DNA from: Agrococcus jenensis
GTDB taxonomy: Bacteria > Actinomycetota > Actinomycetes > Actinomycetales > Microbacteriaceae
Direction of reading: 5' to 3'
Assembly (NCBI RefSeq): GCF_003752465.1
Contig: NZ_RKHJ01000001.1
Coordinates: 186,001-250,000, forward strand
DNA: 64,000 nt
Made by a program: the position numbers and the translations under genes. Below, piece after piece: positions 1 through 64,000 of the stretch (positions are counted from its first letter, which is position 1; every line of letters starts with the position of its first letter). The notes under the pieces are model-generated. The model saw only the letters and a list, made by a program, of their open reading frames with translations. It made no database searches and had not been told where the DNA came from.

Positions 1-84
1 CTCCCCGCGGCGCTCGACCGCCGACTTCCGTGCCACATCGCCTCCGTCGCCCCGCTACTTGGACGATCGTCCGAGTACACAGTA

Positions 85-122
85 CGACAGCGCCGCGCCC
101 CCGGGGGGACGCGGCGCTGTCG
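85..122 (-). terminator. Hairpin terminator after the NADH dehydrogenase gene
   Basis: A perfect 13-bp inverted repeat (85-97 with 110-122) encloses a loop of C and G runs that can itself pair. It starts 18 bases past the minus-strand stop at 141. There is no T-tract after it, which is common in high-GC actinomycetes. A 10-bp palindrome, GACGATCGTC, lies further out at 62-71. Bases 1-84 hold no gene I can support. Confidence 0.6.
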
Positions 123-140
123 TGATGCGTCGGGGACGGG

Positions 141-1475
141 CTAGGCGTCGACCTTCGGCTTGGGACGCGAGGCGAACGTCTCGAACGCGACGCGCGGCTG
201 CTCGCGCGCCGAGAGCTCGACGATGTCGCGGCCGAGCCAGAAGTTGTTCCACCAGCCGCCGAAGACGCGCAGCTTGCGCTCCCACATCGGCATCGCCATG
301 ACGTGGTAGCCGCGGTGCGCGAGCCAGGCGAGCGGGCCCTTGATCGCGATCTTGCCGCTCTGGAAGACGCCGTTGCCGATGCCGAGGCCCGCGACGGCGC
401 CGAGGTTGTCGTGGATGTACTCGCGAGGCGCCTCGTCGCGGAGCACCGCGACGATGTTCTTCGAGAGCAGCTTCGCCTGGCGGACGGCGTGCTGCGCGTT
501 CGGCACGCAGAAGCCGCCGGGGCCAGGGGTCTTCGACTTGTCGGGCACGGCCGAGACGTCGCCGGCGGTCCACGCGCCGGGCACGACCACGCCATCCTTC
601 GCGACCTGCAGGGTCGCGAGGGCCGTGATGCGACCGCGGTCGTCGAGCGGCAGGTCGGTCTTGCGCACGACCGGGTTCGCCATGACGCCGGCGGTCCAGA
701 TGATGAGGTCGGAGCCGAAGCGGTCGCCGGTCGAGAGCTCGCAGACGCCGTCCTGGGCGCTCTGCAACTGCGTCTCGAGGTGCACGTCGACGCCGCGCTT
801 GCGCAGGTCCTCGACCACCCAGTCGGCCGTCGTCGCGCTGACCTCGGGCATGATCCGGCCCATCGCCTCGACCAGGTGGAAGCGCACCTCGTCGAACGTG
901 ATCTCGGGGAAGCGCGACAGCAGGTGCGTCGCGAAGTCGCGGAGCTCGGCGATCGTCTCGATGCCGGCGAAGCCGCCGCCCACGACGACGGTCGTCAGCA
1001 GGCGGTCGCGCTCGGGGCCGAGCGGCAGCGCGGCGGCGCGCGCGAAGTTGCCGATCAGGCGGTCGCGCACGGCGGCGGCCTCCTCGATCGTCTTCATGCC
1101 GATCGCCTCGTCGGCGACGCCCGCGATCGGGAAGGTGCGCGAGACGGAGCCGGCGGTCATGACGATCACGTCGTACTCGAGCGTCGAGGCCTCGCCGAGC
1201 TCGGGCTGGATCGTGGCGACCTTGGCGGCGTGGTCGACGAAGGTGACGCTCGCCTGGATGACGCGCGTGCGCGACAGGTGGCGGCGCAGCGAGACGACGG
1301 CGTGGCGGGGCTCGATCGAGCCGGCGGCCACCTCCGGCAGGAACGGGAGGTACGTCATGTAGGGCAGCGGATCGACGATGGTGATCTCTGCCTCCGCGGC
1401 GCCGAGCTGTCGCTCGAGACCGCGAGCGGTGTACAGGCCGGCGTAGCCGCCGCCGACGATGAGGATCTTGGTCAA
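141..1475 (-). CDS. ndh: Type II NADH dehydrogenase-like FAD/NAD(P) oxidoreductase
   Basis: A 444-residue flavoprotein of the NDH-2 family, expected to pass electrons from NADH to menaquinone at the inner face of the membrane without pumping protons. The FAD-binding GGGYAG is at residues 8-13 and a second Rossmann motif, GGGFAGIE, near 165 binds the nicotinamide. The C-terminal part carries the usual WTAGD and PNAQHAVRQA segments, and length fits the family. The frame opens with a TTG codon: nothing else in frame lies upstream before the FAD motif, and a weak GGGGAAG precedes it. It is the last gene of the run enolase - ftsB-like - DUF501 - this gene, 43 bases after DUF501. A thioredoxin-reductase-like role is less likely because no CxxC is seen. 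Confidence 0.85.
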   Translation of the reverse strand: MTKILIVGGGYAGLYTARGLERQLGAAEAEITIVDPLPYMTYLPFLPEVAAGSIEPRHAVVSLRRHLSRTRVIQASVTFVDHAAKVATIQPELGEASTLEYDVIVMTAGSVSRTFPIAGVADEAIGMKTIEEAAAVRDRLIGNFARAAALPLGPERDRLLTTVVVGGGFAGIETIAELRDFATHLLSRFPEITFDEVRFHLVEAMGRIMPEVSATTADWVVEDLRKRGVDVHLETQLQSAQDGVCELSTGDRFGSDLIIWTAGVMANPVVRKTDLPLDDRGRITALATLQVAKDGVVVPGAWTAGDVSAVPDKSKTPGPGGFCVPNAQHAVRQAKLLSKNIVAVLRDEAPREYIHDNLGAVAGLGIGNGVFQSGKIAIKGPLAWLAHRGYHVMAMPMWERKLRVFGGWWNNFWLGRDIVELSAREQPRVAFETFASRPKPKVDA

Positions 1476-1518
1476 AGCGCGCTTCTTCCCCGATATCAGA
1501 TGTGGATGTGCGTCGAGT

Positions 1519-2052
1519 CTATCGCGGCTCGGCGTGCGCTTCGCGGTCGGCCGATCCGCGGGCGTCCGGCTGGCACGCGCAGACCTCGGGCGACCAGTCG
1601 GCGAGCGCGAGCGCCTCGTCGCCGATCAGGTTGACGCCCGGTCCCGCGGCGAGCGCGTGCGCGATGACGGCGTGCAGGCACTTCACGCGCGTCGGCATGC
1701 CGCCGGCGCTGATGCCGGCGATCTCCTCGACGTGGCCATGCGGCTCGCGGTCGGCGAGGTAGGCGGCGTGGGCCGCGGCGTACGCATCCGCCACCGCCGG
1801 GTCGTCGAGCCGCTCCTGCAGGGCCGCCATCGTGCCGTCCGCCTCGAGCCTGGATGCGGCGGCCGCGGCGGCGGGATGCGTGAGGTAGTAGAAGGTCGGG
1901 AAGGGCGTGCCGTCGGGCAGCCGCGGGCTCGTCACGACGACCGTGGGCGCGCCGCACGCGCAGCGCGCGCCGATGCCGAGCACACCGCGCATCGTCCTGC
2001 CGAGCTGGGCCGCCATGATCTCGAGGTCGCGGTCGGTCGCGGGGTCGAGCAT
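1519..2052 (-). CDS. DUF501 domain protein
   Basis: A 177-residue protein matching the actinobacterial DUF501 family, whose function is unknown. Family marks are a CACG knuckle near residue 27, the stretch FPTFYYLTHP near 52, and GMPTRVKCLHAVIAHAL followed by GVNLIGDEAL in the C-terminal half. I chose the ATG at 2052 because GGAG sits 8 bases before it. A GTG at 2094 would overlap the upstream stop as GTGA and add 14 residues, but has no ribosome-binding site of its own. It follows the ftsB-like gene, a usual arrangement beside enolase in actinomycetes. Conserved cysteines suggest metal binding, which is inference. Confidence 0.8.
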   Translation of the reverse strand: MLDPATDRDLEIMAAQLGRTMRGVLGIGARCACGAPTVVVTSPRLPDGTPFPTFYYLTHPAAAAAASRLEADGTMAALQERLDDPAVADAYAAAHAAYLADREPHGHVEEIAGISAGGMPTRVKCLHAVIAHALAAGPGVNLIGDEALALADWSPEVCACQPDARGSADREAHAEPR

Positions 2053-2090
2053 GGGGATCTCCAGAGCGGTCGGATCGGTCTGCGGCGCGG

Positions 2091-2543
2091 TCACTGGGGA
2101 TCGGGCGCGACGCCGACGAACGACGACGGCCCCTCGTCCGTCAGGCCAGCGATGAGGAACGAGCTCGCCGCCGCCGACGCCCAGTCGCCCGCAGGCTCCT
2201 CGAGCGTCGCGGAGGGCACCTCGACGGATGCGGCGTCGAGCGCCGCGCGGTCGTCGAGCACCACGAAGCTCGTCTCGCCGGGGTAGACGAAGAAGAGCCG
2301 GTCGCGCGCCTGCGCCTCGATGTAGGCGGGGTCGTCCCAGCGCGCCTGGTCGCTCTGCAGCGCCTCGACGTTGGCCTGCTGCGCGGCGACCTGCGCCTCG
2401 AGGGCCGCGATGTCGCGGCGCTGCTCGAGCAGCAGGCCGATCGTCGGCGCGAGCACGACGAAGCCCGCCACCACGAGGCCGACGACCACGAGCAGCAGCC
2501 ACGACACGCGCAGCTGGCCGGAGGCATCACGGGAGGAGGGCAC
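2091..2543 (-). CDS. ftsB: FtsB/DivIC-like septum formation initiator
   Basis: A 150-residue bitopic membrane protein of the septum-formation-initiator family, which acts with FtsL and FtsQ in the divisome. A short basic N-terminus is followed by one transmembrane helix at about 14-37 and a coiled coil at about 38-68. The family ending ARDRLFFVYPGE is near 96-107, and an alanine-rich tail follows. It starts with GTG and lacks a ribosome-binding site. Instead a TATCCT box ends 6 bases before the start, so the mRNA is probably leaderless. Its place just downstream of enolase is the standard actinobacterial context and supports the call. Confidence 0.85.
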   Translation of the reverse strand: MPSSRDASGQLRVSWLLLVVVGLVVAGFVVLAPTIGLLLEQRRDIAALEAQVAAQQANVEALQSDQARWDDPAYIEAQARDRLFFVYPGETSFVVLDDRAALDAASVEVPSATLEEPAGDWASAAASSFLIAGLTDEGPSSFVGVAPDPQ

Positions 2544-2549
2544 CCACCG

Positions 2550-2555
2550 AGGATA
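2550..2555 (-). promoter_or_regulatory. Leaderless -10 box for the ftsB-like gene
   Basis: Minus-strand TATCCT followed by exactly 6 bases and the GTG start. This fits the TANNNT-N6/7-start pattern of actinobacterial leaderless transcripts. No convincing -35 is seen. Confidence 0.5.
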
Positions 2556-2626
2556 TCGGCGAGTGCCCTCCTGCAGCGCCCGAACCGCCTGGGGCGGCGA
2601 GGCTGCGCTGATCCTGTGCGGCGGCG

Positions 2627-3988
<1,362 letters not shown>

Positions 3989-5209
3989 TCAGGAGATGGG
4001 CTTGACCTCGATGGTCGCCGCGGCGTCGCCGGGTCGCACGAACGCGAAGTGGGTGGCGCCGGATGCGGCGAGCTGCTCGAGCAGGCCCGTCACGTTCTTC
4101 GTGCGCCGCTGCATCCGCACGGTCTGGCCCGCCGCGACCAGGTCGCGCTTGATCGCGAGCGCCGCGGCCGGCTCCACCGCCTTGTCGACGAGCAGCGCGA
4201 CCGCCTCGCGGACGCCGTCGTCGGGCAGCGCGACGAGCTCGACGAGCCGCTCGAAGCCGAGCGAGATGCCGACGGCCGGCAGCTCCTGGCCGAGGAAGCG
4301 GCCCACCATGCCGTCGTAGCGTCCGCCGCCGCCGATCGAGTAGGGCAGGTCGGGGTGCGCGATCTCGAAGATCGGGCCGGTGTAGTAGCCCATGCCGCGC
4401 ACGAGCGTCGGGTCGAAGTCGAGCCGGATGCCGACGTTCGCGTCGAGCAGCTCGCGCACGCCGTCGAGCACGCTGACGTCGAAGCCGTCGAGCGGCTGGC
4501 CATCTCGGATCGCGTCGAGCGTGGCGAGCAGCCGCGCGCCGTCGATGCCGCGGCCGCCCAGCTCCTCCGCGACGCCCTCGCGGCCGATCTTGTCGAGCTT
4601 GTCGACCGTGATGAGCGCGCCCTCGCGCTGCTCCTCGGCGATGCCCGCGTGCTCGAGCGCCGCCGCGAGGATGCGGCGGTCGTTGATGCGGATGAACGCG
4701 TCGGGGATCCCGAGGCGCGTGAGCGCATCCCCCGTCGCCGCGAGCAGCTCGAGCTCCGCGGCGATGCCCGGCTCCCCCGCGATGTCGATGTCGCACTGCA
4801 CGAACTGGCGGAAGCGGCCTCGCTGCGGGCGCTCGGCGCGCCACACGGGCGCGATCTGGATCGCGCGGAAGACGGGCGGGAGGGCCGCGCGGTTCGTCGC
4901 GATGAAGCGGGCGAGCGGCACGGTGAGGTCGAACCGCAGCCCGAGGTCGGCGAGCTCGAGCGGCGCCTCGGCGGCGCGCAGGTCGTCGACGGAGAGGCCG
5001 CGGCGCATGACGGCGAAGGCGAGCTTCTCGTTGTCGCCGCCGAGCCCGGCGTGCAGCCGGGCGGCGTCCTCGACCACCGGCGTCTCGATCTCCTCGAAGC
5101 CGTGGTCCTCGTAGGCGTCCCGGATGACGCGGAGCACGCGCTCGCGGCGCCGCTTCTCGACGGGCAGGAAGTCGCGCATGCCGCGCGCCGGGTGCACCTG
5201 GGTTGCCAT
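3989..5209 (-). CDS. hisS: Histidyl-tRNA synthetase
   Basis: Class II aminoacyl-tRNA synthetase that charges tRNA-His, 406 residues, slightly short for the family. Visible marks are the motif-2 region RFRQFVQCD, the histidine-specific loop RGMGYYTGPIFE, and SIGGGGRYDGMV just after it. The C-terminal anticodon-binding domain starts near 310. The chosen ATG at 5209 has GGGAGA 9 bases upstream. An ATG three codons earlier (MVGM) is also possible, but its spacing to the same GGGAGA would be almost zero. The gene is divergent from the membrane gene at 5291 and 81 bases upstream of enolase on the same strand. No T-box fits in the short leader. Confidence 0.96.
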   Translation of the reverse strand: MATQVHPARGMRDFLPVEKRRRERVLRVIRDAYEDHGFEEIETPVVEDAARLHAGLGGDNEKLAFAVMRRGLSVDDLRAAEAPLELADLGLRFDLTVPLARFIATNRAALPPVFRAIQIAPVWRAERPQRGRFRQFVQCDIDIAGEPGIAAELELLAATGDALTRLGIPDAFIRINDRRILAAALEHAGIAEEQREGALITVDKLDKIGREGVAEELGGRGIDGARLLATLDAIRDGQPLDGFDVSVLDGVRELLDANVGIRLDFDPTLVRGMGYYTGPIFEIAHPDLPYSIGGGGRYDGMVGRFLGQELPAVGISLGFERLVELVALPDDGVREAVALLVDKAVEPAAALAIKRDLVAAGQTVRMQRRTKNVTGLLEQLAASGATHFAFVRPGDAAATIEVKPIS

Positions 5210-5290
5210 GCCGACCATTCTCCCGCACGCGCTGCACGGCTGCCGCCGCACGGCATCCGCCTGCCGCCCGGTGCGTGCCATCATGGCGGC

Positions 5291-6010
5291 ATGCGACCCC
5301 GTTGGCCCCTGCACGACCGCGCGGTCCCGGTGGTCGCCTGGCGGGTGGTGATCCTGCTCGGCGCGCTGCTCGCCGAGGGCTGGAACATCGTCAACATGGT
5401 GCGGTCGGGCGAGCCGCCGACCGAGCACTTCGCCTACTTCACGGTGCAGGCCAACATCCTCGTGATCGTGCTGATGCTGTGGATGCTCGGCACCCGCGAG
5501 GAGCACCGGCCTCGCTGGTTCGACCACGTGCGCGGCGCGATCACGGCCTACATCGTGCTCGCGGGCATCGTCTACGCCGTGCTGCTCGCAAAGCCCGACG
5601 AGGTGTGGTCGTGGACGGTCGACTTCACGAACGCCGCCCAGCACCGCTTCGTGCCGTGGATGGTGGGGCTCGACTGGCTGCTCGTGCCCACCGCCCGCCG
5701 CATCCGCGTCTCGCGCGCGGCATGGTGGATGGCCTACCCGGTCGCCTACCTCGTGGCGGCGTGGCTGCGCGGCGGCCTCGTGGACGGCTGGTTCCCGTAC
5801 CCGTTCCTCGACCCGGGCGAGCACGGCGGCTGGGCGGGGCTCGTCGGCCCGACCGGCCAGGTGCTGCTCGCCTTCCTGATCGGCATCATGCTCGTGGCCG
5901 TCATCGGCCGGCTGCGCTACCGGGCGACGGACTCGGCCGGTCCCTCGCCGAGCCTCGCCTCGAGCCCGTCGAGCACGAGCTCGAGGCCGTACTCGAACTC
6001 GTCCGCGTAG
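5291..6010 (+). CDS. Pr6Pr family membrane protein
   Basis: A 239-residue integral membrane protein with about six hydrophobic helices. It contains FAYFTVQANILV near 47 and the histidine segment AAQHRFVPWMVGLDWLL near 118, both typical of the Pr6Pr / FAR-17a-like family. The family is poorly characterised; some eukaryotic relatives are hydrolases of fatty-acid esters, but a function here cannot be assigned. The start is the ATG at 5291. The tail is rich in serine and proline and is read opposite the TetR gene: the last 94 bases overlap the 3' end of that convergent gene, so the two code on both strands there. Confidence 0.75.
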   Translation: MRPRWPLHDRAVPVVAWRVVILLGALLAEGWNIVNMVRSGEPPTEHFAYFTVQANILVIVLMLWMLGTREEHRPRWFDHVRGAITAYIVLAGIVYAVLLAKPDEVWSWTVDFTNAAQHRFVPWMVGLDWLLVPTARRIRVSRAAWWMAYPVAYLVAAWLRGGLVDGWFPYPFLDPGEHGGWAGLVGPTGQVLLAFLIGIMLVAVIGRLRYRATDSAGPSPSLASSPSSTSSRPYSNSSA

Positions 6011-6621
6011 TCGTACGAGCGCCCGACGATCGCCTGCTCGATGAGCTCGACCATCCGGGGGAACACGTCGGCGGGCAGCGCCAGCTCGGCCGCGAGGTCG
6101 TCGACGCCGCCGCCCGGCTCGAACGGCAGGCTCCGCTCGGTCGAGACGAACCCGTAGACGTAGGCATCGAGCACCGAGAACGCGTGCGCCGCGAGCTGCA
6201 CGGGGAAGCCGCCGCGGTGCAGGCACTCGAGCACCGCCTCGAGGTGCCCGAGGAGCGTCATCCCGGGCGCGCGGCGCGACTCGACGAGCGCCGGCCCCCA
6301 CGGGTGGTCGCGCATCACGGCGCGGAGCGAGCGGCACCGCGCGGCGATGGCCTCGCGCCACGGCCCGTCGGGCGACGGCCGCTCCACCCGGACCATGAGC
6401 CAGTCCGCGAGCGCGTCGAGCAGCGCGTCCTTGCCCGCGACGTGGTGGTACAGCGACATCGCTTCCACCCCCAGCTCTCCGCCCACGCGGCGCATGCTCA
6501 CGCCGTGCAGCCCCTCGCGGTCGGCGACCGCCGCAGCCGCCTCCACGACCCGGTCGGCGGTGAGTTGAGGCCGCGACGCCGCGGCCCGCGAATCCGTCGA
6601 GCTCGGCACGGTGCCTCCCAT
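5917..6621 (-). CDS. TetR family transcriptional regulator
   Basis: A 234-residue repressor-type protein. The N-terminal helix-turn-helix at about 20-66 contains RVVEAAAAVADREGLHGVSMRRVGGELGVEAMSLYHH in pieces typical of TetR, followed by an all-helical ligand domain. The listed ATG has AAGGG directly against it, so the in-frame GTG at 6609, with GGAGG 4 bases before it, may be the true start (230 residues). It is divergent from an NAD(P) oxidoreductase gene, with two near-identical palindromes between them. It most likely represses both genes until a small ligand, perhaps a quinone or aldehyde substrate, binds. The ligand is inference. Confidence 0.85.
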   Translation of the reverse strand: MGGTVPSSTDSRAAASRPQLTADRVVEAAAAVADREGLHGVSMRRVGGELGVEAMSLYHHVAGKDALLDALADWLMVRVERPSPDGPWREAIAARCRSLRAVMRDHPWGPALVESRRAPGMTLLGHLEAVLECLHRGGFPVQLAAHAFSVLDAYVYGFVSTERSLPFEPGGGVDDLAAELALPADVFPRMVELIEQAIVGRSYDYADEFEYGLELVLDGLEARLGEGPAESVAR

Positions 6622-6624
6622 CCC

Positions 6625-6653
6625 TTGCGCACTTACGACTGTAAGGATACGCT
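6625..6653 (+). promoter_or_regulatory. Promoter for the oxidoreductase gene
   Basis: TTGCGC (6625-6630), 17 bases, TACGCT (6648-6653). The first TetR palindrome fills the spacer, as expected for a repressed promoter. On the opposite strand TATCCT (6644-6649) can serve the TetR gene, and its -35 would fall on the second palindrome. Confidence 0.5.
6632..6645. promoter_or_regulatory. TetR operator 1
   Basis: CTTAC-GACT-GTAAG: two perfect 5-bp arms around 4 bases. It shares both arms with the second site 35 bases away and lies between the -35 and -10 of the rightward promoter. Confidence 0.75.
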
Positions 6654-6666
6654 CCGCAACACAAGG

Positions 6667-6680
6667 CTTACATCTGTAAG
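6667..6680. promoter_or_regulatory. TetR operator 2
   Basis: CTTAC-ATCT-GTAAG, with the same arms as operator 1. Its right end runs into the AAGGAG ribosome-binding site (6678-6683) of the oxidoreductase gene, so a bound repressor would sit across the transcript start region. Confidence 0.75.
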
Positions 6681-6689
6681 GAGCACAGC

Positions 6690-7637
6690 ATGCGCGCAGT
6701 CGTCGTCGAGCGATACGGTCCGCCGACCGTCGCTCGGGTGGCAGAGGTCGCCGATCCGGTGGCGCGTCCCGGTGAGGTGGTCGTGCGCGTCGCGTCGGCC
6801 GCCGTCACGTCGGGCGACGCGCGGATGCGCTCCGGGCGCTTCCCGCGCGGCTTCGCCCTGCCCGCGCGGCTCGCCATCGGGCTGCGCGGACCGCGGCGGC
6901 GCGTGCTCGGCATGGCGTTGTCCGGGACAGTGGCATCGGTGGGCGAGGGCGTCCCGGCGCTCGCGGTCGGCGACGAGGTCGCGGGCATGGCCTCTGGCCG
7001 GCCCGGCGCGCACGGCGAGCTCGTCGCGGTGCGCGCCGACCGGCTGGTGCCGAAGCCCGCAGGCGTCTCGCACGACGCGGCCGCGGCCGTGCTCTTCGGA
7101 GGCTGCACGGCCATGCACTTCCTGCTCGACGTCGCCCACCTGCGCGCCGGCCAGTCGGTGCTCCTCGTCGGCGGGTCCGGCGCGGTCGGCTCGAGCGCGG
7201 TGCAGGTCGCGCGGCTCGCCGGCGCACGCGTGACGGGCGTCACGAGCGGGCGCAACGCCGAGCTCGTGCGGCGCCTCGGCGCGGAGGTCGTCATCGACTA
7301 CACGACGACCCCCGTCGACCGGATCGCTGAGCGCTTCGACGTCGTGGTCGACACCGTCGGTGCGCTCTCCACCCCGGCGGGCCGCGGGCTGCTCGCCGAC
7401 GGCGGCTCCCTCCTGCTCGTGCTCGCCACGCTCGGGCAGACGATCACCGCCCGCGGGCAGGTCACGGCAGGGGTCGCCACCGCCAAGCCCGAGCACGCGT
7501 CGCGCCTGCTCGGGCTCGTCGCGAGCGGCGAGCTCGACCCGGTCGTCCAGGAGTCGCTGCCGATGGCCGAGATCGCCCGCGCCTACGAGATCGCCGACTC
7601 GGGCCGCAAGGTCGGCAACGTGGTCATCCGCCCGTAG
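6690..7637 (+). CDS. MDR-family NAD(P)-dependent alcohol dehydrogenase / quinone oxidoreductase
   Basis: A 315-residue medium-chain dehydrogenase/reductase. The GroES-like N-terminal part (about 1-120) is followed by a Rossmann domain with GGSGAVGSSAVQVARLAGA near 160. No zinc-ligand cysteine cluster is present, so it belongs with the zinc-free quinone or enone reductases that use NADPH. The ATG has AAGGAG 6 bases upstream, overlapping the second TetR palindrome. Divergent to the TetR gene and almost certainly its regulated target. It probably detoxifies a reactive carbonyl or quinone; the substrate is not readable from sequence. Confidence 0.85.
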   Translation: MRAVVVERYGPPTVARVAEVADPVARPGEVVVRVASAAVTSGDARMRSGRFPRGFALPARLAIGLRGPRRRVLGMALSGTVASVGEGVPALAVGDEVAGMASGRPGAHGELVAVRADRLVPKPAGVSHDAAAAVLFGGCTAMHFLLDVAHLRAGQSVLLVGGSGAVGSSAVQVARLAGARVTGVTSGRNAELVRRLGAEVVIDYTTTPVDRIAERFDVVVDTVGALSTPAGRGLLADGGSLLLVLATLGQTITARGQVTAGVATAKPEHASRLLGLVASGELDPVVQESLPMAEIARAYEIADSGRKVGNVVIRP

Positions 7638-7666
7638 CCGCGATCCCGCTCGACCCCGGCCGCGGC
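7637..7666. terminator. Weak convergent terminator
   Basis: GCCGCG (7637-7642) pairs with CGCGGC (7661-7666) around an 18-base loop between two convergent genes. The stem is short, so this is a tentative call. Confidence 0.3.
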
Positions 7667-7667
7667 A

Positions 7668-9062
7668 TCACGCGCGCGAGCGCACCGCCACGAGCACCGC
7701 GTCGACGACGACGAACGCGACGAGCGTCCAGCCGACGAGCGGCAGCAGCAGGCCGATCGCAGAGCCGACGACGATCACCGCGGCCACGCCCCACCACGGC
7801 GCCCGGGCGAGCGCACCGGCCTCCGGCGCCGCCCCCGGCCGGCTGTACGGCCCGCGCCGCCACCACATCCGCATGCCGAGCGCGACGATCGCCGCGATCC
7901 CGAGCGCGAGCGCTGCCAGCACGAGCTGGTTCGCCAGCCCGAACATCGACCCCATGTGGAGGTCGATGCCCCATCGCGCAAGCTTGGGGATGAGCCCGAA
8001 GTCCGCGAAGTCGACGCGGTCGACGACCTCGAGCGTCGCGCCGTCGACGGCGACCGCGTCGACCTGCGTCGGGAAGGAGCGCTGGATCTCCTGCACGACC
8101 CAGGCGCTCCGGTCGTCGACCGGCGGCCGCAGCTCGATGAGCCCGACGTCGACGTTCTCGGTGCGGGCGACGGCGAGCACGTCGTCGAACAGGGCGGGGT
8201 CGACCTCGGCGGCAGCGGCCGCCGCGCCGTGGTCGCCGTGCGCGGCGGCGCCGGACGCCTCGTCGCCGAGGGCGGTCGAGACCGACGGCGTCGACCAGCC
8301 GAGCGCGGCGCGCAGCCCGGTCACGTTCGCCCCGGCGAGCTGCGACCAGGTGATTCCGGTGGCAGAGAGGAAGAGCGCGCCGAGCGCGAGCCAGATGCCG
8401 AGCGACGCGTGCCAGGAGCGCAGGCGCCGGGCGCCGGTCGCGCCGCGCTCCGGGCGCACGAGCTCGCGCGCGGAGCGCCCGCGGCGGCGCAGCGCGACCC
8501 ACTGCCCGATCCACAGCCCCACACCCGCGAGCACGACGATGCCGAGCCAGCTCGCGGCGAGCTCCGAGTAGAGCCTGCCGACATCGCCGAGGCCGAGGCC
8601 GCGGTGGAAGTGGTCGATCGCGGTGCGCAGCGGCAGCGACCCGCTCGTGCCGTAGACCGTCAGGTCGCCGCGCACCTCGCCGCTCACCGGGTCGACGAAG
8701 ATCGCGCGGCTCTCGCTCTCGACGAGCGACGGGTCGGCGAAGAGCACGCGGGTCGTCGCGCCCGGCTCGGGCGCCGGCCGGAGCGCCGACAGCGATGCGC
8801 CGTCGCCGGCCGCGGCCTGCGCCACGCGCACCTGCTCGGCGAGCGGCAGCTGGTCGCCCTCGGCCGGTGCCGTGAGCGCGTCGCGGTAGAGCACCTGCTC
8901 GACCGAGGGCGCGAGCGCGTACGCCGCGCCCGAGAGCGCCGCCACCAGGATGAAGGGGCCGACGAGCACGCCGGCCAGCCAGTGCAGGCGGCGCAGCAGC
9001 GGCGAGAGCCACGGCTGCCGTCCCGCGGGGGCCTCCGCCGCCCGCTCGAGCGTCGCGGTCAT
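7668..9062 (-). CDS. PepSY-associated transmembrane protein
   Basis: A 464-residue membrane protein of the PepSY_TM family, often found with iron or copper handling genes and resembling ferric-reductase-like proteins. Helices occur near 27-50, 180-202, 230-252, 378-400 and 430-462, with a large outside domain between the first two. Histidines in LRRLHWLAG, IDHFHRGLG, RSWHASLG and IDLHMGS are placed as heme ligands would be; heme binding is inference. A His/Ala-rich loop (AHGDHG) is near 280. The ATG overlaps the stop of the YcnI-like gene as ATGA, so translation is coupled. It is the last gene of a long minus-strand run starting at rplY. Confidence 0.8.
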   Translation of the reverse strand: MTATLERAAEAPAGRQPWLSPLLRRLHWLAGVLVGPFILVAALSGAAYALAPSVEQVLYRDALTAPAEGDQLPLAEQVRVAQAAAGDGASLSALRPAPEPGATTRVLFADPSLVESESRAIFVDPVSGEVRGDLTVYGTSGSLPLRTAIDHFHRGLGLGDVGRLYSELAASWLGIVVLAGVGLWIGQWVALRRRGRSARELVRPERGATGARRLRSWHASLGIWLALGALFLSATGITWSQLAGANVTGLRAALGWSTPSVSTALGDEASGAAAHGDHGAAAAAAEVDPALFDDVLAVARTENVDVGLIELRPPVDDRSAWVVQEIQRSFPTQVDAVAVDGATLEVVDRVDFADFGLIPKLARWGIDLHMGSMFGLANQLVLAALALGIAAIVALGMRMWWRRGPYSRPGAAPEAGALARAPWWGVAAVIVVGSAIGLLLPLVGWTLVAFVVVDAVLVAVRSRA

Positions 9063-9769
9063 CGGGTCGCTCGCTGGCGCCGCAGCGCGATCGCGCTGAG
9101 CACGGCCGCGACGGCAGCGGCGACGAGGGCCGCGATCGCGACGGGCAGCGTCGCGCCGGAGCCACCATCCGCCGCGGGTGCCGCGGCGGCCTCGGCCTCG
9201 TGCTCGGCGTGCTCGGCACCGGCCGCTTCGGTGCCGCCAGCTGCCGCGCCGTGGCCGTGCGCCTCGGCGGCCTCGCCGATGGTGAGGATCGGCGCCGGCG
9301 TCTCCGACGCCTGGTCGTCGCTGCTCCAGTCGCTCTCGCCGACCTCGCACGACTGCAGCGCCGGGAAGGCGAGCACCGTGCCGTCGGCGGCATCCTCGGG
9401 GAGCGTCACCTCGAGCTCGAGGGTCTCGCGGACGCCGTCGGGCATCGGCTCGTCAGCGGTGAACCGCACGACGCGGCCGTCCGCGACGTCGAGGGCGACA
9501 TCCCACCCGGGGTTGGCGATCAGGGTCACCGCCGAGACCCCGTCGGGGATCGTGACGACGACGCCCGTGGTGGGCGAGCCGTCACAGCCGTGGCTGAAGG
9601 TGAAGGCGAGCTCGCTCGTGGCGCCGGCCTCGGTGCTCGAGGGCGTGACGTGCACGTGGGCGCTCGCGGCCGCGGCGGGGCCGAGCACGACGAGCGCGGT
9701 GGCGGCGATGCCGGCGCCGAGGCCTGCGACGGCGCGCGAGCGGCGGGTGCGGGGACGGGTGGTGGTCAT
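9059..9769 (-). CDS. YcnI-like DUF1775 copper-binding protein
   Basis: A 236-residue exported protein. An N-terminal signal peptide ends ASA, so the mature chain would begin HVHVTPSS; in the YcnI family the first histidine helps bind Cu(II). The family segment HGCDGSPTTGVVVTIP follows near 60. The region before the C-terminal helix is His/Ala-rich (HGHG, AEHAEHEAEA), and one transmembrane helix at about 205-228 anchors the protein in the membrane. AGGAG lies 5 bases before the ATG. It is coupled to the PepSY gene downstream. The role is likely periplasm-like (outer face) copper binding or delivery; whether for resistance or oxidase supply is not readable. Confidence 0.85.
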   Translation of the reverse strand: MTTTRPRTRRSRAVAGLGAGIAATALVVLGPAAAASAHVHVTPSSTEAGATSELAFTFSHGCDGSPTTGVVVTIPDGVSAVTLIANPGWDVALDVADGRVVRFTADEPMPDGVRETLELEVTLPEDAADGTVLAFPALQSCEVGESDWSSDDQASETPAPILTIGEAAEAHGHGAAAGGTEAAGAEHAEHEAEAAAAPAADGGSGATLPVAIAALVAAAVAAVLSAIALRRQRATR

Positions 9770-9870
9770 GGGTGCTCCTGGTGCTGAAGGGCGCTGGCGC
9801 GCGGTCGTCTGAGCGGCGCCGCACGCGCGGTCGCCGAAGGGGTTCGCGGCCCGTGGGCGCGCGGATGGGT

Positions 9871-10515
9871 TCAGACGGCGAGCGCCGGCGGTCCGCGCCG
9901 GACGAGGGCGCTGCGGAGCACGTCGAGGGCCGCGCGGTGCGCGGGGCTGACGGCGGAGACGGATGCGGCGCGCCGCACGCGCGGCGGCGTCCAGGCGAGC
10001 GCGGCCGCGGCGAGCCGCAGCGACATCGCCTCGAGCACGGCGGCGACGGCGCGCGGCACCGCGCGCAGCAGCCAGAGGGTGATGACGCCTGCTGCCACGT
10101 GCGCGAGCGGCATCGCGGCGTGCGCGTGCTCGACGAGGATCGGGCCGAGCGCTGCGTCGTGAAGCCCGGTGTCGTGGTGTCCTGCGGCGGGGCCGGCATG
10201 CGCGGACGCCGACGGCCGCGGCAGCGAGTAGACGCCGTGCTGCAGCAGCTGGGCGATCGTGACGGCGACGACGCGACGGGGCGCCGAGCCCCGTGCGCCG
10301 AGCACCGGCGCGAGCACGAGCAGGGTCGTCACGAAGGCCGCGAGCAGCAGCAGCGCGTCGGGCGCGACGCCGCCGCCGACGGCGTGGGCGCAGCCGGTGA
10401 TGACCGTGGTCGCGGCCGCGACGACGAGCGACGACGCGAACGCGCGGCGACGCAGGGCGAGTCGACGCAGGGAGAGGCGGTCCTCCGGCGCGGTCGTCTC
10501 CCCCTCGGCCGTCAC
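9871..10515 (-). CDS. His-rich integral membrane protein, unrecognised
   Basis: A 214-residue protein I do not recognise. It has three or four hydrophobic helices (about 26-47, 50-72, 138-152 and 156-176). Between them is a histidine-rich stretch, AGPAAGHHDTGLHD, followed by HAHAAMPLAH. The basic N-terminus suggests the start of the chain is cytoplasmic. The GTG start overlaps the mazG stop as GTGA, so it is translationally coupled. It lies just upstream of the YcnI-like and PepSY genes, which suggests a metal role, probably copper. Codon use is like its neighbours. Confidence 0.65.
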   Translation of the reverse strand: MTAEGETTAPEDRLSLRRLALRRRAFASSLVVAAATTVITGCAHAVGGGVAPDALLLLAAFVTTLLVLAPVLGARGSAPRRVVAVTIAQLLQHGVYSLPRPSASAHAGPAAGHHDTGLHDAALGPILVEHAHAAMPLAHVAAGVITLWLLRAVPRAVAAVLEAMSLRLAAAALAWTPPRVRRAASVSAVSPAHRAALDVLRSALVRRGPPALAV

Positions 10516-11165
10516 GTCGCGTCGGCCTCCTCGGCGCGCAGCCGCTGCTCGAGCGCCCGCGTCGCGGTGCGCAGGGCGCGCTCGGCGTCGAGCCCGCGAT
10601 CGCTCGCCGAGCGGACGAGCGCGAGCAGGGCCTCGCCGAGCGCCGCCTCGTCGTCGCCGACGTCGACGGCCGCCGCCTCGGGCAGCGGCAGGCCCGCGCG
10701 CTTCGCCCGGCTCATCGTCTTCTCAGCACGGGCGAGCGCCGGCAGGCTCACGGGGATGCCGTCGAGCGCGCTCCCCCGCTCCGGCTTCTCCTCGCGCTTG
10801 ATCGCGTCCCAGTTCGCCACCACGTCGGCGACGCCGTCGACCGCGAGGTCGGCGAACACGTGCGGGTGCCGGCGGCGCAGCTTCTCGATGAGCGTCCGCG
10901 CGACGTCGTCCACGTCGAAGCGGCCCTCAGCGCGCGCGATGTCGGCGTGGAAGACCACCTGCAGCAGCACGTCACCGAGCTCCTCCTGGAGGTGCGCGTC
11001 GTCGCCGTCGCCCGCCTCCCTGGCCTCCACCGCCTCGGCGAGCTCGTGCGCCTCCTCGATCGCGTACGGCACGAGCGACGCGTGCGTCTGCTCCGCGTCC
11101 CACGGGCAGCCGCCCGGACCGCGCAGCCGCGCCATCACCTCGACGAGCTCGTCGAGGGCGCTCAC
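10512..11165 (-). CDS. mazG: MazG nucleoside triphosphate pyrophosphohydrolase
   Basis: A 217-residue house-cleaning NTPase that hydrolyses abnormal nucleotides to the monophosphate and PPi. The family marks are GGCPWDAEQTHASL near 18, the metal-binding IEEAHELAEAV near 36 and LQEELGDVLLQVVFHADIA near 60. Further on come HPHVF and NWDAIKREEK. It has a single MazG domain plus a weaker C-terminal half, shorter than the two-domain E. coli protein. The GTG start overlaps the mfd stop (GTGA). The mfd-mazG order is widely conserved in actinomycetes. Confidence 0.93.
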   Translation of the reverse strand: MSALDELVEVMARLRGPGGCPWDAEQTHASLVPYAIEEAHELAEAVEAREAGDGDDAHLQEELGDVLLQVVFHADIARAEGRFDVDDVARTLIEKLRRRHPHVFADLAVDGVADVVANWDAIKREEKPERGSALDGIPVSLPALARAEKTMSRAKRAGLPLPEAAAVDVGDDEAALGEALLALVRSASDRGLDAERALRTATRALEQRLRAEEADAT

Positions 11166-14100
11166 GCCGCCCCCTCGGCGGATGCGTCGACGGCCGGCTC
11201 CTTGGGCGGCGGGAAGATGGCCGTCAGCAGGGCATCGACCCAGGCGATGAGCTCGGCGTCGGGCAGCGGCTGCGCCTGCGTGCCCGCGAGCCGCCCGCCG
11301 CCCGCGGTGGGGATCGGCACGACGATCGTCTTCGCCTGGGCGTTGAGCTTCGCGTCCGGGTACATGCGGCGGAGGCGCAGCTGCACCGACTCGGCGAGGT
11401 CGGCGGGACCGATCCGCAGGTTCGGCCCGACGGTGATGACCTCGGAGAGCTGCGCGCGCTGCGCCTTGCGCCGCAGCCGCGCCATGGCGATGAGCGCGCT
11501 CACCTGCGCGGGCGGCTCGCCGTAGCGGTCCCGCAGCTCGTCGAGCACGTGGTCGATGGCCTCGTCGTCGCGCGACGACGCAGCCGCCGAGAGCTTCTGG
11601 TACGCCTCGAGGCGCAGCCGCTCGGCGTCGACGTACTCCTCGGGGATCACCGCGTCGACGGGCAGCTCGAGCCGCAGCTCGCGCGGCCCCTCGTCCTCCT
11701 CGCCGCGGAACAGCGCCACGGCCTCCCCCACCATCCGCAGGTAGAGGTCGAAGCCGACGCCCGCGATGTGCCCGGACTGCTCGCCGCCGAGCAGGTTGCC
11801 AGCGCCGCGGATCTCGAGGTCCTTGAGCGCCACCTGCATGCCGGCGCCGAGCTCGTTGTGCACCGCGATCGTCTCGAGCCGGTCGTGCGCGAGCTCGGAG
11901 AGCGGCGCATCCGGGTCGTAGAGGAAGTACGCGTACGCGCGCTCGCGGCCGCGGCCGACGCGGCCGCGCAGCTGGTGCAGCTGGCTGAGCCCGTAGCGCT
12001 CGGCGTGGTCGAGGATGAGCGTGTTCGCGTTGGGGATGTCGAGGCCGGTCTCGACGATCGTCGTCGAGACGAGCACGTCGTACTGCTTCTCCCAGAAGTC
12101 GACGATCACGCGCTCGAGGGCGGTCTCGGGCATCTTGCCGTGCGCGACGCCGATGCGCGCCTCCGGCACGAGCTCCGCGAGGTGCGCCGCGACGCGGTTG
12201 ATCGACGAGACGCGGTTGTGCACGAAGAACACCTGCCCCTCGCGCAGCAGCTCGCGCCGGATGGCGGCGGCCACCTGCTGGTCGTTGTACGCGCCGACGA
12301 AGGTGAGGACCGGGTGGCGGGCCTCGGGCGGCGTCGCGAGCGTCGACATCTCGCGGATGCCGGTGACCGCCATCTCGAGCGTGCGCGGGATGGGCGTCGC
12401 CGACATCGCCAGCACGTCGACGTTCGTCTTCAGCGCCTTGAGCTTCTCCTTGTGCTCGACGCCGAAGCGCTGCTCCTCGTCGATGATGACGAGGCCGAGC
12501 TCCTTGAAGCGGACGGACTCGGAGAGCAGCCGGTGGGTGCCGATCACGACGTCGACCGTGCCGTCGGCGAGCCCCGCCATGGTCTCGCGGTGCTCCTTGT
12601 CGGTCTGGAACCGGCTGAGCGCGCGCACGTGCACGGGGAAGCCCGCGAAGCGGGCCGCGAAGGTCTCGAAGTGCTGCCGCACGAGCAGCGTGGTCGGCAC
12701 GAGCACCGCGACCTGCGCGCCGTCCTGCACGGCCTTGAACGCCGCGCGCACGGCGACCTCGGTCTTGCCGTAGCCGACGTCGCCCGAGAGCAGCCGGTCC
12801 ATCGGCACCTCGCGCTCCATGTCGCGCTTGACCTCATCGATCGTGGTGAGCTGGTCGGGGGTCTCGGCGTAGGGGAACGCATCCTCGAGCTCGCGCTGCC
12901 AGGGCGTGTCGGGGCCGAACGCGCGGCCCTTCGACGCCATCCGCGCCGAGTAGAGCTGCACGAGCTCGACCGCGATCTCGCGCACGGCCTTGCGCGCCTT
13001 CGCCTTCGACTGCTGCCAGTCGCTGCCGCCCATCTTCGACAGCTGCGGCGCCTCGCCGCCCACGTAGCGGTTGAGCTGGTCGAGCTGGTCGGTCGGCACC
13101 GACAGCCGATCGCCGGGGTGCCCGCGCTTCGACGGCGCGTACTCGATCACGAGGTACTCGCGGGTGGTCTTCACCGGGTTCCGCCCGCCGGTCGACACGG
13201 TGCGCTGGGTGAGCTCGACGAAGCGGCCGACGCCGTGCGTCTCGTGCACGACGTGGTCGCCGGGCTTGAGCTGCAGCGGGTCGACGACGCTCCGGCGCCG
13301 GGTCGCGAGCCGGCGCGACTGGCGCGAGTCGACGCCCACGGCGCGGCCGAAGAACTCGGCCTCGCTCACGAGCTCGATGCGCTCGTCCGGCAGCGAGAAG
13401 CCGTGCTCGATCGACGCCTGCGTCACGTGCACGATGCCCGGCTCGAGCTGCGGCGGCAGCGCCTCGACCTCGCGCGCCGCCACCTCGTGCTCGCCGAGCA
13501 CCTGCGCCGCGCGCGTGACGAGGCCGTGCCCGGCGGCGGTGACGACGACGCGCCAGCCCGCCTGGGCGCGCTCGCGGAGGTGGTCGACCGCGCCGTCGGC
13601 GCGGCCGGCGAAGCTCGGCACCGGCTGCCCCTCGACCGCGGTCACCGAGTCGTCGGCCTGCAGGGTCGAGAACGTCCACCAGGGCGCGCGCACCGCGTCG
13701 CGCAGCTCGTCGAGGCTGAGGAAGCCGCCCGCGAGGTCGACCGGGGCCTCGCCGCCAGCGGTCGCCGCGCTCCACGCCGCCTCGAGGAACTCGTGGTTCG
13801 TCTCGTTGAGGCTTGCGACGCGGTCGCGGATGCGCTCGGGGCCGAGCACGACGACGCCCGCGTCGGGCAGGTAGTGCGTGATGGGCACGAGCCGCGGCAG
13901 CAGCGCGGGCGCGAGCGACTCCATGCCCTCGACCGGGATGCCCTCGCCGATGCGCTCGAGCATCTGCTGGATGCCGGGGAACTCGGGGGCGAGCTGGCGC
14001 GCCCGGCTGCGCACCGCCTCCGTCAGCAGCATCTCGCGGCTCGGCGGCAGCACGACGCGGTCGATCGGCTCGGCGTCCGAGCGCTGGTCGGCCACGTGGA

Positions 14101-14716
14101 ACCAGCGCATCTGGTCGACCTCGTCGCCGAACAGCTCGATGCGCACGGGGTAGTCCTCGGCGGGCGCGAACACGTCGACGATGCCGCCGCGCACGGCGAA
14201 CTCGCCGCGCCGCGTCACCATGTCGACCCGCGCGTAGGCGAGGTCGACGAGCCGGCGCGACAGGGCGGCGAGGTCGATGCCGCGCGCCCCGGCGACGAGC
14301 TCGACCGGGTCGACGGAGAGCAGGTTGTCGGCGACCGGCTGCAGGGCCGCGCGCACGGAGGCGACGATGACCATCGGCGTGCCCGGCTGCCGCTCGGCGA
14401 CGGCGCGGAGCGTCGCGCCGCGGCGGCCGACCGTCTCGGCGGAGGGGCTGAGCCGCTCGTGCGGGAGCGTCTCCCATGCGGGCAGGTCGAGCACCTGCGC
14501 CTCGGGGAGCCAGGCGGAGAGGTCGTCGCGCACCGCATCCGCCTCGCGGCGCGTCGCGGTGATGACGAGCAGCGGTCGGTCGTGGGCGCTCGCGATCGAC
14601 GCCACGACGGGCGCGCGCATCGACTCGATGCCGGTGAGCGCACCACCGCGGCTCGCCTCGACGACCGGGGCGAGCGCGCTGCGCTCGAGGAGCTCGAGGA
14701 GGGGCCGGAGGCTCAC
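11162..14716 (-). CDS. mfd: Transcription-repair coupling factor Mfd
   Basis: A 1184-residue DNA translocase that removes RNA polymerase stalled at DNA damage and recruits UvrA. N-terminal UvrB-like modules occupy about 1-350. The RNA-polymerase-interacting CarD-like domain is near 480-560 (LKPGDHVVHETHGVGRFVEL). The motor carries Walker A GDVGYGKTE near 645 and the DEEQ box IIDEEQRFG near 750. The arginine-finger region QLHQLRGRVGRG is near 925, and a TRCF C-terminal domain ends the protein. Length is normal. It starts with GTG directly after three copies of an 18-base repeat, with no strong ribosome-binding site. Confidence 0.97.
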   Translation of the reverse strand: MSLRPLLELLERSALAPVVEASRGGALTGIESMRAPVVASIASAHDRPLLVITATRREADAVRDDLSAWLPEAQVLDLPAWETLPHERLSPSAETVGRRGATLRAVAERQPGTPMVIVASVRAALQPVADNLLSVDPVELVAGARGIDLAALSRRLVDLAYARVDMVTRRGEFAVRGGIVDVFAPAEDYPVRIELFGDEVDQMRWFHVADQRSDAEPIDRVVLPPSREMLLTEAVRSRARQLAPEFPGIQQMLERIGEGIPVEGMESLAPALLPRLVPITHYLPDAGVVVLGPERIRDRVASLNETNHEFLEAAWSAATAGGEAPVDLAGGFLSLDELRDAVRAPWWTFSTLQADDSVTAVEGQPVPSFAGRADGAVDHLRERAQAGWRVVVTAAGHGLVTRAAQVLGEHEVAAREVEALPPQLEPGIVHVTQASIEHGFSLPDERIELVSEAEFFGRAVGVDSRQSRRLATRRRSVVDPLQLKPGDHVVHETHGVGRFVELTQRTVSTGGRNPVKTTREYLVIEYAPSKRGHPGDRLSVPTDQLDQLNRYVGGEAPQLSKMGGSDWQQSKAKARKAVREIAVELVQLYSARMASKGRAFGPDTPWQRELEDAFPYAETPDQLTTIDEVKRDMEREVPMDRLLSGDVGYGKTEVAVRAAFKAVQDGAQVAVLVPTTLLVRQHFETFAARFAGFPVHVRALSRFQTDKEHRETMAGLADGTVDVVIGTHRLLSESVRFKELGLVIIDEEQRFGVEHKEKLKALKTNVDVLAMSATPIPRTLEMAVTGIREMSTLATPPEARHPVLTFVGAYNDQQVAAAIRRELLREGQVFFVHNRVSSINRVAAHLAELVPEARIGVAHGKMPETALERVIVDFWEKQYDVLVSTTIVETGLDIPNANTLILDHAERYGLSQLHQLRGRVGRGRERAYAYFLYDPDAPLSELAHDRLETIAVHNELGAGMQVALKDLEIRGAGNLLGGEQSGHIAGVGFDLYLRMVGEAVALFRGEEDEGPRELRLELPVDAVIPEEYVDAERLRLEAYQKLSAAASSRDDEAIDHVLDELRDRYGEPPAQVSALIAMARLRRKAQRAQLSEVITVGPNLRIGPADLAESVQLRLRRMYPDAKLNAQAKTIVVPIPTAGGGRLAGTQAQPLPDAELIAWVDALLTAIFPPPKEPAVDASAEGAA

Positions 14717-14769
14717 TGCGCCTGTCTCACTGACTGGGCCTGTCTCGCTGACTGCGCCCGCGTCACTGC
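14716..14769. repeat. Three 18-bp tandem repeats before mfd
   Basis: Copies at 14716-14733, 14734-14751 and 14752-14769 share the frame CTGSGCC-SGTCTC-CTGA on the plus strand; the third copy is the least perfect. They start at the first base of the mfd start codon and run into the stop of the lipoprotein gene. They occupy the place where the mfd ribosome-binding site should be. Confidence 0.7.
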
Positions 14770-15242
14770 GTCATGACCACGGCGCCCGCGGCGTCGAACA
14801 CCTCGACGCTGTACGAGCCCTCGGCGCCGACGGGCGGCATCACGCCCGCGAACACCGGCGGGGCGTCGTCGGGGGTCTGCTCGCCGCGCACGAGCTCGAC
14901 GTCCGTGCCGTACCAGTGCATGACCGCGCGCTCGGCGCCGGCCGGGCCGATCACGAGTGCGCCGCGGGCCTCGTCGGTGCCGCCGACGCACAGCAGCGGA
15001 CCGCGGCCGAGGCACGAGGCGAACATGCGGCCACCCTCGTCCTCGAGGATCAGGTCGGTCAGGCCGGACTCGTCGCCGCCGTCCCACCAGAGCATCGACC
15101 CGTCGTCGAAGGTCGCCGAGAGCGTGTAGCCGTTCGGGCCCTCGGGAGCGGCGTCCTCCTCGGGCGTGCCGCTCGCGCAGCCGGCGAGCGCGAGCCCGAC
15201 CGTCAGCACGACAGCGGCGACTAGCGGGGCGTCTCTGCGCAC
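14763..15242 (-). CDS. Small lipoprotein
   Basis: A 159-residue exported lipoprotein of unknown function. A basic start and hydrophobic core lead to the lipobox LAGC, with the modified cysteine at about residue 22. The mature part is acidic and rich in Gly, with two further cysteines (SCLGRGPLLC) that could form a disulfide. It starts with GTG preceded by GGAGGAG. Located between pth and mfd, it interrupts the otherwise standard rplY-pth-mfd order and is not a known partner of either. It may be a lineage-specific insertion. Confidence 0.75.
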   Translation of the reverse strand: MRRDAPLVAAVVLTVGLALAGCASGTPEEDAAPEGPNGYTLSATFDDGSMLWWDGGDESGLTDLILEDEGGRMFASCLGRGPLLCVGGTDEARGALVIGPAGAERAVMHWYGTDVELVRGEQTPDDAPPVFAGVMPPVGAEGSYSVEVFDAAGAVVMTQ

Positions 15243-15292
15243 AGTCCCTCTCCTCCGGATCGACTCTCCATGCTAGCGGCGAGCCGCGCCGG

Positions 15293-15871
15293 TCAGCTCG
15301 GGGCGTGGATGCGCTGCTGCGCCTCGGCGAAGCCGTCGGCGATGATCCGCTCGACGGCGTCCGCGCCCAGCTGCACGAGCAGGTCGGCCTCGTCCTGCTC
15401 GGCCTTCGCGAAGGGCTTCAGCACGAAGTCGGCGGGATCCTGCCTGCCGGGCGGGCGTCCGACGCCCAGCCGGACGCGCAGCACGTCGCCGCCGCGCGCG
15501 GCGATGATGTCGCGCATCCCGTTGTGGCCGCCGTGCCCGCCGCCCTGCTTGAGGCGCACGGTGCCGAGCGGCAGGTCGAGCTCGTCGTGCAGCACGATCA
15601 CGTGCTCGGGGTCGACGCCGTACCAGTCCATGAGCTTCGCGACCGGGCCGCCGGAGCGGTTCATCCAGCTCGTCGGGAAGGCCGTCACGACCTTGGGACC
15701 GCCGATGATGCGCGACTCGGCGACGAGCGCGTCAGCGCGGCCGTGCCGCTTGGGCGTCGCGCCGGCGCGGCGCTCCACCTCGGCCAGCGCGAGCTGCCCG
15801 ATGTTGTGGCGCGTGCGCGCGTAGTCGGGCCCGGGATTCCCGAGCCCGACCACGAGCCACGTCTGCGCCAT
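15293..15871 (-). CDS. pth: Peptidyl-tRNA hydrolase
   Basis: A 192-residue enzyme that recycles peptidyl-tRNA released from stalled ribosomes. It opens with WLVVGLGNPGPDYARTRHNIG, which contains the conserved Asn and catalytic His (about H22). It continues with SWMNRSGGPV, HDELDLPLGTVRLKQGGGHGGHNGMRDI and GVGRPPG, all diagnostic. Length is typical. It lies 18 bases after rplY and is followed by the lipoprotein gene; rplY-pth is a conserved pair. Confidence 0.97.
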   Translation of the reverse strand: MAQTWLVVGLGNPGPDYARTRHNIGQLALAEVERRAGATPKRHGRADALVAESRIIGGPKVVTAFPTSWMNRSGGPVAKLMDWYGVDPEHVIVLHDELDLPLGTVRLKQGGGHGGHNGMRDIIAARGGDVLRVRLGVGRPPGRQDPADFVLKPFAKAEQDEADLLVQLGADAVERIIADGFAEAQQRIHAPS

Positions 15872-15889
15872 GGGACGCGAGGGGTCCGA

Positions 15890-16531
15890 CTACTCCGCGG
15901 ACTCGTCCGTCTCCTCGGAGGCCTCGCCGCTCTCGACGACGTCGCCCTCGGCCGGTGCGGCGTCCTCGTCCTCGAGCTGCGGCGCCGCGGGCACCATGAT
16001 GCCGACGACGAGCGCCTCGGGGTCGGTGAGGAGCGTCGAGCCCTTGGGCAGCTCGATGCCGCCGGCCAGGATGTGCGCGCCCTCCTCGAGGCCCTCGATC
16101 GAGACGACGAGGTTGTTCGGGATGTGCAGCGCCTCGACCTCGATCGAGACGCTCGTGAGCTCGAGGTTCGTGATCGTGCCGGGGGCCGACTCGCCCTCGA
16201 CGTGCACGGGCACGTCGACGACGACCTTCTCGCCGCGCTGGACGATGATGAGGTCGAGGTGCTCGATCGCCTGTGCGCCCTGCAGCACCGGGTTGCGCTG
16301 GATGTCCTTCACGAGCGCGAGCTGCGAGCCGCCCTCGATCTCGAGGTCGAAGATGGCGTTCGAGCGACGCACGAGCATGAAGACGTCGTGCGCATCGAGC
16401 GTGAGGTGCTGGGGCTCGGTGCCGTGGCCGTAGAGCACGGCGGGGACCTTGCCGAGGGCGCGCAGCTTGCGCGCCGCGCCCTTGCCGAATGCCGTGCGGA
16501 TCTCGGTGACCAGCTTGCTGCCGTCAGTCAT
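15890..16531 (-). CDS. rplY: 50S ribosomal protein L25 / general stress protein Ctc
   Basis: A 213-residue long-form L25 that binds 5S rRNA. The N-terminal domain includes TAFGKGAARKLRALGKVPAVLYGHG. The C-terminal Ctc domain includes GESAPGTITNLELTSVSIE and the family ending LPKGSTLLTDPEALVVGI. A strongly acidic tail (about 180-213) ends the protein. The start is the ATG at 16531 with AAGGAG 7 bases before it, not the longer frame upstream. The leader region shares the string AAGGAGCACTT with enolase. First gene of the rplY-pth-mfd-mazG run. Confidence 0.95.
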   Translation of the reverse strand: MTDGSKLVTEIRTAFGKGAARKLRALGKVPAVLYGHGTEPQHLTLDAHDVFMLVRRSNAIFDLEIEGGSQLALVKDIQRNPVLQGAQAIEHLDLIIVQRGEKVVVDVPVHVEGESAPGTITNLELTSVSIEVEALHIPNNLVVSIEGLEEGAHILAGGIELPKGSTLLTDPEALVVGIMVPAAPQLEDEDAAPAEGDVVESGEASEETDESAE

Positions 16532-16661
16532 GGAAGTGCTCCTTGTGGGCCGCGGCCCGTCGATGGTCGACTCGAACGCGCGAAGCGTGAGGACTGGGTC
16601 CGCTGCTGCCACTGCGTCGATCACGGATGCGTCCGCACCCCTCGCCGAAGTTCAGCCTCCG

Positions 16662-16690
16662 ACTCTACAGCACGCCCCGGGAACGGCGAA
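16662..16690 (-). promoter_or_regulatory. Possible rplY promoter
   Basis: Minus-strand TTCGCC (16690-16685), 17 bases, TAGAGT (16667-16662). It would give a leader of about 120 bases. The remainder of 16532-16729 holds only the gntP terminator and no gene. Confidence 0.3.
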
Positions 16691-16716
16691 AGCGGAGGTC
16701 CTTCCGGACCTCCGCT
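16691..16716 (-). terminator. Terminator after gntP
   Basis: A perfect 11-bp stem, AGCGGAGGTCC with GGACCTCCGCT, around the loop TTCC. It begins 14 bases after the gntP stop and is followed on the minus strand by TTCGCCGTTC, a weak T-rich run. It separates the sugar-acid operon from rplY. Confidence 0.75.
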
Positions 16717-16729
16717 CCCGTGCACCGGA

Positions 16730-18139
16730 TCAGCCGAACACGCCGCCCAGCAGGTAGATCGCGTAGGCGAGGATGAAGCCGACGATGGCCATGAGGCCCT
16801 GCGCGACCGTCCAGGTCTTCAGCGTGGTCTTGACGTCGAGCCCGAAGAACTTGCTGACGAGCCAGAAGCCCGAGTCGTTCACGTGGCTGAAGCCCACCGA
16901 GCCGGCAGCCGTGGCGAGCACGATCGCGGCGGTCTCGACCGGGTTGAAGCCGCCCTCGACGACCACGCCGGCCATGAGCGACGCGGCGGTCGTGAGCGCC
17001 ACGGTCGCCGAGCCCTGCGCGATGCGCACGATGAGCGAGATGAGGAACGCCGCCACGATGACGGGCATGCCGACCGAGTTCAGCGACTCGGCGATCGCGT
17101 CGCCGATGCCGGTGACGCGGAGCACGCCGCCGAACATGCCGCCCGCGCCCGTGACGAGCACGACGGAGCAGATGGGGCCGAGCGCGCTGTCGGCGACCTT
17201 CTCGATCAGCGAGCCCTTCTTGCCCATGCCCCAGCCGAGCAGCCAGAACGACACGATCACGGTGATGAGCAGCGCGATGGGCGTCTCGCCGAGCGTGCGC
17301 AGCAGCGCGACGACGGGCTCGGCCTTGAACGCGTCGGGGTCGGCCGTGGTCGCGGCGTACATGTTGAGGCCCGTGTTGAGCAGGATGAGCACGAGCGGCA
17401 GCACGAGCAGGAAGACGATCTTGCCGAACGAGGGGTTCGACTCCATCTCGTCGTGCTGCTCGGAGGTGCCGTCGAGGATCGAGGGCACGCCCACGTCGTA
17501 CTTGCGGCCGACGTAGCCGCCGAAGAGCACGCCGACGATGTACCAGACGGGCAGCGCGACGACGAGCCCGAGGATGAGCACGAGGCCGACGTCGGCGCCC
17601 AGGATCGCGGAGGCGCTCACGGGGCCGGGGTGCGGCGGCACGAAGATGTGCATCGAGCTGAAGGCGAGGGCCGCGGGGAACGCGACCGACAGCAGCGAGC
17701 CGCCGAGCCTGCGGGAGACGGCGTAGATGATCGGCATCATGACGACGAGGCCCGCGTCGAAGAAGATCGGGAAGCCCATGAGCAGGCTCGCGACGCCGAC
17801 GGCCATGCCGGCGCGCTGCTCGCCGAATCGGCCGATGAGCTTGTCGGTCAGCACGCGCGCGCCGCCCGACGTCTCGATCATGCGGCCGAGCATCGCGCCG
17901 AGCGCGACGAGCAGCATGACGCTGCCCAGGGTCGGGTTGAAGCCGAACTGGATGGCGGCGATGAGCCGGTCGAACGGGATGCCGGCGGCGACGGCCGTCA
18001 GCAGGCTCGTGATCATCAGCGCCAGGAAGGCGTGGATCTTGAAGGCCATGATGAGGACGAGCAGCAGCGCGATGGACGCGGCTGCCAGCAGCAGGAGCCC
18101 TCCGGTGCCGAGGTCCCAGTTGAGGACGAGATCTTCCAT
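16730..18139 (-). CDS. gntP: GntP family gluconate/sugar-acid permease
   Basis: A 469-residue proton symporter with about 12-14 helices, of the GntP/IdnT family. Family segments are LLMGFPIFFDAGLVVMMPI near 120, HIFVPPHPGPVSAS near 163 and GFSHVNDSGFWLVSKFFGLD near 420. It is expected to import gluconate, L-idonate or 5-ketogluconate. It is the last gene of the minus-strand sugar-acid operon, 83 bases after gntK and followed by a strong hairpin. With IdnD and IdnO upstream, an IdnT-like specificity is likely. The same operon also encodes an MFS permease. Confidence 0.93.
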   Translation of the reverse strand: MEDLVLNWDLGTGGLLLLAAASIALLLVLIMAFKIHAFLALMITSLLTAVAAGIPFDRLIAAIQFGFNPTLGSVMLLVALGAMLGRMIETSGGARVLTDKLIGRFGEQRAGMAVGVASLLMGFPIFFDAGLVVMMPIIYAVSRRLGGSLLSVAFPAALAFSSMHIFVPPHPGPVSASAILGADVGLVLILGLVVALPVWYIVGVLFGGYVGRKYDVGVPSILDGTSEQHDEMESNPSFGKIVFLLVLPLVLILLNTGLNMYAATTADPDAFKAEPVVALLRTLGETPIALLITVIVSFWLLGWGMGKKGSLIEKVADSALGPICSVVLVTGAGGMFGGVLRVTGIGDAIAESLNSVGMPVIVAAFLISLIVRIAQGSATVALTTAASLMAGVVVEGGFNPVETAAIVLATAAGSVGFSHVNDSGFWLVSKFFGLDVKTTLKTWTVAQGLMAIVGFILAYAIYLLGGVFG

Positions 18140-18198
18140 CGGGTCGTGTCTCCTGTGTGCGTGTGCGTGGGTGCGTGACCGCCGGCGGCGGCCGAGGG

Positions 18199-18231
18199 GA
18201 TCAGGGCGCGATCAGGGAGCGATCAGGCGGG
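18199..18231. repeat. 11-bp tandem repeat at the gntK stop
   Basis: GATCAGGGCGC, GATCAGGGAGC and GATCAGGCGGG lie head to tail. The third copy contains the gntK stop codon (18223-18225). The rest of the gntK-gntP gap is GT-rich. Confidence 0.6.
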
Positions 18232-18807
18232 CTGCGTGTCGATCGCGCCGGTGACCGTCGCGCCGGGACGGGGCTCGACGGCGCGGCCCGCTGCCCGGCC
18301 GGTGAGGATGCGGGTGACCTCGTCGACGATCGCCTCGGGCCGCTGCTCGATCGAGATGACGATGCCGCGCTCCCAGTCGGCGAGCGGCTCGAGCGTCTCG
18401 AGCTGGCTCTCGAGGAGCGTCGTCGGCATGTACTCGTGGTCGCGGTGCGCGAGCCGCTCGGCGACGAGGTCGCGCTCGCCGCGCAGGTGCACGAAGACGA
18501 GGTCCTGGTCGCTCGCGCGCAGCAGCTCGCGGTACCAGCGCTTGAGCGCCGAGCACGCGACGATCGTGATGCGGCCGTCGGCGCGGCCGTCGGCGATCGT
18601 CTGCCCGATCGTCTTGAGCCACGGCACGCGGTCCTCGTCGGTGAGGGGCGTGCCGCCGGCCATCTTGTCCTTGTTCGCCTTGGGGTGGAGGTCGTCCCCG
18701 TCGATGAAGTCGATGTTCAGGCGCTCGGCGAGCGCCTTCCCGATCGTCGACTTCCCCGACCCCTGCACGCCCATGATGATCATGGGCGGGTATCGCGTCT
18801 CGCTCAT
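18223..18807 (-). CDS. gntK: Gluconokinase
   Basis: A 194-residue P-loop kinase that phosphorylates D-gluconate to 6-phosphogluconate. The Walker A loop GVQGSGKST is at about residues 13-21. It is followed by DGDDLHPKANKDKMAGGTPLTDEDRVPWL, the substrate region of the GntK/IdnK family. CSALKRWYRELLR and FVHLRG come later. It is slightly longer than the E. coli protein because of an extra tail. The ATG overlaps the idnD stop as ATGA. It feeds the 6-phosphogluconate dehydrogenase encoded at 28607. Confidence 0.95.
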   Translation of the reverse strand: MSETRYPPMIIMGVQGSGKSTIGKALAERLNIDFIDGDDLHPKANKDKMAGGTPLTDEDRVPWLKTIGQTIADGRADGRITIVACSALKRWYRELLRASDQDLVFVHLRGERDLVAERLAHRDHEYMPTTLLESQLETLEPLADWERGIVISIEQRPEAIVDEVTRILTGRAAGRAVEPRPGATVTGAIDTQPA

Positions 18808-19865
18808 CGCACCGCTCCTGTGTCCGTCGTGGCTGCGAACGTCAGCAGCACCTTCGAGGATACGGATGCGTCGCGCGCGACGGCGAGCGCCTCGAGCCCG
18901 TCCTCGATCGGCAGCTCGTGGCTGATGACCGCGGCCGCGTCGAGGGAGCCGTCGGCGAGGGCGCCCAGCACGTCGTCGATCTCGTCGTTGAACCGGAAGG
19001 AGCCCACGAGCGTCAGCTCGCGCGTGATGGCGCTCGCCATCGGCACGGCGATGTCGCCCGCGCGCTGCAGCCCGAGCATCACGACGGTGCCGCCGCGCCG
19101 CGCGCCGCTGATCGCGGCGGCGAGGCCGGGGACGGTGCCGGACGACTCGATGACGACGTCGGCGTGCACGCCGGCGATCGCATCGGCATCCGTCGCGTCG
19201 AGGGCGCGGGCGCCGAGCCGCTCGGCGAGCGCGCGAGGATGCTCGTGCAGGTCGGTCGCGACCACCTCTGCGGCGCCGTGGTGGCGCGCGACCGCGATCG
19301 CGAGCGCGCCGATCGGGCCGGTGCCGATCACGAGCACGCGGCGGCCCGCGACGTCGCCCGCCTGGCCCACGCCGTGCCACGCGACGGCGGCCGGCTCGGC
19401 GAGCGCGGCGAGGCGCAGGTCGAGGCCGTCGGGGATCGCGCGGAGCATGCGCGCGGGCAGCGCCACCCGGCGCGCGAAGGCGCCTGCGGTGTGCGGCATC
19501 CGCGCCGCGGAGCCGAGGTAGGTGCCCGCGGGGCTGAGGTTCGGGCGGTCGGCCGGGAACGGCGTCGAGCCGTCGTCGATCGGGGTCGCGGGATGCACCG
19601 CGACGCGCGCACCCGCCGCGGGCCCGGTGCCGTCGGCGGCCGCGGTCAGCACGGTGCCGACGATCTCGTGGCCCAGCAGCATCGGCTCGCGCAGGATCGA
19701 CTGGCCGGCCGCGCCGTGCAGCCAGTAGTGCAGGTCGGAGCCGCAGATGCCGCCGTAGGCGATCTCGACGACCGCCTCGTCCGCACCCGGTGCGGGCTCC
19801 GGCAGCGCGTCGACGCGCACGTCGTCCTTGGCGTGGGCCACGAGGCCCAGGTTGTCGGTCATCAT
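18804..19865 (-). CDS. idnD: L-idonate 5-dehydrogenase (zinc MDR enzyme)
   Basis: A 353-residue medium-chain dehydrogenase that oxidises L-idonate to 5-ketogluconate. The catalytic zinc site is visible as GGICGSDLHY (Cys41) and LGHEIVG (His66, Glu67). The Rossmann motif GTGPIG is near 180. The ending VGSFRFNDEI...ALADG...SKVLLTF matches E. coli IdnD closely. Cys41 is the only cysteine in the chain: the four cysteines of the structural zinc lobe are absent, and residues 92-112 hold only Pro, Asp and Thr there. It lies 17 bases after idnO and is coupled to gntK. An MM start leaves one residue of uncertainty. Confidence 0.88.
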   Translation of the reverse strand: MMTDNLGLVAHAKDDVRVDALPEPAPGADEAVVEIAYGGICGSDLHYWLHGAAGQSILREPMLLGHEIVGTVLTAAADGTGPAAGARVAVHPATPIDDGSTPFPADRPNLSPAGTYLGSAARMPHTAGAFARRVALPARMLRAIPDGLDLRLAALAEPAAVAWHGVGQAGDVAGRRVLVIGTGPIGALAIAVARHHGAAEVVATDLHEHPRALAERLGARALDATDADAIAGVHADVVIESSGTVPGLAAAISGARRGGTVVMLGLQRAGDIAVPMASAITRELTLVGSFRFNDEIDDVLGALADGSLDAAAVISHELPIEDGLEALAVARDASVSSKVLLTFAATTDTGAVR

Positions 19866-19882
19866 GTCCCGCTCTCGATTGC

Positions 19883-20659
19883 CTAGACGACCGCGGTCAT
19901 GCCGCCGTCGACGTAGATGGTCTGGCCGTTCACGAAGGCGCTCGCGTCGCTCGAGAGGAACACGAGCGTGCCGACGAGGTCCTCGACCCTCCCCCAGCGG
20001 CCGGCGGGCGTGCGCTGCGCGACCCACGCCGAGAACTCCGCGTCGTCGACGAGCTTCTGCGTGAGCTCGGTGGCGAAGTAGCCGGGCGCGAGCGCGTTGA
20101 CGCTGATGCCGTGCGGCGCGAGGTCGGCGCAGAGGCCCTTCGTGAGCATGACGATCGCGCCCTTCGTCGCGCTGTAGGGCGCGATCGAGGGCCTCGCGAG
20201 CTGCGACTGCACGCTGCCGATCGAGACGATCCGGCCGGAGCCGCGGGCGATCATGCCGCGCGCGACGCGCCTGGACAGCAGGAAGGCGCTCGTGAGGTTC
20301 GTGGCGACGAGGTCGTGCCAGTCGGCGTCGGTGAAGTCCGCGATCGGGTTGCGGCGCTGGATGCCCGCGTTGTTCACGAGGATGTCGGGGGTGCCGAGCC
20401 GCGCCTCGACGTCGGCGATCCCGGCGTCGACCGCCTCGGCATCGGTGACGTCGAAGATCGCGACGTGCGCCTCGCGGCCCGTCGCCGCGCCGATCTCGGC
20501 CGCCGCGCGCTCCGCCTTCGCGCGGTCGCGGCCGTGCACCACGACGGTCGCGCCGGCCTGCGCGAGGCCCTCGACGAGCGCGCGGCCGATGCCCTGGCTC
20601 GAGCCGGTGACGAGGGCGGTGCGCCCGGTGAGGTCGAAGAGCGCGGGGCCTGCGGGCAT
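19883..20659 (-). CDS. idnO: Gluconate 5-dehydrogenase (SDR)
   Basis: A 258-residue short-chain dehydrogenase that reduces 5-ketogluconate to gluconate with NADPH. The cofactor loop TGSSQGIG is near 16-23 and NNAGIQRR near 90. The catalytic Ser is in GSVQSQLARPSIAPYSATKGA, which also holds the YxxxK pair. The strings APGYFATELT and RTPAGRWG match E. coli IdnO. The ATG overlaps the previous stop by one base (TGATG). With idnD downstream, the two enzymes convert idonate to gluconate. Confidence 0.9.
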   Translation of the reverse strand: MPAGPALFDLTGRTALVTGSSQGIGRALVEGLAQAGATVVVHGRDRAKAERAAAEIGAATGREAHVAIFDVTDAEAVDAGIADVEARLGTPDILVNNAGIQRRNPIADFTDADWHDLVATNLTSAFLLSRRVARGMIARGSGRIVSIGSVQSQLARPSIAPYSATKGAIVMLTKGLCADLAPHGISVNALAPGYFATELTQKLVDDAEFSAWVAQRTPAGRWGRVEDLVGTLVFLSSDASAFVNGQTIYVDGGMTAVV

Positions 20660-21714
20660 CAGTAGAACTCCTTGGTCGACATCACGTTCTGCATGGGCTC
20701 GCCGTCGAGGAGGCGGGTCGCGTTGGCCGCGAAGAGCTCGGCGATGCGGCGCGGCTCCTGCACCGAGAGGGCGGCGGTGTGCGGGCTGAGCAGCACGCTC
20801 GGGTGCTCCCACAGGCGCGACTCGGTCGGGAGCGGCTCGACCGCGGTGACGTCGAGCGCGGCGAAGCCGATGCGGCCGGCGTCGAGGGCGTCGAGCAGCG
20901 CGTCCTCGTCGACGACGGTGCCGCGACCTACGTTGACGAGGATCGTGTCGTCGCGCACGGCGCCGAGCACGTCGGCGCCGATGAGGCCGGTCGTGTGCGC
21001 CGTGCCGGGCAGCGTCGCGACGATCGCGTCGACCTGCCCCGCGGCCTCGACGAGCTCGTCGATCGGCACGAGGCGATCGACGTGCTCCACGGGCTCGCCG
21101 GAGCGCGTCGTGCCCCACACGGTCGCCCCGAGCGCCGAGAAGCGCTCGGCGACGACGGCGCCGATGCCGCCGAGCCCGACGACGAGCACCGTCATCTCGC
21201 TGACGTGCCGCATGAGCCGCCGGCCGTCGCCCCACGTGCGCGACGCCTGGTCCGCCTCGAGCCGGCGCAGGCCCTTCGCCCCCGCGAGCACGCCGAAGAC
21301 GGCCCACTCGGCGAGGGTCGTGGCGTGCATGCCCGCGCTCGTGGAGACGACGACGCGCTCGAGCTCGTCGTCGGTCAGCTGCGCGTTCCGCACCTGGCCG
21401 CCCCCGCCGGCCGCGGTCGTGTGCAGCCACCGCAGCCGCGGGTTCGCGCGGACAGTGCGGGCGAGCGCCTGCGGCGACACGTCCGGGAGCCCGAAGAGGG
21501 CGTCCGCCGAGTCGAGCATCGCCTCGAACGCCTCCTGCTGCTCGGGGGTGCGCTCCCACGAGGGGTCGCCCTCCCAGTCGCCCGTCCAGCGCCAGGGGCG
21601 CGTGAGCGAGGGGTCGCGCAGCAGCTCGACGCGCGGCTCGAGCTCGCGGATGCGGTCGGCGCTCGCGTCGTCGATGCTCACCGCGACGGCGACCTTCAGG
21701 GTGGGACCGGGCAT
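20659..21714 (-). CDS. D-2-hydroxyacid dehydrogenase, possible 2-ketoaldonate reductase
   Basis: A 351-residue NAD(P)-dependent enzyme of the D-isomer-specific 2-hydroxyacid dehydrogenase family. The Rossmann loop GLGGIG is near 188. The catalytic Arg lies in NVGRGTVVDEDALLDAL, the Glu in VTAVEPLP and the His in SPHTA. The N-terminal part is unusually Trp-rich (RPWRWTGDWEGDPSWER). In this operon, reduction of 2-keto-L-gulonate to L-idonate is the most economical role, as for E. coli GhrB, but that is inference. AAGGAG precedes the ATG. It follows the fumarylacetoacetase-family gene after a 72-base gap with tandem repeats. Confidence 0.85.
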   Translation of the reverse strand: MPGPTLKVAVAVSIDDASADRIRELEPRVELLRDPSLTRPWRWTGDWEGDPSWERTPEQQEAFEAMLDSADALFGLPDVSPQALARTVRANPRLRWLHTTAAGGGGQVRNAQLTDDELERVVVSTSAGMHATTLAEWAVFGVLAGAKGLRRLEADQASRTWGDGRRLMRHVSEMTVLVVGLGGIGAVVAERFSALGATVWGTTRSGEPVEHVDRLVPIDELVEAAGQVDAIVATLPGTAHTTGLIGADVLGAVRDDTILVNVGRGTVVDEDALLDALDAGRIGFAALDVTAVEPLPTESRLWEHPSVLLSPHTAALSVQEPRRIAELFAANATRLLDGEPMQNVMSTKEFY

Positions 21715-21743
21715 GGCTGTCTCCTTCGTTGCAAGGCTATCGA

Positions 21744-21780
21744 TGCGGCGCGCGGAGTGCGGCGCGCGGTGTGCGGCGCA
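21744..21780. repeat. 14-bp tandem repeat between two operon genes
   Basis: TGCGGCGCGCGGAG (21744-21757) and TGCGGCGCGCGGTG (21758-21771), then a partial third copy. It fills most of the short gap between the fumarylacetoacetase-family and hydroxyacid dehydrogenase genes. Confidence 0.55.
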
Positions 21781-21786
21781 GTGCGC

Positions 21787-22551
21787 TCAGCGCAGGGGCG
21801 TCTCGAGCCGGAGCCCGCCGACCACGACCGAGACCGTGGAGCCCGCGGCCACCTCGTGGTTCGAGCGCGGCGCGCCGGCCATGATCACGTCGCCGGGCCC
21901 GAGCCGCAGCCAGCCGGCGACGTACGCGATCGACTCGCGCACGGGCACGGGCATGGCCTGCGCGCTCGTGTCGCGCACGACCTCGCCGTCGACCTCGAGC
22001 CGCAGGACGAGGTCGTCGATCGGGGCCTCGGTGTCGATCCAGGGGCCGAGCGGCGTCGAGCCGTCGCCGCCCTTCGACTCGAAGTTGCGCACGTCGAGCA
22101 CGGCGCGGTCCGGGTAGGAGAGGTCGTTCACCGCGGTGACGCCGAGCACGAACTCCTGCGCGTTCGCCGCCGTGACGAGCGTCTCGGTGGGGTCGCCCGT
22201 GTCGCGGCCGATGACGACCGCGACCTCGGCCTCCGCGACGACGCGGCCGGCATCGCGGCGCACGCGCACGGCTGCGCCGTGCGGCACGACGCCGCGCGGG
22301 CTCTTCAGCCACGCCTGCACCGGCAGCGGCGGCTCCGGGTCGGCCCCGCGGTTCTGCGCGATGCCGACGAGCACGGTCGGCACGGCCGGCGCCAGGAGCG
22401 TCGCGTCGCGACCGTCGACGCGCTCCCCCGCGTCGACGACCGGCGTGCCCGCGGCGAGCGCGGCGTACGGGTCGTCGATCGGCACCCAGCCGTCGCCGTC
22501 CGCGCGGACGTGCAGCGCGCGGCCGTCGACGGCGATGCGGGCGATGCGCAT
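21787..22551 (-). CDS. Fumarylacetoacetate hydrolase family protein
   Basis: A 254-residue enzyme of the FAH superfamily, whose members are acylpyruvate hydrolases, 2-keto-3-deoxy-sugar-acid dehydratases or decarboxylases. A short N-terminal lobe is followed by the core with SPRGVVPHGA, the metal-binding glutamates in EAEVAVVIG, and SKGGDGSTPLGPWIDT near 160. MAGAPRSNHEVAAGSTVSV closes the fold. In a sugar-acid operon a 2-keto-3-deoxy-aldonate-directed activity is plausible; the substrate cannot be read. The ATG overlaps the permease stop by one base (TGATG). Confidence 0.85.
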   Translation of the reverse strand: MRIARIAVDGRALHVRADGDGWVPIDDPYAALAAGTPVVDAGERVDGRDATLLAPAVPTVLVGIAQNRGADPEPPLPVQAWLKSPRGVVPHGAAVRVRRDAGRVVAEAEVAVVIGRDTGDPTETLVTAANAQEFVLGVTAVNDLSYPDRAVLDVRNFESKGGDGSTPLGPWIDTEAPIDDLVLRLEVDGEVVRDTSAQAMPVPVRESIAYVAGWLRLGPGDVIMAGAPRSNHEVAAGSTVSVVVGGLRLETPLR

Positions 22552-23978
22552 CAGCGGGCGGCCGTCGCGACGGGCAGGTCCGCGTCGCGGTCGTGCCCCT
22601 CGTCGGTCGAGACGTTCACGGCATCCTCGAGGCGCAGCAGGTCGCGACCGCGCGTCTCGGGCACGAGGAACGTCGATGCGGTCGAGATGAGCGCGAGCGT
22701 GGCCATGTAGATCGCCGGCAGCAGCCAGTTGCCGCCGGACGTGGCGAGCAGGTAGGCGCCCAGCACGCCCGCGAGCCCGCCGCCCAGCACGGCCGAGATC
22801 TCGCGCGCCATCGCGACGCCCAGGTAGCGGTGCCGGTTGCCGAACATCTCGGGCAGCATCGCGCACTGCGGGCCGAGCATGGTGTTCACGGCGATGCCGA
22901 TGCCGAGCGCGATGACGACCACGACCGTCGCCGGGTCGCCCTGCGACAGCAGCCACCACGCGGGGAACGCGTAGAGCAGCATGAAGACGGCGCCGAAGCG
23001 GTACACCGCGCGGCGGCCGAAGCGGTCCGAGAGGTGGCCGGTGAGCGGGATCGTGCCCATGCCGATGAGCGAGCCGATCGTGACGCCCCAGGTGGCGACG
23101 CCGCGGTCGACCGGGTTGGCGATGAACGTGCCGGCGACGAAGGCGAGCGCGAGGTTCTGGAACATGTAGGAGCCGCCGTTCTCGGCCATCCGCAGACCGA
23201 TGCCGACCACGACGCCCGGGAACCCCTTCGTGAAGATCTCGCGGATCGGGCGCTCGGCCACCTGCTCGTGCTTCTCGAGCTCGACGAACGTCGGCGTCTC
23301 GCGGAGGCGCATCCGGATGAAGAGCGCGACGAGGATGAGCACGAACGACAGCAGGAACGGCACGCGCCAGGCCCAGCCGAGGAAGACGTCCTCCGGCAGC
23401 GACGAGAGGAAGGTGAAGACGACGGCGGCGAGCAGCGTGCCGAGCTGGATGCCGATGAAGGGCAGCGACGAGAAGAAGCCGCGGCGGCGCACCGGCGAGT
23501 ACTCCGCCATCAGCACGGTCGCGCCGGCCTGCTCGGCGCCAGCGCCGAAGCCCTGCGCGAGGCGCAGCACCGTCAGCAGCACGGGGGCCCAGATGCCGAT
23601 CTGCTCGTAGGTCGGCAGCAGCCCGATGAGCGTCGTCGCGCCGCCCATGAGCAGGATCGTGACGACGAGCACCCACTTGCGGCCGATGCGGTCGCCGATC
23701 GTGCCGAAGAAGAGGCCGCCGAGCGGCCGGGCGGCGAAGCCGACGCCGAACGAGGCGAACGCCGCGACGACGCCCATCGCCGGGTCGAGGTCGCTGAAGA
23801 AGAGCGTGTTGAAGATGAGCGCGGACGACAGGCCGTAGAGGGCGAAGTCGAAGTACTCGAGGGCGCTGCCGACGCTCGAGGCGAGCGTCGCCCGGCGCAG
23901 GTTGGCTGCGTACTCCGGATCGTCGGTGTGTGCGGGGCGCTGCGGCGTGGGGTCCTGCTGCGCGGTGGTCTCGGTCAC
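22551..23978 (-). CDS. MFS transporter, metabolite:H+ symporter (MHS) type
   Basis: A 475-residue permease with 12 predicted helices. The MHS marks are SALEYFDFALYGLSSALIF at the first helix, the loop GDRIGRKWVL near 93, and the RRRGFFSS segment after the fifth helix. It probably imports an organic acid or sugar acid. The start is the GTG at 23978 with AAGGAG 7 bases before it; the longer frame upstream lacks one. It is the first gene of the operon after the IclR gene, with its own promoter and a palindrome at the start site. Confidence 0.9.
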   Translation of the reverse strand: MTETTAQQDPTPQRPAHTDDPEYAANLRRATLASSVGSALEYFDFALYGLSSALIFNTLFFSDLDPAMGVVAAFASFGVGFAARPLGGLFFGTIGDRIGRKWVLVVTILLMGGATTLIGLLPTYEQIGIWAPVLLTVLRLAQGFGAGAEQAGATVLMAEYSPVRRRGFFSSLPFIGIQLGTLLAAVVFTFLSSLPEDVFLGWAWRVPFLLSFVLILVALFIRMRLRETPTFVELEKHEQVAERPIREIFTKGFPGVVVGIGLRMAENGGSYMFQNLALAFVAGTFIANPVDRGVATWGVTIGSLIGMGTIPLTGHLSDRFGRRAVYRFGAVFMLLYAFPAWWLLSQGDPATVVVVIALGIGIAVNTMLGPQCAMLPEMFGNRHRYLGVAMAREISAVLGGGLAGVLGAYLLATSGGNWLLPAIYMATLALISTASTFLVPETRGRDLLRLEDAVNVSTDEGHDRDADLPVATAAR

Positions 23979-24000
23979 GGTCCATCTCCTTCGACAGTCG

Positions 24001-24017
24001 TGCAATGCGTCGTTGCA
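24001..24017. promoter_or_regulatory. Operator-like palindrome at the sugar-acid operon start
   Basis: TGCAA-N7-TTGCA, with perfect 5-bp arms. It covers the predicted transcription start of the permease gene, where a repressor would block initiation. The IclR protein encoded just upstream is the likely binder. Confidence 0.55.
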
Positions 24018-24023
24018 GAGGCG

Positions 24024-24052
24024 AGCGTACCACTGGGCTGAACGCCGTACAA
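24024..24052 (-). promoter_or_regulatory. Promoter of the sugar-acid operon
   Basis: Minus-strand TTGTAC (24052-24047), 17 bases, then TACGCT (24029-24024) preceded by TGG, an extended -10. It is the strongest promoter read in this part of the window, and the same TGGTACGCT occurs before manA. Confidence 0.6.
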
Positions 24053-24077
24053 CCCTTTGAACAGCGAGCGACCGAGG

Positions 24078-24896
24078 CTAGGCGACTGGCCCGCGGAGCG
24101 GGTTGGAGAGCGCGGCGACCGCGTCCCGCAGCGCCGCCCCGACCTCCCCCACCCGCGCCTCGTCGGCGTGCTCGGCGGGCAGCGCCGCGCCCATCGCGAG
24201 CGGCGGATCCGCGGGCGCCCACGGGTCGAGCGCGACCGCGACGCCGGTGATGCCGCCGAACGAGCCGCCGCGGTCGACCGCGAAGCCCTGCTCGCGCGCC
24301 TCGCGCAGCATGGGCAGCAGCTCGTCGACCGTCGTGATGCTCGTGGCCGTCAGCCGCGGGAAGGGCTCCGCGGGTGCGAGGAGCGCGCGCACCTCGTCAT
24401 CCTCGAGGCGGGCGAGCAGCGCCACCCCGGTCGCGCTGAGCGGTGCGGGCAGCCGCGAGCCGAGCGGCGTCCCGAGCCGGTAGGGCGAGCGCCCCTCGTG
24501 GCGCGCGAGGTAGAGCGCGTCGACGCCGTCGAGCATGGCGATCTGCACGACCTCGCGGTGCAGCGCGGGCGAGGCCGCGACGACGCGGTAGAACTCGCGC
24601 ACCTGGTTGAACTGCTGCGCGAACGCGCCGCCGAGCTCCGCCGTGCGGCGACCGAGGCGGTAGCCGCCCGCCTCGCGCTCGACCATGCCGCCCTCCTCGA
24701 GCGCCGCGCACAGGTTCGCGGTCGACGACTTGGCGATGCCGAGCGCCCTGGCGATGTCGCTGAGCGTCATCGGCACCCCCTCGGCGTCGGCGAGCGAGGT
24801 GAGGATGCGGAGGGCGCGCGAGACCGCGGGCGCCGGGTCGCGGTCGGTGCGCTCCGTCGCGCCGTCGTGCGGCTGCGTCGCTGCGTGCTGGGCCAT
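24078..24896 (-). CDS. IclR family transcriptional regulator
   Basis: A 272-residue regulator. The winged helix-turn-helix at about 25-85 contains RALRILTSLAD, MTLSDIARALGIAKSSTANLCAALEEGGMVER and YRLGRRTAELG. An IclR effector domain follows with LPAPLSATGVALLA and GFAVDRGGSFGGITGVAVAL. AAGGAG lies 7 bases before the ATG. It lies between a divergent dehydrogenase gene and the sugar-acid operon, so it probably controls both and itself, with a sugar acid or keto acid as effector. A 13-residue polar N-terminus precedes the DNA-binding domain. Confidence 0.9.
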   Translation of the reverse strand: MAQHAATQPHDGATERTDRDPAPAVSRALRILTSLADAEGVPMTLSDIARALGIAKSSTANLCAALEEGGMVEREAGGYRLGRRTAELGGAFAQQFNQVREFYRVVAASPALHREVVQIAMLDGVDALYLARHEGRSPYRLGTPLGSRLPAPLSATGVALLARLEDDEVRALLAPAEPFPRLTATSITTVDELLPMLREAREQGFAVDRGGSFGGITGVAVALDPWAPADPPLAMGAALPAEHADEARVGEVGAALRDAVAALSNPLRGPVA

Positions 24897-24931
24897 GGTC
24901 CGCTCCTTCGCGGTCGAGGTCGTCGCCGTCC

Positions 24932-24960
24932 ACCCTAGGGCGCATCCACATCGGTGGACA
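24932..24960 (-). promoter_or_regulatory. Promoter of the IclR gene
   Basis: Minus-strand TGTCCA (24960-24955), 17 bases, TAGGGT (24937-24932), giving a leader of about 29 bases with AAGGAG. The -35 lies inside the palindrome at 24956-24966. Confidence 0.45.
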
Positions 24961-24966
24961 GTGTCC
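24956..24966. promoter_or_regulatory. GGACA-G-TGTCC palindrome between divergent promoters
   Basis: A perfect 11-base palindrome with one central base. It overlaps the IclR -35 and lies 7 bases upstream of the -35 of the divergent gene. An autoregulatory IclR site is the simplest reading. Confidence 0.5.
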
Positions 24967-24973
24967 GACATGC

Positions 24974-25002
24974 TGGCCAGAGCGCACTCGCGGCCGTAGC
25001 CT
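24974..25002 (+). promoter_or_regulatory. Leaderless promoter of the 25009 gene
   Basis: TGGCCA (24974-24979), 17 bases, TAGCCT (24997-25002), then 6 bases to the ATG. The 15 bases 24990-25004 recur exactly at 55612-55626. Confidence 0.55.
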
Positions 25003-25008
25003 GAGCGC

Positions 25009-25932
25009 ATGGACACCGCAGTCTCCGGCGCAGCAGCCGACGCAGCACCTTCCGACGACCGGGCCGGCGCGATCGGCGTCATCGGGCTCGGCGCGATGGG
25101 CGAGCCCATGGTGCGTCGCCTGCTCGGCAGCGGGAGCCGCGTGCGGATCACCGGCCGCTCCCCCCGGCCCGCGCTCGTCGAGGCCGGCGCCTCGTGGGCG
25201 GCGACGCCGCGCGAGCTCGCCGCGGGAGCCGGTGCCGTGCTCTCGATGCTGCCCGACCTGCCCGAGCTCGAGCAGGCGCTCGACGGACCGGACGGCCTGC
25301 TCGCAGGGCTCGGCGACGGCGAGCTGCTGCTGCTCATCGGCTCGACCTCCTCGGCTCCTGCGGTGCGGGCGCTCGCGGAGCGGCTCGCGACGGAGACGCA
25401 GGGGCGCGTGCGCGTGGTCGACTGCCCCGTGTCGGGCGGCGTGGACGGCGCAGAGGCCGGGTCGCTCTCGATCATGCTCGGCGGCAGCGCCGAGGACGCC
25501 GAGCGCGCAGCGGCCCTGCTCGCGCCCTGCGGCCGGCCGGTGCACCTCGGCCCGCTCGGCGCCGGCGAGGTGGCGAAGGCCTGCAACCAGCTGGTCGTCG
25601 CGGCGACGATCACCGCCCTCGGCGAGGCGACCGTGCTCGCCGACCGGTCGGGGCTCGACCTCGACGCGCTCTGGACGCTGCTCGGCGGCGGCTACGCGGG
25701 CTCGAACCTGCTCGAGAGCCGACGCGACAAGCTCGTGCGCGGCGACGACTCGCCGTCGGGGATCGCCCGCTACATGATCAAGGACCTCGGCTTCGCGGCC
25801 GACATCGCCGAGGCGACCGGCACGAGCCCGGCCCTGCTCCCCGCGCTGCGGGCGTTCTTCGACGAGATCGTCGCGCGCGGCTACGGCGACCGCGACATCG
25901 CCGTCAGCCGCCGCGTGGTCGCCGAGCGCTAG
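25009..25932 (+). CDS. 3-hydroxyisobutyrate dehydrogenase family (tartronate-semialdehyde-reductase-like)
   Basis: A 307-residue beta-hydroxyacid dehydrogenase. GVIGLGAMGEPMV at about 23-35 binds the cofactor. DCPVSGGVDGAEAGSLSIMLGG near 142 is the substrate loop, and GEVAKACNQLVVAATITALGEA near 185 holds the catalytic lysine. The arginine in TGRSP after the second strand suggests NADPH preference. The transcript is probably leaderless. Divergent to IclR and convergent with the LLM gene, overlapping it by 4 bases. A role in reducing a sugar-acid breakdown semialdehyde is inference. Confidence 0.87.
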   Translation: MDTAVSGAAADAAPSDDRAGAIGVIGLGAMGEPMVRRLLGSGSRVRITGRSPRPALVEAGASWAATPRELAAGAGAVLSMLPDLPELEQALDGPDGLLAGLGDGELLLLIGSTSSAPAVRALAERLATETQGRVRVVDCPVSGGVDGAEAGSLSIMLGGSAEDAERAAALLAPCGRPVHLGPLGAGEVAKACNQLVVAATITALGEATVLADRSGLDLDALWTLLGGGYAGSNLLESRRDKLVRGDDSPSGIARYMIKDLGFAADIAEATGTSPALLPALRAFFDEIVARGYGDRDIAVSRRVVAER

Positions 25933-26888
25933 GCCGACTGGCGCAGGCGCGGCCCCAGCTCGTCCTGGAAGAAGCCCATGAAGGCGTCGGGGTCGGTGCT
26001 CGCGTCCATGAGCACGAGGTGGTCGAAGCCCGCATCGCGGAACTCCGAGAACACCTCGACGTGCCGCTCCACGTCGGGGCCGCACGCGAACGCCTCCTCC
26101 ATGTCCTCGACGCGGATCGACTGGGTCGCCTGGTCGAACGCGGTCGGGTCGGGCAGCTCGGCGAGCACCTTCCACCCGAGCGGTCCGAACCGGAACCGCT
26201 CGTGCGCGGCCTCCGCGCCCGCGCGCGCGTCGGGTGCGAACGCGGTGGGCACCTCGCAGTAGCGCGGCCCGTCGCCGCCCGCAGCCGTCCACGCCTCGAT
26301 GAGCGACGCATCGGGGTCGGTCGAGAACAGGCCGTCGCCGAGCTCGGCGGCGAGCGCGGCGGCCTGCGGGCCGCCGGCCGCGACGACGATCTCGGGCAGC
26401 GTCTCCGGCAGGTCGTAGACGCGCGCGTCCTGGAGCGTCAGGAAGTCGCCGCGGTAGGAGTGCGTGCCGCCCGACCAGAGCAGCCGGATGATCTCGAGCG
26501 CCTCCCGGAAGCGCCGGTGCCGATCGCCGACCTCCGGCCAGCCCTGCCCGACGATGCGCTCGCTGAGCCGCTCCCCCGCGCCGACGCCGAGCGTGAAGCG
26601 GCCGTCCGAGATGATCTGGAGCGTCGCCGCCGCCTGGGCGATGATCGCCGGGTGGTAGCGGATCGACGGGCAGGTGACGCCGGTCGCGAGCCGCAGCGTC
26701 TCGGTCTTCGCCGCGATCGCCGACAGGATCGCCCACGCGAACGACGAGTGCTGGTGCTCGGGCAGCCAGGGGTGGAAGTGGTCGCTGATCTCGACGAAGT
26801 CGAAGCCGGCGCGCTCGGCCTCGACCGCTCGCCGGATGAGCTCCTTGGGTGCGACGTCCTCGGCGAAGAGCTTGTATCCGATCTGCAT
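25929..26888 (-). CDS. F420-dependent LLM-class oxidoreductase, FGD-like
   Basis: A 319-residue luciferase-fold enzyme close to F420-dependent glucose-6-phosphate dehydrogenase. The active-site set of FGD is kept: SDHFHPW gives His37 and Trp41, and GVGAGERLSE gives Glu106. The lysines and arginine that hold the sugar phosphate in mycobacterial FGD are not evident in the C-terminal half, so the substrate may be a non-phosphorylated sugar or something else. The transcript is probably leaderless (TACCGT, 6 bases, ATG). It lies next to an SMP-30 lactonase, which would suit a sugar-to-lactone oxidation. No F420 biosynthesis gene is in the window. Confidence 0.85.
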   Translation of the reverse strand: MQIGYKLFAEDVAPKELIRRAVEAERAGFDFVEISDHFHPWLPEHQHSSFAWAILSAIAAKTETLRLATGVTCPSIRYHPAIIAQAAATLQIISDGRFTLGVGAGERLSERIVGQGWPEVGDRHRRFREALEIIRLLWSGGTHSYRGDFLTLQDARVYDLPETLPEIVVAAGGPQAAALAAELGDGLFSTDPDASLIEAWTAAGGDGPRYCEVPTAFAPDARAGAEAAHERFRFGPLGWKVLAELPDPTAFDQATQSIRVEDMEEAFACGPDVERHVEVFSEFRDAGFDHLVLMDASTDPDAFMGFFQDELGPRLRQSA

Positions 26889-26894
26889 GCGTCG

Positions 26895-26900
26895 ACGGTA
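26895..26900 (-). promoter_or_regulatory. Leaderless -10 box for the LLM oxidoreductase
   Basis: Minus-strand TACCGT, then exactly 6 bases and the ATG. No ribosome-binding site is present. Confidence 0.5.
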
Positions 26901-26937
26901 GGAGCCCCACCTGGATGCCCGGTGGGGGACGCGACGG

Positions 26938-27816
26938 TCAGGCGGCGAGGGTCGCCGTGCGGATCCGGTAGACGCTCGTCGTCGCCGCGATCCACAGCCA
27001 GCCGTCGTCGCCGAAGCACAGGTTCGCGACCGTCTCGGGCACCGGCACGTGCCCGATGCGCTCCCCCGCCGGGGTGATGATGTGCACGCCGTCCGCGCTC
27101 GACGACCAGATGCGCCCCTCCGCGTCGATCGCGATGCCGTCGGGGGTGCCCGCGTCCATCGCGAACAGCCGGCGCCCGTCGACCGCGCGCACCTCGGCGC
27201 CCTCGCCCTCGAGCCGGTAGGCGCGGATCGTGCTGGCCTCCGCCGTCTCGTCCTCGCCGCCCGACTCGGTGACGTAGAGTGTCGCCAGGTCGGGGCTGAA
27301 GGCGATGCCGTTCGGGCGCGCCATGTCGGTGATCACCGCGCGGAGCCCGGCGTCGGCGCTCCAGCGGAAGACGAACGATCCGCCGTACTCGCGCTCCCCC
27401 GGGTGGCCCTCCTCGGGCTTCTCGATGCCGTAGGGCGGGTCGGTGAACCAGATGGAGCCGTCGGGGTGCACCGCGAGGTCGTTCGGCGAGTTCAGCCGCC
27501 GCCCCTCGAAGCGGTCGACGAGCACCGTGACCTCGCCGTCGACCTCCAGCTCGATCGCCCGCCGGCCGTGCGAGCACTGCGCCACCCCGCCGAGCCAGAG
27601 CCCGCGGCCGTTCGTGAACTCGACGCCCACGCGGTGCTCGCGCATGGTGCCGGCCTCGTCGACCTCGAGGATGCGGTCGCCGTGGATGTCGCTCCAGCGC
27701 AGCACGCGCTCGTCCGGCAGCCAGAGCGGGCCCTCGCTCCACGAGGCGCCCGTCGCCATCCGCTCGAGGGTCGCGCCGGGCGCGAGCAGGTCGTGGTCGG
27801 AGCCGTCTGCGTGCAT
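26938..27816 (-). CDS. SMP-30/gluconolactonase family lactonase
   Basis: A 292-residue six-bladed beta-propeller hydrolase that opens sugar lactones to aldonic acids. Metal ligands can be read as the Glu in GASWSEGPLWLPDERVL, the Asn in LNSPNDLAVHPDGSIWFTD, a second Asn in ARPNGIAFSPD, and the Asp in GTPDGIAIDAEGRIW. Length is typical. It follows the FGD-like gene on the same strand, which could supply the lactone, and product aldonate could enter the idonate/gluconate path. A TTGCAT box lies 7 bases before the ATG, so a leaderless transcript is possible but weakly supported. Confidence 0.9.
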   Translation of the reverse strand: MHADGSDHDLLAPGATLERMATGASWSEGPLWLPDERVLRWSDIHGDRILEVDEAGTMREHRVGVEFTNGRGLWLGGVAQCSHGRRAIELEVDGEVTVLVDRFEGRRLNSPNDLAVHPDGSIWFTDPPYGIEKPEEGHPGEREYGGSFVFRWSADAGLRAVITDMARPNGIAFSPDLATLYVTESGGEDETAEASTIRAYRLEGEGAEVRAVDGRRLFAMDAGTPDGIAIDAEGRIWSSSADGVHIITPAGERIGHVPVPETVANLCFGDDGWLWIAATTSVYRIRTATLAA

Positions 27817-27870
27817 GCCGCCGATGCAAGCACCCGCGCCTGCGCGGCGCCTGCGAGGGGCTCCGCCGGG

Positions 27871-28437
27871 TCAGTGGCGGGTCGGCCGGTAGGTGAGCTC
27901 GAGCGCGCGCCCGTCGAGCGTGCGCGATCCGAGCAGCTCGAGGTCGAAGTCGTCGGCGCCCTCGAAGATGCGGCCGTCGCCGGTGCGGCCCGTGACCACG
28001 GGGAAGACCGTGAGCTGCACGACGTCGACGAGCCCTGCGGCCATGAGCGCCCGGTTCAGCCGCAGGCTGCCGTGCGAGCGCAGCGGCACGTCCGACGCCT
28101 CCTTGAGCCGCGCCACCTCCTCGAGCACATCGCCGCGGGCGATCGTCGCGTCCTGCCAGTCGAGCGGCTCCTCGAGCGTCGACGAGACCACCGTGAGCGG
28201 CATCCGGCGCATGCGCGACACCCAGGCGTCCTCCTCCCACGTGCCGTCCGGCACCATCGCGACGAAGTCGCGGTAGGTGTTCGCGCCGAAGACCATCCGC
28301 TGCGGCGTGGCGAAGAGCGCCTCGCGGTGCTCGAGCAGCTCCGGGCCCTGCTTGCCCCAGTAGCCGCCCCAGTCGCCGTGGTGGGAGCCGTAGCCGTCGA
28401 CGCTCGTGAAGACGTCGAACGTGTAGGTGGCGGTCAT
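27871..28437 (-). CDS. RibD C-terminal / dihydrofolate-reductase-like protein
   Basis: A 188-residue NADPH-binding protein of the dihydrofolate-reductase superfamily, RibD_C type. It opens TYTFDVFTSVDGYGSHHGDWG, has GANTYRDFVAMVPDG near 52, and RSHGSLRLNRALMAAGLVDVVQLTVFPVVTGRTGDGRIFEG with the usual C-terminal strands. Stand-alone members are common in actinomycetes and lack a settled role. They are not the main folate or riboflavin enzymes. GAGGAG precedes the ATG. No FMN riboswitch is seen in the 169-base divergent gap before gnd. Confidence 0.82.
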   Translation of the reverse strand: MTATYTFDVFTSVDGYGSHHGDWGGYWGKQGPELLEHREALFATPQRMVFGANTYRDFVAMVPDGTWEEDAWVSRMRRMPLTVVSSTLEEPLDWQDATIARGDVLEEVARLKEASDVPLRSHGSLRLNRALMAAGLVDVVQLTVFPVVTGRTGDGRIFEGADDFDLELLGSRTLDGRALELTYRPTRH

Positions 28438-28462
28438 CGCGGTGCTCCTCGCCTCGGCGGGC

Positions 28463-28484
28463 CCATCGACGGGCCATCGACGGG
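28463..28484. repeat. 11-bp direct repeat in the gnd divergent region
   Basis: CCATCGACGGG occurs twice head to tail. The unit is itself partly palindromic with its flanks. It lies between the divergent starts of the DHFR-like gene and gnd. Confidence 0.5.
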
Positions 28485-28565
28485 CTCAGCTCGATCGTGC
28501 GGCGGATGCCGAGCCCTGTCAAGGCCGCAGGCCTCACCGCCCGCGGCGGCGCATCCGCTGCTGGG

Positions 28566-28571
28566 TAGCCT
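28566..28571 (+). promoter_or_regulatory. Possible -10 box for gnd
   Basis: TAGCCT lies 35 bases before the gnd GTG and leaves room for the AGGAGG site at 28595-28600. No clear -35 is present. The rest of 28438-28606 shows only the direct repeat. Confidence 0.35.
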
Positions 28572-28606
28572 TGCCTCAGACCCCCGAGCCGTCCAGGAGG
28601 ACCTCC

Positions 28607-30049
28607 GTGACCACTGCCAACATCGCCGTCGTCGGCCTCGCCGTGATGGGTTCGAACCTCGCCCGCAACCTCGCGTCCCGCGAGGGCAACACCGTCGCCG
28701 TCTACAACCGCACGACGGCGAAGACCGACGACCTCATCGCCGCGCACCCGGAGGCGGGCTTCGTGAAGGCCGCGACGATGCAGGAGCTCGCCGACTCGCT
28801 CCAGCAGCCGCGCACCGCCATCATCATGGTGAAGGCCGGACGTCCGACCGACGCGGTCATCGACGAGCTCGTGTCGGTGTTCGAGCCGGGCGACATCATC
28901 GTCGACGGGGGCAACGCGCTCTTCACCGACACCATCCGCCGCGAGGCTGCCGTGCGCGAGACGGGCATCCACTTCGTCGGCTGCGGCATCTCCGGCGGCG
29001 AGGAGGGCGCGCTCAACGGCCCGTCGCTCATGCCCGGCGGCACCGCGGAGTCGTACGAGACGCTCGGCCCGATCCTCACCGGCATCGCCGCGGTCGCCGA
29101 GGGCGAGCCGTGCGTGACGCACGTCGGCACCGACGGCGCCGGCCACTTCGTGAAGATGGTCCACAACGGCATCGAGTACGCCGACATGCAGCTCATCGCC
29201 GAGGCCTACGACCTCATCCGCCGCGGCACGGGCAAGTCGCCCGCCGAGATCGCGGAGGTCTTCGAGGAGTGGAACCGGGGCGAGCTCGAGTCGTACCTCA
29301 TCGAGATCACCGCGGAGGTGCTGCGACAGGTCGACGCCGAGACGGGCCAGCCGCTCGTCGACGTGATCCTCGACGCCGCCGGCGCGAAGGGCACCGGCGC
29401 CTGGACCGTGCAGACCGCCCTCGACCTGGGCGTGCCGGTCTCGGGCATCGCGGAGGCCGTCTTCGCCCGCTCGCTGTCGTCGAAGCTCGACCAGCGCGCC
29501 GCCGCCTCCGACCTCCCCGGCCCCTCGGACGAGTGGCTCGTCGACGACGCGGACGCGTTCGTCGAGGACGTGCGGAAGGCGCTGTTCGCGTCGAAGATCG
29601 TCGCCTACTCGCAGGGCTTCGACGAGATCGTCGCCGCCGCCGAGGAGCACGGCTGGGACATCCAGAAGGGCGAGGTCGCCCGCATCTGGCGCGCGGGCTG
29701 CATCATCCGCGCGCGCTTCCTCAACGACATCACCGAGGCCTACGCGACGACGCCCGAGCTGCCCGCGCTCATCCTCGCCCCGTACTTCCGCGAGATCATG
29801 GGCCAGACCCACGAGGCATGGCGCCGCGTCGTCATCGCCGCGGCGCAGGCGGGCATCCCCTCGCCGGCGTTCTCGTCGAGCCTCGCCTACTACGACGGCC
29901 TGCGCGCCGACCGCCTGCCCGCCGCGCTCGTGCAGGGGCAGCGCGACTTCTTCGGCGCGCACACCTACCGCCGCGTCGACAAGCAGGGCACCTTCCACAC
30001 CCAGTGGTCCGGCGACCGCACCGAGGTCGAGGCGGTCGACACGCACTGA
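28607..30049 (+). CDS. gnd: 6-phosphogluconate dehydrogenase, decarboxylating
   Basis: A 480-residue enzyme that oxidises 6-phosphogluconate to ribulose 5-phosphate with NADP. The cofactor loop is GLAVMGSNLARNLA with YNRTTAKTD, an NADP-type sequence. Catalytic segments are DGGNALFTDTIRR, GISGGEEGALNGPSLMPGG and HVGTDGAGHFVKMVHNGIEYADMQ. The ending has TFHTQWSG. The GTG at 28607 has a perfect AGGAGG 6 bases before it, so the longer open frame is not used. Placed at the edge of the sugar-acid island, it takes the gluconokinase product onward. It is convergent with the response regulator gene, 12 bases away. Confidence 0.96.
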   Translation: MTTANIAVVGLAVMGSNLARNLASREGNTVAVYNRTTAKTDDLIAAHPEAGFVKAATMQELADSLQQPRTAIIMVKAGRPTDAVIDELVSVFEPGDIIVDGGNALFTDTIRREAAVRETGIHFVGCGISGGEEGALNGPSLMPGGTAESYETLGPILTGIAAVAEGEPCVTHVGTDGAGHFVKMVHNGIEYADMQLIAEAYDLIRRGTGKSPAEIAEVFEEWNRGELESYLIEITAEVLRQVDAETGQPLVDVILDAAGAKGTGAWTVQTALDLGVPVSGIAEAVFARSLSSKLDQRAAASDLPGPSDEWLVDDADAFVEDVRKALFASKIVAYSQGFDEIVAAAEEHGWDIQKGEVARIWRAGCIIRARFLNDITEAYATTPELPALILAPYFREIMGQTHEAWRRVVIAAAQAGIPSPAFSSSLAYYDGLRADRLPAALVQGQRDFFGAHTYRRVDKQGTFHTQWSGDRTEVEAVDTH

Positions 30050-30061
30050 GGCGTCGGTGCG

Positions 30062-30745
30062 TCAGGCCGGCCGCGAGTACTCGAGCTCCGGCCGGCCCTT
30101 CGCGCCGTAGCGCGGGCTGCGCTCGACGTCGCCGCTCGCCGCGAGGTGCTCGAGGTAGCGGCGCGCGGTGACGCGCGAGAGCCCGAGCGCCGCGGCCACC
30201 TCGGTGGCGGAGCGCGCGGCGCCGTCGGCGAGCAGCGCGGCGACCGCGTCGAGGGTGTCGCCCGAGAGCCCCTTCGCGAGGCCGGGCGCGTTCGTCGTGC
30301 GCAGCGCCGCGATCGCGCGGTCGACCTCCTGCTGGGTGATGCGGCCGGTGCCGTCCACGCGCTCGCGGTAGTCGCGGTACCGCTGCAGGCGCTCCGCGAG
30401 CGCGGCGAACGCGAACGGCTTGATGAGGTACTGCACGACGCCGACCGCGATGGCGTCGCGCACCGTCTCGAGCCCGCGCTCGGCGGTGACGGCGATGACG
30501 TCGACGAGGTGGCCCTCGGCGCGCATCCGCCGGCAGACGTCGAGGCCGTGCCCGTCGGGCAGCTGCATGTCGAGCAGCACGAGCTGCATCGGCACGCCCG
30601 CGGCGGCCGCCTCGCGCATCGCCTGCAGCGCGGCCGCCGCCGAGTGCGCGACGCCCGCGACCTCGAAGCCCTCGCAGCGCTGCACGTAGGCGACGTGCGC
30701 CGCCGCGGTGCCGCGCTCGTCCTCGACGATGAGCACCCGGATCAC
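30062..30745 (-). CDS. Response regulator, CitB/DcuR type
   Basis: A 227-residue DNA-binding response regulator. The receiver domain opens RVLIVEDERGTAAAH, with the phosphorylated Asp in LLDMQLPDGHGLDV at about 60 and the Lys in LIKPFAF. The C-terminal helix-turn-helix includes SATEVAAALGLSRVTARRYLEHLAASGDV. The GTG overlaps the kinase stop as GTGA. With the kinase upstream and dctA divergent, it is likely to control C4-dicarboxylate uptake. The exact ligand sensed is inference. Confidence 0.9.
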   Translation of the reverse strand: MIRVLIVEDERGTAAAHVAYVQRCEGFEVAGVAHSAAAALQAMREAAAAGVPMQLVLLDMQLPDGHGLDVCRRMRAEGHLVDVIAVTAERGLETVRDAIAVGVVQYLIKPFAFAALAERLQRYRDYRERVDGTGRITQQEVDRAIAALRTTNAPGLAKGLSGDTLDAVAALLADGAARSATEVAAALGLSRVTARRYLEHLAASGDVERSPRYGAKGRPELEYSRPA

Positions 30746-32385
30746 GGCGCCGCCCCCGGTCGCGGCAGCAGCACCGTGACGACGGCGCCCGCCGCAGCGG
30801 TCGTCTCGCCCGCCTCGCCGGCCCCGATCTCGATGGATCCGCCGAGCCGCTCGACCGTCTCGCGCACGATGCTGAGGCCGAAGCCGCGGCCGTGCGCGCC
30901 GGCCGGCTTCGTCGACCAGCCCGGCGCGAACGCGCGCTTGTGCTGCTCGGGCGCGAGCCCAGCACCGCTGTCGCTCACCTGCAGCACGATCGCGCCGGCG
31001 TCCTCGTCGAGGTAGACCTCCACCCACGCGTCGCGATCGCCCGACGTCGCGCGCGCGGCGCGCTCGGCGGCCGCGTCGATCGCGTTGTCGACGAGGTTGC
31101 CGAGCACGGTGACGAAGTCGACCGGGTCGATGCCGTGCGTGCCGGGCGCGAGGTGGGTCTCGACGTGCATCTCGACGCCCCGCTCGTGGGCCTGCGCGGC
31201 CTTGCCGAGCAGCAGCGCCGCGATCACCGGCTCCTCGTCGTCGCCGACCACGCGGTCGGCGAGGCGCTGCCCCAGGTCGCGGCCCGCCGTCGCGACCTCG
31301 AGCGCCCGGCGCGGCTCGTCGAGCTCGATGAGCGTCGCGACCGTGTGCATCCGGTTGCCGAACTCGTGGGTCTGGGCCCGCAGCGCGCTCGCGAGCGTGC
31401 GCACCGCGTCGAGCTCGCCCGTCATGCGCTGGAGCTCGGTGCGGTCGCGGATCGTGAGCGTCGTCGTGCCCGCGCGCGCCGTCTCGTGCCGCGCGACGAC
31501 GAGCCAGCGCCCGCCGACGAGCACCTGGCCGCCGTCGCCGTCGAGGACGGCGCGCACGCCCGCGGGCAGCGGCGCGTCGGGCGGGATCGGCGTCGCGAGC
31601 TCGCCGAGGCCGAGCATCGCGCGAGCGCGGTCGTTCGCGAGCACCACGGCACCCGACTCCACGAGCACGAGCCCGTCGTCGACCGCGTGCAGCGCCGCCT
31701 CGTGGGCCGCGAAGAGGCGCGCGAGCTGCTCCGGACCGTGCCCGCCGGTCGCGCGGTCGAGCCGGCGGGCGAGCAGCCACGCCGCGAGCGCCGCGACGGC
31801 GAGCGTCGCGACGAGCAGCCCGCCGACGGCGAGCAGCCGCACGACGACGAGCGAGCCCACGCGCTCGATCGTGACGCCGGCCGCCACGAGGCCGACCACG
31901 CGGCCGTCGTCGAGCACGGGCGTCACGGCCCGCACCGATGGCCCGAGCGTGCCCTCGAAGACCTCGGTGAACGTCGAGCCGGCGAGCGCGGGAGCGGTCG
32001 TGCCGAGGAACTCGCGGCCGATCTCGGCGAGGTCGGGATGCGTGTAGCGCGTGCCGTCCGGATGCATCACGGTGACGAAGTCGAGCCGCGTCGCCATCCG
32101 CACGTCCTCGACGTAGTGCTGCATCGCGCCCGTCGCCGCGGCGATCGCCGCGCCCCGGTCGGCCGGATAGCGGTCGAAGGCCTCCGTGACCGCCTGCCGC
32201 ACGGTCGGGGTGGCCGCCATCGCGAGCGCGAGCTCCTGGCTCGCGAGCGCCGCCTCCCGCTCGCGCTCCTGCCGCGCGTCGACGGCGAGCAGCGCGAAGG
32301 CCACGGCGGCGGCGAGCACGAGGATCGCGGCGGTCTGCGCGAAGACGCGGGTCGCGATGCTCGCCGAGCGCCACCATCCCCGCAT
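30742..32385 (-). CDS. Sensor histidine kinase, CitA/DcuS type
   Basis: A 547-residue membrane sensor. Helices at about 14-34 and 174-197 flank an outside PDC-type sensor domain of about 140 residues. A PAS-like region follows at about 225-315. The phosphoacceptor box is QTHEFGNRMHTVATLIELDEPRRAL, typical of citrate/C4-dicarboxylate kinases, and the ATP domain has GNLVDNAIDAA, DSGAGL and GRGFGLSIV. The ATG at 32385 has GGGAGG upstream. Longer frames reach 32553 without support. It is coupled to the response regulator and divergent from dctA. Confidence 0.9.
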   Translation of the reverse strand: MRGWWRSASIATRVFAQTAAILVLAAAVAFALLAVDARQEREREAALASQELALAMAATPTVRQAVTEAFDRYPADRGAAIAAATGAMQHYVEDVRMATRLDFVTVMHPDGTRYTHPDLAEIGREFLGTTAPALAGSTFTEVFEGTLGPSVRAVTPVLDDGRVVGLVAAGVTIERVGSLVVVRLLAVGGLLVATLAVAALAAWLLARRLDRATGGHGPEQLARLFAAHEAALHAVDDGLVLVESGAVVLANDRARAMLGLGELATPIPPDAPLPAGVRAVLDGDGGQVLVGGRWLVVARHETARAGTTTLTIRDRTELQRMTGELDAVRTLASALRAQTHEFGNRMHTVATLIELDEPRRALEVATAGRDLGQRLADRVVGDDEEPVIAALLLGKAAQAHERGVEMHVETHLAPGTHGIDPVDFVTVLGNLVDNAIDAAAERAARATSGDRDAWVEVYLDEDAGAIVLQVSDSGAGLAPEQHKRAFAPGWSTKPAGAHGRGFGLSIVRETVERLGGSIEIGAGEAGETTAAAGAVVTVLLPRPGAAP

Positions 32386-32507
32386 CGCACCCCTCCCGCT
32401 CGCGCTGTGAACACTATGCACGAAACACGGGTGGCGAGCGCCGCCGGGCGCAGGCTGACTGCTCGGAGGCGTCGCGCAGGGGCGGCGCCCGATGCGAGGA
32501 GCACAGC

Positions 32508-33893
32508 ATGGCAACGACGCCCAGCACCGCGGACGACCGCACGTTCGGAGCACGGCTCCGCAGGCTCGACAAGACCCACTGGCTCTACATCTCGGTGATC
32601 GTCGCCGTGGTCCTCGGCGTCATCGTGGGGCTCGTCTCGCCCGAGACCGGCGAGGCGCTCGCGCCGATCGGCAAGGGCTTCGTCGCCCTCATCAAGATGA
32701 TGATCGCGCCGGTCATCTTCTGCACGATCGTGGTCGGCATCGGCTCGATCGCGAAGGCCGCGACCGTCGGCAAGGTCGGCGGGCTCGCGCTCGTCTACTT
32801 CCTCATCATGTCGACGTTCGCGCTCGCCATCGGCCTCGTCGTCGGCAACTTCGTGCACCCCGGCGAGGGCCTCAACATCGCGGGCGCGAGCTACGAAACG
32901 GAGGGCGAGGCGGAGACCACGACCGACTTCCTGCTCGGCATCATCCCGACGACGCTGCTGTCGCCCCTCACGGGCGAGTCGGTGCTGCAGACGCTGTTCG
33001 TGGCGCTGCTCGTCGGCTTCGCCGTGCAGGCGATGGGCGAGCGCGGCAAGCCGATCCTCTCGGTCGTGAAGCACTTCCAGGCGCTCGTCTTCCGCGTGCT
33101 GACGATGATCCTGTGGGTCGCGCCGATCGGTGCCTTCGGCGCCATCGCGGGCGTGGTCGGCTCGACCGGGTGGGGCGCCGTGGTGGCGCTCGCGACGCTC
33201 ATGCTCGGGTTCTACGCCACCTGCGTGCTCTTCATCGTCATCGTGCTCGGCACGCTGCTGCGGGTCGTCACCGGCGTGAACATCTTCCGGCTCATGCAGT
33301 ACCTGGGACGCGAGTACCTGCTCATCGTCGGCACCTCGTCGTCGGAGTCGGCGCTGCCGCGCCTCATCGCCAAGATGGAGCACGCCGGGGTCTCGAAGCC
33401 CGTCGTCGGCATCACGGTGCCCACCGGCTACTCCTTCAACCTCGACGGCACCGCGATCTACCTGACGATGGCGTCGCTCTTCATCTCCACCGCGATGGGC
33501 ATGCCGATGTCGATCCCGGAGCAGATCGGCCTGCTCGTCTTCATGATCATCGCCTCGAAGGGCGCGGCCGGCGTCACCGGCGCAGGGCTCGCGACCCTCG
33601 CCGGCGGCCTGCAGACCTACCGCCCCGACCTCGTCGACGGCGTCGGCGTGATCGTCGGCATCGACCGGTTCATGTCGGAGGCGCGCGCGCTGACGAACTT
33701 CACCGGCAACGCGGTCGCGACGCTGCTCATCGGCACCTGGACGAAGCAGATCGACATGGAGCAGGTGCGCGCCGTGCTGGCGGGCGAGCGGCCGTTCGAC
33801 GAGCGCACGATGCTCGCCGACGAGCACGGTGCCAACGAGGCCGGCGCAGCCGACGAAGACCCGCGCGAGCTCGAGCCGGTCGAGCGCCGCTGA
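32508..33893 (+). CDS. dctA: C4-dicarboxylate transporter DctA
   Basis: A 461-residue symporter for succinate, fumarate and malate, of the DAACS family. It has eight helices and two re-entrant loops. Family marks are GTSSSESALPRLIAKMEHAG near 278, PTGYSFNLDGTAIYLTMAS near 305 and IVGIDRFMSEARALTNFTGNAVAT near 383. An acidic tail ends the chain. GAGGAG lies 6 bases before the ATG. It is divergent from the sensor kinase gene and is its probable target. The 122-base gap between them shows no clear direct-repeat operator by eye. Confidence 0.95.
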   Translation: MATTPSTADDRTFGARLRRLDKTHWLYISVIVAVVLGVIVGLVSPETGEALAPIGKGFVALIKMMIAPVIFCTIVVGIGSIAKAATVGKVGGLALVYFLIMSTFALAIGLVVGNFVHPGEGLNIAGASYETEGEAETTTDFLLGIIPTTLLSPLTGESVLQTLFVALLVGFAVQAMGERGKPILSVVKHFQALVFRVLTMILWVAPIGAFGAIAGVVGSTGWGAVVALATLMLGFYATCVLFIVIVLGTLLRVVTGVNIFRLMQYLGREYLLIVGTSSSESALPRLIAKMEHAGVSKPVVGITVPTGYSFNLDGTAIYLTMASLFISTAMGMPMSIPEQIGLLVFMIIASKGAAGVTGAGLATLAGGLQTYRPDLVDGVGVIVGIDRFMSEARALTNFTGNAVATLLIGTWTKQIDMEQVRAVLAGERPFDERTMLADEHGANEAGAADEDPRELEPVERR

Positions 33894-33908
33894 CCCGCCC
33901 GAGACCGA

Positions 33909-33940
33909 CCGACGGCCCGCGCCCAGGCGCGGGCCGTCGG
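33909..33940. terminator. Bidirectional terminator between dctA and the APC permease gene
   Basis: A perfect 14-bp stem, CCGACGGCCCGCGC with its complement, around the loop CCAG. It lies 15 bases after the dctA stop and 2 bases past the convergent gene's stop, so it can serve both strands. Confidence 0.8.
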
Positions 33941-33942
33941 CG

Positions 33943-35217
33943 TCAGCGCCGCAGGAGCTCGCGGGCGCCGAGCCCGACGGCGAGCCAGGCGGCGGCCGCG
34001 ACGACGCCGGGCCAGGGCAGCGTCACGACGACGAGGCCGCACGCGGCGACGCCGGCCCACGGCAGCGCGGCAGGCAGCCACTGCCGCGCCCCGCGCCGCC
34101 GCATCCGGATCGCCGCGACGTGCGCGATCGCGTAGTACGTCAGCACGCACGTCGACGAGACGGCGACGAGGCTGCCCGCCGGCAGCAGCAGCGCGCCCAC
34201 GATCGCCGCCGCCGCGACGGACGCCTCGGCCACGACCGGCGTGCGGGTGCGCGGCGCGATCCACGAGAGCCGGCCCGGCAGGTCGCCCTCGCGCGCCATC
34301 GCGAGCCCCGTGCGGCTCAGCCCGGCGAGGATCCCCATGAGCGAGCCGAGGCACGCGAGCGCGCCGGCACCGAGCACCGCCGCGTGCAGCGCGGGCTGCG
34401 CCACGAGGTCGGCGACCGGCGTCACCGACGCCGGCAGCAGCGCGCCGAGCCGCGCGGTGGTCGCCCACGCGACGAGCGCGTAGAGCACGAGCACGACGCC
34501 GAGCCCGACGACGATCGCGATCGGCAGGGTGCGGCGCGGGTCGCGCGCCTCCTCGCCGAGCGTCGCCATCCGCGCGTAGCCGGCGAAGGCGAAGAACAGC
34601 AGCCCCGCGGCCTGCAGCACCGCCAGCGGGCCCGCGGGCGCCGGGAGCCCGAACGGGACCCCGCCGACGCCGCCGATGGACCCGACGTCGTCGGTCGGGC
34701 CGCTGGGCGCCGTGAGCGCGGTCGCACCGCCGGCCGCCGACCATCCGAGCGCTGCGAGCACGACGACCAGCACGATCGCGACGATCGCCGCCGACGTCCA
34801 CGCGGTCACCCGCACGCCGAGCATGTTGAGCGCGGCGAGCGCCGCGACCGCGACGGCCGCGACGGCGGCGGCGTGCTCGGGCCACAGGTGCTGCCCGGCG
34901 ATCACGGCGATCGCCGCTGCCGACGCGGTCTTGCCGGTGAGGAACATCCAGCCCGCGGCGAAGCCGACCCGCTCCCCCACCTCTGCGCGGCCGTAGGCGT
35001 AGGCGCCGCCCGAGACCGGATGCTCCATCGCGAGCTGCGCGGTCGAGAGCGCGTTGAGCACCGCGATCGCCCCCGCGAGCCCGAGCGCCGCGGGCAGCAG
35101 CGGTCCCGCGAGCGCCGCGGCGGGCGCCCACACCGAGAAGAGCCCGGCGCCGATCATCGCGCCGAGGCCGATGGCGATCGCGCCAGGCACGCCGAGGCGC
35201 CTCGCGAGCTGGGTCAT
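33943..35217 (-). CDS. APC family amino-acid/polyamine permease
   Basis: A 424-residue transporter with 12 predicted helices. It opens with GAIAIGLGAMIGAGLFSVWAPAA, the unwound first helix of the APC fold, and continues with VSGGAYAYGR near 68, FFAFAGYARMATLGEEARDPRRTLP near 218 and GLSRTGLAMAREGDLP near 305. Substrate is not readable. The transcript is likely leaderless: TAGCGT, 7 bases, ATG. It shares a terminator with dctA and lies 53 bases after rlmC on the same strand. Confidence 0.88.
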   Translation of the reverse strand: MTQLARRLGVPGAIAIGLGAMIGAGLFSVWAPAAALAGPLLPAALGLAGAIAVLNALSTAQLAMEHPVSGGAYAYGRAEVGERVGFAAGWMFLTGKTASAAAIAVIAGQHLWPEHAAAVAAVAVAALAALNMLGVRVTAWTSAAIVAIVLVVVLAALGWSAAGGATALTAPSGPTDDVGSIGGVGGVPFGLPAPAGPLAVLQAAGLLFFAFAGYARMATLGEEARDPRRTLPIAIVVGLGVVLVLYALVAWATTARLGALLPASVTPVADLVAQPALHAAVLGAGALACLGSLMGILAGLSRTGLAMAREGDLPGRLSWIAPRTRTPVVAEASVAAAAIVGALLLPAGSLVAVSSTCVLTYYAIAHVAAIRMRRRGARQWLPAALPWAGVAACGLVVVTLPWPGVVAAAAWLAVGLGARELLRR

Positions 35218-35224
35218 GGCGCCG

Positions 35225-35230
35225 ACGCTA
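35225..35230 (-). promoter_or_regulatory. Leaderless -10 box for the APC permease
   Basis: Minus-strand TAGCGT followed by 7 bases and the ATG. Confidence 0.45.
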
Positions 35231-35270
35231 CCGGCGCCCGGTGAACGGCCGGTGCGGGGCCGCGGCGCGG

Positions 35271-36392
35271 TCAGGCGCGCTCGAGCTCGACGAGCACCTC
35301 GGCGTGCGCGGTGTGCGGGAACATGTCGAAGACCCGGCCGCGGACGGGCCGGAGGCTCGGCATCGTCGCGAGGTCGCGCGCGAGGCTCGCCGGGTTGCAG
35401 CTCGAGTAGAGCACCCGACGCACCGCGCTCCGCTCGAGCCGGGCGGCGAGCTCGCCGATGCCGCGCCGCGGCGGGTTCACCACCACGAGCTCCGGCGCCT
35501 CGGCACCCTCGAGGTCGACGCCGGTCGCGTCGCCCACCGCGAAGACCGCGTCGGCACCGAGCTCGGCCGCGGTCTCGCGCGCGGCGTCGATCGCCTCCGC
35601 CGTCACCTCGACGCCAGCGACGCGGCGGCCGGGCCGCGCGGCGTGCAGCGCGAAGCCGCCGACCCCGCAGTAGAGGTCGAGCACGCTCGCGGGATCGGCG
35701 TCGTCGATCCAGGCGGTCGCCTGCCGGTAGAGCGCCGCGGCGACCGACGTGTTCGTCTGGAAGAAGCTGCGGGGCCGCAGCCGCAGCCCGATGCCGTTCA
35801 CGCGCATCCGCAGCACGCCGGAGCCCGCGAGCAGCACCTCCTCGTCGCCCTCGAGCACCGCCTTGTGCTCGGGCTGCAGGTTGGCCGAGACGCTCGTGAG
35901 CGGCAGGCCGTCGAGCACGGCGAGGTGCTTGCGGATGCGCGGCAGGGACTCGCTCGAGCGCAGCACGAGTCGCAGCGCGAGCTCGCCGTCGGGCGACGAG
36001 GTGAGGATGAGGTGCTTGAGCTCGCCGCGCCGGCTCGGCACGTCGTAGGGCGTGAGCCGCGCCGCGCGCACGAGCGCCTCGAGCGCCGGCATCGCGTCGA
36101 CGATCGGCTGCTCGTGCAGCGGGCACGCCCGCAGGTCGATGCCGGAGCCGTCCGCGGCGAGGATGCCGAGCGTCGGCGCGTCGACCGTGCCCGCGACGGC
36201 CATCTTGGCCTTGTTCCGGAAGCCGCCAACGGGGCTCGCGTGCGGCACATCCCACGCCATCGGCGGCAGCGCCGCCTCGACGCCCGCCTGCTGCTCGGCG
36301 AGCTGCAGGTCGTAGGCGACGTCGAGCAGCGAGCACGAGCGGCAGCGCCACGCGTCGAAGTACGCGCACGCGAGCGCGACGCTCGTCGTCAC
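35271..36392 (-). CDS. rlmC: 23S rRNA (uracil-C5) methyltransferase RlmC
   Basis: A 373-residue radical-free SAM methyltransferase of the RumA/RumB family, modifying U747-type positions of 23S rRNA. The N-terminal cysteines CAYFDAWRCRSCSLL, with a further Cys in LRACPLHEQ, form the iron-sulfur site of RlmC. FRNKAKMAVAG follows. The SAM domain has DLYCGVGGFALHAA, VVNPPRRGIG and the catalytic Cys in LYSSCNPASLARDL. The end HTAHAEVLVELE is typical. The GTG start at 36392 aligns with the E. coli start. It overlaps no neighbour and lies 7 bases after the coiled-coil gene. Confidence 0.93.
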   Translation of the reverse strand: MTTSVALACAYFDAWRCRSCSLLDVAYDLQLAEQQAGVEAALPPMAWDVPHASPVGGFRNKAKMAVAGTVDAPTLGILAADGSGIDLRACPLHEQPIVDAMPALEALVRAARLTPYDVPSRRGELKHLILTSSPDGELALRLVLRSSESLPRIRKHLAVLDGLPLTSVSANLQPEHKAVLEGDEEVLLAGSGVLRMRVNGIGLRLRPRSFFQTNTSVAAALYRQATAWIDDADPASVLDLYCGVGGFALHAARPGRRVAGVEVTAEAIDAARETAAELGADAVFAVGDATGVDLEGAEAPELVVVNPPRRGIGELAARLERSAVRRVLYSSCNPASLARDLATMPSLRPVRGRVFDMFPHTAHAEVLVELERA

Positions 36393-36399
36393 CCCGTGG

Positions 36400-36855
36400 T
36401 CAGCGCTCGTCGGACGCGGCGGGCGGCTCGATGGGGGCCGGCCCTCCGGCGTCCTCGATCTGCTCGGCGAGGAAGGCGTCGAGGATCTGGCTCCGGAGCG
36501 CGTCGACGCGGTCGCGGAGCCGCTTGAGATCCGCCTTGGGGCTGCCGGGGCCGAGCAGCTCGAGCGCGTGCTCGAGCCCGGTGAGCGAGGCCGCCCACCG
36601 GTCGGCGCGGGCGCGCTCCGCGTTGTCGTCCGCGCTGCGCCGCAGGTACTCGACCTGCTCGCGCATCGCCTTGAGGCTCTGGCGCATCGCGTCGGAGCTC
36701 TGCCCGCTCGAGCGCGTCAGCCGCTGCACCTCGCGCTGGATGCGGTCGGCGACCTGCGGGTTCTTCATGAGCCACGACATCGCCTCGGGGCCGTACTTCC
36801 TGCCGTTCTCGCTGAGGAACCTCAGTGCCGGACCGAACCATGCGGGTGTCGCCAT
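36400..36855 (-). CDS. Hypothetical coiled-coil protein
   Basis: A 151-residue soluble protein I do not recognise beyond actinobacterial conservation in this position. It starts MATPAWFGPALRFLSENG, an amphipathic segment. It then has charged helices with heptad spacing (about 30-75 and 80-130) and ends in a Pro/Glu-rich tail. No enzyme motif or signal is present. GGAGG lies 6 bases before the ATG. It lies 19 bases after prs and just before rlmC, so it is in the same transcript. A structural or scaffold role is a guess. Confidence 0.7.
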   Translation of the reverse strand: MATPAWFGPALRFLSENGRKYGPEAMSWLMKNPQVADRIQREVQRLTRSSGQSSDAMRQSLKAMREQVEYLRRSADDNAERARADRWAASLTGLEHALELLGPGSPKADLKRLRDRVDALRSQILDAFLAEQIEDAGGPAPIEPPAASDER

Positions 36856-36874
36856 GTCAACCTCCGAGGAGAGC

Positions 36875-37852
36875 CTACGCCGCCCCGTCGAAGAGGCTCG
36901 TGACGGAGCCGTCCTCGAAGACCTCGGTGATCGCGCGGGCGAGCAGCGGGGCGATCGAGAGCACCTGCAGCTTCTCGAAGCGCTGGTCGTCGCGCAGCGG
37001 CAGCGTGTCGGTGACGACCACCTTGTCGATGAAGTCGGAGTTCAGGAGCTCGGGCGCGGGGCCGGAGAAGATCGCGTGGGTGGCGGCGACGACGACGCTC
37101 GTCGCGCCGTTCTTCTTGAGCGCCTCCGCAGCCTTCACGATCGTGCGGCCGGTGTCGATCATGTCGTCGACGAGCAGGCAGACGCGGCCGTCGACCTGGC
37201 CGACGATCTCGTGCACCGACACCTGGTTCGGCACCAGCGGGTCGCGGCGCTTGTGGATGATCGCGAGCGGCGCGCCCAGCTTGTCGCTCCACACGTCGGC
37301 GACGCGCACGCGCCCCATGTCGGGCGAGACGACCGTGACGCTGTCGGGGTCGAGCGTCGAGCGGAAGTGCTCGAGCAGCACCGGCATGGCGAACAGGTGG
37401 TCGAAGGGGCCGTCGAAGAAGCCCTGGATCTGCGAGGCGTGGATGTCGATCGACATGATGCGGTCGGCGCCGGCGGTCTTGAACAGGTCGGCGATCAAGC
37501 GGGCCGAGATCGGCTCGCGGCCGCGGCCCTTCTTGTCCTGCCGCGAGTACGGGTAGTACGGCATCACGACGGTGATGCGCTTCGCGGACGCGCGCTTCAG
37601 CGCATCCACCATGATGAGCTGCTCCATGAGCCACTCGTTCACGGGGGCGCCGTAGGACTGCATGATGAACGCGTCGGAGCCGCGCACCGAGCCCTCGTAG
37701 CGGGCGTAGATCTCGCCGTTCGAGAACGTGCGGCTGTCGACGTCCATCAGATCGGCACCCATCTCGGCCGCCACCGACCTCGCGAGCTCCGGGTGCGACC
37801 TTCCGGTGGCGAGCACCAGGTGCTTGCGGTTCTTCGCGACGATCGATCCCAC
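36875..37852 (-). CDS. prs: Ribose-phosphate pyrophosphokinase
   Basis: A 325-residue class I enzyme making PRPP from ribose 5-phosphate and ATP. The marks are SRTFSNGEIYARYEGSVRG near 41, YYPYSRQDKKGRGREPISARL near 100, the metal/ATP segment SIDIHASQIQGFF near 135, and the PRPP loop VCLLVDDMIDTGRTI near 222. Length is typical. It lies 11 bases after glmU, the conserved glmU-prs order. Ribose 5-phosphate from the gnd pathway is its substrate. Confidence 0.97.
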   Translation of the reverse strand: MGSIVAKNRKHLVLATGRSHPELARSVAAEMGADLMDVDSRTFSNGEIYARYEGSVRGSDAFIMQSYGAPVNEWLMEQLIMVDALKRASAKRITVVMPYYPYSRQDKKGRGREPISARLIADLFKTAGADRIMSIDIHASQIQGFFDGPFDHLFAMPVLLEHFRSTLDPDSVTVVSPDMGRVRVADVWSDKLGAPLAIIHKRRDPLVPNQVSVHEIVGQVDGRVCLLVDDMIDTGRTIVKAAEALKKNGATSVVVAATHAIFSGPAPELLNSDFIDKVVVTDTLPLRDDQRFEKLQVLSIAPLLARAITEVFEDGSVTSLFDGAA

Positions 37853-37863
37853 TCGGGTGCCTC

Positions 37864-39306
37864 CTAGGCCTCAGGTGCCTGCGTGTCCGCCGCCGCTGCC
37901 GCGTCGGCTGCCTTCGTCCCGGGGCGATTCGTCGCGACCCAGCCCGCCATGCTGCGCTGCGGTGCGACCGAGATCGCCAGCGCGCCCGGCTCGACGTCCT
38001 TGCGGACGACCGTGCCTGCTCCAGTGTAGGCGCCGTCGCCGATGGTCACGGGGGCGACGAAGACGTTGTGGCTCCCGGTGCGCACGTGCGAGCCGACCGT
38101 GGTGCGGTGCTTCGCCTGGCCGTCGTAGTTCGCGGTGATGGTGCCGGCGCCGATGTTCGAGCCCTCGCCGACCACCGTGTCGCCGATGTACGACAGGTGC
38201 GGCACCTTGCTGCCCGCGCCGATCTGGGTGTTCTTCGTCTCGACGAACGTGCCGACCTTGCCGTCGTCGCCGACGACCGAGTTCGGCCGCAGGTAGGCGA
38301 AGGGGCCGACGGATGCGCGGGCGCCGATGACGGACAGCGTCGCGTCGGTGCGCTTCACGACCGCGTCCTCGCCGACCTCGGTGTCGACGAGCGTCGTGTC
38401 GGGGCCGACCGTCGCGCCCGTGGCGATCGCGGTGGCGCCGTGGAGCTGCGTGCCGGGGAGGATCGTGACGTCCTCGGCGAGCGTGACGTCGACGTCGATC
38501 CAGGTCGAGGCGGGGTCGGTGATCGTGACGCCCGCCATCTGCCAGCGGCGGATGATGCGGTCGTTGAGCTCGTGGGCGGCGGCGGCGAGCTGGACGCGGT
38601 CGTTGATGCCCCAGATCGCCCAGCTGTCGCTCGCCGGGACGGCCTGGATGCGGCCGCCGGTCGACTGCATGGCGAGCGCGGCGTCGGTGAGGTACATCTC
38701 GCCCTGGGCGTTGTCGCGGCCGATGGCGCGGAGCGCCGTGCGGAGCGCTGCCGCGTCGAAGACGTAGATGCCGCCGTTGACCTCGTCGATCGCCCGCTCG
38801 GCGTCGCTCGCGTCCTTCTGCTCGACGATGCGCACGAAGGCGCCGGCCTCGTCGCGCACGATGCGGCCGAGGCCCGTCGGGTCGCCGAGGTGCGCCGACA
38901 GCAGCGTCATCTGGTTGCCCTCGCGCTCGTGGCGGTCGACGAGCGAGCGGAGCGTGTCCGCGTCGATGAGCGGCACGTCGCCGGAGAGGACCACGACGTG
39001 GCCCTCGAAGTCGGCGATCGCGTCGAGCCCCTGCTCGACGGCGCGGCCGGTGCCGGGCACGTCGTCCTGGTCGGCGATGCGCACGTGCGGGGCGAACTCG
39101 AGCACGGCCTCGGCCATCCGGTCGCGCTCGTGCCGCACGACGGCGACGATCGCCTCGGGGTGCAGCTCGCCGGCGGTGTGCAGCACGTGCGCGATGAGCG
39201 GCTTGCCCGCGAGCGGGTGGAGCGGCTTGGGCGTGCGGCTCTTCATGCGCGTCCCCGCGCCTGCGGCGAGGACGATGACGGCGACCTGGGGCACGAGCTC
39301 TCCCAT
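37864..39306 (-). CDS. glmU: Bifunctional UDP-GlcNAc pyrophosphorylase / GlcN-1-P acetyltransferase
   Basis: A 480-residue enzyme making UDP-GlcNAc for peptidoglycan. The N-terminal uridylyltransferase has LAAGAGTRMKSRTPKPLHPLAGKPL near 14, and VNGGIYVF near 180. The C-terminal left-handed beta helix holds the acetyltransferase, with GPFAYLRPNSVVG, VETKNTQIGAGSKVPHLSYIGDT and GSHVRTGSHNVFVAPV. A short Ala-rich tail follows. The ATG has no strong ribosome-binding site; a TAGCCT box lies about 22 bases upstream. First gene of glmU-prs-coiled-coil-rlmC. Confidence 0.97.
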   Translation of the reverse strand: MGELVPQVAVIVLAAGAGTRMKSRTPKPLHPLAGKPLIAHVLHTAGELHPEAIVAVVRHERDRMAEAVLEFAPHVRIADQDDVPGTGRAVEQGLDAIADFEGHVVVLSGDVPLIDADTLRSLVDRHEREGNQMTLLSAHLGDPTGLGRIVRDEAGAFVRIVEQKDASDAERAIDEVNGGIYVFDAAALRTALRAIGRDNAQGEMYLTDAALAMQSTGGRIQAVPASDSWAIWGINDRVQLAAAAHELNDRIIRRWQMAGVTITDPASTWIDVDVTLAEDVTILPGTQLHGATAIATGATVGPDTTLVDTEVGEDAVVKRTDATLSVIGARASVGPFAYLRPNSVVGDDGKVGTFVETKNTQIGAGSKVPHLSYIGDTVVGEGSNIGAGTITANYDGQAKHRTTVGSHVRTGSHNVFVAPVTIGDGAYTGAGTVVRKDVEPGALAISVAPQRSMAGWVATNRPGTKAADAAAAADTQAPEA

Positions 39307-39328
39307 CGGGGTGCGGTGGACTGCACTC

Positions 39329-39334
39329 AGGCTA
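39329..39334 (-). promoter_or_regulatory. Possible -10 box for glmU
   Basis: Minus-strand TAGCCT lies 22 bases before the glmU ATG, giving a leader of about 16 bases. It is in the divergent gap with the tRNA gene. Confidence 0.35.
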
Positions 39335-39393
39335 TCCGGGCTGCGGACCGCGACGCCGACGCCCCGGCGGCACGACTACCCTGGATCGCGCCC

Positions 39394-39464
39394 TCCGCCA
39401 TGGTGTAACGGCAGCACAGCGGCCTTTGGAGCCGTTTGTCCAGGTTCGAATCCTGGTGGCGGAG
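39394..39464 (+). tRNA. tRNA-Gln (anticodon TTG)
   Basis: A 71-base cloverleaf. The acceptor TCCGCCA (39394-39400) pairs with TGGCGGA (39457-39463), with G as the discriminator base. The T arm is CCAGG-TTCGAAT-CCTGG (39440-39456). The anticodon loop CTTTGGA gives TTG, reading CAA and CAG. Only CA follows the discriminator, so the full CCA end is not encoded and must be added. Confidence 0.95.
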
Positions 39465-39506
39465 CAGGAGCAGGCCCGCCCGTCGCGTGCGCGCAAGACT
39501 GTGCGC

Positions 39507-40274
39507 ATGACCGAACCGCTCGTCGTCCTCCTGCACGGCTGGCCCGGGCTGCCCTCGGACTACGACCGGGTCATCCCGCTGCTGCCCGGCGTGCGGTGCG
39601 TGGCTCCCCCGCTGCTCGGCTTCGGCGAGCGGTTCGAGGGCCCGATGGCACCCGGCTCGGCGGCGGCGGACGCGCATGCGCGTCGCCTGCTCGCGACGCT
39701 GCCCGGGGATGCCCCGCTGCTGGTGGCGGGGTACGACATCGGCAGCCGCATCGCGCAGGCGATGCTCCGCATGGATCCGGCGAGGTTCGTCGGCGCGGTC
39801 CTCACCCCCGGCTATCCAGGGATCGGCACTCGCGCCGCCGCGGGCGACCTCGCCCCGCGATTCTGGTACCAGCACTTCCATCGCACGCCGGTCGCCGCCA
39901 GCCTCATCGACGGGCGGGCCGACGCCGTGCGCGAGCACCTCGCGTTCCTGACCGGATCGTGGGCGGCCTCCGGCGAGCTGACCACCGGGCCGCGGTTCGA
40001 CGACGTGGTGGCGGCCTACGCCCGGCCGGGCGCCTTCGCGGCGAGCATCGCCTGGTACCGCGACAACGTCGGCTACGCGGGCGGCCGTCCGACGAGCGTG
40101 CCGACCACGATGCTCTGGCCCGAGCGCGATCCGCTCTTCCCGCTCGCGTGGGCGGACGAGGTCGGAGCGTGGTTCACGAGGTCGCGCCTGCAGACGGTCC
40201 CGGGCGGCCACTTCGTCCCGCTCGAGTCTCCCGAGGCGATGGCCGCAGCGATCGCGACCCGCCTCGGCCGATGA
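39507..40274 (+). CDS. Alpha/beta hydrolase, epoxide-hydrolase-like
   Basis: A 255-residue alpha/beta-fold hydrolase. The oxyanion segment is LLHGWPG near 8-14. The nucleophile elbow reads AGYDIGSRIAQAM, so the nucleophile is Asp rather than Ser, as in epoxide hydrolases and haloalkane dehalogenases. The acid is in PERDPLFPLAW and the His in PGGHFVPLESPE. An open frame extends upstream through the tRNA gene, but homology starts at the ATG at 39507. An AAGACT box 6 bases before it is a weak leaderless candidate. It is coupled to the next gene as ATGA. Confidence 0.83.
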   Translation: MTEPLVVLLHGWPGLPSDYDRVIPLLPGVRCVAPPLLGFGERFEGPMAPGSAAADAHARRLLATLPGDAPLLVAGYDIGSRIAQAMLRMDPARFVGAVLTPGYPGIGTRAAAGDLAPRFWYQHFHRTPVAASLIDGRADAVREHLAFLTGSWAASGELTTGPRFDDVVAAYARPGAFAASIAWYRDNVGYAGGRPTSVPTTMLWPERDPLFPLAWADEVGAWFTRSRLQTVPGGHFVPLESPEAMAAAIATRLGR

Positions 40275-40927
40275 CGGCACGGGTGCATCGAGCGGCTGAC
40301 CCCGACGGCGTCTGGCACGCTGTCGGGGTGCCGACCCCGATGCTCACCGCCCGCGCGCATCCCGGCCGCCGCTGGGCCTCCCGCCTCGGCCGCGCGCTCA
40401 GCTGGCTCGGCGTCGTCATCTTCGCGGGCCTCGCCTTCGTGAGCGCCGGGTGGACGGCGCTCTTCGTCGTCGTCGCGGTGCTCAGCATCGTCGTGCATCG
40501 CCGCACGACACTGCGGCGGTGGGAGCTCGACCAGCCCGGCGCCGACGCGAGCTTCCGGTTCGGCCCGCGCGCATCGCGCAGCGTCCGCCTCGCCGACGTC
40601 GCGGGCATCGTGATCGTCGACGCGCCGGGCACCTCCGCGCGCGGCATCCCGGTCACGCGCGATCACGAGCGGTGGTGGCTCGTCGACGACGGCGGGCGGG
40701 CGCTCGGGCAGGCGAACACAGAGGGCCTCGACCCGGCCGACGTGCAGCGGTTCCGGAGCGCGCTCGGCGTGCCCTTCGTGCCGCTCGTGCTCGCGCGGCG
40801 CGCCGGCGCGGTGCCGCTGGGCATGCCCTGGCACCAGGCGCATCCGGCCGGCGCCATCGCGGTCGCGGTGCCCACGGCAGTCGTGGTCATGCTCGTCGTC
40901 GTGCTCGTGCCGCCCTACTGGGCGTGA
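40271..40927 (+). CDS. PH-domain-like membrane protein, unrecognised
   Basis: A 218-residue protein with two adjacent N-terminal helices (about 40-70), a soluble middle domain (about 75-185) and a final helix (about 195-215). The middle part, with RWELDQPGADASFRFGPRASRSVRLADVAGIVIVD and a later GGRALGQANTEGLDPADVQRFRSAL, resembles small bacterial PH-like membrane proteins. The ATG overlaps the hydrolase stop (ATGA). A later ATG at 40340 is possible. Function unknown. Confidence 0.65.
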   Translation: MTARVHRAADPDGVWHAVGVPTPMLTARAHPGRRWASRLGRALSWLGVVIFAGLAFVSAGWTALFVVVAVLSIVVHRRTTLRRWELDQPGADASFRFGPRASRSVRLADVAGIVIVDAPGTSARGIPVTRDHERWWLVDDGGRALGQANTEGLDPADVQRFRSALGVPFVPLVLARRAGAVPLGMPWHQAHPAGAIAVAVPTAVVVMLVVVLVPPYWA

Positions 40928-40951
40928 GCCGGCCGATGCGAGGATGAGGGC

Positions 40952-41431
40952 ATGACCGACGACGTCGACCGCATCATGGCCCAGTGGATGCGCGTGCGGC
41001 CGGACGCCGACGTCTCGCCGCTCGCGGTGCTGAGCCGCATGACGCGCATCTCGCGCCAGCTCGGCCGCGTGCGCGCGGAGGCGTTCCAGCTCGCCGGGCT
41101 CGAGCCGTGGCAGTGGGACGTGCTCGCCGCGCTCCGCCGCGAGAACGGGCCGCTCAGCCCGAAGGACCTCATCGCGCAGACGATGGTGACGAGCGGCACG
41201 ATGACGAACCGCATCGACAACCTCGTCGCATCCGGGCTCGTCGAGCGCGTCGACGGCTCCGCCGACCGCCGGGTGCGGCTCGTCGGCCTCACCGACGAGG
41301 GCATCGACCGGGTCGACGTGGCGCTCGACGCGCTGCTCGAGGCGGAGCGCCGGCTGCTGCGCTCGATCCCCGCCGACGACCAGGCGCGGCTCGCGGAGCT
41401 GCTGCGCGTGCTCGCCGACGCGATGCTCTGA
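40952..41431 (+). CDS. MarR family transcriptional regulator
   Basis: A 159-residue winged-helix regulator. The DNA-binding part carries EPWQWDVLAALRRENGPLSPKDLIAQTMVTSGTMTNRIDNLVASGLVERVDGSADRRVRLVGLTDEG in recognisable pieces, with the DRR wing signature. N- and C-terminal helices would form the dimer. GAGG lies upstream of the ATG. It follows the PH-like gene by 24 bases and may control the hydrolase or the two small membrane genes beside it. No clear palindrome is seen nearby. Confidence 0.88.
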   Translation: MTDDVDRIMAQWMRVRPDADVSPLAVLSRMTRISRQLGRVRAEAFQLAGLEPWQWDVLAALRRENGPLSPKDLIAQTMVTSGTMTNRIDNLVASGLVERVDGSADRRVRLVGLTDEGIDRVDVALDALLEAERRLLRSIPADDQARLAELLRVLADAML

Positions 41432-41437
41432 GCAGGC

Positions 41438-41872
41438 TCAGCCTCGCTCGAGTGGCACCCGCCACAGCCGCAGCTCGGTCTCGAGCGCGCGGAGCTCCTC
41501 GGCGCGCAGCCCGAGGTCGGCCGAGCGGGCGAGGCGCGCGCCGTCGTGGCCGAGCGCCTCCCAGATGTCGTAGGCCCGGCCGTGGCCGCCGCCGACGAGC
41601 CCGCGTCGCACGCGCGCCAGCGACGACAGCGGCACGCGTCGACGCCCGAACACGCTGCCCAGCTCGAGCGTCGGCTCGGGCGTCGTCTCGAGCACGAAGC
41701 GCGTGGTGACGGCGCGCACGCCGAGCACGACCATCCAGGCCACCATCGCGCCCGCGCCGAGCGTGAGCGGCCACGCGGGCAGCCAGAGGCTGACGACCCC
41801 GACCGACCCGATGATCAGGGCCAGCGGGACGAGCTCGAACGGGAGCCGCCCCTCGAGGCGCACATCCCGCAC
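41438..41872 (-). CDS. Small membrane protein with PH-like domain
   Basis: A 144-residue protein with a helical hairpin at about 13-52 and a C-terminal soluble part (LETTPEPTLELGSVFGRRRVPLSSLARVRRGLVGGG and onward) resembling bacterial PH-like domains. It starts with GTG one base after the ahcY stop, so it is probably cotranscribed. Convergent with MarR, 6 bases away. Its layout resembles the protein at 40271, though identity is low by eye. Function unknown. Confidence 0.65.
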   Translation of the reverse strand: MRDVRLEGRLPFELVPLALIIGSVGVVSLWLPAWPLTLGAGAMVAWMVVLGVRAVTTRFVLETTPEPTLELGSVFGRRRVPLSSLARVRRGLVGGGHGRAYDIWEALGHDGARLARSADLGLRAEELRALETELRLWRVPLERG

Positions 41873-41873
41873 C

Positions 41874-43313
41874 TCAGTAGCGGTAGTGCTCGGGCTTGAA
41901 CGGGCCCTCGACCGGCACGCCGATGTAGGCGGCCTGCTCGGGGCGCAGCGTCGTGAGGCGCGCGCCGAGCGCGTCGAGGTGGAGGCGGGCGACCTCCTCG
42001 TCGAGCACCTTCGGCAGCCGGAAGACGCCCAGCTCGTAGTCCTTCGTCGCGAGCTCGATCTGCGCGAGCACCTGGTTCGAGAACGAGTTCGACATCACGA
42101 ACGACGGGTGGCCGGTCGCGTTGCCGAGGTTCATGAGCCGGCCCTCGGAGAGCACGAGGATCGAGCGGCCGGACGGCATCCGCCACTCGTGCACCTGCGG
42201 CTTGATCTCGATGCGCTCGGCGCCGGAGCGCTCGAGCGCCGCGATGTCGATCTCGTTGTCGAAGTGGCCGACGTTCGCGACGATCGCGAGGTGCTTCATG
42301 CCCTGGAGGTGCTCGAGCGTGATGACGTGCTCGTTGCCCGTCGTCGTGACCCAGATGTCGGCCTCGTCGAGCGCATCCTCGACGCGCGCGACGCGGAAGC
42401 CGTCCATCGCGGCCTGCAGCGCGCAGATCGGGTCGACCTCGCTCACGATGACGCGGGCGCCCTGGCCCTTGAGCGCCTCCGCCGCGCCCTTGCCGACATC
42501 GCCGTAGCCGACGACGAACGCCGTCTTGCCGCCGATGAGCACATCGGTCGCGCGGTTGAGCCCGTCGGGCAGGGAGTGCCGGATGCCGTAGCGGTTGTCG
42601 AACTTCGACTTCGTGACCGAGTCGTTCACGTTGATCGCCGGGAACAGCAGGCGGCCGTCGGCGAAGAGCTGCTCGAGGCGGTGCACGCCGGTCGTGGTCT
42701 CCTCGGTGACGCCGCGCAGCTGCTCGGCGATGCGCGTCCACCGCTGCGGGTCGTCGGCGAGCGTCGTGGCGATGAGCGCGTCGATGACGCGCAGCTCGTC
42801 GGGGGCGCCGTCGGGGGTCACCGGCGCGCTGCCGGCGAGCTCGGCGTCGCGGCCGCGGTGCACGAGCATCGTGGCGTCGCCGCCGTCGTCGAGGATGAGC
42901 GTCGGGCCCTCGGGGAAGTCGAAGATGCGCGTCGTGCACGCCCAGTACTCCTCGAGCGTCTCGCCCTTCCAGGCGAAGACGGGCACGCCCGCGGGCGCAT
43001 CCGGCGTGCCGGCGCCGACGACGATCGCCGCGGCGGCCTCGTCCTGCGTCGAGAAGATGTTGCAGCTCGCCCAGCGCACGTCCGCGCCGAGCGCCACGAG
43101 CGTCTCGATGAGCACGGCGGTCTGCACCGTCATGTGCAGGCTGCCCGCAATGCGCTGGCCGGCGAGCGGCTGCTCGTCGGCGTAGCGCCGGCGCAGCTCC
43201 ATGAGGCCTGGCATCTCGTGCTCGGCGAGGCGGATCTGGTGGCGGCCGGCCTCGGCCAGGCCCAGGTCGCGGACGCGGTGCTCGAAGGTCGTGGGCGCAG
43301 CGGTGTCGGTCAT
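41874..43313 (-). CDS. ahcY: Adenosylhomocysteinase
   Basis: A 479-residue enzyme splitting S-adenosylhomocysteine into adenosine and homocysteine in the methyl cycle. Family marks are the N-terminal [44 protein letters not shown], the NAD loop [12 protein letters not shown], and [22 protein letters not shown]. The ending is PFKPEHYRY. The ATG has GGGAGG 9 bases before it; an earlier ATG (MVGM) is possible. This start context is nearly identical to that of hisS. The 195-base gap upstream holds nested inverted repeats. Confidence 0.96.
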
Positions 43314-43363
43314 GCCGACCATCCTCCCACTCGCCTCGCGACCTCGTCTGCGCCGCGTCCGGA

Positions 43364-43468
43364 ACCGGTGCTGCGCGCTCGATCGGGCTGACCCGCTCGC
43401 CGAGCCCGAGGAGCTGTCGGCACCGGTGCCAGCCCGATCCGTCTCGCTCGAGCGACCGGTGCTGCGCG
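43364..43468. repeat. Direct and inverted repeats upstream of ahcY
   Basis: ACCGGTGCTGCGCG occurs at 43364-43377 and 43455-43468. Between them GATCGGGCTG (43381-43390) pairs with CAGCCCGATC (43430-43439), enclosing the palindrome GGCACCGGTGCC (43419-43430). No gene fits in 43314-43508. Confidence 0.6.
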
Positions 43469-43479
43469 TCCGCTCGGCC

Positions 43480-43513
43480 CCTGACGCTCGCCGGCGCGCG
43501 GGCGGACGTCAGG
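43480..43513 (-). terminator. Possible terminator at the rmlCD stop
   Basis: CCTGACG (43480-43486) pairs with CGTCAGG (43507-43513) around a GC-rich 20-base loop. The stop codon of rmlCD lies in the stem. Confidence 0.4.
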
Positions 43514-44942
43514 CGGTCGGCAGCGCTCGCACGTACTCCTCGAGCATCGCGAACTGGTCGCGCGGCTGGAAGCCGGTCGACTCGAGCTTCGCGAGCCGCA
43601 TCGCGCTGTGCCGGGGCCGCGGCGCGATGCCGGTCTTGGAGGCGAAGTACGCCTCGGTCGACACCGGCGAGACGCTCGCGCCGTCGTTCCCGGTGAGCTC
43701 GAACACGCGGCGGGCGATCGCTGCCCAGCTCACCGGCTCGCCGCCGTTGCTCACGTTGTAGAGGCCGTGCGGCGCCCGGGTCCGCAGCAGGTGGTCGATG
43801 GCGCGCGCGAGCTCGCTCGCGAACGTCAGCCTGCCGACCTGGTCGTCGACGACCTGCGGCGCGACGCCGCGGCGCGCGAGCGACGCCATCGTGGAGACGA
43901 AGTTCGTGCCCTCACCGACGACCCAGGAGGTGCGGACGATGTAGTGCCGGGGCGCTGCGGCGACGGCGAGGTCGCCGGCCGCCTTCGTCTGCGCGTAGAC
44001 GCCGAGCGGGCCGAGCGCATCCTGCTCGTCGCGCTCCCCCGCGCGATCGTCGAACACGTAGTCGCTCGAGACGTGCACGAGCGTGAGCCCGTGCTCGGCT
44101 GCGATCGAGGCGAGCCTGGCGGGACCGGAGGCGTTGACGGCCCAGGCGTCGCGCCTGCCGTCCTCGGTCTCGGCGGCGTCGACGGCGGTGTAGCCGGCGG
44201 CGTTCACGATCGTGTCGTAGGCCGACCAGCGGATGCCGTCGAGCGACTCCGGGCGCGCCAGGTCGACGCGGTCGCGGCCGGCGTAGTCGACGTCGTGCCG
44301 GTCGGCCCAGTGCGCGCGGAGCGCCACGCCGAGCTGGCCGTTCGCGCCGAGCACGAGCGTGCGCCGGGGCGGCATCGGGGTGACGTCGGCGAGCATCGGG
44401 TGCGCGCGGTCCTTGTCGCTCAGCTCCGCCTCGTCGAGCGGGATCGGCCAGGCGATCGCGGCGGTCGGGTCGGCGAGGTTGAGGAACGTGTACTCGCCCT
44501 GCGCCTCGGCCGACCAGTGGTCGTTGACGAGGTAGGAGTAGGCGGTATCCACCTCGAGCGCCTGGAAGGCGTTGCCGACGCCGCGCGGCACGAAGACCGC
44601 GATCGACGGGTCGATCTCGATGCTGAAGGTGGCGCCGAAGGACGGCCCCTCGCGGAGGTCGACCCAGGCGCCGAAGACGCGGCCGGAGGCCACCGAGATG
44701 TACTTGTCCCACGGCTCCGCGTGGATGCCGCGGGTGACGCCGGGCGCCGCGTTGAACGAGATGTTGTTCTGCACCGGGCCGAAGTCGGGCAGGCCGAGCG
44801 CGAGCTGCTTCTCGCGCTGCCAGTTCTCCTTGAACCAGCCGCGGTTGTCGCCGTGCACCGGCAGGTCGAAGACCAGGAATCCCGGGATCGGGGTCTCGCG
44901 CACCGCGAGCTGCTTGCCCGTCTGCATGGGCTCCGTCGTCAC
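43509..44942 (-). CDS. Fused dTDP-4-keto-rhamnose 3,5-epimerase and reductase (RmlC-RmlD)
   Basis: A 477-residue fusion making the last two steps of dTDP-L-rhamnose. Residues 1-190 form the RmlC cupin, with the catalytic His in VTRGIHAEPWDKYISV and FVPRGVGNAFQAL. Residues 193-477 form RmlD, opening LVLGANGQLGVALRAHW, with VHVSSDYVFDD and the YAQTKAAGD active site. The fusion is known in actinomycetes. It starts with GTG 10 bases after rmlB. Together with rmlB it supplies rhamnose for the glycan genes further right; RmlA is not in the window. Confidence 0.93.
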   Translation of the reverse strand: MTTEPMQTGKQLAVRETPIPGFLVFDLPVHGDNRGWFKENWQREKQLALGLPDFGPVQNNISFNAAPGVTRGIHAEPWDKYISVASGRVFGAWVDLREGPSFGATFSIEIDPSIAVFVPRGVGNAFQALEVDTAYSYLVNDHWSAEAQGEYTFLNLADPTAAIAWPIPLDEAELSDKDRAHPMLADVTPMPPRRTLVLGANGQLGVALRAHWADRHDVDYAGRDRVDLARPESLDGIRWSAYDTIVNAAGYTAVDAAETEDGRRDAWAVNASGPARLASIAAEHGLTLVHVSSDYVFDDRAGERDEQDALGPLGVYAQTKAAGDLAVAAAPRHYIVRTSWVVGEGTNFVSTMASLARRGVAPQVVDDQVGRLTFASELARAIDHLLRTRAPHGLYNVSNGGEPVSWAAIARRVFELTGNDGASVSPVSTEAYFASKTGIAPRPRHSAMRLAKLESTGFQPRDQFAMLEEYVRALPTA

Positions 44943-44952
44943 GTGCGCGGCC

Positions 44953-47371
<2,419 letters not shown>

Positions 47372-47381
<10 letters not shown>

Positions 47382-47641
47382 GGTTCCTCTTCGTGTCTGG
47401 TGGGTGGGGCCGTCGCCGAGCGCGGCGCCCGGTCGGGCTCGTGGCGCACGACCTGCCAGCCGGTGGGCCCGCTCGCGCGGTCGGCGTGCGGGTCGCACAG
47501 GTCGTAGCTGCCCTCGATCGCGCCCTGCCTGCTGGCCCCCTGCAGCGGGCCGACGACGAGCAGCTGCGCGGCGTAGTCGACGGTGACGGTCCGGTCGGCG
47601 TACCGGCGGCACCCGGGCCGTGAGCACATCGCGACATCCAT
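47372..47641 (-). CDS. DUF3499 protein
   Basis: An 89-residue actinobacterial protein of unknown function. It has the family knuckle CSRPGCRR at the start and YDLCDPHADRASGPTGWQVVRHEPD in the second half, giving a CxxxxC...CxxH pattern that could bind zinc. It overlaps manB and is divergent from the zincin-like gene, the conserved arrangement. A -10 box (TACCCT) lies 7 bases before the ATG, so the transcript is probably leaderless. A second ATG four codons in is possible. Confidence 0.85.
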
Positions 47642-47648
47642 CCCGCCA

Positions 47649-47654
47649 AGGGTA
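47649..47654 (-). promoter_or_regulatory. Leaderless -10 box for DUF3499-manB
   Basis: Minus-strand TACCCT, 7 bases, ATG. Confidence 0.5.
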
Positions 47655-47685
47655 GCGGCGCCGGACCCGTCCGCCGGGCGACACG

Positions 47686-47691
47686 TAGGAT
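47686..47691 (+). promoter_or_regulatory. Leaderless -10 box for the zincin-like gene
   Basis: TAGGAT, exactly 6 bases, ATG. The two divergent -10 boxes are 31 bases apart. Confidence 0.5.
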
Positions 47692-47697
47692 GTGGCC

Positions 47698-48120
47698 ATG
47701 CACGCCCGCCAGCACTCCCGCGGCTCGCGCCACGGGCGTGAGATGCGATCGTCGGTCGCCGGCCCGGTGCTGCCGTTCCTCTCGTCGCGCGAGACGCGCT
47801 TCGAGGACATCGCGGCGGACGCAGCCGACTACGTCATGGCGCTGTGGCCTGCGGAGCTCGGCGACGTGCTCTTCCAGTGGGCCGACATGCCGCCGCGCGC
47901 GATCGCCGACCGCATCGACGAGGTGCCGGAGTGGGCGGTCGACGCCGCGCAGCGCACGATCACCATCTACCGGCTGCCGCTGCAGCGCCTGCCGCGCGTG
48001 CACATCGACGACCCCTGGCACCGCCAGGTCGCGATCGAGGGCGCGGTCTTCCGGGCAGCGGCCGAGCTCATCGGGCGCGACCCGTGGGAGGTCGCGCCGG
48101 ACCGCTGGCGGCACCACTAG
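47698..48120 (+). CDS. Zincin-like metallopeptidase family protein, active site lost
   Basis: A 140-residue protein of the small zincin family found beside DUF3499 and manB in actinomycetes (the Rv3259 position). A basic N-terminus of about 25 residues precedes the domain. Where relatives have a histidine-glutamate pair after the RIVLFRKP-like strand, this protein reads VAIEGAVFRAAAEL: the Glu is kept and the His is replaced by Ile. No HExxH exists anywhere in the chain, so proteolysis is unlikely and a binding role more plausible. A GTG two codons earlier is a possible start. The leaderless box favours this ATG. Confidence 0.75.
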   Translation: MHARQHSRGSRHGREMRSSVAGPVLPFLSSRETRFEDIAADAADYVMALWPAELGDVLFQWADMPPRAIADRIDEVPEWAVDAAQRTITIYRLPLQRLPRVHIDDPWHRQVAIEGAVFRAAAELIGRDPWEVAPDRWRHH

Positions 48121-48136
48121 TCGACCAGCATGGGGG

Positions 48137-49726
48137 CTAGTGCAGGACGCGCACGCCCTCTGCGGCCGGGCCCTGCGGGCTCGCGGTGAAGCCGCCCACC
48201 TCGCTGTCGCTGCGGTAGCCGACGCCGATCACGAGGCCGTCGCCGACCACCTCGACGGCGCCCGCGTCGACCGGGCGCTCGATCGTGCCGCCCGCGGCGA
48301 GCACGACCTCCTCGCCGTCGATCGTCACGCGCTGCTCGGCGTCGGCGGTGCTCGCGACGTGGAGCGTCGCCTCCGGGCCCTCCGGCACCGCGATCGCGGA
48401 CGCGCCGGAGCGCGGCTCGCCGCTCGCGATCCAGTCGAAGTCGAGCCCGTCCGCCGACGTCGCGACGGCGCGCGCGCCCGCCACGACCGGCGCATCCGAC
48501 GACACCCGGATGGCGTAGGTGCCGACCGGGAGGTCGCCGAGCGGGAAGTCGGTGACGACGCCCGCCTCGAGCCTGCCCTCCGACTCGATGACCGAGCCGT
48601 CGCTCGCCCGGAAGGCCAGCTGCAGCGCGCCGCCCGTCGGCGAGAGCACGCGCAGCACGGGCACGGTGTCGTCGAAGTCCGCCTGCGTCTCGAGGCCGGA
48701 CGGCTCGTCGATCCGCACCGCGGGCAGCACCGCTGCGGTGCCGGCGACGACGGGGTCGACGACGTCGAAGCCGCCGCGCTCGAGCCCGCGCGTGGTCGTC
48801 TGCTGCAGGTGCGCCGCGACGGGTGCGCCGGTGGAGGCGACGTGCACGACCGCGTCGGCGACGCCGGGCGCGACAGCCGCGAGGTCGAGCACCGCCTCGG
48901 TGCCGGGCGGGACCGCGAGGCCCGTCGAGCCGACCGACTCGATGGGCCCCTCCGGGCCGTAGACCGTCACGTCGACGCTCGCCCCGACCTCGGACGCGTT
49001 CGCGATCGTGAGCACGGTCTGCCTGCCGGTGCGCGTCGAGCCGCCGACGAGCCACTGCTCGAGCCGCGTCTCGGCGCACTCGCTCGCGGCGAACCCGCCG
49101 ACCGCGTCGACGTCGACGTCGAGCGACTGGGCGGCCGAGAGCGTCGACTCCTCGCCGCGCTGCACGACGGCGTCGCCGCCGCTCAGGTCGCCGGCGGTGG
49201 GGACGGCGAGCTGCGACTGCTCGACCTCGCCGCCCAGGCTGCCGACCTCGACCCGGGCGTCGGCGACGCCGGTGATCGCCAGGGCGTCCTCGCCGTCGGA
49301 GGTGCCGACGCGCAGCGCCGGGCCCGCGCAGACGCGCGACTGCAGCGGGGACGCAGGCTGGACGAGCGTCGAGGGCGCGGACGCGGTGACGCGCACGTCC
49401 TCCGGCAGCGCGTTGGCGCCCAGCACGGCTCCCACGCCGAGCGCCGCGGCGACGAGCCCGACGGCGGCCCGGCCGCTCCAGCGGGCGACGCCGCGGCGGT
49501 CGACGCGCCGCACCGCCTCGGCCGCGTCGTTGGCGGCGGCCTCGCGGTCGGTGAGCGCGACGTCGCGCGCGATGTCGCCGTCGACCGGCTCCTCGCGCGC
49601 CGCCGCCTCGAGCGCGAGCTCCTCGGCCGTCGGCTCGTGCTCGATCGGCGGCTCCGGCTCGCCGATGGGCGAGGGGTCGTCGAACTCCTGGGAGTCGTCG
49701 AGCGGCTCCAGGTCCCGGTCGCTCAT
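48137..49726 (-). CDS. DUF5719 family membrane-anchored protein
   Basis: A 529-residue protein with a long acidic N-terminal tail (about 1-75), one transmembrane helix at about 85-104 and a large outside domain of repeated beta-strand segments. The family is found next to large glycosyltransferases in actinomycetes and has no known function. SIEVGASVDVTVYGPEG-like and VPPGTEAVLDLAAVAPG stretches suggest Ig-like or propeller folds. It is coupled to the upstream glycosyltransferase gene as ATGA and so probably works with it at the cell surface. Confidence 0.8.
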   Translation of the reverse strand: MSDRDLEPLDDSQEFDDPSPIGEPEPPIEHEPTAEELALEAAAREEPVDGDIARDVALTDREAAANDAAEAVRRVDRRGVARWSGRAAVGLVAAALGVGAVLGANALPEDVRVTASAPSTLVQPASPLQSRVCAGPALRVGTSDGEDALAITGVADARVEVGSLGGEVEQSQLAVPTAGDLSGGDAVVQRGEESTLSAAQSLDVDVDAVGGFAASECAETRLEQWLVGGSTRTGRQTVLTIANASEVGASVDVTVYGPEGPIESVGSTGLAVPPGTEAVLDLAAVAPGVADAVVHVASTGAPVAAHLQQTTTRGLERGGFDVVDPVVAGTAAVLPAVRIDEPSGLETQADFDDTVPVLRVLSPTGGALQLAFRASDGSVIESEGRLEAGVVTDFPLGDLPVGTYAIRVSSDAPVVAGARAVATSADGLDFDWIASGEPRSGASAIAVPEGPEATLHVASTADAEQRVTIDGEEVVLAAGGTIERPVDAGAVEVVGDGLVIGVGYRSDSEVGGFTASPQGPAAEGVRVLH

Positions 49727-52497
49727 CGCCACTCCCCCGCTCCCTCGAGCCGCTTCGTGCGCACGCGCGCCCCGCGCCGCAGCGACGGCAGCGCCGCGAC
49801 CACGGCGGCCGCGAGCGCGACGAGCTGGCCGAGCAGCAGCCAGCCGGCCCACGCGGGACGCTCGATCGCGGGCGTCGGCACCGCCTCGAGCCGCTGCCAG
49901 AGCAGGCCGGCTTCCGTCTGGCCGATGGTCTGCAGGTCGCCGCGCGCGTCGAGCGACCGCTGCGCCCGATCGTGGAGCCCTGCGGCGCCCTCGCGCTCCT
50001 GCTCGAGCAGCACGAAGCGCACCCCCTGCGCGTCGAGCAGCGCGTCGACGTCGACGTCGCCGCCCGAGGCAAGGTCGACCGCGGCCTGCGCGAGCCGCGC
50101 GTCCAGGTCGCCCGGGGCCTCGCGTACGAGCTCGGCGGTCGCGATGTCGTCGAGGGTGGTCCCCCGACCGCGCTCGAGGTCGACGCCGAGGTCGCCCTCG
50201 GCGAGCGGATGCAGCACGAGCGTGCCGACGCGCGGGTCGTCGGCGGTCGCCGCCTCCACGAACGCCGGCATGCGGCGGTCCGGCGCGGGGGTGACGATCG
50301 CGGGCGCGAGGAACGTCGACGCGATGACGGGGACTGCGGCGACCACCGCGACGACCGCGACGAAGCCGCCGGGCAGGGCGGCACGCCGGTCCTCGACGTC
50401 GGCCGCGGTGACCGCGAGCGCGATGAGCGCGGCGAGCGCGAGGGAGGCGCCGGAGCCCGCCCAGACGGTGACCGGATCGCCGTCGACGCTCGTGAGCGCG
50501 AGCCGCGATGCGCCGACCGCGGTCGCGTAGCCCGCGAGCAGCAGCAGCACCCACGGCCACGCGCGCGTCGGCCGCAGCACGACGCCCGCGAGGGCCGCGA
50601 GCGCGAGCGGCGCGAGCAGCGCGAGCGCGACCCAGCGGGCGTCGACCCCCGGCGCCATCGCCGCGACCACGCCCTCGAGGGTCGCCAGCGTGCCGTCCGG
50701 CGAGAGCAGCGCCGCCTCGATGGCGGTCGGCGGAGCGGATGCGCGCGGCACGCCGGGATCGGCGAGCGCGGCGAGCGGCGTGCCGGCCGTCCAGCGCGCG
50801 ACCACGACGGGGCCGATGAGCGCGAGCGCCGGCAGCACCGCCGCGAGCGGCCGCAGCGGCGAGCGCCAGCCGACGCCGATGCCGATGAGCGCGAGCAGCA
50901 GCATCGCCGGCAGCAGCACGGGGGCGGCCGCGACGACGATCGCGAGGGGGATGGCGGCGAAGCCCGCGGCGCGCCACGACCGGTGCGCGAGCAGCATCCC
51001 CGCCGCGGCGAGCGGCAGCGCGAGGTGCGCGAGCACCGCGCCCAGCCGGCCGTCGACGATCGAGGCGAGCAGCGTCGGCGACAGCGACCACACGGCCGCC
51101 GACACCGCGGGCACCCAGCGCGAGTCGGTCATCCGCCGCACCGCGAAGAACGCCGTGACGGCCGCGATCGCCGGGGCCAGGAAGAGCAGCAGCACGATCG
51201 CCGTCGACGGCTGCCAGAAGGTGAGCGAGCCGAGCAGCGCGAGCAGGATCACGAACGGGTCGGCCGGCCCCTGGACCTCGCCGAGCGCATCCCTCGGCCC
51301 CGCGAGCGCGTTCGCCCACAGGTCGCCGAGCGAGTCGGAGAGGGGCAGCAGCGCGCCCCCCGTCGCCGCCGCGGCGCCGAGCAGCTGCGGGGACAGCACG
51401 ACGCCCACGACGAGCGCCGCCACCGCGACCCAGAGGCCCGCGCCCTCGACGAAGCCGACGCGCTCGTCCACGGAGCGGTGCATGCGCTCGGGGTCGCCGA
51501 CCGCGCGGCGGTGCGACCGCACGGTGCGCCACGACGCGCGCAGCGGCCGCAGCGACGCCCAGCCCGTCGCGCGGGCGCGGGCGATCCGGCGGCGCGCACT
51601 GGCGGTCGAGGGCACGGCGACGAGCGTCGCGAGCGTCGCCTGCCACTCGGCGAGCACGGCCGCAGGCCGCTTCGCGAGCAGGTGCGCGATCGAGCGCACG
51701 ACGGCGAGCGGCAGCAGCAGCAGCCAGTGCACGACGAGCGCGAGCGGGTTCGCGTAGGCGAGCCGCCGGTGCAGCTGCGCGCGCCGCGCGATCGCGACCC
51801 GCCCGGCGTCGCTCACCGCGCGCGCGGCGAAGTGCTCCGGCCCGCCCGCGCGCCGCACGCGCGCTCGCGGCTCGACCGCGACGCGGTGGCCGGCGAGGCG
51901 GGCGCGCACGCCCAGGTCGAGCCCCGCGTCGATCGAGCGGAGCGCGGGGTCGAAGCCGCCGAGCGCGGCGAACGCGTCGCGGCGCACGAGCACGCCGGTC
52001 TCGGCGACGCCGAGGCGGTCGGAGTCGTCGTCGTGCTGCCCCTGGTCGAGCTCGCCCTCGTGCAGCAGCAGGCTGCGGCCGAACGGCGTCATCGACTGGC
52101 CGAACTCCGCGAAGCGGTCGGGCTCGTCGGCGCGCATGACCTTCGACCCGACGACGGCGACGCTCGGGTGCGCCTCGGCGTGCGCGAGGAGCGACTCGAG
52201 CGAGCGCGGGTGGGGCGCGGCGTCGTGCGCGAGCAGCCAGAGCCAGTCGCCGTCCTCGGCCTTCGGCAGCGTCGCGACGCCCTTGCCGATCAGCGCGCCG
52301 TACGGCAGCCGCTGCGTGATGACGACGCTCGACGCCTGCGATCCCTCGAGCAGCGCGCGCGAGCCGTCGCGCGAGGCGCCGTCGACGGCGACGAGCCGCT
52401 CGGGCGGCGTCGTCTGCGCGCCGATCGCCGCGAGGGTCGCCGGCAGGTACGCGGCGCCATTGCTGGCCGCGAGCACGGCGAAGACCCTCGGATGCAC
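49723..52497 (-). CDS. Large GT2 glycosyltransferase with polytopic membrane domain
   Basis: A 924-residue protein. Residues 1-245 form a GT2 domain, with AVLAASNGAAYLPATLAAIGAQTTPPE at the start, WLLAHDAAPHPRSL at the metal site and ETGVLVRRDAFAALGGFDPALRS. About twelve helices (from about 355 to 900) and a soluble outside segment near 740-860 follow. It probably transfers sugars to a lipid-linked or wall glycan. The GTG start follows TAGCCT by 6 bases, so it is leaderless. The downstream DUF5719 gene is coupled to it. Confidence 0.85.
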   Translation of the reverse strand: MHPRVFAVLAASNGAAYLPATLAAIGAQTTPPERLVAVDGASRDGSRALLEGSQASSVVITQRLPYGALIGKGVATLPKAEDGDWLWLLAHDAAPHPRSLESLLAHAEAHPSVAVVGSKVMRADEPDRFAEFGQSMTPFGRSLLLHEGELDQGQHDDDSDRLGVAETGVLVRRDAFAALGGFDPALRSIDAGLDLGVRARLAGHRVAVEPRARVRRAGGPEHFAARAVSDAGRVAIARRAQLHRRLAYANPLALVVHWLLLLPLAVVRSIAHLLAKRPAAVLAEWQATLATLVAVPSTASARRRIARARATGWASLRPLRASWRTVRSHRRAVGDPERMHRSVDERVGFVEGAGLWVAVAALVVGVVLSPQLLGAAAATGGALLPLSDSLGDLWANALAGPRDALGEVQGPADPFVILLALLGSLTFWQPSTAIVLLLFLAPAIAAVTAFFAVRRMTDSRWVPAVSAAVWSLSPTLLASIVDGRLGAVLAHLALPLAAAGMLLAHRSWRAAGFAAIPLAIVVAAAPVLLPAMLLLALIGIGVGWRSPLRPLAAVLPALALIGPVVVARWTAGTPLAALADPGVPRASAPPTAIEAALLSPDGTLATLEGVVAAMAPGVDARWVALALLAPLALAALAGVVLRPTRAWPWVLLLLAGYATAVGASRLALTSVDGDPVTVWAGSGASLALAALIALAVTAADVEDRRAALPGGFVAVVAVVAAVPVIASTFLAPAIVTPAPDRRMPAFVEAATADDPRVGTLVLHPLAEGDLGVDLERGRGTTLDDIATAELVREAPGDLDARLAQAAVDLASGGDVDVDALLDAQGVRFVLLEQEREGAAGLHDRAQRSLDARGDLQTIGQTEAGLLWQRLEAVPTPAIERPAWAGWLLLGQLVALAAAVVAALPSLRRGARVRTKRLEGAGEWR

Positions 52498-52503
52498 CCG
52501 GCA

Positions 52504-52509
52504 AGGCTA
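52504..52509 (-). promoter_or_regulatory. Leaderless -10 box for the 924-residue glycosyltransferase
   Basis: Minus-strand TAGCCT, exactly 6 bases, GTG. Confidence 0.55.
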
Positions 52510-52591
52510 GGCGGGATCGGCGCCGCACCCCGGGTTGCCGCCGGTGTGCCGTGCGATCGACGCCCGAGCGTCGCGCGCTCGCCGGTGCGCG

Positions 52592-53878
52592 TCAGGCGCG
52601 GCCGGGCCGGACGACGCGCTTCACGGCGCTCGCCGCGCGGAACGCGGGGTGCTCGCGCACGAGCCGCAGCCGCGACTCCGCCGCGTCGCGCGCCGCGGCG
52701 GCCCTCGCCGCCTGCTCGCGCGCGTCGGCGAGCTGGCCCTCGAGCGCGCGCCGCGCGGGTGCGCCAGCCTCGAGGCCCGCGAGCCACGCCTCCTCGCGCT
52801 CGGCCGCGATGCGCGCCGCGAGGCCCGGGATGCCGTCGAGCGTCTCGCGCTCGAGCCGCAGCCGGTAGAGCTCGGTGTTGCGCGCGTCGAGCTCGTCGCG
52901 GAGCGCGACGATGTCGTCCTGCGCCACCTGGTCGAGCGGTGCGAGCAGCTCGGCGAGCGCGCGCAGCTCCTGGATCTCGCCGGTCGAGAATGGGGCATCA
53001 TCGGCGTCGTCGAGCACCGCGGCGAAGCGCGCGGGCAGCAGCGGCTCGAGCCGCTCGAGCTGCTCGACGAGCGACGTGTCCTCGCGCAGCCCCGGCGCAC
53101 GCAGCTCCTCGGCCGTCGGCATGCGGCGGGCGAGGAACGGCAGCAGCTGGTTCGCGCGCATGCGGCGCCAGTCGCGCATGCCGTGGTGGTTCGCGCTCGG
53201 GCGCAGGTCGGGGTTCTGCTCGTAGGCGCGCCCCATGTTCTCGGTCTTGCGCTCCACCTGCGACGACGAGCGCCACGGCAGGTGCAGCACCTCGAGCGCC
53301 GCATCGGCGGGCGGTTCGCCCTGCTGCTCGATCGAGACGAAGTGGTTGCCGTGCGCGACCTCGACGTCGGCGCTGCCGACGTGGATCGCGTTCGGGGTCG
53401 GGTGCGCGTGCACGCCCGCGGCGCGCAGCGCCTCGAGGGTGCGCTCGTCGCGGCGCACGAGCCGGCGGAGGCCCGAGCCCTGTCGCGCGATCGGCCCGAC
53501 GAGGTTGACGACCGGCACCGTGAAGGCGCCGATCTCGCGCGGCGTGCGTGCGAGCGCCTCCGCCACGGTGAGCGCCGGGTCGACCGCGCGCACGAACTCG
53601 TCGGCGTCGCCGTTGATCACCCAGTCGGCGCCGTGCTCCTCGAACGCGAGGCGGGCCATCCGCGTGACGACCTTGGCCTGCTGCTTGCGGTGCTCGGGAT
53701 CGTCGAAGACGGTGACCGGCGCGACGGCCGCGTACTCGGCGAGGATCTCGCGCGTGCCGTCGACGGATGCGTTGTCGGTCACGAGGATGTGATCGATCCC
53801 CTGGGCGAGGTGGTGCTCGATCGTCGCGGCGATGATGTCCGCCTCGTCGCGCACCATCATGGTCATCACGACGGTCAT
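52592..53878 (-). CDS. GT2-like glycosyltransferase with C-terminal coiled coil
   Basis: A 428-residue protein. The N-terminal domain (about 1-230) opens MTVVMTMMVRDEADIIAATIEHHLAQGIDHILVTDN and has DWVINGDADEFVR, the marks of the GT2 'glycosyl transferase family 2-like' group that includes DUF23/GT92-like members. The C-terminal third is a coiled coil rich in Arg, Glu and Ala (about 320-405). The transcript is probably leaderless (TATGCT, 6 bases, ATG). It lies between whiB and the large glycosyltransferase; acceptor unknown. Confidence 0.82.
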   Translation of the reverse strand: MTVVMTMMVRDEADIIAATIEHHLAQGIDHILVTDNASVDGTREILAEYAAVAPVTVFDDPEHRKQQAKVVTRMARLAFEEHGADWVINGDADEFVRAVDPALTVAEALARTPREIGAFTVPVVNLVGPIARQGSGLRRLVRRDERTLEALRAAGVHAHPTPNAIHVGSADVEVAHGNHFVSIEQQGEPPADAALEVLHLPWRSSSQVERKTENMGRAYEQNPDLRPSANHHGMRDWRRMRANQLLPFLARRMPTAEELRAPGLREDTSLVEQLERLEPLLPARFAAVLDDADDAPFSTGEIQELRALAELLAPLDQVAQDDIVALRDELDARNTELYRLRLERETLDGIPGLAARIAAEREEAWLAGLEAGAPARRALEGQLADAREQAARAAAARDAAESRLRLVREHPAFRAASAVKRVVRPGRA

Positions 53879-53884
53879 GCGGTG

Positions 53885-53890
53885 AGCATA
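53885..53890 (-). promoter_or_regulatory. Leaderless -10 box for the 428-residue glycosyltransferase
   Basis: Minus-strand TATGCT, exactly 6 bases, ATG. Confidence 0.5.
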
Positions 53891-53950
53891 TCGGTGCGTG
53901 AGTCCTGCTCAGCGACTGCTCGGTCGAGGCCGTGGATCAGGCGTGTCGGA

Positions 53951-54307
53951 TCAGGCGAGCTTGCGCAGCTTGCGGCGCTCGCGCTCCGAGAGGCCGCCCC
54001 AGATGCCGAAGCGCTCGTCGTTCTCGAGCGCATACTCGAGGCACTGCTGCCGCACGTCGCACGACTCGCAGATGCGCTTCGCGTCGCGCGTCGAGCCGCC
54101 CTTCTCGGGGAAGAACGCCTCGGGGTCGGTCTCGGCGCACAGCGCGTCGGCTTGCCAGCCGAGCGGCTGGTCGTCGATCTCGCTGCGCACACCCGGGACG
54201 CCGAGCATGACCGGGTCGACGAACCAGTCGCCAGGCACCCCTCGCCGCAGCCCGCGATCGTCGATGGCTTGCGCTGCTGTCGTGCTGCGCTGCACTCCCT
54301 CTCGCAT
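53951..54307 (-). CDS. whiB: WhiB-family iron-sulfur regulator (WhiB2-like)
   Basis: A 118-residue Wbl protein. Four cysteines for a [4Fe-4S] cluster are in ALCAETDPEAFFPEKGG and AKRICESCDVRQQCLEYAL, with the spacing C-x29-C-x2-C-x5-C. The GIWGGLSERERRKLRK motif ends the protein. A neighbourhood of manA, manB, DUF3499 and zincin genes matches WhiB2/WhmD, needed for septation. The start is the ATG at 54307 with GGGGGAA upstream. A strong promoter with a palindrome lies 50-80 bases upstream. Confidence 0.93.
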   Translation of the reverse strand: MREGVQRSTTAAQAIDDRGLRRGVPGDWFVDPVMLGVPGVRSEIDDQPLGWQADALCAETDPEAFFPEKGGSTRDAKRICESCDVRQQCLEYALENDERFGIWGGLSERERRKLRKLA

Positions 54308-54355
54308 GGCGTTCCCCCGGTTCTGCAGGACCCCGGCCGGGCCTGCGTTGCACCA

Positions 54356-54385
54356 ATTACACCGGTGTAGTTCGCCTCGCGTCAA
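54356..54385 (-). promoter_or_regulatory. whiB promoter
   Basis: Minus-strand TTGACG (54385-54380), 18 bases, TGTAAT (54361-54356): 5 of 6 consensus bases at each box. The expected leader is about 42 bases. It is the best sigma-70-type promoter in the window. Confidence 0.7.
54358..54369. promoter_or_regulatory. TACACCGGTGTA palindrome in the whiB promoter
   Basis: A perfect 12-bp palindrome overlapping the -10 box and the end of the spacer, well placed for repression or WhiB autoregulation. Confidence 0.6.
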
Positions 54386-54433
54386 GTCGGAGATTCTAGG
54401 AGTGTCGCGCCCTCTCGCCCGGGAGCGACGCGC

Positions 54434-55549
54434 CTACGGCGTGTCGAGCTCGAGCGCGAGCCACGCCTCCGCGGCGTCGATCTCGAAGGGCGCCGCGGCG
54501 TCGATCCACGCGGCGTCCGCGGGCGCTAGCGCGCGCGTCTCGCCGTCGACCGTCGCGGTGCCGCCGGAGACGGCGAGCAGCAGTCCCCTGCCGCCCTCGA
54601 CGACGTGGGCGCCGGTGATGCGGCGGAGCTCGAACGGCGCGGCAGGGCGGTAGGCGGTCCCGCCCTCGAGCGGCTCCGCGGGCAGCCGCGGGTCGTCGAG
54701 CGGCGTCGGGTCGACCACCGCGAGCAGCTCCGCGACATCGACGTGCTTGGGCGTGAGCCCGCCGCGCAGCACGTTGTCGCTCGGGCCCATGAGCTCGATG
54801 CCGAGTCCCGAGAGGTAGGCGTGCAGGTTGCCGGCGGGCAGGAAGAGCGCCTCACCGGGCGCGAGCGAGACGCGGTTCAGCAGCATCGCGACGAGGATCC
54901 CCGGGTCGCCCGGGTGCGCGGCCGAGAGCCGGGCGATCGTATCGGCCTCCACCGGATGCGTCCCGGTGAGCGCGTCCCCGGCTGCCACCGCGCCGGCGAC
55001 GACCGGCGCGACCTCCGCGTCGCCGGAGAGCAGCCACGCGAGTGCGTCGCCGGCCGCGAGGTGCTCGAGCAGCGGCGCGACGCGCCCGTCGGCGGCGGCG
55101 AGCGCCTCGACGACCTCGCGCGCCTGCGCCTCGGGACGGAAGCCGCTGAGCGCCTCGAACGGCGTCACGGCGACGATGATCTCGGGCTTCGGGTGAGGGT
55201 CGCGGTAGTTGCGGTGCGGGGCGTCTCGCGGGATGCCCGCCGCGTCCTCCCTGTCGAAGCCCTCGCGAGCGCGTGCCGCATCCGGGTGCGCCTGCAGCGA
55301 GAGGGGCTCGGCGGCGGCGAGCACCTTGAGCAGCATCGCGGGCTGCCGCGCGCCGAGTGCCTCGAGCGCGGGCCCGAGCGCGGTCCCCGCGTGCGCGCCC
55401 GCCGTCACGACGGCGGGGCACCCGGGATGGGCGCCGAGCCACAGCTCGGCCTCCGCCCCGCCGGACGCGGTGCGGCCCAGGTACTCGGACAGGAGCGTGG
55501 TGCTCCCCCAGGCGTAGTCCCTCGGCTCATTGGCGATCGGCACAAACAC
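54434..55549 (-). CDS. manA: Mannose-6-phosphate isomerase
   Basis: A 371-residue type I isomerase interconverting fructose 6- and mannose 6-phosphate. Zinc ligands are seen in SLQAHPDAARA near 104 and in HPKPE near 139. The catalytic Arg segment is near LPAGNLHAYLSGLGIELMGPSDNVLRGGLTPKHVD (near 250). The start is the GTG at 55549 with AAGGAG 9 bases before it; a second GTG two codons on is possible. It supplies mannose phosphates with ManB. Divergent from the acyl-CoA dehydrogenase gene. Confidence 0.94.
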   Translation of the reverse strand: MFVPIANEPRDYAWGSTTLLSEYLGRTASGGAEAELWLGAHPGCPAVVTAGAHAGTALGPALEALGARQPAMLLKVLAAAEPLSLQAHPDAARAREGFDREDAAGIPRDAPHRNYRDPHPKPEIIVAVTPFEALSGFRPEAQAREVVEALAAADGRVAPLLEHLAAGDALAWLLSGDAEVAPVVAGAVAAGDALTGTHPVEADTIARLSAAHPGDPGILVAMLLNRVSLAPGEALFLPAGNLHAYLSGLGIELMGPSDNVLRGGLTPKHVDVAELLAVVDPTPLDDPRLPAEPLEGGTAYRPAAPFELRRITGAHVVEGGRGLLLAVSGGTATVDGETRALAPADAAWIDAAAPFEIDAAEAWLALELDTP

Positions 55550-55579
55550 AGCCGCGGTCTCCTTCCGCCGGTTTGGTCG

Positions 55580-55588
55580 AGCGTACCA
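55580..55588 (-). promoter_or_regulatory. Extended -10 for manA
   Basis: Minus-strand TGGTACGCT, the same extended -10 as at the sugar-acid operon. No -35 is evident. Confidence 0.45.
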
Positions 55589-55618
55589 ACGGCCCGCCGC
55601 CCCGCCCGCGGGCGGCCG

Positions 55619-55624
55619 TAGCCT
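55619..55624 (+). promoter_or_regulatory. -10 box for the acyl-CoA dehydrogenase
   Basis: TAGCCT within GCGGCCGTAGCCTGA, identical to the promoter at 24990-25004. The leader is about 32 bases and includes GAGGAG just before the ATG. Confidence 0.45.
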
Positions 55625-55662
55625 GACCGCGACGGCCAGGACGGCCGGGAGACTGAGGAGCA

Positions 55663-56841
55663 ATGACGTTCACGCCGCTCACGAGCGACTTCTACGGGTT
55701 CGCCGCCGACCTGACCGACGCCGAGCGCGCGTCGCTCGCCGAGATCCGGGCCTTCATGGAGGAGCGGGTGCGCCCGGTCATCCTCGACCACTGGCACCGC
55801 GACGCGTTCCCGACCGACCTCATCCCCGAGCTCGGCGCGCTCGGCGTCGTCGGCGGCGCGTGGCCCGAGACCGCCAGGTTCGAGAACTCCGCCGTCTACC
55901 GCGGCTGGGTCGCGCTCGAGATGAGCCGCGTCGACGCCTCCGTCTCGACCTTCATCGGCGTGCAGAACGGCCTGGTGGCCGGCACGCTCGGCGTCACCGG
56001 GAGCCCGGAGCAGCGCGCCGAGTGGCTGCCGCGCCTCGCCGACTGCTCGGTGGTCGGGGCGTTCGGCCTCACCGAGCCGCTCTCGGGCTCCGACTCCGCG
56101 CAGGGCCTGCGCACCACCGCCCGGCGCGAGGGCGACGAGTGGGTCATCGACGGCGCCAAGCGCTGGATCGGCAACGCCACCCAGGCCGACATCGTGGTGA
56201 TCTGGGCGAAGGATTCCGAGACCGGGCGCGTGCTCGGCTTCATCGTGCCGACCACGACGCCCGGCTTCTCGGCGACCCGGATCGAGCGGAAGATCTCGCT
56301 CCGCATGGTGCAGAACGCCGACATCGTGCTCGACGGCGTGCGCGTGCCGGAGTCCCTGCGGCTGCAGGGCGCGAACAGCTTCCGCGACACCGCCCGCGTG
56401 CTGCGGCTCACGCGCGCGGAGGTCGCCTGGAGCGCGGTCGGCGTGATGATGGGCGCCTACGAGGCGGCCGTCCGCTACACGACCGAGCGGGTGCAGTTCG
56501 GCTCGCCCATCGCCGGGCACCAGCTCGTGCAGGACCTGCTCGCGAAGTCGCTCGGCCACATCACCGCGTCGATCGCGCTGTGCGTGCAGGTCTCGCGGAT
56601 GCTCGACGAGGACCGGCAGGAGGACGCCCACTCGGCGCTCGCGAAGGCGTACGCGACGAGCCGCATGCGCGAGGTCGTCTCGTGGTGCCGCGAGGTGTGC
56701 GGCGGCAACGGCATCGTCACCGACTACGAGGTCGCGCGATTCTTCGCCGACGCAGAGGCGCTCTACACCTACGAGGGCACCGCGCAGATGAACTCCCTCA
56801 TCGTCGGTCGGGCGATCACCGGGCAGTCGGCCTTCGCCTGA
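55663..56841 (+). CDS. Acyl-CoA dehydrogenase, glutaryl-CoA-dehydrogenase-like
   Basis: A 392-residue FAD enzyme. Substrate and FAD segments are GAFGLTEPLSGSDSAQGLRTTARREGDEWVIDGAKRWIGNA near 140, RVQFGSPIAGHQLVQDLLAKSLGHI near 275 and GGNGIVTDYEVARFFADAEALYTYEGTAQMNSLIVGRAITG at the end. The Glu of YEGT is placed as the catalytic base of glutaryl-CoA dehydrogenase. The substrate is not certain. It has no beta-oxidation neighbours: its flanks are manA and glycan genes. Confidence 0.9.
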   Translation: MTFTPLTSDFYGFAADLTDAERASLAEIRAFMEERVRPVILDHWHRDAFPTDLIPELGALGVVGGAWPETARFENSAVYRGWVALEMSRVDASVSTFIGVQNGLVAGTLGVTGSPEQRAEWLPRLADCSVVGAFGLTEPLSGSDSAQGLRTTARREGDEWVIDGAKRWIGNATQADIVVIWAKDSETGRVLGFIVPTTTPGFSATRIERKISLRMVQNADIVLDGVRVPESLRLQGANSFRDTARVLRLTRAEVAWSAVGVMMGAYEAAVRYTTERVQFGSPIAGHQLVQDLLAKSLGHITASIALCVQVSRMLDEDRQEDAHSALAKAYATSRMREVVSWCREVCGGNGIVTDYEVARFFADAEALYTYEGTAQMNSLIVGRAITGQSAFA

Positions 56842-56860
56842 GCTGGGCCGATCGGGCGAA

Positions 56861-56866
56861 TAGGCT
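56861..56866 (+). promoter_or_regulatory. Leaderless -10 box for the 81-residue protein
   Basis: TAGGCT, 7 bases, ATG. Confidence 0.5.
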
Positions 56867-56873
56867 GACCGGC

Positions 56874-57119
56874 ATGGATGCGAACGCGCCGGACCAGCCC
56901 GAGCTCGAACGACTGCGGAGCGAGCTGTCGCGGCTCGAGCGCGAGCGCGCGACGGAGGTCGCCGAGCTGCGCTCCGCGCGCCACCGCATCATGGAGCTCG
57001 AGGCGCAGCTCGCCGCGAGCCGCGACCGGCTGCCCGACCCGCGGGCGATGGCCGTGCGCGCGAAGCGGGTCGCGCGCCGCGGCGTCGGCTCGCTGCTGCG
57101 CAGGCTGCGGAACCGCTAG
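56874..57119 (+). CDS. Small coiled-coil protein beside an RgpF-like gene
   Basis: An 81-residue protein, not recognised. Residues 9-50 form a coiled coil (ELERLRSELSRLERERATEV and onward). After DRLPDPRAM comes a strongly basic amphipathic end, AVRAKRVARRGVGSLLRRLRNR. The same plan, coiled coil then RPD-W and a basic stretch, forms the N-terminus of the RgpF-like protein at 63131. Its stop overlaps the GTG of the next gene by one base. It may be the detached N-terminal anchor of that glycan protein; function unknown. Confidence 0.7.
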   Translation: MDANAPDQPELERLRSELSRLERERATEVAELRSARHRIMELEAQLAASRDRLPDPRAMAVRAKRVARRGVGSLLRRLRNR

Positions 57120-58801
57120 TGCGGCTGGCCAACCTCGACGCGGTGCGCCGCGTCGGCATCTTCTTCTTCTACGACGGTGACGGCGTCGCCGACGAGACCG
57201 TGACCACGCTGCTCGACGGCGTGCAGCCGCACTTCGAGCGCACGATCGTCGTCGTGAACGGCGCGCTCGACGAGGCGAGCCGGGCCGCGTTCGAGGCGCG
57301 GCCCGGCACCGAGCTGCTGCAGCGCGAGAACCAGGGCTTCGACTCCTGGGCCTACAAGACCGCGATCGAGCACATCGGCTGGGACGGGATCGCCGAGATC
57401 GACGAGCTCGTGCTCTACAACTTCACGATCCTCGGCCCGGTCGCGAGCGTCGACGCGATGTTCGCCGACATGGATGCGCGCGACCTCGACTTCTGGGGCC
57501 TCACGGTGCACCACGGCGCGCCGTTCGACCCGTGGGGGCTGCTCGAGACCCCGACGCTGCCCGAGCACCTGCAGTCGCACTGGATCGCCGTGCGCGCGTC
57601 GATGCTGCAGTCCGCGCCCTTCCGCCGCTACTGGGACGAGCTGCCCCCGATCCCCGACTACGCGCACGCGGTCGCGAAGCACGAGGCCCGCTTCACCCAT
57701 CACTTCGCGTCGTTCGGCTTCCGCTGGGAGCCCTTCGTCGACACGGCCGACCTGCGGCAGACCACCTTCTACCCGCTCAACTCGATGCCGGTCGAGCTCA
57801 TCCGCGACCGCGGCTGCCCCATCTTCAAGCGCAAGACGCTCTTCGCAGGCATCGACTCGGTGATCGACGAGCACGCGACCGGCAACGCCCGGGAGCTCTA
57901 CCGCTTCCTGGCCGCGTCCGGTCGCTACGACATGGGGGTGCTCGACCGCCACCTCGCCCGCTCCGCCGACCAGCGCGACGTCTTCGAGACGATGCACGAG
58001 TGGCGCATCCTCGCGCCGGCCGCCGCGTCGCGGCCGTCGACCGTCGCGCTCGTCGAGGCCTCGGAGGGCTGGGAGCAGCGCGTCGACGCCGTGCGCGGCG
58101 CCGACCGGATCGTGCTCGCCGGGGCGCCCGGCACCCTCGCGGCGATCGACGCGGGCGCGGCGGCCGACCTCGACGGCGTCGAGCTCGTGGGCGTGCGCGC
58201 GCACCCGCTCGAGGCGCTCGCCGACGCTGAGGAGTCGCTCGCGGTGCTCGCGCTCGCCGACGGCATCCCCGCGGAGCTGCCCGGCCTCGACCGCGACGAC
58301 CGCCGCGCCGACGCGCTCGAGTCGCTCGGGCTGCCCGACCGGCTCGCGGATGCGGCCGCCGCGTTCGACGACGCCGCCGTCGGCGCGCTCGTGTCGGCGC
58401 CCGCGCTGCAGCGCGGCTGGTTCGGCGAGCTCGGCCACGAGGCGGACGGCGCCACGGCGCGGCTCGAGCTCGCGGCGAGCCGGCTCGCGATCCGGGCGCG
58501 CTCGAACGCGCCCGTCGTGCCGCAGGCGGGGGCCGCGATCGTGCGCGGCGCCGTCGCGGCATCGCTCGGCGCACGGATCCGCGACGCGGCCGCCGAGCTG
58601 CCGCAGCTGTCGGTCGACGAGTGGGGGCGGCTCCTCGCGCTCGCCGTGCAGGACGCCGGGCTGCGGCCGCAGCTGTCGATCTCGGCACGGCTCGCGGAGC
58701 AGCGGCTCTCGATCATGCAGCACCAGCTGCGCGGCCTCACCGGCGCGGTCGGCCGCGGCGTGGGCGAGTCCTACACGCAGCTGCTCGGCAGGATCCGCTA
58801 G
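57119..58801 (+). CDS. RgpF-like rhamnan synthesis protein
   Basis: A 560-residue protein. The N-terminal 290 residues match the rhamnan synthesis F (RgpF) glycosyltransferase family, with RVGIFFFYDGDGVADE, LQRENQGFDSWAYKTAIEHIG, LVLYNFTILGPV and KVHT-like positions. The C-terminal half (about 290-560) is helical, Ala-rich and not recognised. It starts with GTG overlapping the small coiled-coil gene. Its end overlaps the convergent mannosyltransferase gene by 4 bases. It probably adds rhamnose to a surface glycan; linkage unknown. Confidence 0.78.
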   Translation: MRLANLDAVRRVGIFFFYDGDGVADETVTTLLDGVQPHFERTIVVVNGALDEASRAAFEARPGTELLQRENQGFDSWAYKTAIEHIGWDGIAEIDELVLYNFTILGPVASVDAMFADMDARDLDFWGLTVHHGAPFDPWGLLETPTLPEHLQSHWIAVRASMLQSAPFRRYWDELPPIPDYAHAVAKHEARFTHHFASFGFRWEPFVDTADLRQTTFYPLNSMPVELIRDRGCPIFKRKTLFAGIDSVIDEHATGNARELYRFLAASGRYDMGVLDRHLARSADQRDVFETMHEWRILAPAAASRPSTVALVEASEGWEQRVDAVRGADRIVLAGAPGTLAAIDAGAAADLDGVELVGVRAHPLEALADAEESLAVLALADGIPAELPGLDRDDRRADALESLGLPDRLADAAAAFDDAAVGALVSAPALQRGWFGELGHEADGATARLELAASRLAIRARSNAPVVPQAGAAIVRGAVAASLGARIRDAAAELPQLSVDEWGRLLALAVQDAGLRPQLSISARLAEQRLSIMQHQLRGLTGAVGRGVGESYTQLLGRIR

Positions 58802-59535
58802 CGCGGCAGCAGCGCGCGCAGCTGCGCGGCGCGACGGCCGATGCCCCAGCCGGTCACCTTCGTGAGGGCCTCGCCGATGATCGAGCCCGACATCTTCGAC
58901 TCCCCGGCCTCGCGGTCGCGGAACTGGATCGGCACCTCGCTGATCGACGCCCCCGCGTCGTGCGAGCGCACCGTCATGTCGATCTGGAAGCAGTAGCCGC
59001 GGCTCTCGAGCGACTCGAGGTCGAGCCGCTGGAGCAGCTCGGTGCTGTAGACGCGGTAGCCGGCCGTCATGTCGTGCGCGGGCACCCCGAGCATGAGGCG
59101 GGCGTAGAGGTTGGCGCCGCGGCTGAGCACCTCGCGGCGCATCGGCCAGTCGACGACGCTGCCGCCCGGCATCCAGCGGGAGCCGATCACGAGCTCGTCC
59201 CCGGCCTCGGCCAGCTCGAGCATCGCCCGCAGCCGCTCCGGCGGGTGCGAGCCGTCGGCGTCGATCTCGATCACGTGGGTGTAGCCGCGCTCGATGCCGA
59301 GCGCGAAGCCGTCGAGGTACGCGGCGCCGAGGCCGAGCTTGCCGGGGCGGTGCCGCACCGTGATCCGCGGGTCGGCCGCCGCCATCCGGTCGGCGAGCTC
59401 ACCCGTGCCGTCGGGGCTCGCGTCGTCGAGGATGAGCACGTCGAGCTCGGGCACGGCGGCGAGCAGCCGGTCGACGAGCACCGGGAGCGACTCGACCTCG
59501 TCGTACGTCGGGATGAGCGCGAGCGCCTTGATCAT
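58798..59535 (-). CDS. Polyprenol-phosphate mannose synthase-like GT2
   Basis: A 245-residue GT2 enzyme, similar to Dpm1/Ppm1 catalytic domains, that would make polyprenyl-phosphate mannose from GDP-mannose. Marks are LALIPTYDEVESLPVLVDRLL, ILDDASPDGTGELADRMA, the metal site EIDADGSHPPERLRAML and IGSRWMPGGSVVDWPMRREVLSRGANLYAR. There is no membrane domain. AAGGGA lies 8 bases before the ATG. The donor fits the manA/manB genes nearby. It is 11 bases downstream of a 445-residue membrane protein gene on the same strand, possibly its user. Confidence 0.88.
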   Translation of the reverse strand: MIKALALIPTYDEVESLPVLVDRLLAAVPELDVLILDDASPDGTGELADRMAAADPRITVRHRPGKLGLGAAYLDGFALGIERGYTHVIEIDADGSHPPERLRAMLELAEAGDELVIGSRWMPGGSVVDWPMRREVLSRGANLYARLMLGVPAHDMTAGYRVYSTELLQRLDLESLESRGYCFQIDMTVRSHDAGASISEVPIQFRDREAGESKMSGSIIGEALTKVTGWGIGRRAAQLRALLPR

Positions 59536-59546
59536 GGATGGTCCCT

Positions 59547-60884
59547 TCACGGCTCGCCCACGATCGCAGGGCAGTCGAGCACCAGCGCACGATTGTACGG
59601 GGCGATCAGCAGATCCTCCGGCGCATCGCCGCCCTCGCAGGCGGCCGCCTGCCGGTCCACCTGCACGCTCCACGGCTCGACCCCGATCCGGTGGGAACCG
59701 GTGTCGGGCGACTGCCAGGCCATCGCGCCGACGAACGCGACGAGCCCGAGGGCGAGCACCGGCGTCGCGACGGCGAGCCACCGACCGCGGAGCCGCTCGA
59801 CCGCGACCGACGCGGCGATCGGCACGATGGCGGCGAGCAGCATCCCGGCGGCGCCGCCGTAGCGCAGGTCGACGATCGCGGTCAGCCAGTCGTCGCCGCG
59901 GAACGACGCGTACTGGAACTGCTCGATCGGCGAGGCCAGCAGCGAGCCGCCGAACGACGACGCGGAGGCCAGCAGCACGACCGCTCCGGCGATGCGCGCG
60001 CGCCACGAGCCCCAGATGATGACGACGAGCGAGGCGATCGAGAAGACCGCCAGGATCGGCGCGGCCGCGAGTGGTCCCTGCGACGCGAACGCCTCGCGGA
60101 TGCCCTGCTCGGTCGGCTGGAGCGTCGGCATCACGACGTTCGACAGCCAGCCGACGACGACGTCCGGGATGCCGATCGGCACGCCGTCGTAGCCGCCGCG
60201 CGGGGCGAGCAGCCACGACAGGGCCTGGCCGCCGAGCCCGAGCAGGAAGCCGCCGATCACGGGCCACAGCAGCCGCCGGCGCAGATGGATGCGCAGCAGC
60301 AGCACGGGCAGCATGAGCAGCAGCTGCACCTCCGTCATGGCCGCGACGAACGCCGCGACGGCGACGAGCCACGACTCGTGCCGCGAGGTCGGCATCGAGA
60401 GGGCGATCCAGACGCCGAGCCAGAGCATGAAGGTGTGGAGGTCGGCGAGGTTGCCGATGATCTCGGGCGCGATGAGCGGCACGACCACCGGCACGACGCC
60501 GAGCGCGATGCGCGCGGGCAGCCACGGCACCGCCCAGCGCGCGAGCGGGATCGTCGCCGCGCAGACGAGGGCGGCGACGATCGCGCTCGCCCAGAAGACG
60601 ACGGCGGCGTAGCTCGCGAGCGGCGCGAGCGCGACCACCGCGCCCGCGAGCAGCCGCGGCAGCAGGTGCTGGTAGCCGGCATAGGGGGCGAGGATCGAGC
60701 CCGCGGGATCCTGCAGCGCGCCCAGCAGGAAGATGGCGCCGTCCTCGGCCCAGACGACGTCGTGCTCGAGGGCCGGGATGCGCGCCACCTGGAAGGCCAG
60801 CGCGACGACGAAGACCGCGGCCGCGGCCGCCCACGCGGGCCAGCGACGCCCGCTCGAGGGCGCTCGATCCGCTGACTGCTGCAT
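59547..60884 (-). CDS. Polytopic membrane protein, GT-C-like
   Basis: A 445-residue protein with about 11 helices. The first outside loop carries EHDVVWAEDGAIFLL, an acidic pair placed as in GT-C glycosyltransferases that use polyprenyl-phosphate sugars. A short outside domain with several cysteines (QAAACEGG, VLDCPAIVG) ends it. I do not recognise a named family. It is upstream of the polyprenol-phosphate mannose synthase-like gene, so use of that lipid mannose is a reasonable inference. GGAG lies 8 bases before the ATG. Confidence 0.7.
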   Translation of the reverse strand: MQQSADRAPSSGRRWPAWAAAAAVFVVALAFQVARIPALEHDVVWAEDGAIFLLGALQDPAGSILAPYAGYQHLLPRLLAGAVVALAPLASYAAVVFWASAIVAALVCAATIPLARWAVPWLPARIALGVVPVVVPLIAPEIIGNLADLHTFMLWLGVWIALSMPTSRHESWLVAVAAFVAAMTEVQLLLMLPVLLLRIHLRRRLLWPVIGGFLLGLGGQALSWLLAPRGGYDGVPIGIPDVVVGWLSNVVMPTLQPTEQGIREAFASQGPLAAAPILAVFSIASLVVIIWGSWRARIAGAVVLLASASSFGGSLLASPIEQFQYASFRGDDWLTAIVDLRYGGAAGMLLAAIVPIAASVAVERLRGRWLAVATPVLALGLVAFVGAMAWQSPDTGSHRIGVEPWSVQVDRQAAACEGGDAPEDLLIAPYNRALVLDCPAIVGEP

Positions 60885-60959
60885 CCGTCCAGCTCCATCC
60901 CGGAGCGCGTCCGCCCCTCGGCGAGACTACGACACGGCGGTCGCCCGCCCCCCGCGTGC

Positions 60960-60965
60960 GACAAT
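60960..60965 (+). promoter_or_regulatory. Weak leaderless -10 box for the Wzy/WaaL gene
   Basis: GACAAT, 7 bases, ATG: 4 of 6 consensus bases, the weakest of the leaderless candidates. Confidence 0.3.
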
Positions 60966-60972
60966 CGCCACC

Positions 60973-62265
60973 ATGCTCGTGCGCGCCCCTCACCGGCTGC
61001 TCGCGACCTTCATCGTGCTGCAGCTCGCGTGCGGCGACCTCGTGCGCAACCTGCTGGGCTGGCCGCTGTGGGGCGCGCTCAGCGGCGTGACGCTGCTCTG
61101 GGCGCTCGTCGCGCTGCGCCGCTCCGGCGCGAGCTGGCAGTGGCTGCCCGCGCCGCTGCTCGCCTTCATCGGCGTCGCCGCCGCGACGATCATCGTCACG
61201 CCGCACCCGCTCGCGACCCTGCTCGGCGTCGCGCTGCTGCTCGTGCACGTGATGCTCGCGGTGCTGCTCGCGACGCTCCCGCTGCACACGCTGCTCGAGG
61301 TGCTCCACCGCTGCCTGCAGGGCATGCTCATCGCCTCGCTCGCCTTCGAGGTGGGCATCGCCGTGTTCGTGCAGGGCCCGGTGTATCCCGTCTGGCTCGA
61401 CAACGACAGCGGGCTGCCGATGATCCCGTGGTCGACCGGCGGCATCTTCTGGGGCCATCGCATCCAGGGCATCACCGGCAACCCGAACCTCACGGCGATG
61501 CTCGCGCTCCTCGCGCTCATCGTGGCGATCGGCCGCCATCGCGCGGGGCTCGACCGCCGGCTGTGGTGGGTCTGGACGGCGCTGCCGGTCGTCGTGCTGG
61601 CGCTCACGCGCTCGATGACGGTGCTCGTCGCGGCGCTCGTCGTGCTCGTCTCGTTCTGGCTCGTCTACACCTGGCGCCGGCGCCCGCGCGGCGCCTTCCG
61701 CCCGGCGGTCGTCACGGCCGCCGGCGTGCTGGCGGTGGTCGCCGCGTGGGCGATCAGCAACTGGGACCGCGTCGTCGAGGCGCTCGGCCGCGAGGCGTCG
61801 ATGGAGGACCGCTTCCAGATCTGGGCCGCCGCGCTCGACTGGTGGCGCGGCTCCCCGCTGCTCGGCAGGGGCTGGATGGGCTACTGGATGCCGTGGGTCG
61901 AGCCGTACGACCGGCTCGGCCTGCAGGACGGCATCGTCTACCTGCAGGCGCACAGCGTCTGGATCGACGTGCTCATGCAGGCGGGCATCCTGGGCGTGCT
62001 CGCGTGGGCGTGGCTGCTCGGCTCGACGCTCCGCGGCGCGGGCCGCGACCTCGCCGAGGCGCCGACCGGTGCCGGCCCGATCGCGGCGGTGCCGCTCATG
62101 ATCCTCGTCGCCGAGGCGGTGCAGGGCATCGCCGAGTCGCGCCCGCTCATCGAGCTCGGCATGGTGCTGCTCGTCATCTTCGCCGTGCGGCAGCAGCGCG
62201 CCCGCGTCGAGCTCGGGCGGCTGCAGACGATGGCCCTCCCGCTGCCCCTGCAGCGCGGCGGGTAG
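60973..62265 (+). CDS. O-antigen ligase/polymerase family protein (Wzy/WaaL-like)
   Basis: A 430-residue membrane protein with about 11 helices. The outside loop includes DNDSGLPMIPWSTGGIFWGHRIQGITGNPNL, and the conserved ligase signature LQAHSVWIDVLMQAGILG is near 320. Such proteins polymerise or ligate undecaprenyl-linked glycans at the outer face of the membrane. It is divergent from the 445-residue membrane gene and 6 bases before the epimerase gene. In this locus it likely polymerises or attaches the rhamnose-containing glycan. Confidence 0.88.
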   Translation: MLVRAPHRLLATFIVLQLACGDLVRNLLGWPLWGALSGVTLLWALVALRRSGASWQWLPAPLLAFIGVAAATIIVTPHPLATLLGVALLLVHVMLAVLLATLPLHTLLEVLHRCLQGMLIASLAFEVGIAVFVQGPVYPVWLDNDSGLPMIPWSTGGIFWGHRIQGITGNPNLTAMLALLALIVAIGRHRAGLDRRLWWVWTALPVVVLALTRSMTVLVAALVVLVSFWLVYTWRRRPRGAFRPAVVTAAGVLAVVAAWAISNWDRVVEALGREASMEDRFQIWAAALDWWRGSPLLGRGWMGYWMPWVEPYDRLGLQDGIVYLQAHSVWIDVLMQAGILGVLAWAWLLGSTLRGAGRDLAEAPTGAGPIAAVPLMILVAEAVQGIAESRPLIELGMVLLVIFAVRQQRARVELGRLQTMALPLPLQRGG

Positions 62266-62270
62266 CATCG

Positions 62271-63134
62271 ATGGCGATGGAGAACACCCAGACTGCGCAG
62301 CACATCCTCGTCACCGGCGCGGGCGGCTACATCGGACGGCACGTCGTCGCGGCGCTGCTCGACCGGGGCGCGCGCGTCACCGCCGTGGTGCGCCACTTCC
62401 GCGCCTACCGCATCGACGAGCGCGCGACCGTGGTGGAGGCTGACCTGCTCGACCCGCACACCGACCTCGACGCGCTCATCGCCGACAGGCCCGACGCGGT
62501 CGTGCACCTCGCGTGGGAGGCGGGCTTCGCGCACAACTCCCCCGTGCACATGCTGCGCCTCTCCGACCACTTCCGGGTGCTGACGCACTTCGCGAAGGCC
62601 GGCATCACGCGGCTCGCGATCCTCGGCACGATGCACGAGATCGGCCGCTTCGAGGGCGCGATCACCGCCGAGACGCCCACGGCGCCCGCGTCGCTCTACG
62701 GCATCGCGAAGGACGCGCTGCGCCGCGCGGTGCTCGCCGACCTCGGCGACACCACCATCCAGTGGCTGCGCGCCTTCTACATCTACGGCGACGACCGCAA
62801 CAACCAGTCGATCTTCACGAAGCTGCTCGAGGCCGCGGAGCAGGGCAAGCGCACCTTCCCCTTCACCTCCGGCAAGAACCAGTTCGACTTCATCCACGTC
62901 GACGAGCTGGGCAGACAGATCGCCGCCGTCGCGCTGCAGGACGAGGTCGCCGGCGTCATCAACGTGTGCTCCGGCGAGCCGGTCGCGCTCGGCACCCAGG
63001 TGGAGCGCTTCATCGCGGACCACGGCCTCGACATCCAGCTCGAGTACGGCGCCTTCCCGGACCGCCCCTACGACTCGAAGGTCGTCTACGGCGACGCCAC
63101 CGAGATCCGGGCCCTGATGGCGAAGCAGGCATGA
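62271..63134 (+). CDS. NAD-dependent sugar epimerase/dehydratase
   Basis: A 287-residue extended short-chain dehydrogenase. LVTGAGGYIGRHVVAALLDRGARV binds NAD. HLAWEAGFAHNSP is near 77, and the catalytic region SLYGIAKDALRR holds the Tyr-Lys pair. RAFYIYGDDRNNQSIF and DFIHVDELGRQIA follow. It probably modifies a nucleotide sugar for the glycan; the sugar is unknown. A second ATG at 62277 may be the start. The end overlaps the next gene as ATGA. Confidence 0.85.
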   Translation: MAMENTQTAQHILVTGAGGYIGRHVVAALLDRGARVTAVVRHFRAYRIDERATVVEADLLDPHTDLDALIADRPDAVVHLAWEAGFAHNSPVHMLRLSDHFRVLTHFAKAGITRLAILGTMHEIGRFEGAITAETPTAPASLYGIAKDALRRAVLADLGDTTIQWLRAFYIYGDDRNNQSIFTKLLEAAEQGKRTFPFTSGKNQFDFIHVDELGRQIAAVALQDEVAGVINVCSGEPVALGTQVERFIADHGLDIQLEYGAFPDRPYDSKVVYGDATEIRALMAKQA

Positions 63135-64000
63135 CCGGATCCGGCGACCCGGACCGGATCGAGCTGCAGCAGCAGATCGACAGCCTGCGGGCGCAGCTCG
63201 AGCAGGCCGAGGCGCGCGCAGAGCGGCCCGACGCGTGGGACCCGAAGGTCTGGGCGTCGCGCGCGAGCCGCATCGGCTCGATGGGCGCGCGCGCCGTGCG
63301 GCGCGCCAAGGCCGCCGCGAGCGGACCGAGGGCGAAGCGCGCCACCGACCGCACGCGCCCCTCCTCGTTCCCCGCGTGGCAGCGGCGGCTCGAGGGCGCG
63401 CGCTTCGTCGGCTTCCCGACCCACTGGCGCGAGCGCACCGGACCCGCGACGGCCGCACCCGTCGCCGTCGTGCTGCACTGCCACTACGCCGAGCTGCTCG
63501 ACGAGCTGCTCGCCGCGCTGCCCGCGATCGGCGAGCCGTTCGACCTGTACGTCACGAACTCCTCCGGCCAGGCGATCTCGGCGGCACGGCTCGCGGCCGC
63601 CGGTGCCGCGCACGCCGAGGTGCTGACGGTCGAGAACCACGGCCGCGACATCTGGCCGCTCGTGCAGGTCGTGAACGCGGGCATCCTCGACCCCTACGAC
63701 GTCGTGCTCAAGGTCCACACGAAGCGCAGCGAGTGGCGCGAGGGCCACGGCGAGCTCGAGGGCTCCGGCGCCGACTGGCGCGCGGCGCTCGTCGGCTCGC
63801 TGCTCGGCCCGCACACCCGCGGGATCGTCGAGGCGTTCCGCCGGGACCGCTCGATCGGCATCGTCACCGCCGACGGCAGCGTCGCGGGGCCCGAGCACTG
63901 GGGCTCGAACCTGGACCTCGTCCGCGGCATCCTCGAGCGGCTCTCGATGCCGCTCGAGCCCGACGAGCTGCGGTTCGCGGCCGGCTCGATGTACTGGATC
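63131..64000 (+). CDS. RgpF-like glycosyltransferase with N-terminal coiled coil, cut by the window end
   Basis: The first 290 residues of a longer protein. Residues 9-35 form a coiled coil (ELQQQIDSLRAQLEQAEARA), followed by RPDAWDPKVW and a basic stretch near 45-80. The RgpF domain starts near 100 with VAVVLHCHYAELLDELLAAL, then VENHGRDIWPLVQVVNAGILDPYDVVLKVHTKRS. It probably extends a rhamnose-type polymer together with the protein at 57119. The ATG overlaps the epimerase stop. The frame is open to the last base. Confidence 0.82.
   Translation, partial: MTGSGDPDRIELQQQIDSLRAQLEQAEARAERPDAWDPKVWASRASRIGSMGARAVRRAKAAASGPRAKRATDRTRPSSFPAWQRRLEGARFVGFPTHWRERTGPATAAPVAVVLHCHYAELLDELLAALPAIGEPFDLYVTNSSGQAISAARLAAAGAAHAEVLTVENHGRDIWPLVQVVNAGILDPYDVVLKVHTKRSEWREGHGELEGSGADWRAALVGSLLGPHTRGIVEAFRRDRSIGIVTADGSVAGPEHWGSNLDLVRGILERLSMPLEPDELRFAAGSMYWI

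What the first reader, a model, noticed from the sequence alone, without database searches (positions are those of the whole stretch)
16730..30049. Self-contained sugar-acid island joining L-idonate, ketogluconate and gluconate to the pentose phosphate pathway
IdnD, IdnO, gluconokinase and GntP lie in one minus-strand run with an MFS permease, a 2-hydroxyacid dehydrogenase and a fumarylacetoacetase-family enzyme. All are tightly spaced or overlapping. gnd, an SMP-30 lactonase and an FGD-like enzyme lie within 6 kb. E. coli IdnDOTK is established. The hydroxyacid dehydrogenase reducing 2-keto-L-gulonate to idonate, and the fumarylacetoacetase-family enzyme acting on a side product, are inference. 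The whole set reads as a route not described in this form.
Basis: partly seen in the sequence, partly recalled or inferred. Interest (0 to 1): 0.7.

Follow-up and report, generated by a model that had tools for sequence, protein, structure and literature searches.

The report
Actinobacterial ketogluconate and idonate gene cluster
An actinobacterium carries a set of genes under one predicted switch that probably imports oxidised sugar acids and funnels them through gluconate into central metabolism; the main chemistry is already known, but two enzymes in the set have no assigned step.

Summary
In detail: a minus-strand run gntP-gntK-idnD-idnO-HADH-FAH-MFS lies at 16730-23978. The set recurs: of 80 FAH relatives fetched, 68 have the HADH, 64 idnO and 62 garR nearby. 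A palindrome, GTTGAACACTGTTCAAC, marks the garR/hadh, garR/iclR, iclR/mfs and fah/iclR junctions and almost no others. It occurs twice in the window, so the predicted regulon is garR plus iclR-to-gntP; gnd, SMP-30 and LLM have no site here. 'Not described in this form' fails for the chemistry: 2-keto-L-gulonate to 6-phosphogluconate by way of idonate is the published fungal glucuronate route, and E. coli Idn covers the lower half. The HADH is more likely a general 2-ketoaldonate reductase: of 43 family genomes with it, 18 lack idnD and idnO at my cut-offs and all 18 keep gntK. New are the actinobacterial two-module assembly, its predicted operator, and an FAH subfamily with a changed lid and unknown reaction. 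All substrates are inferred.

The parts
16730..18139 (-). gntP, GntP-family gluconate/idonate carrier
   Evidence: PF02447 391 bits; TIGR00791 357 bits, above cut-off 292.75
18223..18807 (-). gntK, gluconokinase of GntK/IdnK type
   Evidence: TIGR01313 183.5 bits, above cut-off 113.75; 42% to E. coli IdnK
18804..19862 (-). idnD-like zinc-type L-idonate 5-dehydrogenase
   Evidence: best NCBIfam hit L-idonate 5-dehydrogenase, 232 of 469 bits; 34% to E. coli IdnD
19883..20659 (-). idnO-like 5-ketogluconate reductase (SDR)
   Evidence: 48% to E. coli IdnO; gluconate 5-dehydrogenase model 311 of 408 bits
20659..21714 (-). hadh, D-2-hydroxyacid dehydrogenase, proposed 2-ketoaldonate reductase
   Evidence: PF02826 155 bits; R264, E293, H312 invariant in 13 sequences
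21787..22551 (-). fah, FAH-superfamily enzyme of unknown reaction
   Evidence: PF01557 118 bits; E107, E109, D143, K160 invariant in 11 sequences
22551..23978 (-). mfs, MHS-type metabolite/H+ symporter
   Evidence: PF00083 125 bits; TIGR00883 379 of 443 bits
24037..24053 (.). predicted IclR site in the iclR/mfs gap
   Evidence: 13.3 bits, not in the training set
24078..24896 (-). iclR, IclR-family regulator
   Evidence: PF01614 and PF09339
24953..24969 (.). predicted IclR site between iclR and garR
   Evidence: 18.1 bits, region used in training
25009..25932 (+). garR, GarR/HIBADH-like dehydrogenase of unknown step
   Evidence: PF03446 and PF14833; best hit 2-hydroxy-3-oxopropionate reductase, 162 of 397 bits; in 62 of 80 loci
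28607..30049 (+). gnd, 6-phosphogluconate dehydrogenase; neighbour and metabolic exit, not in the predicted regulon
   Evidence: TIGR00873 663 bits, above cut-off; 0 of 29 gnd/garR gaps hold a site
26938..27816 (-). SMP-30/gluconolactonase-like; neighbour, membership doubtful
   Evidence: PF08450 136 bits; near FAH in 5 of 80 loci

Best explanation
This is an IclR-controlled regulon for peripheral catabolism of oxidised hexonic acids. The MHS permease takes up a 2-ketoaldonate and GntP takes up gluconate or idonate. The D-2-hydroxyacid dehydrogenase reduces the C2 keto group: 2-keto-D-gluconate to D-gluconate directly, and also 2-keto-L-gulonate to L-idonate or 2,5-diketogluconate to 5-ketogluconate. 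IdnD and IdnO turn L-idonate through 5-ketogluconate into D-gluconate. GntK phosphorylates it and Gnd carries it into the pentose phosphate pathway. IclR binds the palindromes before garR/iclR and before mfs and controls both promoters. Shown here: gene content, recurrence, the two-module build, the sequence pattern of the operator. Inferred: all substrates, direction of flux, binding and repression by IclR, cofactors. FAH and GarR belong to the predicted regulon but their step is unknown.
For: Family assignments. Of 80 FAH relatives: iclR 73, mfs 71, hadh 68, idnO 64, garR 62, idnD 61, gntK 48 within 10 kb. HADH stands beside gntK without idn genes within 5 kb in 12 of the 48 actinobacterial HADH loci in the tree (maps). 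Of 43 family genomes with HADH, 18 lack idnD and idnO at my cut-offs and all 18 have gntK. Two congeners (L065, L066) keep hadh-idnO-idnD-gntK-gntP next to gnd with no FAH, MFS, IclR, GarR or operator, so HADH can stand with the idn genes without the rest. Operator: 53 of 54 garR/hadh and 5 of 6 garR/iclR gaps (used to build the matrix), 50 of 65 iclR/mfs and 5 of 5 fah/iclR gaps (not used), 0 of 29 gnd/garR, 0 of 12 GntR-gene/gntP, 0 of 21 fah/idnD, 0 of 50 hadh/iclR. No edd over cut-off.
Against: IdnD, IdnO, HADH, MFS, FAH, GarR and IclR pass no curated NCBIfam cut-off among the hits shown, so every substrate is inferred. The window HADH lies in a clade of module-B enzymes apart from 9 of the 12 gntK-only rows, so specificity may have shifted. 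Three of the 43 HADH genomes have no gntK at E<=1e-20. In Georgenia, Oceanitalea, M. barkeri and M. oryzae the iclR, mfs, fah and hadh genes stand without idn genes within 10 kb (L094, L095, L147, L151). FAH and GarR are not explained by this route.
Confidence: 0.6

Rival explanations
1. One reading: the HADH is a dedicated 2-keto-L-gulonate reductase and the run is a bacterial counterpart of the lower fungal glucuronate route (2-keto-L-gulonate to idonate to 5-ketogluconate to gluconate).
For: hadh, idnO and idnD lie together in the window, in two congeners without module B and in many of the 80 loci. HADH and idnD co-occur in 23 of 150 family genomes, more than expected (Fisher p 3e-5; genomes not corrected for kinship). 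The window HADH clade (17 rows) is mostly idn-linked. Same chemistry in A. niger (PMC5306355).
Against: 18 of 43 HADH genomes lack idnD and idnO at my cut-offs, where idonate would have no obvious exit; four module-B loci have no idn genes within 10 kb.
Confidence: 0.2
2. Module B (garR, iclR, mfs, fah, hadh) handles a different, smaller acid, for example a C3-C4 hydroxy- or ketoacid from ascorbate, tartrate or threonate: FAH and HADH convert it and GarR yields glycerate. Its place beside the idn genes reflects a shared slot.
For: Module B stands alone in L094, L095, L147 and L151 and is a separate unit from the GntR-linked gntP-idnO-idnD unit in loci such as L096 and L104. GarR's best hit is tartronate-semialdehyde-type reductase, IclR's best hits are BhcR and PcaR-type with AllR below, all far under cut-off. 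In L067 two genes beyond garR are glycolate-oxidase-GlcD-like and iron-sulphur-like, both under cut-off. FAH relatives include decarboxylase- and isomerase-named enzymes.
Against: idnO and idnD lie downstream of mfs inside the same run in many loci. HADH relatives sit with gntK and gnd. Two congeners lost module B but kept hadh with the idn genes.
Confidence: 0.15
3. The genes are gathered by a common insertion slot (gnd to rplY-pth-mfd) without one shared pathway.
For: The slot content varies widely among genera.
Against: The same set also occurs away from gnd: gnd is within reach in only 45 of 80 loci (some loci are cut by contig ends). A shared operator marks the module.
Confidence: 0.05

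Closest known systems
E. coli GntII / Idn L-idonate system (idnD, idnO, idnT, idnR, idnK)
   Same: Homologues of IdnD, IdnO, the kinase and the GntP-family carrier; same lower chemistry
   Different: IclR in place of IdnR (recalled as LacI-type); extra HADH, MFS, FAH and GarR; homologues only 33-48% identical; IdnD without the cysteines of the structural-zinc loop
Fungal D-glucuronate pathway (GluC/GluD, GluE, GluF)
   Same: Order 2-keto-L-gulonate, L-idonate, 5-ketogluconate, gluconate, 6-phosphogluconate; clustered reductase and dehydrogenase genes (PMC5306355 abstract and discussion; PMC4870679 and PMC5814732 abstracts)
   Different: Fungal genes; begins at glucuronate and gulonate, which I did not look for in this genome; no FAH or GarR in what I read
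Bacterial 2-ketoaldonate reductase (E. coli GhrB/TkrA type, EC 1.1.1.215)
   Same: Same superfamily and proposed reaction; activity on 2-keto-L-gulonate reported (Yum 1998, seen only as cited in PMC5306355)
   Different: 75 of 492 bits on the GhrB model; 31% over 180 residues
FAH superfamily (HpcE 1gtt, M. smegmatis 4pfz, 4dbf)
   Same: Same domain; metal-ligand and lysine positions kept (roles recalled)
   Different: Shorter lid stretch without the conserved His/Glu seen in 4pfz; below every NCBIfam cut-off shown

Membership tests
E. coli-type Idn (GntII) L-idonate system | L-idonate 5-dehydrogenase | tested here: inconclusive
   Best NCBIfam hit but 232 of 469 bits; 34% identity
E. coli-type Idn (GntII) L-idonate system | 5-ketogluconate reductase | tested here: inconclusive
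   48% identity to IdnO; PRK08085 311 of 408 bits
E. coli-type Idn (GntII) L-idonate system | GntK/IdnK-type kinase and GntP-family carrier | tested here: met
   TIGR01313 and TIGR00791 above cut-off
E. coli-type Idn (GntII) L-idonate system | LacI-type IdnR regulator in the cluster (recalled) | tested here: not met
   The regulator beside the run is IclR-family
2-ketoaldonate reductase of the D-2-hydroxyacid dehydrogenase family | NAD-binding domain and catalytic Arg/Glu/His | tested here: met
   PF02826; R264, E293, H312 invariant in 13; roles recalled
2-ketoaldonate reductase of the D-2-hydroxyacid dehydrogenase family | GhrB equivalog score | tested here: not met
   75 of 492 bits
2-ketoaldonate reductase of the D-2-hydroxyacid dehydrogenase family | activity on a 2-ketoaldonate | not testable with these tools
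   Needs an assay; only gene context here
FAH superfamily | FAA_hydrolase domain with metal ligands and lysine | tested here: met
   PF01557 118 bits; E107, E109, D143, K160 invariant in 11; roles recalled
FAH-type hydrolase or decarboxylase | His-Glu lid dyad (recalled from FAHD1) | tested here: inconclusive
   No invariant His or Glu before E107 in 11 sequences, though a His is present there in many relatives; model shows no helix at residues 66-78 but confidence there is low (block pLDDT 75 and 66)
IclR-controlled regulon | palindromic site at the promoters of linked genes | tested here: met
   binding itself not tested
Fungal-type glucuronate pathway | uronate reductase and L-gulonate oxidation | not tested
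   Not searched for in this genome

The most novel reading that the evidence does not exclude
The FAH subfamily with the altered lid is not a hydrolase but a metal-dependent enolising isomerase or lyase acting on a ketoaldonate. With the GarR-type enzyme it opens a second, undescribed branch of ketogluconate catabolism, carried as an IclR-controlled module through Microbacteriaceae, Micrococcaceae, Promicromonosporaceae and relatives.
Probability: 0.22. Interest if true: 0.6.

Novelty: new variant of a known kind. Interest (0 to 1): 0.38.

Why it matters
A defined regulon with a predicted operator gives a direct and cheap test of what these actinobacteria eat, and places a conserved but unassigned FAH enzyme beside known pathway enzymes, which narrows its possible reaction. 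For annotation it shows that gnd, SMP-30 and LLM should not be counted into the regulon on position alone. Four word searches for this gene set or regulator in actinobacteria returned no paper; the library holds open-licence papers only.

Tried and rejected
(2) A first naive ORF caller over-extended genes; it was replaced by a codon-usage caller trained on window genes and one search is not used. The caller failed on much of L052. (3) F420 link of the LLM enzyme through CofD: one hit, but the same model rings in 10 of 14 control genomes, E. coli included, so it says nothing. (4) A second genomic match of the operator core at G000:C1:2843677 scores 11.6 bits and lies before a predicted glycosyltransferase-like gene (name recalled); taken as chance. 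(5) Dehydratases that would make FAH a 2,4-diketo-3-deoxyaldonate hydrolase: none among the 27 neighbour proteins scanned (10, 7, 10); most other neighbours were not scanned. (6) Fold search of the FAH model never ran.

Rejected: gnd, SMP-30 and LLM as regulon members (no site beside them in the window; 0 of 29 gnd/garR junctions). Against this for SMP-30: one relative (L072) has a site in its smp30/gntK gap (15.3 bits).

Limits of the counts: the 80 loci are the best of 266; 41 are Microbacterium, and some are cut by contig ends. Presence needs 35-50% identity, by gene, over at least 45% of the query. One search used 43 of the 48 HADH genomes (5 weaker ones, E 1e-48 to 1e-51, dropped), with lists copied by hand from the tables; presence means E<=1e-60 for idnD, 1e-75 for idnO, 1e-20 for gntK. 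In one search, 113 of 120 sites of 12 bits or more fall in four junction types, two of which trained the matrix; only gaps between called genes, cut at 700 bases, were scanned. One training region, L093, scores only 6.9. In the family sample (cut-off 11) all 14 loci with iclR, mfs or fah near hadh at the cut-offs have a site (L080 weak, at the hadh end), against 4 of the 26 others (L050, L057, L073, L076). L047 has a weaker IclR near hadh and no site. Some of these genomes are also in the training set: L069 and L070 share contig lengths with L148 and L162. The tree holds 49 rows; five family HADHs called shorter than 300 residues were dropped, L052 had none called, and 13 of the 80 later loci were added (14 chosen, L154 gave none). 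The context label of the window row was typed by hand.
Full report
WHAT IS THERE. From the regulator downwards on the minus strand it reads iclR (24078-24896), MHS-type mfs (22551-23978), FAH-family fah (21787-22551), D-2-hydroxyacid dehydrogenase hadh (20659-21714), idnO (19883-20659), idnD (18804-19862), gntK (18223-18807), gntP (16730-18139). Divergent from iclR stands a GarR/HIBADH-like gene (25009-25932). gntK and gntP pass curated NCBIfam cut-offs; idnD, idnO, mfs and garR have the expected kind of best hit but miss the cut-offs, and the HADH, FAH and IclR have only weak or generic ones. Against E. coli K-12: gntP 33%, gntK 42%, idnD 34%, idnO 48%, hadh to GhrB 31% over 180 residues. The IdnD-like enzyme keeps the catalytic-zinc motifs but lacks the cysteines that line up with the E. 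coli structural-zinc loop, as do the seven relatives aligned (roles of these residues recalled).

WHOSE GENOME. The window is 186001-250000 of a single-contig 2.96 Mb genome. The closest named FAH matches are Agrococcus (six loci, 66-73%), so the organism is very probably an Agrococcus.

RECURRENCE. In 150 genomes of the family, HADH (E<=1e-40) occurs in 48 and FAH (E<=1e-40) in 6; in all 6 the two lie within 3.3 kb of each other. A weaker FAH (35-39% by tblastn) lies near the HADH in further fetched family loci. In 297 genomes of the order, HADH (E<=1e-80) occurs in 36. FAH at E<=1e-50 occurs in 210, but nearly all are weaker hits that look like another paralogue; 7 score above 250 bits (my cut, at the gap between 269 and 222 bits). 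Of these 7, 5 have HADH within 3.3 kb and the two of genus g163 have no HADH at that threshold. The scan with the FAH alignment kept 80 of 266 relatives. Within 10 kb, at my identity cut-offs, these hold iclR 73, mfs 71, hadh 68, idnO 64, garR 62, idnD 61, gntK 48, gnd 45, gntP 23, llm 7, smp30 5 of 80. Forty-one of the 80 are Microbacterium; the named rest spreads over 12 further genera. Both Cryobacterium loci lack the hadh, iclR, mfs, garR and idn partners, 4 of 6 Arthrobacter and 2 of 3 Promicromonospora loci lack the hadh, and the Psychromicrobium locus has only mfs, so the link is strong but not universal.

A SHARED SLOT AND TWO MODULES. In many family members the HADH sits in a slot between gnd and three genes I recall as rplY, pth and mfd. 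The contents vary: hadh alone, gntK-hadh, hadh-idnO-idnD-gntK-gntP, or garR/hadh-iclR-mfs-idnO-fah-idnD. Two congeners (L065, L066) have gnd, then hadh-idnO-idnD-gntK-gntP, without fah, mfs, iclR or garR. In some Microbacterium (e.g. L096, L104) gntP-idnO-idnD is a separate unit beside a regulator gene, GntR-family in L096, and garR/hadh-iclR-mfs-fah is its own unit. Georgenia and Oceanitalea carry iclR-mfs-fah-hadh, and M. barkeri and M. oryzae garR/hadh-iclR-mfs-fah, with no idn genes within 10 kb. The window is thus a fusion of an Idn-like module A and a module B (garR, iclR, mfs, fah, hadh).

A PREDICTED OPERATOR. Sixty garR/hadh or garR/iclR regions, the window's included, gave a palindrome, consensus GTTGAACACTGTTCAAC, 20.8 bits; scores in the regions had median 22.1 (range 6.5-28.7) against -4.7 in 300 shuffled regions (maximum 9.3). 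In 1001 gaps between called genes of the 80 loci, 120 hold a site of 12 bits or more, 113 of them in four junction types: garR/hadh 53 of 54, iclR/mfs 50 of 65, garR/iclR 5 of 6, fah/iclR 5 of 5. The first and third trained the matrix; the other two did not. Other common junctions have none: gnd/garR 0 of 29, GntR-gene/gntP 0 of 12, hadh/iclR 0 of 50, fah/idnD 0 of 21. In the 64 kb window only two places exceed 7 bits: 24953-24969 (18.1) and 24037-24053 (13.3). The exact core occurs at one other place in the genome, scoring 11.6 and lying elsewhere. In the family sample all 14 loci with iclR, mfs or fah near hadh have a site of 11 bits or more, 4 of the 26 others do, and the two congeners without module B do not. 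I read this as the IclR operator; binding is not shown.

WHAT THE HADH DOES. It has the superfamily's Arg, Glu and His (R264, E293, H312); an invariant Arg (R204) after the nucleotide-binding motif hints at NADPH (inference). Of 43 family genomes with a strong HADH, 23 have idnD, 22 idnO, 20 both and 18 neither; all 18 have gntK, while 3 of the 43 (each with idnD) have no gntK at my cut-off. In the 18, reducing 2-keto-L-gulonate would end in idonate with no visible exit, whereas reducing 2-keto-D-gluconate gives gluconate for GntK. Against a simple transfer of this argument, the tree puts the window HADH in a supported clade of 17 rows (15 module-B contexts and the two congeners), apart from most gntK-only enzymes, 9 of 12 of which fall in another supported clade. 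A broad 2-ketoaldonate reductase is the best compromise.

WHAT FAH AND GARR DO. Unknown. FAH keeps the metal-ligand and lysine positions in 11 sequences (E107, E109, D143, K160). The stretch that reads NYAAHAEE in the solved relative 4pfz is shorter here and has no invariant His or Glu, although many relatives have a His nearby. The AlphaFold model (mean pLDDT 87, pTM 0.87) shows no helix at residues 66-78, but confidence is low there. If a His-Glu lid dyad is needed for hydrolysis or decarboxylation, as I recall for FAHD1, this subfamily may do another, enolising reaction. This is the most novel reading and is not tested. A smaller-acid reading also stays open: in L067 two genes beyond garR are GlcD-like and iron-sulphur-like, under cut-off.

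WHAT IS KNOWN. The chain 2-keto-L-gulonate, L-idonate, 5-ketogluconate, gluconate, 6-phosphogluconate is proposed for A. niger on the strength of gene deletions and purified enzymes (PMC5814732, abstract; PMC4870679, abstract; PMC5306355, abstract and discussion). That discussion also names the E. coli L-idonate pathway (Bausch 1998, 2004) and a bacterial gluconate 2-dehydrogenase active on 2-keto-L-gulonate (Yum 1998); I did not see those papers. Four word searches for the gene set in actinobacteria returned no paper; some searches listed papers that I did not open. Agrococcus chionoecetis is described as assimilating gluconate (passage of PMC12089952) and A. pavilionensis was predicted to use it (passage of PMC6196244); the word ketogluconate occurs in the main text of neither. 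No edd above cut-off was found in the genome (best 251 of 708 bits), which fits exit by gnd.

VERDICT. A real, recurrent sugar-acid cluster under one predicted switch. The main chemistry is known, the actinobacterial assembly is a variant, and the FAH/GarR part is the open question.

Noticed in passing
window 30062-33893: A response-regulator and sensor-kinase pair (minus strand) stands divergent from a dicarboxylate/glutamate-type symporter gene (plus strand) next to gnd; it looks like a separate organic-acid uptake system (names recalled from sequence).
   Followed up: no
window 25929-26888: LLM enzyme of TIGR03557 (419 bits, cut-off 210) but not true F420-dependent glucose-6-phosphate dehydrogenase (TIGR03554, 186 of 420 bits). 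It is near FAH in 6 of 7 Agrococcus loci, so it looks like a genus neighbour rather than a module member.
   Followed up: partly
L057 around 9149; L076 around 2891: Operator-like sites (18.8 and 13.6 bits) near the end of hadh, before a gene I recall as rplY, in loci where the maps show no iclR or mfs.
   Followed up: no
L072 around 17737: Operator-like site of 15.3 bits in the smp30/gntK gap, a hint that SMP-30 is co-regulated in that genome though not in the window.
   Followed up: no
L159 2360-8810: In Pseudarthrobacter the hadh-fah-iclR-mfs-idnO-idnD set follows a run that looks like a homoprotocatechuate cluster (one gene matched FAA_hydrolase; the rest recalled from sequence).
   Followed up: partly
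L157 7811-9703: In an Arthrobacter a different D-2-hydroxyacid dehydrogenase and a putative cyclase stand directly before fah, so FAH is paired with such a dehydrogenase even where the usual one is missing.
   Followed up: partly
L094 and L095, 7715-11900: Georgenia and Oceanitalea iclR-mfs-fah-hadh have the window's order and are 66-83% identical to it, closer than Agrococcus jejuensis (L140, 52-76%), which suggests horizontal transfer.
   Followed up: partly
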